From the IMG/VR virus record IMGVR_UViG_3300017763_000233, positions 1 to 22,020 of that record: a stretch of 22,020 nt of DNA, one strand, 5' to 3'. Positions 1 through 22,020 of this stretch are shown piece by piece. The position numbers and the translations under genes were made by a program. Positions within the stretch are counted from its first letter, which is position 1. Each line of letters begins with the position of its first letter. The stretch is from a virus. The notes under the pieces were generated by a model, which had not been told where the DNA came from, ran no database searches, and saw nothing but the letters and a program-made list of their open reading frames with translations.

Positions 1-60
1 AGGCACAATGATCACTTCAGGTGGAAGAACGGTAAAACGATCTTTCAGAGTGAAGGTTGA
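1..60 (+). CDS. C-terminal end of an upstream ORF, possibly the end of the HNH-like gene that starts at 21895
   Basis: Frame 1 is open from the first base to TGA at 58-60 and encodes 19 residues (RHNDHFRWKNGKTIFQSEG). No start codon is visible, so the gene begins before the window, or at the other end if the molecule is circular. The frame is the same as that of the partial ORF at 21895-22020, whose last residues are GGYG. In small phage HNH proteins a GYG is usually followed by a basic residue and a short strand ending in a GK turn, which this peptide could supply. The peptide alone has no catalytic motif. Function is inferred only from that possible junction. Confidence 0.4.
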   Translation, partial: RHNDHFRWKNGKTIFQSEG

Positions 61-68
61 AACAATAC

Positions 69-109
69 ATCTATAAAAATTTTTATTAGATGGCGGGTGA
101 ACTACACCC
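69..109 (+). promoter_or_regulatory. Palindrome and short hairpin upstream of the terminase genes
   Basis: Positions 69-91 form a near-perfect palindrome: ATCTA, then TAAAAATTTTTA, then TAGAT, with one extra T at 86. Immediately after it GGGTG (95-99) pairs with CACCC (105-109) around a 5-base loop. Together they fill the space between the upstream stop codon (60) and the small terminase Shine-Dalgarno (AAGGAG just before 132). They could be a weak terminator for the upstream gene, an mRNA leader structure, or part of a packaging site. Nothing in the sequence decides between these. Confidence 0.35.
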
Positions 110-131
110 ATAAAACAAAAAGGAGAGTAAA

Positions 132-596
132 ATGACTGACAAAGAGCAGGACCTAAGGATAGTCAATCCTGAAGCAATTGAATTGAAACCAACTGCATCA
201 GCAAAAGATATAATCAACACAAAAAAAGTAGAAGACAAAGATGTTGTTGTTGAAAACATAGACACAACCAGTCTACAAGCACCAAAGAACAAAGGTGGTA
301 GACCCAAAGTCAAGGTAGATACTAAAATTATAGAAAATATGGCATCAATACATTGCACAAACAAAGAAATAGCAGAAGTATTGAGCATAAGTGTAGACAC
401 ACTACAAAGGAATTTCCCGGATTTACTACAAAAAGGCAGAGCCAACGGAAAAGCCAAGTTGAGAAGGCTACAATGGCAGAAAGCAGAAGAAGGCAATCCC
501 ACTATGCTTATCTGGTTAGGTAAACAGATGTTGGATCAAAAAGAACAGCCAATCAGCAACGAAGACAATCAACCATTACCTTGGAAAGATGAATAA
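132..596 (+). CDS. terS: Small terminase subunit (TerS)
   Basis: 154 residues. The small terminase binds phage DNA at the packaging site and hands it to the large subunit. Residues 1-53 look disordered and charged. From about residue 55 comes GRPKVKVDTKIIENMASI, then a helix-turn-helix (TNKEIAEVLSISVDTLQRNF, about 76-95), then a basic segment with LRRLQWQKAEEGNPTMLIWL and GKQMLDQKE. This architecture is typical of phage small terminases. Start chosen for its AAGGAG site at the usual distance. It overlaps the large terminase by TAATG, so the two are probably translationally coupled. Identification rests on the HTH plus C-terminal motif and position before TerL. Confidence 0.88.
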   Translation: MTDKEQDLRIVNPEAIELKPTASAKDIINTKKVEDKDVVVENIDTTSLQAPKNKGGRPKVKVDTKIIENMASIHCTNKEIAEVLSISVDTLQRNFPDLLQKGRANGKAKLRRLQWQKAEEGNPTMLIWLGKQMLDQKEQPISNEDNQPLPWKDE

Positions 597-1849
597 TGCC
601 ATTGAGTGATGCACAACAACAGGTTGCAAAAAGCAACAAAAGATTCAGAGTGCTAGTGACAGGTAGACGATTTGGTAAAACGCATTTGGCAATCAGAGAA
701 TTGTGCAAAGCGGCCGCGGAACCCAATCAATTGGTTTGGTATGTGGCACCCAGTTACAGAATGGCACGTCAGATAGTATGGGACAAGTTGAAAAAGAAAT
801 TGATTGACCTTAATTGGGTAGTCAAGTATAATGAAACAGATTTGCATTTGATATTGAAGAATGGTAGCAAGATATGTCTAAGAGGTGCAGATCATTCAGA
901 CAGTTTAAGAGGTGTAGGAATAGATTTTTTGGTGTTAGATGAATGTGCAGACATAGACAAGAAGGCTTGGACAGAAGTCCTAAGACCCACACTGTCAGAC
1001 ACACAAGGATCAGCATTGTTCACAGGTACACCAAAAGGATTGGGTAATTGGTTGCACGACATATACATAAATGCTAGGACAGACCAAGAACATTGGGCCA
1101 GTTTCCAGTTCACAACACTGGATGGTGGACAAGTGCCACAAGATGAAATTGATCAGGCCCGTAAAGATCTAGATGACAGAACATACAGACAAGAATATAT
1201 GGCAAGTTTTGAAACATACTCAGGCCAAGTGTACTACAACTTTTCAGAATCAAACATAACACAGGCCTTTATGAGAACAAACACACAGGACATACCAGAC
1301 ACATTGTTGGTGGGATTGGACTTCAACATAGATCCAATGAGTGCTTGTATAGCCTTTAGACACAATGATCAGATCATAGTGTTTGATGAAATATCAATAT
1401 TTGGTTCAAACACAGATGAATTGGTACAAGAATTAAGGACAAGATATCCAAAAAAAAGAATAATCATATATCCAGATCCTGCATCAAGACAAAGAAAAAC
1501 ATCAGCAGGTGGTAGAACAGATTTAAGTATTTTACAGAATGCTGGCTTTGAAGTCAAAGTAAGGACCAGTCACACACCCATAAGAGACAGGGTCAATGCT
1601 GTGAATAGTGCATTGAAGAGTGCTGACGGCACAATAAGATTCAAAGTGCATCCAGCCTGTAAGAATGTGTTGAAGAGCCTGCAGAAACAGATATATAAAC
1701 CAGGCACATCAATACCAGACAACAATGAGAACCTATCGCATATGGCAGATGCAACCGGATATTTGATTGATTACATATATCCTGTAAAGAAAAAGACAAT
1801 AAATAACAATATTAATACAACTTGGTCTATGCCCACAATGACAAGATAA
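596..1849 (+). CDS. terL: Large terminase subunit (TerL), ATPase and nuclease
   Basis: 417 residues, full length for the family. The N-terminal ATPase drives DNA into the prohead: Walker A is GRRFGKT at residues 23-29, Walker B is LVLDE at 112-116, and the coupling motif is FTGTPKG at 142-148. The C-terminal half is the RNase H-like nuclease that cuts concatemers, with candidate metal-binding acidic residues in GLDFNIDP, IIIYPDPASR and the late SHMADATGYLIDYI segment. It begins inside the TerS stop codon and is followed ten bases later by the portal gene. No missing motif was seen. The packaging strategy (cos or pac) cannot be read from the protein. Confidence 0.95.
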   Translation: MPLSDAQQQVAKSNKRFRVLVTGRRFGKTHLAIRELCKAAAEPNQLVWYVAPSYRMARQIVWDKLKKKLIDLNWVVKYNETDLHLILKNGSKICLRGADHSDSLRGVGIDFLVLDECADIDKKAWTEVLRPTLSDTQGSALFTGTPKGLGNWLHDIYINARTDQEHWASFQFTTLDGGQVPQDEIDQARKDLDDRTYRQEYMASFETYSGQVYYNFSESNITQAFMRTNTQDIPDTLLVGLDFNIDPMSACIAFRHNDQIIVFDEISIFGSNTDELVQELRTRYPKKRIIIYPDPASRQRKTSAGGRTDLSILQNAGFEVKVRTSHTPIRDRVNAVNSALKSADGTIRFKVHPACKNVLKSLQKQIYKPGTSIPDNNENLSHMADATGYLIDYIYPVKKKTINNNINTTWSMPTMTR

Positions 1850-1859
1850 GGACAACAGA

Positions 1860-3410
1860 ATGGCAACAACATACGATGCTTTTGACACCAATTACAGAGT
1901 AGAATATTATGGTATTTCCGTACATCCGTACTGGAAACAAAATATCTCTCGTTGGTTATACTACTCTGATTCATATCAAGGTGGTAATGAGTACAGAGAA
2001 GGTAGATATCTAACCAAATACTTTTTAGAAACAGGTGACGACTACGAAAACAGAATCAAACAGACACCACTAGACAATCACTGCAAGAGTGTGGTTGAAA
2101 CTTACAACAGTTTTTTATTTAGAACACCACCAAAGAGAACATATGGATCAATTGACAATGAACCGTCATTGAATGCTTTCTTGTCAGACGCAGACCTAGA
2201 TGGTAGAAATTTTGACTCATTTATGAGAGATGTGGCAACACAGAGTTCAATATATGGTCACGTATGGGTTATGGTAGACAAACCCAACACACAGGTGGCA
2301 ACAAGGGCAGAAGAATTACAACAACAGATCAGACCATATCTTGTTATGTTCACACCGGAAAATGTGATCGACTGGTCATACACCAGAAGACCCAGTGGTG
2401 TGTATGAACTGACAATGATCAGAATATATGAAGGCAATGACGAAAAATATGGTTATTACAGAGAGATAACACCGGAAGCAAACACACTTTATAGAAAAAA
2501 AGGTGGTATATCAAACGCACAAGAAAAAGAAGAAATAGTAGAACAAACTGCTAACAGATTGGGCCAAGTGCCTTGCGTTCCTGTATATGCACAGAGATCA
2601 AAAGTAAAAGGTATTGGTATCAGTGACATTTCAGATGTTGCGGATATGCAAAGAAGCATATACAATGAATTGAGTGAACTGGAACAGATAGTTAGAATAT
2701 CAAACCACCCATCGCTAGTGAAAACATCAGACACACAAGCGGCGGCAGGTGCAGGTGCCATAATTGATCTACCAAATGACTTGGATGCAAATTTGAAACC
2801 TTATTTGTTAGAACCATCAGGTTCAGGCATAGACAACATATTGAGTTCATTGGGATCCAAAGCAGATGCGATCAACAGAATGGCCAACCTAGGCGGTACT
2901 AGAACAACAGCAAACAGAGTTATGAGTGGTGTTGCACTAGAAACTGAATTCCAAATATTGAATGCTAGACTATCAGAGAAAGCAGACCTGTTAGAACTTG
3001 CAGAAGAACAAATTTGGAGATTGTGGTCACTGTGGCAGAACAAAGTGTGGGACGGTATGATTGATTATCCAGACAACTTCTCGATACACGACAAATCAAA
3101 CACTATCGCACTATTGAAAGAAGCAAAGAGTACCAATCCAAACAATCCTAGGTTGATAGAAGAGATTGACAATATGTTGGCCGGTGCTTTGATCAAAGAT
3201 GAAGACAGGTTAGCGGAAGTTGTTGATGCACAACAGACACCAGTGTTGAATACTGAAATGCAACATCCGCCAATGACAACACCAGAAGATATGATTGCAC
3301 ATATGAGAGCGATGTTAGAACAGGGGTACACTAATGAACAGATTATGGAACTACATCCTGAGATATCTCAATTTTTCAGTAACCAAAATGGAGGAAATGA
3401 CGATGCATAA
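1860..3410 (+). CDS. Portal protein
   Basis: 516 residues. Portal proteins form the dodecameric ring at one capsid vertex through which DNA passes. Seen here: an N-terminal segment with aromatic-rich repeats (YGISVHPYWK, SRWLYYSDSYQGG), a central alpha/beta region with FLFRTPPKR and YGHVWVMVDKP, a long helical stretch with MSGVALETEFQILNARLSEK and LEEIWRLW-like residues typical of the portal stem and wing, and a Met/Gln-rich C-terminus with LEQGYTNEQIMELHPEI. Its place directly after TerL and before the scaffold and capsid genes supports the call. A weak AAGGA site precedes the ATG. The 3' end overlaps a 30-aa basic ORF. It resembles the DUF4055-type portals, but I cannot confirm the family. 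Confidence 0.85.
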   Translation: MATTYDAFDTNYRVEYYGISVHPYWKQNISRWLYYSDSYQGGNEYREGRYLTKYFLETGDDYENRIKQTPLDNHCKSVVETYNSFLFRTPPKRTYGSIDNEPSLNAFLSDADLDGRNFDSFMRDVATQSSIYGHVWVMVDKPNTQVATRAEELQQQIRPYLVMFTPENVIDWSYTRRPSGVYELTMIRIYEGNDEKYGYYREITPEANTLYRKKGGISNAQEKEEIVEQTANRLGQVPCVPVYAQRSKVKGIGISDISDVADMQRSIYNELSELEQIVRISNHPSLVKTSDTQAAAGAGAIIDLPNDLDANLKPYLLEPSGSGIDNILSSLGSKADAINRMANLGGTRTTANRVMSGVALETEFQILNARLSEKADLLELAEEQIWRLWSLWQNKVWDGMIDYPDNFSIHDKSNTIALLKEAKSTNPNNPRLIEEIDNMLAGALIKDEDRLAEVVDAQQTPVLNTEMQHPPMTTPEDMIAHMRAMLEQGYTNEQIMELHPEISQFFSNQNGGNDDA

Positions 3411-3495
3411 AGGTAAGAAACACAAAAAAGACGACAAGAAGAAAAAATCTGGTCGTAAAATGACATCTAGAAAAAGAAAAAGTTCTAGAGGTTAG
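3403..3495 (+). CDS. 30-residue highly basic peptide
   Basis: A short ORF overlapping the last codons of the portal gene in another frame. The peptide begins MHKGKKHKKDDKKKKS and continues with GRKMTSRKRKSSRG, so more than half of the residues are Lys, Arg or His. Two upstream in-frame ATGs exist (3388, 3397), but GGAGG at 3390-3394 is well spaced for the ATG at 3403. It ends three bases before the next gene, so it fills an otherwise empty gap, which argues that it is real. It may bind DNA or RNA, or act with the portal or scaffold. No family is recognised. Confidence 0.6.
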   Translation: MHKGKKHKKDDKKKKSGRKMTSRKRKSSRG

Positions 3496-3497
3496 AG

Positions 3498-3875
3498 ATG
3501 TCAACGATCATTATGAAAGGTTGGCCTAAATATTTCCAGAGCATACAAGATGTGTGTCCCTGGAGTTATCAAGCATACAAAGATGGCAAACTAGATATCA
3601 GAGATTTTGATATAGATGCCATAATCTTTGAAGACTTTGATTGGACAGGTGATTGGAATGCCATCATATGGCAACATTGTCCATATGCCATCGATGATCT
3701 AGAATCAGTGGTAAACGATTTGAACAAAGAAAGTAAGAATTGTATATACTTTTTTTCACATCCTGCCTATACCAAAGGCAAGAACAAACAGACTTTGGTT
3801 CCTGTGATCATTCAACAAGACAAGAAACAGTTGACTGAGATCAGAAAACTAAACAAAGGCCGTAAGAAGCCATAA
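3498..3875 (+). CDS. Hypothetical protein in the portal-scaffold interval
   Basis: 125 residues, no recognised family. It starts MSTIIMKGWPKYFQSI, has a central acidic and aromatic region (DFDIDAIIFEDFDWTGDWNA), and ends with a basic tail (LTEIRKLNKGRKKP). The motif VCPWSYQAYKDGKLDI is distinctive and could serve as a search probe. It is not recognisable as a head maturation protease, which is the gene often found here. There is no signal peptide or membrane segment. An AGAGG site lies close to the ATG. Its place between portal and scaffold suggests a role in head assembly, but this is inference from position only. Confidence 0.7.
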   Translation: MSTIIMKGWPKYFQSIQDVCPWSYQAYKDGKLDIRDFDIDAIIFEDFDWTGDWNAIIWQHCPYAIDDLESVVNDLNKESKNCIYFFSHPAYTKGKNKQTLVPVIIQQDKKQLTEIRKLNKGRKKP

Positions 3876-3931
3876 ATACAACAAACAGCATATTGCTGGA
3901 GTTATACTCACAACTCAAAAGGAGGAACACA

Positions 3932-4627
3932 ATGAGTGAATTGGAAAACAACACAAACACTGAGCCAACTCAGGCTCCTGCGGAAGATACAACAGTATCA
4001 AAAGCAGAATCAGAGGCAAAAACTTTTACACAAACTGACTTAGACAAGGTCGTAGCAGATAGAGTTGCAAGAGAACGAAGGAAATACGAAAAGAAGTATG
4101 ACGGCGTTGACATTGATCAATATCAAGACCTAGTTAACAAGGCAGAAAAGGAAAGACAGGCACAATTGAAAGCCAAAGGCCATTTTGAAGAACTGCTTAA
4201 AGAACAAGCAGAAAAGAAAGATGCCCAAATCAATCAATTGATGTCACAAGTGAAGAACATCAGAGTAGATGGTGCTTTGCTAGATACTGCTAGTAAATTT
4301 AAAGCGGTCAATCCGGGACAAGTGGCGACACTTATCAAGGACCAAGTCAAATTAAATGAAACTGGCGATGTTGAAATTGTCGATCCTAAAACTGGTCAAA
4401 CAAGATATAGAGATGATGGTAATCATTACACTATTGAAGATTTGACAAATGAATTTTTAACGGCTAATCCGCATTTTGTAGCCGCTACACCATCAGGTGC
4501 AGGCACTACAAGTAAAATCGGCGATGCTGGGAGTGGTGAAAAGTTGGATATAACAAAACTGGATATGTCAAAACCCGAAGATAGAAAGGCTTATGCCCAA
4601 TATCGTAAGATAAATGATATATCATAA
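3932..4627 (+). CDS. Capsid scaffolding protein
   Basis: 231 residues from the ATG at 3932. I prefer this start over the upstream in-frame ATG at 3893 because AAAGGAGG at about 3918-3925 sits at ideal distance. Scaffold proteins guide coat subunits into a prohead and then leave. The features fit: a disordered acidic N-terminus rich in Thr, Glu and Ala, a segment FTQTDLDKVVADRVARERRK that begins a long charged coiled coil to about residue 120, and a C-terminus with LDMSKPEDRKAYAQYRKIND resembling the coat-binding helical end of scaffolds. It lies 32 bases before the major capsid gene. A small inverted repeat (CAGCA-TAT-TGCTG, 3886-3898) lies in its 56-base leader. Confidence 0.8.
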   Translation: MSELENNTNTEPTQAPAEDTTVSKAESEAKTFTQTDLDKVVADRVARERRKYEKKYDGVDIDQYQDLVNKAEKERQAQLKAKGHFEELLKEQAEKKDAQINQLMSQVKNIRVDGALLDTASKFKAVNPGQVATLIKDQVKLNETGDVEIVDPKTGQTRYRDDGNHYTIEDLTNEFLTANPHFVAATPSGAGTTSKIGDAGSGEKLDITKLDMSKPEDRKAYAQYRKINDIS

Positions 4628-4659
4628 CAAACAACTTATATTAAAAGGAAAAACATAAT

Positions 4660-5514
4660 ATGGCAGACGAAATCAAAACGATTATAAGTGGAACTAGTTC
4701 ACTAGACCATTTAGTATCAAACATTGTTGCTGAAGCACAATTTGTTGCACAGGAACAATCAATTATGAGAAACCTTGTAAAAAACTTCACAGTACCAGCA
4801 AACTCTGGAAAAGTTTTACAAGTACCGATCTACGGTAACCCAACAGCAGGATCAGTAGCAGAAGCAGACGACCTATCACCAAATGCAATCACTTCATCAG
4901 AAGCATTGATTACATTAAGTGAAATTGGTTTAATGACTAATGTATCTGATATGGCTCTTAACCACTCATCTCAAAATGTAATCGCAGATGTGGGAAGACT
5001 TTTTGGAACTGCAATCGCAAAGAAAATGGATCAATTATTAATTGCCAACTTTGCAAACTTCTCTGAAGGCCAAGGTTCAGCGGCACAAGAATTAACAGTT
5101 GACGAGATGTTCAAAGCAGTAGCAAAATTATCTACAGCGGCGGCACCAGGACCATACTACGGTGTGTTCCATCCAAAAGTGATGTACCAAATCAAAAAAG
5201 GTTTGACTAATACTTTTGCAGGTGACAGATACAGTGAACTAGCCAATGAAGCAATGAGAACTGGTTATGTCGGAACAATCGCAGGTGTACAGATTTTCGA
5301 ATCTTCTAACATCACTGTTGATGGTTCAGATGACTCAGTAGGTGCTATCTTTAGCAGAGATGCTATTGCAATGGCTATGGGATCAGAGATCAAAATAGAA
5401 ACACAAAGAGATGTATCAGCAAGAGCCACAGAAGTTGTGGGTGTTGCCACATTCGGTACAGCCGAATTACACGACTCTTATGGTGTTAAATTAACAGCGG
5501 ACTCGGCTCTTTAA
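4660..5514 (+). CDS. Major capsid protein, HK97-fold type
   Basis: 284 residues. This is the main shell protein. Its position after the scaffold, its length, and the composition (Ala/Gly/Ser/Val-rich, no cysteine, no membrane segment) fit an HK97-fold coat. Recognisable elements are LQVPIYGNPTAGSVAEAD in the expected E-loop/N-arm region, SEIGLMTNVSDMAL followed by a long helix (the spine-helix position), PGPYYGVFHPKVMYQIKKGL, and a C-terminal strand-rich part with FGTAELHDSYGVKL. Leucine codons are mostly TTA, CTT and CTA, whereas neighbours prefer TTG, consistent with selection for high expression. A strong hairpin follows the stop codon. No protease cleavage site can be claimed. Confidence 0.88.
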   Translation: MADEIKTIISGTSSLDHLVSNIVAEAQFVAQEQSIMRNLVKNFTVPANSGKVLQVPIYGNPTAGSVAEADDLSPNAITSSEALITLSEIGLMTNVSDMALNHSSQNVIADVGRLFGTAIAKKMDQLLIANFANFSEGQGSAAQELTVDEMFKAVAKLSTAAAPGPYYGVFHPKVMYQIKKGLTNTFAGDRYSELANEAMRTGYVGTIAGVQIFESSNITVDGSDDSVGAIFSRDAIAMAMGSEIKIETQRDVSARATEVVGVATFGTAELHDSYGVKLTADSAL

Positions 5515-5549
5515 TCATTAATTTGATTACGGAAACGATCACAATTATT

Positions 5550-5575
5550 TTGGGGCAGTGGCAACATTGCCCCAA
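5550..5575 (+). terminator. GNRA-looped hairpin after the major capsid gene
   Basis: TTGGGGCAGTG (5550-5560) pairs with CATTGCCCCAA (5565-5575), giving an 11-bp stem with one G-U pair and a GCAA tetraloop. It begins 36 bases after the capsid stop codon. There is no U-run after it (TATAACAAAAGG follows), so it is not a textbook intrinsic terminator. It may be a partial terminator or a 3'-end stabiliser that separates high capsid expression from the low-copy connector gene. A near-identical hairpin occurs on the minus strand at 19025-19048. Confidence 0.65.
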
Positions 5576-5595
5576 TATAACAAAAGGAGATACCA

Positions 5596-6045
5596 ATGAG
5601 CAACTATGCAACTGATTCAAACGTTCTTGAATACGAACCAAGAATAAAAGATTATGGCGTGATTGACTTCACAGCAGATCATACAAAAACAACAGCGGAT
5701 ATTCAAAGGCTTTTGAGAGTTGAATGGTGGCCTAGAGTGTCTAGAAATAATACAAGCACATATTTCTCAAATACCGGCCTAGAAATGGACAACACCAAAT
5801 TAGCGGCCGCACAATTTAATAGAGTGGCAGTGTATCACGTGTTGGCATACTACATACTACCAAAACTAACACAGCACCAAGGTGAAGATGACAGATTCTT
5901 CCAGATGATCGCTTTCTACAAGAACAAGTTCAGAGAAGAATTTGATCTAGTGTTGGCAGATGGTGTTGAATATGACTTTGATGGTGATGGTACTGTTGAA
6001 TCAGAAGAAAAACAGACCGCACATTACAACAGATTGGTTAGATAA
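5596..6045 (+). CDS. Head-tail connector (adaptor) protein with EF-hand-like loop
   Basis: 149 residues. Adaptors dock under the portal after packaging and form the neck. The call rests on position directly after the capsid gene, length, and a helical middle (KLAAAQFNRVAVYHVLAYYILPKL) followed by FFQMIAFYKNKFREEFDLVL, typical of gp6-like connectors. Residues 127-138 (DFDGDGTVESEE) match the 12-residue EF-hand calcium loop, with acidic side chains at loop positions 1, 3, 5 and 12, so calcium binding is plausible. The start has a good AAAGGAGA site. The stop overlaps the next start by TAATG. Confidence 0.75.
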   Translation: MSNYATDSNVLEYEPRIKDYGVIDFTADHTKTTADIQRLLRVEWWPRVSRNNTSTYFSNTGLEMDNTKLAAAQFNRVAVYHVLAYYILPKLTQHQGEDDRFFQMIAFYKNKFREEFDLVLADGVEYDFDGDGTVESEEKQTAHYNRLVR

Positions 6046-6491
6046 TGAGTGTAAGAGAAGATATTGCAACAGACATAGTCACAAAACTGTCAAGCATCAC
6101 TTCGCCCAACATAGTGTTGGTGACTCGTAATCCTTTCACAGTGGGGTCATTGGCCTCTACACAGTTTCCTGCAGTATTTGTTAGAACAACAGATGAAGAC
6201 AGACAAGATTTCACACAAGCAGGCCTCAGAGAAGGCATAATAGAATATGAGATAGTGGCATCAGTGAACGCAGACAGTTCAGCCACATCAACCAACAACA
6301 ACATTGACACAAAAAGAAATGAGATAATTGAAGCCATATGCGAAAAACTTGAACAAGACACCACAAGGAATTCAAAGGCCTTGCACAGTGAGATAACAAG
6401 AGTTCAAGTAGATGATGGCACAGCATTTCCAATTGGACAAGCGACTATTACCTACAGTGTTCAATATAAATACACGAGAGGAACCAATTAA
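6045..6491 (+). CDS. Tail terminator / tail completion protein
   Basis: 148 residues. This type of protein caps the tail tube and joins it to the neck. Seen here: an N-terminal helix (VREDIATDIVTKLSSI), strands with FPAVFVRTTDEDRQDF, EYEIVASVNADSS and a second helix (TKRNEIIEAICEKLEQD), ending with ITYSVQYKYTRG. This alpha-beta order, with a helix pair packed on a sheet, is usual for gpU/HK97 gp10-neighbour tail terminators. It is translationally coupled to the connector upstream and lies before the tail tube. The family assignment is by pattern and position, not by a unique motif. Confidence 0.68.
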   Translation: MSVREDIATDIVTKLSSITSPNIVLVTRNPFTVGSLASTQFPAVFVRTTDEDRQDFTQAGLREGIIEYEIVASVNADSSATSTNNNIDTKRNEIIEAICEKLEQDTTRNSKALHSEITRVQVDDGTAFPIGQATITYSVQYKYTRGTN

Positions 6492-6493
6492 TT

Positions 6494-6754
6494 ATGGCAC
6501 AAAGAATTGTATACAAAAACGGAAAAGAATTTGTTTGTGGTTTAGCACAAGCGAACAAGATGGTTGAAACTGAAGGTTGGAGTTGGACAAACTCTGCACC
6601 AGCAAAACCATCTAAAACATCTGCAAAGCCTAAGAAAGCCAAGGTCAAGGCTGACACAGATGAAATCAAAGTGGATTCACCATTCAACGATGGAGAGCCC
6701 ATAAACATAGACCTTGGACACATTGAACAAACAAATTCAAAGGAGAATGAATAA
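6494..6754 (+). CDS. Small hypothetical protein between tail terminator and tail tube
   Basis: 86 residues. The N-terminal 35 residues are ordered and short-stranded (MAQRIVYKNGKEFVCGLAQ), followed by a Lys/Ala/Pro-rich linker (PAKPSKTSAKPKKAKVKA) and an acidic tail. It starts two bases after the previous stop and overlaps the tail tube start by TAATG, so it belongs to the tail operon. No family is recognised. The linker suggests a flexible tether, for example a tail-tube accessory, but this is only a guess. Confidence 0.65.
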   Translation: MAQRIVYKNGKEFVCGLAQANKMVETEGWSWTNSAPAKPSKTSAKPKKAKVKADTDEIKVDSPFNDGEPINIDLGHIEQTNSKENE

Positions 6755-7215
6755 TGGCAACATTTACAGGACACGATGGAGTTTTAAAATTTGCTGATTC
6801 AACAGTTGACGGTGCAGGTGCATTATCAATGACTGAGATCGGTAATTTAAGAAACTTCTCAATAGAACAAACACAAGACACAGTTGAAACTACAGTTATG
6901 AACACATCTGGTTCTTACAGAACTTACAAGCCTGGTCTATCAACATTCACTATTTCAGGTGATGTGTACTACGATGGATTAGCGGCTTCTACAGTTCAAC
7001 AAAAACTAGATGAAATGGTATCTAGAGGCGGCGACGAAGGTGCGGCAACATTTGAATGTTACCCATCAGGAACTGCGGCAGGAACAGGTAACAGTAAATT
7101 GGCTGGTTCTTGCGTGATCACAAGTTTCTCAATCACAGCATCAGTTGATGGTATGGTAGAGGCTAGTTTTGCGGCACAAGGTACAGGTCCATTAGTAGTA
7201 ACAGAACTTACTTAA
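6754..7215 (+). CDS. Major tail tube protein
   Basis: 153 residues. Tube proteins stack as hexamers to make the tail shaft. The sequence is beta-rich with FTGHDGVLKFADSTV at the start, IGNLRNFSIEQTQDTVETTV, then FTISGDVYYDG, and a C-terminal strand region ending VDGMVEASFAAQGTGPLVV, which is the usual tail-tube pattern. It is the only strong tube candidate before the chaperones and tape measure. Like the capsid gene it uses TTA, CTA and CTT rather than TTG for leucine, as expected for an abundant virion protein. Confidence 0.82.
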   Translation: MATFTGHDGVLKFADSTVDGAGALSMTEIGNLRNFSIEQTQDTVETTVMNTSGSYRTYKPGLSTFTISGDVYYDGLAASTVQQKLDEMVSRGGDEGAATFECYPSGTAAGTGNSKLAGSCVITSFSITASVDGMVEASFAAQGTGPLVVTELT

Positions 7216-7227
7216 TAGGTTAGTGTT

Positions 7228-7536
7228 ATGCTGAAAGCCAGACGTGCAGGTAGTCTAGATCTTAGATCTGTTGAAAGGTCAGTTGACAAATTGATCCAAG
7301 ACGTATCCAGACAGACCATCAAAGAGGCCAAAGCAAACACACCTATCAGATCGGGCAGAGCAAGAAAAGGCTGGGCTGAGTCCAGCAAAGGACCTGGGAT
7401 GTTTGAGGTGTCAAACTCAGTTCCTTACATAGAACAACTTGAAAAAGGACGTTCCAAACAAGCACCTCGAGGCATAACCAAACCCACAGTGAGGACCATC
7501 ACTGGTGACATAAAAAATAGGAGATTATCACGATGA
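7228..7536 (+). CDS. HK97 gp10-like neck/tail completion protein
   Basis: 102 residues. The pattern is a basic N-terminal helix (SVERSVDKLIQDVSRQTIKEAK), then the characteristic ANTPIRSGRARKGWAES, a strand, and NSVPYIEQLEKGRSKQAPRG. This matches the HK97 gp10 family, which works at the head-tail joining step. Its position is unusual: the family normally lies before the tail terminator and tube, but here it follows the tube and precedes the chaperone genes. It overlaps the next start by ATGA. It may work in tail completion in this lineage. Confidence 0.75.
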   Translation: MLKARRAGSLDLRSVERSVDKLIQDVSRQTIKEAKANTPIRSGRARKGWAESSKGPGMFEVSNSVPYIEQLEKGRSKQAPRGITKPTVRTITGDIKNRRLSR

Positions 7537-7910
7537 CTAAATCGGACAACACAGTAGAAAAAAAACAATCAGCACTACAGAATGCACTGACACACTTTAA
7601 ATCAAAGTTGGCAGGTGAATTAAAAAAGATCGCAGTTCCCGAATGGAACATAGATGTCTACTACAGAGGCACATCTAGTATGGCCACTGAAGCAAAGATA
7701 TTGAGTTTGACCACAAGCGGTAAGACTGCTGAAGGTCTAGTTGAATCTATTGTACAGAAAGCAATGGACGAAGATGGCAAAAGACTGTTTAAGGACACTG
7801 ACCGTGCTACACTTATGCACGAAGCAGATCCACAGGTGCTCATCAAAGTGGCCACTGCTTTGAACAATGCTACTTCTGAAGACTCAATTGCAGACATTGA
7901 GGGAAACTAA
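7533..7910 (+). CDS. Tail assembly chaperone, short form (gpG-like)
   Basis: 125 residues, the unshifted product. Such chaperones coat the tape measure during tail assembly and are not in the finished virion. The protein is soluble and largely helical, with an N-terminal VEKKQSALQNALTHFKSKLA and a sheet segment IAVPEWNIDVYYRGTSSM. The last residues are SIADIEGN, and the stop codon TAA directly follows the slippery heptamer at 7901-7907. The position just before the tape measure and the downstream -1 frame ORF define it as the G half of a G/GT pair. Confidence in the function is high because of that context rather than because of sequence similarity. Confidence 0.8.
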   Translation: MTKSDNTVEKKQSALQNALTHFKSKLAGELKKIAVPEWNIDVYYRGTSSMATEAKILSLTTSGKTAEGLVESIVQKAMDEDGKRLFKDTDRATLMHEADPQVLIKVATALNNATSEDSIADIEGN

Positions 7911-8068
7911 ACAGGGACAGCGAACTTAGATCTTTGTTCGCCCTAGCAGAACACTTGCATATGACCGTAAGTGATGTTTTGAAGATGTCCCAAGTAGAGT
8001 TTAAAGGCTGGATCGCTTATTTGAATGTGAAGAATAAGGAACAGGAACAAAGGAAGAGACTAAAGTAG
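7533..8068 (+). CDS. Tail assembly chaperone, frameshifted long form (gpGT-like)
   Basis: A -1 shift on the heptamer at 7901-7907 extends the short form. Reading 7533-7907 in the first frame and then from 7907 in the -1 frame gives about 178 residues, stopping at TAG 8066-8068, immediately before the tape measure ATG. The extension reads LNRDSELRSLFALAEHLHM, then TVSDVLKMSQVEFKGWIAYL and a basic end with EQEQRKRLK. This LAEHL-TV-VLKMS-EF-GWIAY pattern is the usual T domain (DUF4035-like) of tail chaperones, which recruits the tape measure. The T part has no good start of its own. This stretch would otherwise be a 158-base gap. Confidence 0.88.
7901..7907 (+). other. Programmed -1 ribosomal frameshift site GGGAAAC
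   Basis: The heptamer fits X XXY YYZ exactly, with zero-frame codons GGA AAC re-pairing as GGG AAA. The next zero-frame codon is TAA. The lambda G/GT site is GGGAAAG, one base different. I saw no strong stem-loop directly downstream; the adjacent stop codon may help slippage. Confidence 0.88.
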
Positions 8069-10366
8069 ATGGCTATTAGAGAACAGTTAATAATCGAAGG
8101 CAAGAACAGGACTGGTCGTGCTTTTGGTCAGGTTCAAAAAGATCTAGGCAAGATGGATGGTGCTATGAAAGGCATCATTGCCACTGCGGCCGGTGTGGTT
8201 GCCGCTTTGGGATTCCAGAGACTAGCCTCTAGTACCATAGACACAGTTAGAAAGTTCCAAGACCTAGGTGCTGTATTAAAAACAGTTGAAGGTGATGCGA
8301 TCAAAGCCGCAGAATCAATGGGTCTTATCAGAGAATTTACCAAAACCACAACATTCCAACTAGATGATGTAACCCAAGCATTCATAACACTTAGAAATGC
8401 TGGACTAAAACCTACAGAAGCCTTTATGACTGACATAGGTAACATTGCCGCTGGTATGGGTAAAAGAATTGATGACGTAGCCAAAGCAGTATTCAATGCC
8501 ACAACTGGTGAATTTGAAATGCTTAAACAACTGGGTATCAAAGTAAAAACAGAAGGTGACAAACTCACTGTGCTGTTCAGAGGCACGAGCCGTACTATTG
8601 CAAATGATGGTAAAGCCATCGTAGGAGTGATACAAGAGATATCACAATCAGATTTCAGTACAGGTTTGGCTGATAGTGCCAACACATTGACAGGTGCAAT
8701 TTCAAATATGAAAGATGCATCAGAAGAATTCCAAGTTGCCATAGGTGATGCAGGACTTACCGGTGAACTTACAAAATTCACAAGAGAGATAACAGCCACA
8801 ATCAACGGTTCATCAGAATTAAGTTTCCAAATAGGAACAGTGATGGCGAGTGCAGTGTCAGGCCTGAGAGCAGGCTTCCAATTTTTAGTGAAGAATGCTG
8901 ATGAAGTCAAAAACGCATTTGGAGCCATCGCCGCATTGGGTATGGCGGCTGTGATTGGTAGAATAACTATGGCAGTCAGAGCATTGACCATAGCGATAGC
9001 AACCAATCCATTGGGTGCATTGGCCACGGCGGCCGTTGCATTGATAGGTTATCTAAGTTTCAAAAATGGATTGGGTAAAACACTGGCACAGGTCAGAGCA
9101 GTGATAGAATTATTAGGACAAGCATTTAGTAAATTTGCACAGTTCATCAGAGACAAAGTTGGTGCAGTCATAAACAAATTAAAAGATGTGTTCTTGGCAT
9201 TTGTTCAATCAGCGATCAATGGATACAATGCATTGGCATCATTTATACCATTGATAGAAAAGTTCGAAGGTGATGCAAGTGATCTAACAGGTGTCATAGT
9301 TGAAATGGGCAAAGATGGCTTGGAGTATGCAGGTGGCAAAGTAGATGAATTAGCAGATGCACTGAAAAATGCAGTCCCACCGGGTGTGGAAGATGGCTAC
9401 AACAAAGTCAAACAAGTGATCATTGACACAGGCAATGAATATGACGTCACAAAAGAAAAAGCCAAGAAAGCATTTGAAGCCTCAAAGTTCTACAATGACA
9501 AGATCATACAGATAGCCAAACAAGGTGGCAACACCGAAGGTGGCACAGGCACAGTATCAGATCAAGGCCTAAGCAAAGAACAGAAAAAAATAGAAGAAGC
9601 ACTGAGCAAGAGAGTGCAAAAAATTATTGATTCGGCGAGAACAGAAACAGAAGTTCTAGAAGATCAACGAGACAAGGATCTAAGAGACCTTAGAGATTAT
9701 TATGGTACAAGGATAGCATTTGATGAAGAATATTTGCGATTGTATCAGAGTGTTCAAGACAAATTCAAGAGAGCAGAAGCAAAACAAAGAAAAAGAATGG
9801 TAGATGACCAATTCCAAATTATCAAAGATGGTAATATGGCAGAATTGGATCTAACAAATCTCACCAAAGATGAGATAACTGATATCACAAAGAAAACAGG
9901 CAGAGAAGCCTTAGATGCATTATCAGAACACAACAGGACAGCATTCAAAATAAACAAAGCATTGGCGATCAAAGATGCAATAATGAGTACTGCACAAGGT
10001 GTATCGAAAGCATTAAGTTATGGACCATTTGGTATACCATTGGCGATAGCAATTGGTGCCTTGGGTGCCGCTCAGATTGCCACGATAGCCAAACAACAAT
10101 ACGCCGGAAGAGCAATGGGTGGACCAGTTGGTGCAGGACAGAATTATCTTGTTGGTGAAAGAGGACCAGAAATATTTAGAGCACCAGCAGGTGGTGGTAT
10201 GATAGACAATGGTTCACGTGGATCAGGACATCCAATCAATATCAACTTCAATGTTGAAGCAATTGATGGTGCCAGTTTCCAAGACACACTGGCAGAAAAC
10301 AGATCAGCAATCATATCATTGGTAAACGAAGCAGTGAATGACTCAGGTAGAAGGAGCATAATATAA
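8069..10366 (+). CDS. Tape measure protein
   Basis: 765 residues, the largest gene. It sets tail length and is ejected with the DNA. Seen here: an N-terminal helical region starting with an RTGRAFGQVQKDLGKM segment, a first hydrophobic patch (IIATAAGVVAALGF, about 36-50), a membrane-like region at about 281-330 (FGAIAALGMAAVIGR, then NPLGALATAAVALIGYL), charged coiled coil at about 500-600, a third hydrophobic patch at about 650-675, and the hallmark C-terminal GGPVGAGQNYLVGERGPEIF near residue 695. At about 1.5 angstroms per residue the tail would be roughly 115 nm. No peptidase or lysozyme domain is apparent. It starts directly after the GT stop codon. Confidence 0.93.
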   Translation: MAIREQLIIEGKNRTGRAFGQVQKDLGKMDGAMKGIIATAAGVVAALGFQRLASSTIDTVRKFQDLGAVLKTVEGDAIKAAESMGLIREFTKTTTFQLDDVTQAFITLRNAGLKPTEAFMTDIGNIAAGMGKRIDDVAKAVFNATTGEFEMLKQLGIKVKTEGDKLTVLFRGTSRTIANDGKAIVGVIQEISQSDFSTGLADSANTLTGAISNMKDASEEFQVAIGDAGLTGELTKFTREITATINGSSELSFQIGTVMASAVSGLRAGFQFLVKNADEVKNAFGAIAALGMAAVIGRITMAVRALTIAIATNPLGALATAAVALIGYLSFKNGLGKTLAQVRAVIELLGQAFSKFAQFIRDKVGAVINKLKDVFLAFVQSAINGYNALASFIPLIEKFEGDASDLTGVIVEMGKDGLEYAGGKVDELADALKNAVPPGVEDGYNKVKQVIIDTGNEYDVTKEKAKKAFEASKFYNDKIIQIAKQGGNTEGGTGTVSDQGLSKEQKKIEEALSKRVQKIIDSARTETEVLEDQRDKDLRDLRDYYGTRIAFDEEYLRLYQSVQDKFKRAEAKQRKRMVDDQFQIIKDGNMAELDLTNLTKDEITDITKKTGREALDALSEHNRTAFKINKALAIKDAIMSTAQGVSKALSYGPFGIPLAIAIGALGAAQIATIAKQQYAGRAMGGPVGAGQNYLVGERGPEIFRAPAGGGMIDNGSRGSGHPININFNVEAIDGASFQDTLAENRSAIISLVNEAVNDSGRRSII

Positions 10367-10367
10367 T

Positions 10368-10979
10368 ATGGCAGACTTTCCATTAACATACACCAACGTG
10401 GCAGGTGCAAGTGTCACAGTCACACCAAGTTCAGTAGAAGTAGAATTAAATTCTAGAACTGTGAGAACAACATCATTGAGTGGTAGACAACAGGTAAGAA
10501 GTTTTGGCACAAGTTATTATGTTGTGTCATTGAACTTTCCTCCTTTGATAGAAGAAGACCTAGCACAGGTCAAAGCAAAATTAACAACATTGAGAGGTGG
10601 TGTTGGCACATTCACAATAGCAACACAGAACTTCACAAACAAAAAAGGTTCAAGCACAGCAGAAGAAGAATTAGGATCAAGTTTTACAGGTGCAATTGGT
10701 GTAACCCAAGTAACAACTATTGGATCAAACGAATTTAAACCTGGTGAATATTTTATATTTTCAAATCACACAAAGGCATATCAGGTCATAAGTCATTCAG
10801 GTACTACATTGACATTCGAACCACCTTTGCAAACTGCGGTTGCACAAAGTTCGGGACACGATATCAGATCTGGTGCAAACTTTGTAATGACTTGTAGACT
10901 TTCTGATGATAACATATCATACACACAAGGAGCAGACGGGTTTAGTAGAATACAATTTTCAGCGATAGAGGCAGTTTAA
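10368..10979 (+). CDS. Distal tail / baseplate-type virion protein
   Basis: 203 residues, predominantly beta. It begins one base after the tape measure stop. The N-terminal half alternates strands (ASVTVTPSSVEVELNSRTVR, SYYVVSLNFPPL) and includes a helix (EEDLAQVKAKLTTLRGG). The second half has the KPGEYFIFSNHTKAYQVISH and LTFEPPLQ segments, which look like the small beta-domain inserted in tail proteins that starts with a GEYF motif. Gene order (tape measure, this, DUF2163-like, J-like) matches the distal tail protein in many siphophages. The exact family is not certain. Confidence 0.68.
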   Translation: MADFPLTYTNVAGASVTVTPSSVEVELNSRTVRTTSLSGRQQVRSFGTSYYVVSLNFPPLIEEDLAQVKAKLTTLRGGVGTFTIATQNFTNKKGSSTAEEELGSSFTGAIGVTQVTTIGSNEFKPGEYFIFSNHTKAYQVISHSGTTLTFEPPLQTAVAQSSGHDIRSGANFVMTCRLSDDNISYTQGADGFSRIQFSAIEAV

Positions 10980-10980
10980 T

Positions 10981-11640
10981 ATGGCAAGATTAGGATCAGG
11001 ATTTTATGCAAACGCCAGCACAACTGCTCTGTTGAACAGAGATGCTGTGAATTGTTTCCATACTGTGGATCTGTTGATAGCAGATTCAGGTGTGAGCCTA
11101 AGCAACCTATTTTTAACAGACAATTTCTTTCCTGTGAGTTTCCAAAGCATAACACAGAGTGGATCACAAGATTATTCACCTTTGGGATCATTGATAGGAA
11201 TAACAGCCATACAAGAGAGCACCAGCATAAGGGTAAATGCTTTAACAGTAACCATATCAGGTGTGTCAGACAGTTTGGTCCACAAGATATTGAACACAGA
11301 TGAAATCATAAACAAGAGAGTTGCCATATACAGAACATTCATAGTGCCTGGCACAGCAGATCACACACCAGTGACTTCAGGCGGCACACAGAACACATAC
11401 ACATTGTATGATGGCACCATAAAAGATTTCAGTATAGAAGAAGGTGGTGATGACGCTAAAATTTCAATAAGTGTTGCATCACATTGGTCAGACTTTGATA
11501 AGAAGATTGGTAGGTTCACAAACGCAACCAGCCAACAGACAACCAAACAATACAACACAACAACAAAATTTTCAACTGATCAAGGTTTTAACTATGCCAG
11601 TCAGATGATTGGTGACATACAATGGGGACCAAAAGCATAA
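10981..11640 (+). CDS. Tail hub protein, DUF2163-like
   Basis: 219 residues. Proteins of this kind sit between the distal tail protein and the J-like tip. Supporting features are VDLLIADSGVSLSNLFLTD, ITAIQESTSIRVNALTVTIS, a strand with INKRVAIYRTFI, the LYDGTIKDFSIEE segment, and near the end a FDKKIGRFTNATSQQ motif, followed by STDQGFNYASQM and GDIQWGP. These last features recall the DUF2163/Phage_BR0599 tail proteins and gene transfer agent counterparts. The end overlaps the J-like gene by TAATG. The cysteine peptidase gene that often follows in related clusters is absent. Confidence 0.7.
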   Translation: MARLGSGFYANASTTALLNRDAVNCFHTVDLLIADSGVSLSNLFLTDNFFPVSFQSITQSGSQDYSPLGSLIGITAIQESTSIRVNALTVTISGVSDSLVHKILNTDEIINKRVAIYRTFIVPGTADHTPVTSGGTQNTYTLYDGTIKDFSIEEGGDDAKISISVASHWSDFDKKIGRFTNATSQQTTKQYNTTTKFSTDQGFNYASQMIGDIQWGPKA

Positions 11641-13802
11641 TGATTGGTTGGATAAGAAAACAATTTAACAAGATAGCCAAATGGTGGTTGGACAGACAGG
11701 CCCCACCAGGTGAATTCATTGCTTACATCAATGAACAAGAAGAACAACTGTTAAAAAAATATGGTGGTGCTGGTGTAGAATGGCAAGACACTGGTATCAA
11801 AAGTTTCTTCTTTAAAAAAATATTTAGGGCAGTCAAAAGAGTAGTAAAAAGTGTAGTAAGAGTTGTGAAAAAAGTGGTCACAGCGGTTGTAAAACCCATT
11901 CTCAAGATAGCAGATGGTTTTATGGGACTTTTTGGTATGAGTTTTGATATGCCTGAAATGCCAAGTCCAGAAAACTTTGACGATGTTCAACAGGGTATAT
12001 TGGTAAACAAACAATCCAATGTGGCCAATATACCTATAGTGTACGGAACAAGGAAAGTTGGTGGAACTAGGGTGTTTGTGAGTGGTGCAGGTGACAACAG
12101 CAAGTATCTATATGTTTGTTTGGTGATAGCAGAAGGTGAGATTGACTCATACACGAGAATGTTCATCAATGATGAAGAACAGAGCATAGATTCATTTGGC
12201 ACAGGTGCAACAAGATCAATATTGAGTTCAACACCAGATGGATCAACAAGTTCATACTACACAAACAATCAATCCAGAGCAAAATTTCAATTCTTCACAG
12301 GAACAGAAACACAGACAGCAAGTTCATTGTTGAAAGAACATCCAGATTGGAATGACAGTCATAGATTACAAGGTGTGGCTTACGTGGCCTGCAGATTTGA
12401 ATGGGTCAAAGCAGAATTTGATTCAAAAGGCAATCAAACAACCAGTAATCCTTGGTCAGGTGTTCCAAACATACAACTTGTGGTCAAAGGTAGAAAAGTT
12501 TTACCTCGTACCAGTTATAGTGCCAGCGATGACACTGCAACTGACACCAGCACATATGAATCAACAACAGGTTCATTTGTATTCTCAGACAATCCAGCAG
12601 ATTGTTTGATGGACTATCTGAGGAATCCCAGATATGGTAAAGGACTAAACAACAACAGAATTTCTTTCGCTGACTTTAGGGTGGCGGCTGATAATTGCAA
12701 CATATCAAAAGCATATGGCGGCACTTTAGGCAGTGCAGTCTTCTTGACCTGCAACACAGTGGTATCAACCAGTGACAGTGTGTTGAACAACACCAAAAAA
12801 CTGTTACAGAGTTGTAGAGGTTTTATGCCATACACAGATGGCAAGTACAGATTGAAGATAGAAGCCAATGAATCAACAACAGGAATACAAGAAATAACAG
12901 ACGATCACATCGTGTCAAGCATAACAGTTGCAAGTGTAGACAAGAACAGCAGATACAATCAGTCCAAAATTACGTTCGCAAATGAAAAGAAAGATTTTGA
13001 ATCAGACACAGTGATCTATCAAGACTCAGGCTACTTGACCAAAGATGGTGGTGAAGATCTAATTCTTCAAGTGTCTGCACCATCAATAACGAGGCGCGAG
13101 AGGGCTACTTATTATGGCAAGTATCTGGTTGATAGATCTAGGAAAAGTTTGACCTGCAGTTTCACAATGACCAATGAAGGACAAAATTTAAAACCAGGTG
13201 ACCTTGTCAAACTGACACACAGGTTCAAAAGAACAGGCGAAGAGACGGGCACATATGAATATATGTTCAATGCCCAAGTTTTCAGGGTGTTAGAAGTGTC
13301 ATTGAACTATGACAACACAGTGTCAGTGGATCTTGTTGAATATGACAGCACACTGGACACGATAACAGCATTGACAGTCGATCCCACAGAGGACAACAGT
13401 AGTCAACCAACACCACCCAGCAACAATCCAGGTGATCAGGACAAAGCCAACAACAACGCAAGGGCAAATGTCAAAACCACAGTCAGCGGACAAAGGGCAG
13501 GTGTCATATTCACAACACAGAACACAGATGCATTGGCAGACAAATTGCACATTGAATTGAGATTGAATGGTGGTGGTATCACAGCAACCACAATACCTAA
13601 TTTTGCAGACAGCATAGATTACTTTGTGTTCCAATCAGGTGGACAAGATTTCAAACCAGGGGACAATATTAAATATAAATTATACACAAGAAGAGGATCT
13701 GGAACTCATATGAGTTTCTTTCAAAGTGGTTCAGTGACATTTGGCGGATCAAACAGTTCAAGCACATTCAGTCAAAGTTATAGCAACCAAGGATGGACGT
13801 AA
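11640..13802 (+). CDS. Tail tip protein, J-like (host-specificity / central tip)
   Basis: 720 residues from the ATG at 11640 (TAATG with the gene before); an in-frame ATG at 11622 would add six residues and overlap more. The protein closes the distal end of the tail. After an N-terminal charged region there is a striking amphipathic basic stretch at about 62-88 (VKRVVKSVVRVVKKVV). Next come VNKQSNVANIPIVYGTRKVG and YVCLVIAEGEIDSYTRMF, both hallmarks of J-like tips. A central region follows with LMDYLRNPRYGKGLN, and a late one with RRERATYYGKYLVDRSRK and LKPGDLVKLTHRF. A Pro/Asn/Asp linker (PTPPSNNPGDQDKANNN) leads to a C-terminal beta domain. Its end lies four bases before the next gene. Confidence 0.85.
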   Translation: MIGWIRKQFNKIAKWWLDRQAPPGEFIAYINEQEEQLLKKYGGAGVEWQDTGIKSFFFKKIFRAVKRVVKSVVRVVKKVVTAVVKPILKIADGFMGLFGMSFDMPEMPSPENFDDVQQGILVNKQSNVANIPIVYGTRKVGGTRVFVSGAGDNSKYLYVCLVIAEGEIDSYTRMFINDEEQSIDSFGTGATRSILSSTPDGSTSSYYTNNQSRAKFQFFTGTETQTASSLLKEHPDWNDSHRLQGVAYVACRFEWVKAEFDSKGNQTTSNPWSGVPNIQLVVKGRKVLPRTSYSASDDTATDTSTYESTTGSFVFSDNPADCLMDYLRNPRYGKGLNNNRISFADFRVAADNCNISKAYGGTLGSAVFLTCNTVVSTSDSVLNNTKKLLQSCRGFMPYTDGKYRLKIEANESTTGIQEITDDHIVSSITVASVDKNSRYNQSKITFANEKKDFESDTVIYQDSGYLTKDGGEDLILQVSAPSITRRERATYYGKYLVDRSRKSLTCSFTMTNEGQNLKPGDLVKLTHRFKRTGEETGTYEYMFNAQVFRVLEVSLNYDNTVSVDLVEYDSTLDTITALTVDPTEDNSSQPTPPSNNPGDQDKANNNARANVKTTVSGQRAGVIFTTQNTDALADKLHIELRLNGGGITATTIPNFADSIDYFVFQSGGQDFKPGDNIKYKLYTRRGSGTHMSFFQSGSVTFGGSNSSSTFSQSYSNQGWT

Positions 13803-13805
13803 TAA

Positions 13806-14660
13806 ATGGGAACACATAACGGATATGTAGAAGATGGAGATTTGCTCCACAAAGGTGACCTAACTTGGGCAGACTTGGAACCAGGTTCCAGTTTAAGTTG
13901 GGATGAATGGTCAAAATGGACCACTTACACCTCCACTGGTAATCAATCAGTGAGTGGAGCAAAAGGTACACCGTTGATATATCAAACTGACATAATTGAT
14001 CTTGGAGCAACCAAAACGGTGTACCCACAAATAACCGTGGGATGTCAAGGAACGGCCAAAGTGGTCATAGAACACGGAGATGCAAGTAATCTCAGTGGTG
14101 CCACAGTATTGGGATCATACACCAGCACCAACGCACTAAATGGCACAGGCAACTATGATGAAACATATTACATATTAGACTATGTGACATCTGGATATGA
14201 ACAACCAGATAAAAACACCACAGCATACACAGGATTCACAAATAGATATGTCAGGATCACAATATTCGTTGAAAGATTCACATCAGCGACAGAGAGAGGT
14301 GAGCCTGTTATGACTTATCTAAATGTTGAATTGATTGACAAAGACACAGAACAAGAATTCATCACAGTGGCTGACACCAGCACACTGTCAGGAACAGTTG
14401 GTGCCAGAGTTATACCATTAACAAAAACCATTGCACCTATAACACAAATATTTTACAGTGACACACTGAACACCAGTGGCACAGATGGCAAGTACATCAC
14501 AAAGACTGTATCAAAAGCCAACAAAACATTTAAAACAATCAACCTAGACTTGTTTGAAGACACAACTGGTATAGACACGACCAATTTAGACATACACGTG
14601 ATTGGTATGCCTGCCTTAGCAGAACAAGAATCTGGATCAATTGAAAGGAGTACTGTATAA
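13806..14660 (+). CDS. Tail tip-associated structural protein
   Basis: 284 residues. It is beta-rich with many Thr and Gly, typical of virion surface proteins. It begins with GYVEDGDLLHKGDLTWADLE, includes YPQITVGCQGTAKVVIEHGD and a jelly-roll-like central part with TNRYVRITIFVERF, and finishes with a second beta domain ending VIGMPALAEQESGSIERSTV. The pattern GKYITKTVSKANKTFKTINL suggests a lectin-like or carbohydrate-binding sandwich. It lies four bases after the J-like tip and overlaps the next start by TAATG, so it is probably built into the tip. No family is named with confidence. Confidence 0.7.
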   Translation: MGTHNGYVEDGDLLHKGDLTWADLEPGSSLSWDEWSKWTTYTSTGNQSVSGAKGTPLIYQTDIIDLGATKTVYPQITVGCQGTAKVVIEHGDASNLSGATVLGSYTSTNALNGTGNYDETYYILDYVTSGYEQPDKNTTAYTGFTNRYVRITIFVERFTSATERGEPVMTYLNVELIDKDTEQEFITVADTSTLSGTVGARVIPLTKTIAPITQIFYSDTLNTSGTDGKYITKTVSKANKTFKTINLDLFEDTTGIDTTNLDIHVIGMPALAEQESGSIERSTV

Positions 14661-15412
14661 TGACATATTCAGGATGGCCGGCTAGCGGTACCAAACCAGC
14701 AACAACATCAACAGATGCTGACACGGATTCAATCAAAGCATCTAGAGCCGATATACAAAAAGCAGTAGTGGCTTTAAACAAAATTATAGATATATTTCAA
14801 CTAGAAGCAGAACCAACTGACAATCATATAATCAGATATGATGCGACCAGTGGTAAGTTTGAAACCACAGCAGACATAGACACTTCATTGTCTACAGTTG
14901 GTGTACACGACATATGGATACCCAGTCAGGCAATGTATCCCACAACAACCAATGGTGCCACTGACATTGAAACAACAGAAGTGAGTGCCACAAAACCAGA
15001 AGTTCGTTTCCTAGGATTCGCCACAGGTGCAGATGACTTCGCACAATTTTCAATCGCTATGCCAAAGAGTTGGAACGAAGGAACCATCACAGCAGAATTT
15101 TATTGGACAGCGGCCAGCGGATCAGGCGGTGTGAGTTGGGGCCTACAAGGTGTGTGTTTATCAGAAGGCGATGCACACAACACAGCATTTGGCACAGCAG
15201 TGGTAGTAGATGACACATTGACAACAGCAAATGATCTACATATCAGTCCAACAACATCAGCAATGACATTGGCAGGCTCTCCAGCCGCGGGTGATATTGC
15301 ATACTTCCAATTGTTTAGAGATACAGATGATTCAAATGACACACTGGGTGTGGATGCCAAATTGATTGGTGTCAAATTACATTACACAACTGAAGCGGAG
15401 ACTGATGCATAA
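14660..15412 (+). CDS. Tail fibre-like protein with RADI docking motif
   Basis: 250 residues. The first 45 residues end with DSIKASRADIQKAVVALN (from residue 23). A similar DS-x3-(S/A)-RAD-(I/L) motif opens the proteins at 16291 and 16824. After a short linker a beta domain starts at about residue 85 (DIWIPSQAMYPTTTNGATDI) and runs to the end, with ITAEFYWTAASGSGGVSWGL, AAGDIAYFQLFRD and LIGVKLHYTTEAETDA. This C-terminal domain is a conserved structural module of phage tip proteins as I know them. Start and stop each overlap neighbours by TAATG, so it is firmly part of the tip operon. It may be a fibre or a fibre connector. Confidence 0.7.
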   Translation: MTYSGWPASGTKPATTSTDADTDSIKASRADIQKAVVALNKIIDIFQLEAEPTDNHIIRYDATSGKFETTADIDTSLSTVGVHDIWIPSQAMYPTTTNGATDIETTEVSATKPEVRFLGFATGADDFAQFSIAMPKSWNEGTITAEFYWTAASGSGGVSWGLQGVCLSEGDAHNTAFGTAVVVDDTLTTANDLHISPTTSAMTLAGSPAAGDIAYFQLFRDTDDSNDTLGVDAKLIGVKLHYTTEAETDA

Positions 15413-16248
15413 TGGCACAACCTGGTTATATATTGGCAACAGGTGGTGCAAGAAGAACAATTGATGTTAATTCAATTAGTTTCAATGGTTCAACCAGTCA
15501 CATAAGATACGAAAACAGTTTTGTAGGAAGTTTTGGTACCGGTGGTAGATTTGTGGTATCATTTTGGTGTAAACCGGATATGGGTGCAAATGAAACCCAC
15601 ACAATAATTGAAGCAAATGAAGGAACTTTACCTGGTAATGCATCTATACAACAGATTGAATTAGAGAGTAATTCAAGTAGCAACATAAGATTAAAGATAC
15701 ATCATTTCAACGGCAACAGTTCTAACACCGGTGAGCGTCTAGAATTTATATCAGCGTACGGCAAGGTCACAAACAATGCTTGGAACCATATTGCTTACAG
15801 CGGTGGTGGTAGTGCCGTGCCAACAGCAGGATTGTTTTCATTAATGATCAATGATGCACACGAATCATCAACAACAGATGGTTCTAGACTGTCGTTGTTT
15901 CCTGGAAACACTGATCACGAAACGCATATAGGTGCAAAGTTTAATGATGATGAAAGTTCATCATCTAACAGATATTCAGGTTGTCTGGCAGAGTTCTATG
16001 TACACCAAGGTATCAATCAATTTTATGATTTTAGTGAGGCCTCTAGTAGAAGAAAATTTATTAGTGGATCAAAGCAACCAGTGACACTACCACCATTTAC
16101 ATCAGTTGAAGGATCAGGTGTTTCAGGTATGTATCTGCGTGGTACATCATCGACTTGGGCCAACACAGCCGGCGCAGATGTAGGAACAACAATGGGCACA
16201 CAAACTTTAAGCAACATAACCAATTGTGCGGATTCGCCAAGTGATTAA
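15412..16248 (+). CDS. LamG-like (concanavalin A-like) lectin domain protein, candidate receptor-binding protein
   Basis: 278 residues. Residues 20-215 carry the LamG/laminin-G jelly roll: ISFNGSTSHIRYENSF, GGRFVVSFWCKPDMGANET, then IRLKIHHFNGNSSNTGERL, NNAWNHIAYSGGGS and a late GCLAEFYVHQGINQFY, all typical strand positions of this fold (SxSxW strand, WNHIA strand). The C-terminal 60 residues hold KQPVTLPPFTSVEGSGVSGM and end TNCADSPSD. Such domains bind glycans or surface proteins. Its site among the tail tip genes suggests receptor recognition, or assembly as a surface decoration. It overlaps the previous stop by TAATG; the next gene is 42 bases away. Confidence 0.78.
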   Translation: MAQPGYILATGGARRTIDVNSISFNGSTSHIRYENSFVGSFGTGGRFVVSFWCKPDMGANETHTIIEANEGTLPGNASIQQIELESNSSSNIRLKIHHFNGNSSNTGERLEFISAYGKVTNNAWNHIAYSGGGSAVPTAGLFSLMINDAHESSTTDGSRLSLFPGNTDHETHIGAKFNDDESSSSNRYSGCLAEFYVHQGINQFYDFSEASSRRKFISGSKQPVTLPPFTSVEGSGVSGMYLRGTSSTWANTAGADVGTTMGTQTLSNITNCADSPSD

Positions 16249-16273
16249 AAGATTAAAACTAACTAAATATAAC
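16245..16273 (+). promoter_or_regulatory. Weak sigma-70 promoter candidate before the fibre genes
   Basis: TTAAAA (16245-16250) and TATAAC (16268-16273) are 17 bases apart in one of the few gaps within the virion operon. Both hexamers depart from consensus and the region is AT-rich, so chance is a real possibility. If real it would boost transcription of the fibre genes. Confidence 0.25.
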
Positions 16274-16290
16274 TATTAGGAGAACATATT

Positions 16291-16719
16291 ATGGCTTGGG
16301 CAACAGCAGGAAACATTGTAGTAACAAATTTAGATGCAGGCACAGATTCGCCAGCATCAGCGAGAGCAGATCTAAAAGCGGCCTTAGATGAATTGACAAT
16401 AGTATCAAACAATTTGGGCACAACAGATGGTGCGGCCAAAATAGAGTCAGATGGTGTTATCCGTGCCAGTGTCACAGGTGTTTCAACAGCATCAGGTGAC
16501 TTGACATTAACAAGTGCCACATCAAAAGTGGTCATTAACGACATCATAAATTTAACACCAAAGACAAAAGCAGAATTAGACGCATTGACATCAGCAGGTT
16601 CAACAACCAATGGTGACGTCGCTGTTTGCAGTAATGGTAATGCAGGTGCACAATGCCTGGCTATACACAATGGTACTGCCTGGTTGAAATTTGATGGTGG
16701 TGCATTAAGCACATCATAG
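16291..16719 (+). CDS. Short tail fibre protein A with shared N-terminal docking domain
   Basis: 142 residues. Residues 1-41 (starting MAWATAGNIVVTNLDAGTDS) are about two-thirds identical by eye to the start of the protein at 16824, including DSPASARADL at 19-28. After that the sequence diverges: a hinge (GTTDGAAKIESDG), repeated Thr/Ser/Val strands, the segment LTPKTKAELDALTSAG, and the ending GNAGAQCLAIHNGTAWLKFD, which is common in small fibre proteins. The first domain probably anchors to the tip, and the second is the exposed part. An AGGAG site precedes the ATG. No catalytic motif was seen. Confidence 0.75.
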   Translation: MAWATAGNIVVTNLDAGTDSPASARADLKAALDELTIVSNNLGTTDGAAKIESDGVIRASVTGVSTASGDLTLTSATSKVVINDIINLTPKTKAELDALTSAGSTTNGDVAVCSNGNAGAQCLAIHNGTAWLKFDGGALSTS

Positions 16720-16729
16720 GAGAGATAAA

Positions 16730-16822
16730 ATGGCAAAATACAAAGTATGTAGATGTATATGTGTATGGTGCATAATCAAATGGCCTTTCAAAAAATTACA
16801 CAATTGGATGCAAGGAAAATAA
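16730..16822 (+). CDS. 30-residue cysteine-rich cationic peptide
   Basis: The peptide reads MAKYKVCRCICVWCIIKWPF and continues KKLHNWMQGK. It has four cysteines within eight positions (C7, C9, C11, C14), three tryptophans and nine Lys/Arg residues. AGGAGAG sits just upstream, using the previous stop codon, at good distance from the ATG, and the next gene starts one base after its stop. The perfect fit between two fibre genes argues that it is translated. The hydrophobic CICVWCIIKW core flanked by basic residues could be membrane-active (small holin-like or lysis-associated), or the CxCxCxxC pattern could bind metal. No family is recognised. Confidence 0.6.
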   Translation: MAKYKVCRCICVWCIIKWPFKKLHNWMQGK

Positions 16823-16823
16823 T

Positions 16824-17336
16824 ATGGTTTGGGCGACACCGGGAAACATATCAACAACGAACTTAGATTCAAACGGCGATAGTCCCAGCCTGGCAAGGGC
16901 AGACATCAAGACTGCATTAGACGAATTCACAAAAGTAGCAAACAACACCAAAGTGAGTTGGACTCCTGTGGTAAACATAACAGCAGGTTCATTTGCTGTC
17001 GCATATGATTCAAGATCAGCACACTACATCAAGATGGGTGACATTGTGTTCTTTGAATTAGCAATACAATTTGACACAACAATAAATGATGGCACAGCAT
17101 TCGCGGCCAACATTGAGATAACAGGTTTTCCTGCAAATCCTTCCAGCACACTGGCACCAGTACATATTGAAGTGCAAGAAGTAGCAACCAGTGGAGATCT
17201 CATTGACATAGCCACATTAAGGATACAGGCATCAGGAACCAAAGCACAACTACACAAAGCAAATGGCGATCCAACAACACCTGGCAACAGTGCAACCAAC
17301 AGAATAATAAAAGCAAAAGGATGGTATTTCGCATAA
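16824..17336 (+). CDS. Short tail fibre protein B, paralogous N-terminus with fibre A
   Basis: 170 residues. Residues 1-41 (MVWATPGNISTTNLDSNGDS, then PSLARADIKTALDEFTKVAN) mirror fibre A. The C-terminal domain is different: it begins with VSWTPVVNITAGSFAVAYDS, continues YIKMGDIVFFELAIQFDTTI and ITGFPANPSS, and ends RIIKAKGWYFA. This WTP...Y.KMGD.VFF...ITGFP architecture is a common receptor-side beta sandwich of phage tail fibres. An AGGAAAA site precedes the ATG. The shared first domain and different second domain suggest a modular pair made by duplication and domain replacement. Confidence 0.8.
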   Translation: MVWATPGNISTTNLDSNGDSPSLARADIKTALDEFTKVANNTKVSWTPVVNITAGSFAVAYDSRSAHYIKMGDIVFFELAIQFDTTINDGTAFAANIEITGFPANPSSTLAPVHIEVQEVATSGDLIDIATLRIQASGTKAQLHKANGDPTTPGNSATNRIIKAKGWYFA

Positions 17337-17560
17337 TGACTACTGTAAAAGAAAAAACAAAAATAGAACAGATTGAACGAGATATGGTCAAACTGGGATC
17401 AGATGTCAAAGTGATTCACAACAAGATACACACAATAGAAACCAATCACTTGTCACACATTCAAAAAGATTTAGACAAGATGGATATGAGGCTTTGGGCC
17501 ATTATGTTTATGATAGTTGGTTTGGCAGTATCCAATGTGTTGGCGGCATTCTTTGGTTAA
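17336..17560 (+). CDS. Coiled-coil protein with C-terminal membrane segment (XhlA/holin-like)
   Basis: 74 residues from the ATG at 17336, which overlaps the previous stop by TAATG; an upstream in-frame ATG at 17321 would lengthen it by five residues with no better signal. Residues 4-50 are charged and heptad-like (IEQIERDMVKLGSDVKVIHN), and residues 53-73 form one strong hydrophobic helix (LWAIMFMIVGLAVSNVLAAF). This resembles XhlA-type hemolysin-associated proteins and other one-helix holin-like proteins of phage lysis regions. Its place right after the fibre genes is where lysis genes often begin. No endolysin is recognisable nearby, so the role in lysis is uncertain. Confidence 0.7.
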   Translation: MTTVKEKTKIEQIERDMVKLGSDVKVIHNKIHTIETNHLSHIQKDLDKMDMRLWAIMFMIVGLAVSNVLAAFFG

Positions 17561-17748
17561 TGACTGCGGATCCAAAATTTTGGCCTGACACACAAGATCT
17601 AGATGCAATTCCAGATCTTAAATTTGCAACTCCACACTGGAGATTTACCTTTGAACAGTACCTACAAGACTTCCTACACTACGAACCTTGGGAATACGAA
17701 CATCTAGACTGGTTATACCTAGAATACCAAAATATACTACAATCATAG
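17560..17748 (+). CDS. Small acidic, aromatic-rich hypothetical protein
   Basis: 62 residues from the ATG at 17560 (TAATG overlap with the previous gene); an earlier in-frame ATG at 17494 would read through the preceding gene and is less likely. The sequence is rich in Asp, Glu, Trp and Tyr (FWPDTQDLDAIPDLKFATPH, LQDFLHYEPWEYEHLDWLYL). It has no membrane segment. It is the last gene of the rightward structural operon. The family is unrecognised. It could be a partner of the coiled-coil membrane protein because of the coupling. Confidence 0.6.
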   Translation: MTADPKFWPDTQDLDAIPDLKFATPHWRFTFEQYLQDFLHYEPWEYEHLDWLYLEYQNILQS

Positions 17749-17776
17749 CAAATACATCCTAATTAGAAGCACACAG

Positions 17777-17796
17777 AGACCTTTTAAAGGGGGTCT
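17777..17796. terminator. Possible bidirectional terminator hairpin between convergent genes
   Basis: AGACC (17777-17781) pairs with GGTCT (17792-17796), and three T-G pairs can extend the stem inward to a TAAA loop. It lies between the end of the rightward virion operon (17748) and the end of a leftward gene (17831). A clear U-run is missing on both strands, so it is only a plausible terminator based on its place. Confidence 0.4.
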
Positions 17797-17830
17797 AAGT
17801 GGTCACCTGGTATGTTTGTATGTCCGTATT

Positions 17831-18094
17831 TTAAGGGGTTATTTCTAACAAGGCAAATCCATCGTCTTTGTATCTTCTACGGAGTTTTTCTACTGCCAAC
17901 CAACCTGATGCTTCAGTGGCCCAACAACTTTTTAGATATTTGAATCCAGTACTGGCCTGTCTGGTGTCAGTCCTTATCTTGGCCAACTTGCCATTGTACG
18001 TGAGATGCCATACTGCGTCCACAGTCTGTATGGCCTGATCATAACCATTGGGTAGTGTGATTGACAATTCTATCTGATATTGCTTTCTAGCCAT
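17831..18094 (-). CDS. Small hypothetical protein under a consensus promoter
   Basis: 87 residues from the ATG at 18094, chosen because AAGGAA lies eight bases before it and a consensus promoter lies just upstream; a longer in-frame start at 18202 would place the promoter inside the gene. The sequence begins MARKQYQIELSITLPNGYDQ, includes VWHLTYNGKLAKIRTDTRQA, and has a conserved-looking middle (KYLKSCWATEASGWLAVEKL) and a basic segment RRRY. It is compact, probably cytoplasmic. No known family is recognised. Convergent with the virion operon and expressed alone, it may be an early or lysogeny-phase protein. Confidence 0.7.
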   Translation of the reverse strand: MARKQYQIELSITLPNGYDQAIQTVDAVWHLTYNGKLAKIRTDTRQASTGFKYLKSCWATEASGWLAVEKLRRRYKDDGFALLEITP

Positions 18095-18112
18095 AGTTTG
18101 GTTCCTTGTGCT

Positions 18113-18141
18113 ATTATATTTAATATGATTGACGTTGTCAA
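18113..18141 (-). promoter_or_regulatory. Perfect-consensus sigma-70 promoter (minus strand)
   Basis: On the minus strand TTGACA (18141-18136) and TATAAT (18118-18113) are separated by 17 bases, a full match to the sigma-70 consensus. It would start transcription near 18106 and drive the 87-aa gene with a very short leader. The -35 lies within an inverted repeat TTGAC-GTT-GTCAA (18129-18141), a possible operator. Confidence 0.85.
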
Positions 18142-18149
18142 GAAAGATA

Positions 18150-18206
18150 CAGGGTGGAGGTATGTAGATTTTACAAAGGAGATCTAACACAAATGTCTCC
18201 ACCCTG
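18150..18206. ncRNA. Candidate structured RNA element with long perfect stem
   Basis: CAGGGTGGAG (18150-18159) pairs perfectly with CTCCACCCTG (18197-18206). Within its 37-base loop TAGAT (18165-18169) pairs with ATCTA (18182-18186), which leaves AAAGGAG in the apical loop. A second small stem CAGACA/TGTCTG follows downstream. There is no gene I trust in this 290-base stretch. The strand of transcription is unknown. It could be a regulatory leader, a small RNA, or a protein-binding site. Confidence 0.4.
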
Positions 18207-18259
18207 CTTTAAGGAGCATATCCGACATCAGACACTACTTGTAAATGTCTGTCTTGGTG

Positions 18260-18287
18260 AAAACATCTAATGCCAGGTAGATGTTTT
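18260..18287. terminator. Bidirectional intrinsic terminator
   Basis: AAAACATCTA (18260-18269) pairs perfectly with TAGATGTTTT (18278-18287) around an 8-base loop. The stem ends in A and T tracts on both strands, and GCTTTT follows on the plus strand. It would stop leftward transcription from the lipoprotein operon before it enters the 87-aa gene, and also end any rightward transcript of the structured element at 18150-18206. Confidence 0.55.
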
Positions 18288-18385
18288 GCTTTTAGGAAGG
18301 AGCCTACCAAGTATGGCGTCTATACTAAAAATAACTATTGCAAGTTATTATGTATATTTATACTATTTCTTGTGGGGTATTGTCA

Positions 18386-18532
18386 ATGAAAAAAACACTG
18401 ATCCAACAACATTATGCCTATGACTGTGATCAGTCGTTGCTGGACCAGTGCTATCAAAAGGCGAAGAAGGTTTATGACGACCTAGTAGACCTTTTGAATC
18501 CTGTCTATAATCTGTATATGTCCCAAAGATGA
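18386..18532 (+). CDS. Small hypothetical protein convergent with the leftward operon
   Basis: 48 residues: begins MKKTLIQQHYAYDCDQSLLD, includes QCYQKAKKVYDDLVDLLNPV, ends YNLYMSQR. It is helical and charged, with an in-frame upstream ATG at 18338 that lacks a ribosome site. Support is modest: the site before the start is only GGGG at about nine bases, and the promoter candidates nearby have poor spacing. Its 3' end overlaps the end of a minus-strand ORF by 28 bases. No family is recognised. Confidence 0.42.
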   Translation: MKKTLIQQHYAYDCDQSLLDQCYQKAKKVYDDLVDLLNPVYNLYMSQR

Positions 18533-18663
18533 TCTTGCAATGAAGTGAACAACAACTGTTGATCAAGTGTTCTTGGTTTGACCAATTTCAATCTATTGTA
18601 CAATGCAACCAGTTCTTGCAATTTTATTTTAGAGAAATCATATGGATATGGAGCCTGTGACAT
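18505..18663 (-). CDS. Small hypothetical protein coupled to the lipoprotein gene
   Basis: 52 residues from the ATG at 18663, which overlaps the lipoprotein stop by TAATG, the same coupling seen elsewhere in this genome; the longer start at 18699 would overlap more. The protein reads MSQAPYPYDFSKIKLQELVA and then LYNRLKLVKPRTLDQQLLFT, ending with a helical LQDHLWDIYRL. It appears soluble and helical. There is no known family. Coupling to the lipoprotein suggests a shared role, perhaps at the envelope. Confidence 0.58.
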   Translation of the reverse strand: MSQAPYPYDFSKIKLQELVALYNRLKLVKPRTLDQQLLFTSLQDHLWDIYRL

Positions 18664-18968
18664 TATTTGACCACACTGTGTCCACGACCTTCTAGGCATC
18701 GTTGGACTCTGGTTTTGTAATCACTCTGTTTCCTAGGTATCACACCCAAGGTCACAGTTGATGCATATATGTTGATGGCCTGTTGCCAAGTGTCCCAACT
18801 TCTCACAGTGTGTTCATCTGCAAGTTCTCTACAATGTTGTACGTCATTGGTTATTTCTCTGGCTTTGTCTTCATCATATGTGCCTGATCTACCAGCGGTA
18901 TCAATCACTGGATTGTAAGCACAGGCTGTCATTGATAACAACAACAGTACTGGTATTATTTTCTTCAT
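18663..18968 (-). CDS. Lipoprotein, shortened relative of glycine-zipper outer membrane lipoproteins
   Basis: 101 residues. MKKIIPVLLLLSMTAC is a lipoprotein signal peptide with the lipidated cysteine at position 16. The mature part starts YNPVIDTAGRSGTYDEDKAR, continues DVQHCRELADEH, and ends RVQRCLEGRGHSVV. The PVIDT and CLxGRG segments recall bacterial glycine-zipper lipoproteins, but the glycine-rich middle is absent here. AAGGAAAGG precedes the start and a near-consensus promoter is present. Likely sited at the outer or inner membrane of a Gram-negative host. Plausible roles are superinfection exclusion or a spanin-like lysis function; neither is shown by the sequence. Confidence 0.82.
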   Translation of the reverse strand: MKKIIPVLLLLSMTACAYNPVIDTAGRSGTYDEDKAREITNDVQHCRELADEHTVRSWDTWQQAINIYASTVTLGVIPRKQSDYKTRVQRCLEGRGHSVVK

Positions 18969-18994
18969 ACTATGCCTTTCCTTGTTATAGTGTT

Positions 18995-19023
18995 ATTATA
19001 CATTATTTTCCAATTTTAGTCAA
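18995..19023 (-). promoter_or_regulatory. Near-consensus sigma-70 promoter for the lipoprotein operon
   Basis: On the minus strand TTGACT (19023-19018) and TATAAT (19000-18995) are 17 bases apart, eleven of twelve consensus bases. The start site would be near 18988, giving a leader of about 20 bases with a strong AAGGAAAGG site. The -35 begins one base after the hairpin that ends the upstream ParB-like transcript. Confidence 0.82.
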
Positions 19024-19024
19024 T

Positions 19025-19048
19025 GGGGCAATAGTTTTCTACTGCCCC
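19025..19048 (-). terminator. Hairpin after the ParB-like gene, near copy of the capsid hairpin
   Basis: On the minus strand GGGGCAGTAG (19048-19039) pairs with CTATTGCCCC (19034-19025) around AAAA; the stem has one G-U pair in the same place as the hairpin at 5550-5575. It lies 25 bases after the ParB-like stop codon and has no U-run. Terminator or 3'-end stabiliser. Confidence 0.6.
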
Positions 19049-19073
19049 TAGCAATTGACCAATCTTTAAAGGA

Positions 19074-19961
19074 TTATTCTAGTTGACCCGCTTTGGCATA
19101 AACTTCACCAATAACTTTTTTGGCAAAAGGGGCTCGCTTGTTGTTGATCTTGCACCAATCATACCAATCACAGTACAAACCATATGCCACTGATATGCCA
19201 TAGTGGTTATCTTTTCTCAACTGTGGGTAACTCATTTTGTTCTGTTCAACAGTTTTGGACTTGTCTTCTAGGAATGACACAAAGTCTGTTTCATACTTGT
19301 CCCAATCCATTAAGTCTTTGTCAATGAATTTGATCAAATTGATCAAACCTTCTAGAAACATCACGTTGTAATGTCCATCAAGGTTATAAACTTCGTTGAT
19401 CAGTTCACAGGCCTTCTTGGTTCTGTTTTGATCTTTTTTCCAAAACGATTGCCACTTGGCTATCTTGATCGTTTTGCCTTTCTTAAGGCCCACTGTGTTG
19501 TCAGCACTTGTGACTCTGGCCTTACACTCTTTCAGGCCTTTCTCCAGTTCTAGAGCACCTACTTCTTTGCCTAAAACCTGAGCAACAAATTTTTCTTCGT
19601 TGTTCACTGCTTTACTGCAAGTGCCATTTAATCTGTGAAACAGTTGTGCTGACTGTTCAACAGTCCATTCTTTGCTATTACCATTTAAAATGATAGCAGG
19701 CACTTCAGTCACATCTGGCAAATATTTCTTGACCAGATACAGTCTGTGTCCACCATCTACCACTTCTAGTTTGCCATCTGGATATCTCACACAAGAGATT
19801 GCACCAAAAAGGTTCCAGTCAAATACTCCTACTTCACGAATATAACTGTCTGCTTTGGTTGTGTATATTTTTCTTTGTGCTTGGACATTGGGTGTGTCTA
19901 CTGACACATTTTCAGCACTTTGAATAGGTGTGCCTTCGACCTTTATTTCTTGTTCATTCAT
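19074..19961 (-). CDS. ParB/Srx-fold protein with DGGHR motif
   Basis: 295 residues from the ATG at 19961, chosen for the AAGGAG six bases before it; the in-frame ATG at 20039 lies inside the promoter. The N-terminal part (about 35-125) is a ParB/sulfiredoxin-type domain: a substrate-like region with YIREVGVFDWNLFGAI, then EVVDGGHRLYLVKKY with the core DGGHR at 69-73, and VPAIILNG. In ParB-like proteins this motif binds nucleotide or phosphate. The rest is helical and Lys-rich with no clear HTH, so DNA binding cannot be claimed. Being alone under its own promoter next to a divergent control region, it may regulate or partition, or modify proteins or nucleotides. Confidence 0.72.
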   Translation of the reverse strand: MNEQEIKVEGTPIQSAENVSVDTPNVQAQRKIYTTKADSYIREVGVFDWNLFGAISCVRYPDGKLEVVDGGHRLYLVKKYLPDVTEVPAIILNGNSKEWTVEQSAQLFHRLNGTCSKAVNNEEKFVAQVLGKEVGALELEKGLKECKARVTSADNTVGLKKGKTIKIAKWQSFWKKDQNRTKKACELINEVYNLDGHYNVMFLEGLINLIKFIDKDLMDWDKYETDFVSFLEDKSKTVEQNKMSYPQLRKDNHYGISVAYGLYCDWYDWCKINNKRAPFAKKVIGEVYAKAGQLE

Positions 19962-20027
19962 CTTTTTCTCCTTTGTTAGATGTGTTATTATTACAACCAA
20001 GAAACTACTTGTCTTGATTGTCTTTAC

Positions 20028-20056
20028 AGTATAACACAATCTCCTGCAAGTGTCAA
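20028..20056 (-). promoter_or_regulatory. Leftward promoter for the ParB-like gene
   Basis: On the minus strand TTGACA (20056-20051) and TATACT (20033-20028) are 17 bases apart, eleven of twelve consensus bases. Transcription would start near 20021 and give a leader of about 60 bases to the ATG at 19961. It is one half of the divergent control region. Confidence 0.83.
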
Positions 20057-20058
20057 TA

Positions 20059-20080
20059 GGTCAATTTTGCCAACTTGACC
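20059..20080. promoter_or_regulatory. Operator-like inverted repeat between divergent promoters
   Basis: GGTCAA (20059-20064) and TTGACC (20075-20080) form a perfect 6-bp inverted repeat with a 10-base spacer, about two helical turns end to end. It sits between the two -35 boxes (20051-20056 and 20090-20095), which are themselves TGTCAA and TTGACA. A dimeric regulator bound here could control both promoters. Confidence 0.55.
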
Positions 20081-20089
20081 TGGAAAAAG

Positions 20090-20119
20090 TTGACAAAACC
20101 ATCAAAAAGATGCTATTAT
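20090..20119 (+). promoter_or_regulatory. Rightward promoter for the 20173 operon
   Basis: TTGACA (20090-20095) and TATTAT (20114-20119) are 18 bases apart. Transcription would begin near 20126, inside the left arm of the inverted repeat at 20124-20151. It is the only good rightward promoter I found in the window and would serve 20173-21898 and whatever follows. Confidence 0.75.
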
Positions 20120-20123
20120 AAGG

Positions 20124-20151
20124 GTATATTTAGAAATTTCGCTAAATATAC
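20124..20151 (+). promoter_or_regulatory. 10-bp inverted repeat at the rightward transcription start
   Basis: GTATATTTAG (20124-20133) and CTAAATATAC (20142-20151) are perfect inverted complements with an 8-base spacer. It covers the expected start site of the rightward promoter, so it may be a repressor operator. It could also form a hairpin at the extreme 5' end of the mRNA that protects it from decay. Confidence 0.6.
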
Positions 20152-20172
20152 AAACAACAAGGAGAATGCCAA

Positions 20173-20931
20173 ATGCAAAACATCACTGAAGCAGTTGCGG
20201 ATTTCCTAGATCAACAGGACAAGTTGGTTGAAAAGGACACCCGGAACTATAATAACAATAATAAAGATAATAAAGATAATAAAAAAATAATCAATTATAA
20301 GCAAACGGGTAAACGACTTTCTTTAAATGAAGTCGCTCCGCTCTCTGTTGGCACAGATATTTCTGCCAAGGAAGAGCAAGGTAGGGATCTCTCCAAAAAA
20401 TGGAGGACCGTAAAACTAGATCTTTTCAACAACACTAAAAATCCCAACAAACCATATGATTACACATTGAAGGTCAGCATATACCTATACCAACAATGCA
20501 AGGAGAACAACTGGGACAGCAAAAACCCAATAAATTTATCTGCCAAGTTCAATGACACCAGTTTAGATTCATTCAACATAGGCATTGTGAAAAGTGATCC
20601 ACACTATAGAGAAGCAAGACAGTTCAGAGATGACATATACGTGGATGCAAACCAATTGGGCATAGAACATATGAGTTTGAACAAGTTCTACATACCCAGC
20701 AAGAACAAAAAAATCAAAAACAAAAGCATAAAGAACTTCTCAGGCCTTTTGATAAGAGACCCCAACACACACAGGGTGGTGATATTCAAAGGACAAGAAA
20801 GATATCAATATGAATTGAGCAATACAGGATTGACAACCAAACAAAGACAAGTAGGCATAATCGGAAGTTGTGTTGTAAGGGCAGAAGACGGCCTGAAAAC
20901 ATCACAACAAGATGCCAACGATTTCTTATAG
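20173..20931 (+). CDS. Unrecognised protein with Asn/Lys-rich N-terminal tract, first gene of the rightward operon
   Basis: 252 residues. The start is preceded by AAGGAG at nine bases. Residues 1-22 are helical (MQNITEAVADFLDQQDKLVE), residues 25-40 form an Asn/Lys/Asp run encoded by 9-base repeats, then come KRLSLNEVAPLSVGTDI and a charged folded part: WRTVKLDLFNNTKNPNKPYD, LKVSIYLYQQCKENNWDSKN, EARQFRDDIYVDANQLGIEH, and a late FSGLLIRDPNTHRVVIFKGQ. It ends VVRAEDGLKTSQQDANDFL. No family is recognised. Its promoter-proximal position suggests an early or replication role. The lambda O gene, which carries the origin within itself, is a loose parallel. Confidence 0.72.
   Translation: MQNITEAVADFLDQQDKLVEKDTRNYNNNNKDNKDNKKIINYKQTGKRLSLNEVAPLSVGTDISAKEEQGRDLSKKWRTVKLDLFNNTKNPNKPYDYTLKVSIYLYQQCKENNWDSKNPINLSAKFNDTSLDSFNIGIVKSDPHYREARQFRDDIYVDANQLGIEHMSLNKFYIPSKNKKIKNKSIKNFSGLLIRDPNTHRVVIFKGQERYQYELSNTGLTTKQRQVGIIGSCVVRAEDGLKTSQQDANDFL
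20258..20284 (+). repeat. Three tandem 9-base AT-rich repeats
   Basis: The unit ATAATAAAG occurs at 20258-20266 and 20267-20275, with a third copy ending in A instead of G at 20276-20284. They lie in a stretch of nearly pure A/T at about 20248-20300. They keep the reading frame and encode the Asn/Lys/Asp tract of the gene. They may be iterons or an unwinding element of an origin, or a simple slippage product. Confidence 0.6.
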
Positions 20932-20939
20932 GAGACACA

Positions 20940-21278
20940 ATGAAGAACAAACAAGCACAGATCAACGCCAACATACAGTGGCCAGACAACATATGGGTCT
21001 ACAAGCGAGTGCCCAAAGGTCCATACAGGAAATGCAATGAGAACAAACTCAAGTACACAGAACACTATGACATCAGATTGGTGCCCAGTGATCACAGATG
21101 GGGATTGAGGCAGAAAGGTTGGAAGATACATCCAGACCAAGATCTACCACCGGAGATATTGAACTGGAGACCAGCGGTCAAACCCAGATTGAAACCTGCT
21201 ACTGAAACAACAATGCAACCTATGATAAGAACAAAAACCAAAGCCACAGTCAAACACAAACAAGGACAGACACAATGA
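20940..21278 (+). CDS. Unrecognised basic protein
   Basis: 112 residues from the ATG at 20940, with AGGAGA five bases before it that overlaps the previous stop; an in-frame ATG at 20868 would run far into the upstream gene. It begins MKNKQAQINANIQWPDNIWV, continues YKRVPKGPYRKCNENKLKYT and RWGLRQKGWKIHPDQDLPPE, and ends in a Lys/Thr/Pro-rich tail (TETTMQPMIRTKTKATVKHK). The basic charge and tail suggest nucleic-acid binding. Start and stop overlap both neighbours, so the three genes are cotranslated. No family is known to me. Confidence 0.65.
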   Translation: MKNKQAQINANIQWPDNIWVYKRVPKGPYRKCNENKLKYTEHYDIRLVPSDHRWGLRQKGWKIHPDQDLPPEILNWRPAVKPRLKPATETTMQPMIRTKTKATVKHKQGQTQ

Positions 21279-21898
21279 TACACTTTCCGTACAAAGTAAA
21301 AAACACAGGAGCCAACACAACTTATGTAGAACCAATCGATCAAAAAGATCTAGATAACCTATGTGACACACTGCACACAGGATACAGCAGGTTGGTAGAA
21401 ATGGCCATAGACAACAAAGAGATATGCAAACAGAGATGTGTGCCAGAACAGGGATTGAACAGAGTCAAAATCAGCAAACCAACCAAGATAGCATTGAAAA
21501 AATGGTTTGGACAAAAACATCCTTCGCTGTCGGTGAATCCAAATCCCAAGAACATAACAGGATTGAAAGGACAGACTTTCTTGAGATTCATCAATGGTAA
21601 TCTAAACAAATTATACAGGGTCAAAAACAAAAAAGAAGATCTATCTGAAGAGTTGTTGGCACAATACAACAAGATGATCAATTTGATTGAACAATATATC
21701 GCTAGAGAATGGAACAAGCAAGATCAAGCAATAATGCAATCAAAATTTACCCAAAAACAGATTGACTTTGAATTGAATCAGATGTTTAAATTTGGTAATT
21801 TCTTGGACACACTGAAAATTGATGCTTACAACCAAATAACAAGAGCAAACAACAACAAAAACAAACAACTCACAGACACCGGCTTGTTTTCTAAATGA
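21275..21898 (+). CDS. Unrecognised helical protein
   Basis: 207 residues. It begins MIHFPYKVKNTGANTTYVEP, continues LDNLCDTLHTGYSRLVEMAI, then KISKPTKIALKKWFGQKHPS, and the second half is helical and Lys/Gln/Asn-rich (NKMINLIEQYIAREWNKQDQ, FELNQMFKFGNFLDTLKIDA). ATGA overlaps link it to the gene before and to the HNH-like ORF after. A replication-associated or DNA-binding role is possible from context only. There is no helicase Walker motif and no polymerase motif. Confidence 0.66.
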   Translation: MIHFPYKVKNTGANTTYVEPIDQKDLDNLCDTLHTGYSRLVEMAIDNKEICKQRCVPEQGLNRVKISKPTKIALKKWFGQKHPSLSVNPNPKNITGLKGQTFLRFINGNLNKLYRVKNKKEDLSEELLAQYNKMINLIEQYIAREWNKQDQAIMQSKFTQKQIDFELNQMFKFGNFLDTLKIDAYNQITRANNNKNKQLTDTGLFSK

Positions 21899-22020
21899 AG
21901 TTGATCAAAGATCCTGATCAAACCCTTTGGTTGATATGGCATCTGATGAGCAAGTGTGAAATAGATAAAAAAAATGACAGTTGCTGGGAATGGAGAGGTA
22001 GATACTCAGGGGGATATGGA
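21895..22020 (+). CDS. HNH-like protein, N-terminal 42 residues, cut by the window end
   Basis: Open from the ATG at 21895 (overlapping the previous stop as ATGA) to the last base. The sequence MKLIKDPDQTLWLIWHLMSK is followed by CEIDKKNDSCWEWRGRYSGG and YG. The segment CWEWRG...GGYG is the usual N-terminal signature of small phage HNH proteins (CW.W.G...GYG), whose catalytic His-Asn-His core lies further on and is not visible here. HNH genes often lie right before the terminases, where the nuclease can aid packaging. If the molecule is circular, the gene would continue at base 1 and end at 60, giving a 61-residue protein without an HNH core. Otherwise it simply runs off the window. Confidence 0.7.
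   Translation, partial: MKLIKDPDQTLWLIWHLMSKCEIDKKNDSCWEWRGRYSGGYG

What the first reader, a model, noticed from the sequence alone, without database searches (positions are those of the whole stretch)
1..22020. AGCT, CATG and GCWGC appear to be completely absent from the window
I read every GCT, ATG and GCAG/GCTG in the plus strand by eye. GCT is common but always preceded by T, G or C, never A. ATG is very common but always preceded by A, T or G, never C. GCAG and GCTG are common and followed by A, G or T, never C. AGCT and CATG are palindromes, and GCAGC and GCTGC are each other's complements, so both strands are covered. At this base composition AGCT and CATG should each occur tens of times and GCWGC around twenty. 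All other 4-base palindromes I checked (GATC, GTAC, TCGA, GGCC, CCGG, CGCG, GCGC, ACGT, TGCA, CTAG) are present. Ala-Ala pairs seem to be written GCG GCC or GCC GCA rather than GCA GCN, as expected if GCAGC is being avoided at the protein-coding level. The simplest reading is long exposure to host restriction enzymes that cut these three words (AluI-, NlaIII- and TseI/BbvI-like specificities). No methylase is visible in the phage.
Basis: partly seen in the sequence, partly recalled or inferred. Interest (0 to 1): 0.78.

Follow-up and report, generated by a model that had tools for sequence, protein, structure and literature searches.

The report
Phage stripped of three restriction sites
This aquatic bacterial-virus fragment has lost every copy of three short DNA words that known bacterial restriction enzymes cut (AGCT, CATG, GCAGC/GCTGC); its relatives each lack a different set of such words, as expected if past hosts' DNA-cutting defences weeded them out.

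Summary
In 22,020 bases AGCT, CATG and GCWGC occur 0 times, against Markov expectations of 42.5, 93.7 and 23; AGCT and CATG are the only absent 4-mers. Shuffling synonymous codons still predicts 55, 45 and 25, so this is not protein content or codon bias. The closest relative (L001, 20% DNA divergence) has the same three gaps, so they have been actively maintained. Other contigs from L001's IMG sample have the words, which rules out a library artefact.

The window is part of a siphovirus related to lake phage DSL-LC06 and pelagiphage HTVC026P. Of 31 contigs of at least 15 kb in this clade, 29 have fully or nearly lost one or more words. The words form a shared vocabulary (AGCT, CATG, GTAC, CTAG, TGCA, GCGC, ACGT, YCGR, GCWGC, ACWGT, AGCC) that switches repeatedly along the terminase tree. 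Palindromes are lost about 40 times more often than other 4-mers, which points to Type II restriction enzymes. Unrelated phages isolated on one SAR11 strain lack different words, so sets follow phage lineage, not isolation host. No phage methylase or nuclease explains the sets.

Verdict: restriction-site avoidance, a known kind. Unexplained: elimination of non-palindromic AGCC, and heavy avoidance in phages of SAR11, reported to lack R-M.

The parts
1..22020 (.). Whole fragment: complete absence of AGCT (AluI-type), CATG (NlaIII-type) and GCWGC (TseI-type) on both strands
132..596 (+). Terminase small subunit (PHROG 309)
   Evidence: E 1.1e-9
596..1849 (+). Terminase large subunit; 91% identical to L001, 59% to DSL-LC06 and 54% to HTVC026P
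1860..3410 (+). Portal protein (SPP1 gp6-like)
3893..4627 (+). Probable head scaffolding protein
   Evidence: One search finds a scaffolding PHROG among window ORFs; position just before the capsid gene, as
4660..5514 (+). Major capsid protein
   Evidence: PF25209, PF05065; relatives
8069..10366 (+). Tape measure protein
   Evidence: PF20155, below the family cut-off; size and position as
11622..13802 (+). Central tail / host-recognition protein (J-like)
19074..20039 (-). 321-aa protein of unknown function; a DGGHR motif suggests a ParB-like domain (read by eye)
   Evidence: only a weak PHROG of unknown function; no methylase or nuclease match
13094..13097 (.). One of two remaining GCGC sites (expected 16)
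16172..16175 (.). Second remaining GCGC site

Best explanation
The window is a fragment of a tailed phage that has been purged of three Type II restriction recognition words by natural selection. Each unprotected site gives a restriction enzyme in a host a chance to cut incoming DNA. Synonymous mutations that remove a site are therefore favoured and mutations that create one are removed, until none remain. Shown here: complete absence, selection at synonymous level, maintenance since divergence from L001, lineage-specific sets in the family, bias towards palindromes, and no phage gene that explains the sets. Inferred: that the agents are host restriction enzymes with AGCT, CATG and GCWGC specificity, and that they belong to a pool of hosts met over evolutionary time rather than to one strain.
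For: Zero counts against three expectations. L001 shares the gaps: with 1,589 substitutions, 12.7 AGCT, 18.2 CATG and 2.7 GCWGC should have arisen by chance, and none exist in either intact sequence. Lineage-specific, near all-or-none sets in the family; 29 of 31 contigs of 15 kb or more have at least one eliminated word. Palindromic 4-mers eliminated in 194 of 2,390 tests vs 44 of 21,965 for non-palindromic ones. Degeneracy is of enzyme type: GCWGC but never GCSGC, and CCGG+TCGA+CCGA mostly together as YCGR. In G061 the five remaining TGCA sites all lie beyond the part alignable with its ~91% sister, as if newly imported. AGCT and GCWGC are methylated motifs in aquatic prokaryotes (PMC6329791). 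Site elimination is a documented phage strategy, mainly against orthodox Type II systems (PMC6286503).
Against: No host is known and no cognate restriction enzyme was found. Relatives infect SAR11, reported to lack R-M, and phages of one strain differ in their sets, so the pressure cannot come from the isolation host alone. Some eliminated words in relatives are non-palindromic 4-mers (AGCC in DSL-LC06; ACGG, CACG, CGAG in the unrelated SAR11 phage HTVC106P), unlike ordinary Type II sites.
Confidence: 0.83

Rival explanations
1. The phage (outside this fragment) encodes its own sequence-specific nucleases that attack host DNA, and its genome lacks the target words because it has no methylase to protect itself.
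For: DSL-LC06 and 18 relatives carry a small gene annotated PacI-like in DSL-LC06, upstream of the terminase, a region missing from the window. Twelve of the 19 carriers have eliminated GTAC and three are GTAC-depleted; five clade contigs with over 7 kb of upstream sequence and no copy have GTAC.
Against: Carriers G052, G060 and G063 keep GTAC although their proteins resemble those of GTAC-free phages closely. No gene cluster tracks any word. Phages lack up to about ten words. Intermediate states with a few remaining sites exist, which a self-cutting phage should not survive. The protein matches no Pfam family and no solved structure.
Confidence: 0.06
2. A host defence other than classical Type II restriction (Type IV, nicking, BREX-like or phosphorothioate-based) selects against these words.
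For: Relatives eliminate YCGR, listed as a Type IV site (PMC6286503), and the non-palindromic AGCC.
Against: The window's own three words are ordinary Type II sites, and palindromes dominate strongly in the family. Type I, IIG and III sites are not, or only rarely, avoided by phages.
Confidence: 0.08
3. Compositional, codon-usage or mutational bias, or chance.
For: CpG-containing words are generally rare in the window.
Against: Markov, synonymous-shuffle and half-site expectations all give tens of sites; words of similar make-up are common (GATC 124, TGCA 127, GCSGC 32).
Confidence: 0.01
4. Artefact of library preparation, assembly or sampling.
For: Single uncultured contig.
Against: L001, L055 and L136 come from one IMG sample (3300030116): L001 lacks AGCT and CATG, L055 has 77 and 39, L136 has 84 AGCT. 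The isolate DSL-LC06 shows the same kind of gap (AGCC 0).
Confidence: 0.01

Closest known systems
Restriction-site avoidance in non-temperate dsDNA phages (Rusinov et al. 2018, PMC6286503)
   Same: Near-complete elimination of short, mainly palindromic Type II sites with expected counts well above 15
   Different: In that survey about one tenth of viral genomes show (almost) complete elimination; in this clade 29 of 31 long contigs do, with up to about ten words and a shared vocabulary. The two figures use different word lists and criteria, so the contrast is rough
Phage DSL-LC06 (OR003941, Dishui Lake)
   Same: Terminase family, gene order, elimination of a word
   Different: Eliminates only AGCC/GGCT (0 vs 115), not the window's words
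Pelagibacter phages HTVC026P, HTVC111P, HTVC112P, HTVC202P
   Same: Terminase about 54% identical, same head-tail layout; HTVC026P and HTVC111P lack GCWGC and HTVC202P nearly so
   Different: 31% GC; avoid 5-15 mostly 5- and 6-base words; AGCT and CATG not eliminated
GANTC bias in pelagiphages (PMC9516812)
   Same: Motif avoidance in phages of hosts without identified R-M; authors propose past or related hosts
   Different: One motif, tied to the host's GANTC methylation mark; GANTC is not eliminated in the window

Membership tests
Restriction-site avoidance (site elimination) | Observed/expected below 0.1 with expectation of at least 15 | tested here: met
   0/42.5, 0/93.7, 0/23
Restriction-site avoidance (site elimination) | Not explained by amino-acid or codon content | tested here: met
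   Synonymous shuffle
[quoted passage not shown]
   AGCT and GCWGC listed as REBASE motifs and TseI named for GCWGC; AGCT = AluI and CATG = NlaIII from general knowledge
Restriction-site avoidance (site elimination) | Host, or strains of its species, encode the cognate systems | not testable with these tools
   Host unknown; genome scan with the capsid found one distant phage contig in a Pseudomonadales MAG
Restriction-site avoidance (site elimination) | Non-temperate lifestyle | tested here: inconclusive
   No integrase or repressor named in the fragment, but it is incomplete
Phage nuclease with self-avoidance | Nuclease gene in the phage | tested here: inconclusive
   None found in the window; the region upstream of the terminase is not in the fragment
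Phage nuclease with self-avoidance | Gene presence tracks the eliminated word in relatives | tested here: not met
HTVC026P / DSL-LC06-type siphoviruses | Homologous terminase and capsid and the same head-tail gene order | tested here: met

The most novel reading that the evidence does not exclude
This phage family carries a readable record of host defences: each lineage's missing words list sequence-specific cutters it has met. The list includes specificities that may be undescribed (non-palindromic AGCC/GGCT, missing in DSL-LC06 and 17 relatives) and cutters acting on phages of SAR11, a host group reported to have no R-M.
Probability: 0.35. Interest if true: 0.75.

Novelty: new member of a known kind. 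Interest (0 to 1): 0.5.

Why it matters
Phages that have erased restriction sites show which cutters their hosts used. A family in which nearly every member has erased a different subset of a common word list could be used to predict host defences and host links for uncultured phages, and offers natural pairs for measuring how fast sites are gained and lost. It also sharpens an open question: SAR11 is reported to lack restriction-modification, yet its phages avoid many restriction sites, with different sets on one host strain.

Tried and rejected
Phage methylase: none in the window; C5 methylases absent from 44 relatives, Dam-type from 20, N4/N6 type in only 3 of 20. PacI-like nuclease as cause: suggestive link with GTAC, rejected because close homologues occur in phages that keep GTAC. 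Gene-word association over 44 contigs: no gene tracks a word, though many contigs are fragments. Host search by capsid protein: nothing useful. Relatives of the right-end protein 20173-20931: none. DSL-LC06 nuclease as a viral-contig query: none. Bipartite or longer palindromes in the window: no further eliminated word of that kind beyond those containing CATG. The AGCT counts of 1 and 2 come from joining sequence across alignment gaps; the true counts are 0. A literature search found no report of AGCC/GGCT as a restriction site; this is a limited open-access library.

Full report
Check of the observation. An exact count finds no AGCT, CATG, GCAGC or GCTGC in the window. Maximal-order Markov expectations are 42.5, 93.7 and 23.1. 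AGCT and CATG are the only absent 4-mers. A stricter null keeps every protein and the pool of codons and only reshuffles synonymous codons; it still predicts 54.8, 44.6 and 24.9 sites in the coding part. The gap is exactly GCWGC: GCCGC/GCGGC is over-represented in the same test. Interrupted palindromes and longer sites show nothing further.

What the window is. The window is a whole IMG/VR virus record of 22,020 bases, probably a fragment. It carries terminase, portal, scaffold, capsid, tape-measure and tail genes and a few unknown proteins. Its terminase is closest to L001 (91%), then DSL-LC06 (59%) and Pelagibacter phages (54%). No methylase, nuclease or defence gene was recognised (one PADLOC match at E 0.012 is too weak to use).

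Maintenance. L001 covers 8.2 kb and has the same three gaps, 0/16, 0/34 and 0/10. The two sequences differ at 1,589 of 8,077 aligned positions. If substitutions ignored the words, 12.7 AGCT, 18.2 CATG and 2.7 GCWGC should have arisen. None did. The avoidance is therefore not a frozen relic; it has been enforced in both lineages since they split. Library or assembly artefacts are excluded, because other contigs from the same IMG sample as L001 have normal AGCT counts.

The family. Eighty relatives of DSL-LC06 and 160 found with the window's proteins were examined. The DSL-LC06 and window clade uses a common vocabulary of eliminated words: AGCT, CATG, GTAC, CTAG, TGCA, GCGC, ACGT, YCGR, GCWGC, ACWGT, AGCC, and rarely CTNAG, GTWAC, GGCC and GATC. 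CCGG, TCGA and CCGA mostly vanish together, which is what a YCGR specificity predicts; GCWGC vanishes but GCSGC never does. Of 31 contigs of at least 15 kb, 29 have at least one eliminated word (observed at most 10% of expected), against about one tenth of viral genomes in a published survey (PMC6286503; this count); the word lists differ, so the contrast is rough. On a terminase tree of 82 rows the state of AGCT changes at least 8 times, CATG 6, GCWGC 12 and GTAC 13. Close sisters tend to share sets. Intermediate states exist. In G061 the five remaining TGCA sites (142 expected in all) all lie at 25.9-28.8 kb, past the end of the alignment with its ~91% sister G063, as expected for newly imported DNA; a methylase gene lies there too.

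Agent. Across 197 loci, palindromic 4-mers are eliminated in 194 of 2,390 tests and non-palindromic ones in 44 of 21,965, and 5-mers with palindromic flanks in 128 of 4,133 against 108 of 63,916. The loci are related to one another, so these are not independent tests, but the contrast is about 40-fold. This is the signature of symmetric Type II enzymes. AGCT and GCWGC are known methylated motifs in lake prokaryotes (PMC6329791).

Which host? In relatives with known hosts the set does not follow the isolation strain. On SAR11 strain HTCC1062, HTVC026P avoids ten or more words, HTVC008M avoids TCGA, CASTG and others, HTVC019P avoids GATC, GGCC, GCGC and others, and HTVC023P avoids none; HTVC008M and HTVC023P were read over 45 kb, not whole. 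Pelagibacterales MAGs are reported to have no R-M systems (PMC9516812). The sets are better read as a record of many hosts met by each phage lineage. Whether the window's host is related to SAR11 is unknown.

Rival: phage-made nucleases. The clade often carries a small gene, annotated PacI-like in DSL-LC06, upstream of the terminase, a stretch not included in the window. Twelve of 19 carriers lack GTAC. But carriers with closely similar proteins keep GTAC, no gene cluster tracks any word, and one nuclease cannot explain up to ten words. This rival is kept at low probability.

Loose end. DSL-LC06, an isolate, and 17 related contigs lack the non-palindromic AGCC/GGCT: 0 on each strand in DSL-LC06, with 95 expected after synonymous shuffling, while AGCT and GGCC are normal there. 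No restriction enzyme for this word came up in the papers searched.

Verdict. The mechanism is an established one, restriction-site avoidance; the specific enzymes and host remain inferred.

Noticed in passing
L082 (DSL-LC06) 1-29811; also G067, G068, G083, G056, G071: The non-palindromic word AGCC/GGCT is completely absent (in DSL-LC06 0 vs 95-115 expected) while AGCT and GGCC occur; a possible undescribed cutter specificity.
   Followed up: partly
G061 25943-28899 (L304/L305): All five remaining TGCA sites (142 expected) sit in a terminal segment beyond the alignment with the sister phage G063; that segment also carries an N4/N6 methylase gene (28291-28899).
   Followed up: partly
L330 (HTVC106P, 28 kb of 36.9 kb): Three non-palindromic 4-mers are absent: ACGG 0/13, CACG 0/19, CGAG 0/22.
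   Followed up: no
L193 (HTVC103P, 45 kb of 54 kb): GATC 0/132 and CASTG 0/43 in a phage of the SAR11 strain HTCC7211.
   Followed up: no
G003 (L090) and G028 (L196/L197): About ten words, mostly 4-base palindromes, are eliminated or nearly so in one contig.
   Followed up: partly
DSL-LC06-type contigs, e.g. G058 28649-29008, G063 28037-28510: Conserved small protein annotated PacI-like in DSL-LC06; the DSL-LC06 copy has no Pfam or PDB match; weak association with GTAC loss.
   Followed up: partly
window 1-22020: GATC is over-represented against synonymous shuffling (112 vs 62).
   Followed up: no

Follow-up and report, generated by a model that had tools for sequence, protein, structure and literature searches.

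Strong promoters facing away from each other are familiar from the immunity regions of lambda-type phages, in which divergent promoters are combined with operators for CI and Cro, and ParB-type regulators of partition systems often repress their own promoter. At the level of the RNA, stable 5' stem-loops that act independently of their sequence shield the ompA and T7 gene 10 messages from RNase E, according to the part of the literature on which we draw (PMC2254391), while the available account of the HK022 put elements places putL, with its two stem-loops, directly downstream of PL and gives putL and putR as elements of about 70 nt, each with two stems, that resemble one another in sequence (PMC9378689). 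Neither divergent promoters in phages nor 5' stem-loops are new, and the control region reported here is fairly ordinary apart from one unexpected feature that recurs: a stem-loop at the predicted start of the message.

The region lies in a linear virus record (G000) of 22,020 bases, the whole of which is called the window in what follows. Its genes for a large terminase, portal, tape measure and tail tip protein make up a tailed-phage set, it distantly resembles the Pelagibacter phages HTVC111P and HTVC026P and the freshwater phage DSL-LC06, and we regard its phage as an uncultured lambda-like siphovirus; some of the genome beyond the right end of the record, at position 22,020, may be missing. 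Close relatives found through a tail protein are short contigs that stop short of the control region (L002: 85% identity, 5.6 kb). When viral_contigs was scanned for exact peptides of the ParB-like protein, of the 252-aa protein and of the next two right-hand proteins, no close relative of this region was retrieved, tblastn of the ParB-like and 252-aa proteins against 50,697 phage records gave no match, and blastn of 17700-22020 found no relative; both genes are also absent from the 11 other records first examined. No Rfam family reached its gathering score in the window.

The control region, 19962-20172, is exactly the gap between an ATG at 19961 on the minus strand and an ATG at 20173 on the plus strand. 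The leftward unit opens with a ParB-like gene and the rightward unit with a gene for a 252-aa protein, the promoters and genes being as follows:

18113 to 18141, minus strand: third promoter, 12/12, with TTGAC-GTT-GTCAA (18129-18141) over its -35; short leader, no 5' stem-loop
18995 to 19023, minus strand: fourth promoter, TTGACT from 19023 and TATAAT ending at 18995, 11/12, no GTCAA partner; short leader, no 5' stem-loop
19074 to 19961, minus strand: ParB-like protein of 295 aa with the motif DGGHR, encoded at the head of the leftward transcript
20028 to 20056, minus strand: leftward sigma-70-type promoter, TTGACA (20056 to 20051), 17 nt, TATACT (20033 to 20028), 11/12, extended TG
20090 to 20119, plus strand: rightward sigma-70-type promoter, TTGACA (20090-20095), 18 nt, TATTAT (20114-20119), 11/12, extended TG
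20173 to 20931, plus strand: 252-aa protein, Asn-rich at its N-terminus, encoded at the head of the rightward transcript; homologues in L023, L050 and L073
20940 to 21278, plus strand: 112-aa protein, second gene of the rightward operon; no relatives found
21275 to 21898, plus strand: 207-aa protein, third gene of the rightward operon; no relatives found

Both outward-facing promoters are where the initial annotation had placed them, and the divergent pair is far above chance: the stretch 17750-20172 holds four promoters of at least 11/12, whereas 400 shuffles gave 0.10 on average and never as many as four or a divergent pair. The same annotation had described a third promoter with a TTGAC/GTCAA repeat over its -35, which is present, and had missed the fourth.

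The 252-aa protein belongs to a phage protein family with Asn-rich N-termini (window 20173-20931, L023 9015, L050 6374 and L073 7945), and within its gene a nine-base repeat (ATAATAAAG-like, 20249-20284) encodes an Asn/Asp/Lys-rich stretch. Its structural model (pLDDT 60, better in a domain at about 70-247) has clear matches to three uncharacterised phage models only; against solved structures there was no match, the best hit, VIA (Z 5.4, rmsd 3.3, 91 residues aligned), lying at an ordinary level. A profile scan with the family returned nothing, yet L023 was expected to match, and the scan must therefore be regarded as insensitive. On the other side of the ParB-like gene, positions 18663-18968 of the minus strand encode a 101-aa protein with a lipoprotein-like start, homologues of which are found in Pelagibacter phage HTVC111P (gp07), in L089 (56%) and in G402; this gene moves between phages with differing neighbours.

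Each of the two divergent transcripts is predicted to begin with a stem-loop:

20124 to 20151, plus strand: rightward 5'-terminal stem-loop of 10 bp, GTATATTTAG (20124-20133), 8-nt loop, CTAAATATAC (20142-20151)
19993 to 20021, minus strand: leftward 5'-terminal stem-loop of 10 bp including one G-U pair, ACAATCAAGA, 9-nt loop, TCTTGGTTGT

The perfect 10-bp inverted repeat on the rightward start had been noticed in the initial annotation and is borne out here; when the 211 bp were shuffled 2,000 times, 0.95% of the shuffles contained a 10-bp repeat whose loop was no longer than 30 nt. Its leftward twin had been overlooked, the G-U pair concealing it from a reading by exact repeats. The rightward stem-loop has a folding energy of -9.7 kcal/mol and the leftward one of -9.6 kcal/mol, stabilities equalled by fractions of 0.0006 and 0.0002, respectively, of 5,000 shuffles of their leaders; the first stem base comes 5 nt (rightward) and 7 nt (leftward) after the -10, and the arms of the two stems are identical at only 1 of 10 positions. 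Because the twins have place and strength in common and not sequence, we take them to work through the shape of the RNA and not through a shared operator; the palindrome is real, and an RNA stem-loop fits it better than an operator does.

The 3' arm of the right stem includes TAAATA (20143-20148), a motif that recurs 22-28 nt before the start codons of relatives, and this overlap may provide another cause for part of the rightward palindrome. TAAATA (often TATAAATA) is enriched at that distance, in 53 of 426 leaders compared with a mean of 20.8 in letter permutations, with further instances in the leader of the gene at 16291 and elsewhere (loci L015-L100), in an arrangement reminiscent of T4-type late promoters. 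One homologous gene may supply much of this excess, and whole relatives show little of it. In the homologues of the right-hand gene in L023 and L073 there is no leader hairpin, the feature being unconserved on that side.

The leftward side offers an independent test, since the ParB-like homologues were retrieved only after the hairpins of the window had been seen. Seven distinct phages carry the gene (the window, L093=L101, L102, L103=L104, L105, L106 and L107), and a hairpin was counted if it lay in the first 34 nt, had an energy of -5 or lower and formed its first pair within six bases. A promoter of at least 10/12 stands ahead of the ParB-like gene in five of the seven phages, and a stem-loop opens every one of the five leaders, compared with 6 of 62 other promoters that have a downstream gene (13 duplicate or same-contig loci being left out), the window's own rightward promoter being among these six. 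With the window excluded and L105 and L106 (ParB-like proteins 71% identical) counted once, the figures become 3/3 and 6/62 (P = 0.0019), for a small sample with predicted transcription starts. All four ParB-like promoters of the distant phages, representing three lineages, have the stem-loop at +1. Left out of the count were L093/L101 and L102 (no upstream promoter of at least 10/12), Ochrobactrum phage POI1126 (ParB-like gene inside an operon), and Synechococcus phage DSL-LC02 and Microcystis phage Mwe-JY08 (no promoter of at least 8/12 in the leader).

In the six hairpin leaders, two of which are those of the window, pairing begins 4-6 bases past the -10, where the polymerase is expected to start, and these leaders are long, with 57-96 nt from the -10 to the ATG compared with a median of 39. 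The number of stem-loops on the ParB-like leaders varies: that of the window has one, L107 one (with an A-C mismatch), L106 one at the start and a second further on, L103 two in tandem from +1, and L105 two in tandem from +1 with a third further on. We know of no earlier description of 5' stem-loops that recur in this way on ParB-like leaders from one distant phage to another.

Taken together, these observations suggest that the stem-loops most likely protect the 5' end of the mRNA, a reading of predicted leaders to which we assign a probability of about 0.5. According to this reading, the two host-type (sigma-70) promoters would fire outward, probably early, and each mRNA would open, within a base or two of the predicted +1, with a 10-bp stem that tucks the 5' end away, slowing both the removal of pyrophosphate and the entry of RNase E/J, while the ribosome would find its site further along, in A-rich single strand. 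With their 5' ends shielded in this way, these messages, which are probably early, would persist longer. The likeness to ompA and T7 gene 10, as far as the cited account of these goes, is twofold: (i) a stable stem-loop stands on or close beside the 5' end with no requirement for sequence, being within a few nt of the predicted start in all six leaders, and the two stems of the window are equal in energy although their arms match at 1 of 10 positions; and (ii) an A/T-rich leader with a Shine-Dalgarno site follows the stem-loop (PMC2254391). The window differs from these models in carrying stem-loops on both divergent transcripts, behind host-type promoters, and the protection is putative.

The main rival is that the start-site palindromes are DNA operators, over which the ParB-like protein (or a partner) binds at its own +1 and represses; we hold this to be rather unlikely. 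It shares with the autoregulation of partition operons a ParB-like first gene and palindromes at the start of the promoter, which are present in the ParB-like leaders of all five phages with a promoter. The palindromes of L105 and L106 are perfect, and in the distal one that they have in common a double change, from A-T to G-C, keeps the pair, which RNA and DNA readings predict alike. These palindromes are confined to the ParB leader within both 30-kb contigs (G017 and G018), so that they concern the ParB-like gene, at either level; a phage-wide operator was discarded, as they occur nowhere else in these contigs. In addition, a core, TTGTTTAA, is common to L102, L105 and L106, and in L102, where no promoter reaches 10/12, the palindrome (CAGATTGTTTAATCTG, which shares its core with the L106 stem) has this core directly behind TTGACA and away from any predicted start, an arrangement that would fit a DNA site as well as RNA. 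However, the palindromes differ in sequence within one phage (left and right in the window) and even within one leader (the three of L105), they begin at +1 in six of six leaders, and the ParB-like protein has no recognised DNA-binding domain, so that the locus departs from ParB autoregulation both in its protein and in the unlikeness of its palindromes. Strand asymmetry does not decide between the two levels: pairing is better on the sense strand, through G-U, in three stems (window left, L103 a and L103 b), and better on the antisense strand in L107. The evidence leans towards RNA rather than DNA, without being decisive, on account of the +1 register, the differing sequences and the paired 5' end.

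The protein itself is the only neighbour with a recognisable family, as had been claimed, through weak PHROG and ParB matches: it matches phrog_2558 weakly (E 0.0019), its homologue in L093 matches phrog_1033, 'ParB-like partition protein' (E 6.5e-5), and annotated ParB-like phage proteins are 22-32% identical to it. Most homologues have NGQHR where the window has DGGHR. No Pfam family scored above its cut-off, and an AlphaFold model made from two sequences (pLDDT 47) was too poor for use. Homologues were found neither in plasmids nor, at E 1e-8 and in a search run without a positive control, in 369 genomes of one bacterial class.

A further possibility, raised in the initial annotation, is a switch in which a single regulator coordinates the promoters by reading TTGAC/GTCAA half-sites, both those at 20058-20081 and those that cover the -35 at 18129-18141. 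The inner element is:

20058 to 20081, no strand assigned: inner inverted repeat AGGTCAA(10)TTGACCT, arms at 20058-20064 and 20075-20081, a perfect 7 bp between the -35 boxes; possible operator

This proposal we find improbable. The GGTCAA/TTGACC repeat is there, longer than described, and the four half-sites are nested as claimed but not concentric, the centres lying at 20069.5 and 20073. A 7-bp repeat within the 33 bp between the -35 boxes arises in 3.2% of 20,000 shuffles and GTCAA..TTGAC in 0.065%, the latter a pattern picked after it had been sighted; a GTCAA partner lies near the -35 of three of the four control-region promoters, compared with 8 of 101 TTGAC promoters overall (these three included), but two of the three use a single common repeat. 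L089 shares this layout; its repeat is of 8 bp (CGTCAAAA/TTTTGACG), and it carries a homologue of the window's lipoprotein. However, L092, nearly identical to L089 at this place, has both promoters intact and its left arm broken by one base (CGTCAAAA to CTTCAAAA), which argues that the repeat is dispensable in this pair. Among all loci, divergent pairs with a combined score of at least 21/24 number 12 rows or 11 distinct pairs, of which only two, those of the window and L089, hold GTCAA..TTGAC between the -35 boxes, the other nine lacking it.

The promoters of relatives tell against the switch as well. Those ahead of the 252-aa homologues (L023 12/12, L073 11/12) have no GTCAA partner within the tested range, and in L103, L105, L106 and L107 the surroundings of the promoters that precede the ParB-like homologues contain no GTCAA..TTGAC repeat. 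Wherever the comparison can be made, in all cases with distant relatives, the -35 boxes are kept and the repeats are not, the pattern that the initial annotation had itself set against its proposal. TTGAC is probably, to judge from these sequences, mainly the -35 signal. The TTGACC arms were also considered as -35 boxes of further promoters and rejected as such, since no such promoters appear in the promoter listing. The window holds two candidate operator copies, the inner repeat and the one at 18129, both absent in distant relatives, and no HTH repressor gene, CI/Cro-like or other, was recognised beside the promoters among the genes scanned, which are part of those in a fragmentary record that ends at 22,020. 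The region resembles the lambda-type CI/Cro arrangement in its strong back-to-back promoters with inverted repeats between them, and differs from it in that the repeats are few and, among the relatives compared, unconserved and no CI/Cro-like protein is seen among these genes. A TTGAC operator private to the window phage may exist, since the relatives compared are distant and no close one covers the region.

Behind the third promoter (18141 to 18113) there is an inverted repeat whose 10-bp arms enclose a 37-nt loop (18150-18206) and, after it, a 10-bp hairpin with a T-rich tail (18260-18290, fold z -3.3). G007 has a matching layout behind a 12/12 leftward promoter of its own (L019 8348-8415, 13-bp repeat, z -3.8), and a 12-mer from the arm of the G007 repeat recurs at the corresponding place in L073/L074 (L073 7700-7860); repeat and hairpin possibly form a small structured RNA. 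Separately, promoters right after tail genes in L086 (7862), L087 (5385) and L091 (6997) have leaders that start with a hairpin of 6-8 bp around an A/T-rich loop.

More speculatively, the ParB-like family could control itself through the 5' stem-loops of its mRNA, by a protein that reads the RNA shape or by a nascent-RNA element that acts on the polymerase, and not by a DNA operator. We give this only an outside chance; were it true, the sequences of the stem-loops would vary freely between phages while the shape stays.

That AT-rich leaders fold by accident, with the promoters alone being functional, seems to us very improbable: when the window is taken in 32-nt stretches on both strands, about 1.3% of them are equally stable, and six of the 62 other promoters pass the same test, but here both transcripts of a divergent pair carry such folds, each at P <0.001, as do four of four ParB-like leaders in other phages. 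Least probable of all are antitermination elements of the HK022 put kind, acting on the elongating polymerase in divergent early transcripts, to which stem-loops near the start of both transcripts and the two adjacent ones from +1 in L103 and L105 give some likeness, but the window, set against putL and putR as the cited text describes them, has single, short stem-loops of 28-29 nt in place of a two-stem-loop RNA of about 70 nt, no sequence common to its two sides (1 of 10 arm positions) and no downstream terminator shown as a target.

Protection of the 5' end is the reading that we retain, and the hairpins more likely steady or tune the message than mark a lambda-style switch. A tempting lambda-like switch built of TTGAC half-sites is thereby corrected, and a testable reading based on 5' hairpins is put in its place. 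Recurring without sequence conservation on the ParB-like leaders of distant phages, these hairpins represent a small but concrete lead on the control of uncharacterised phage genes.
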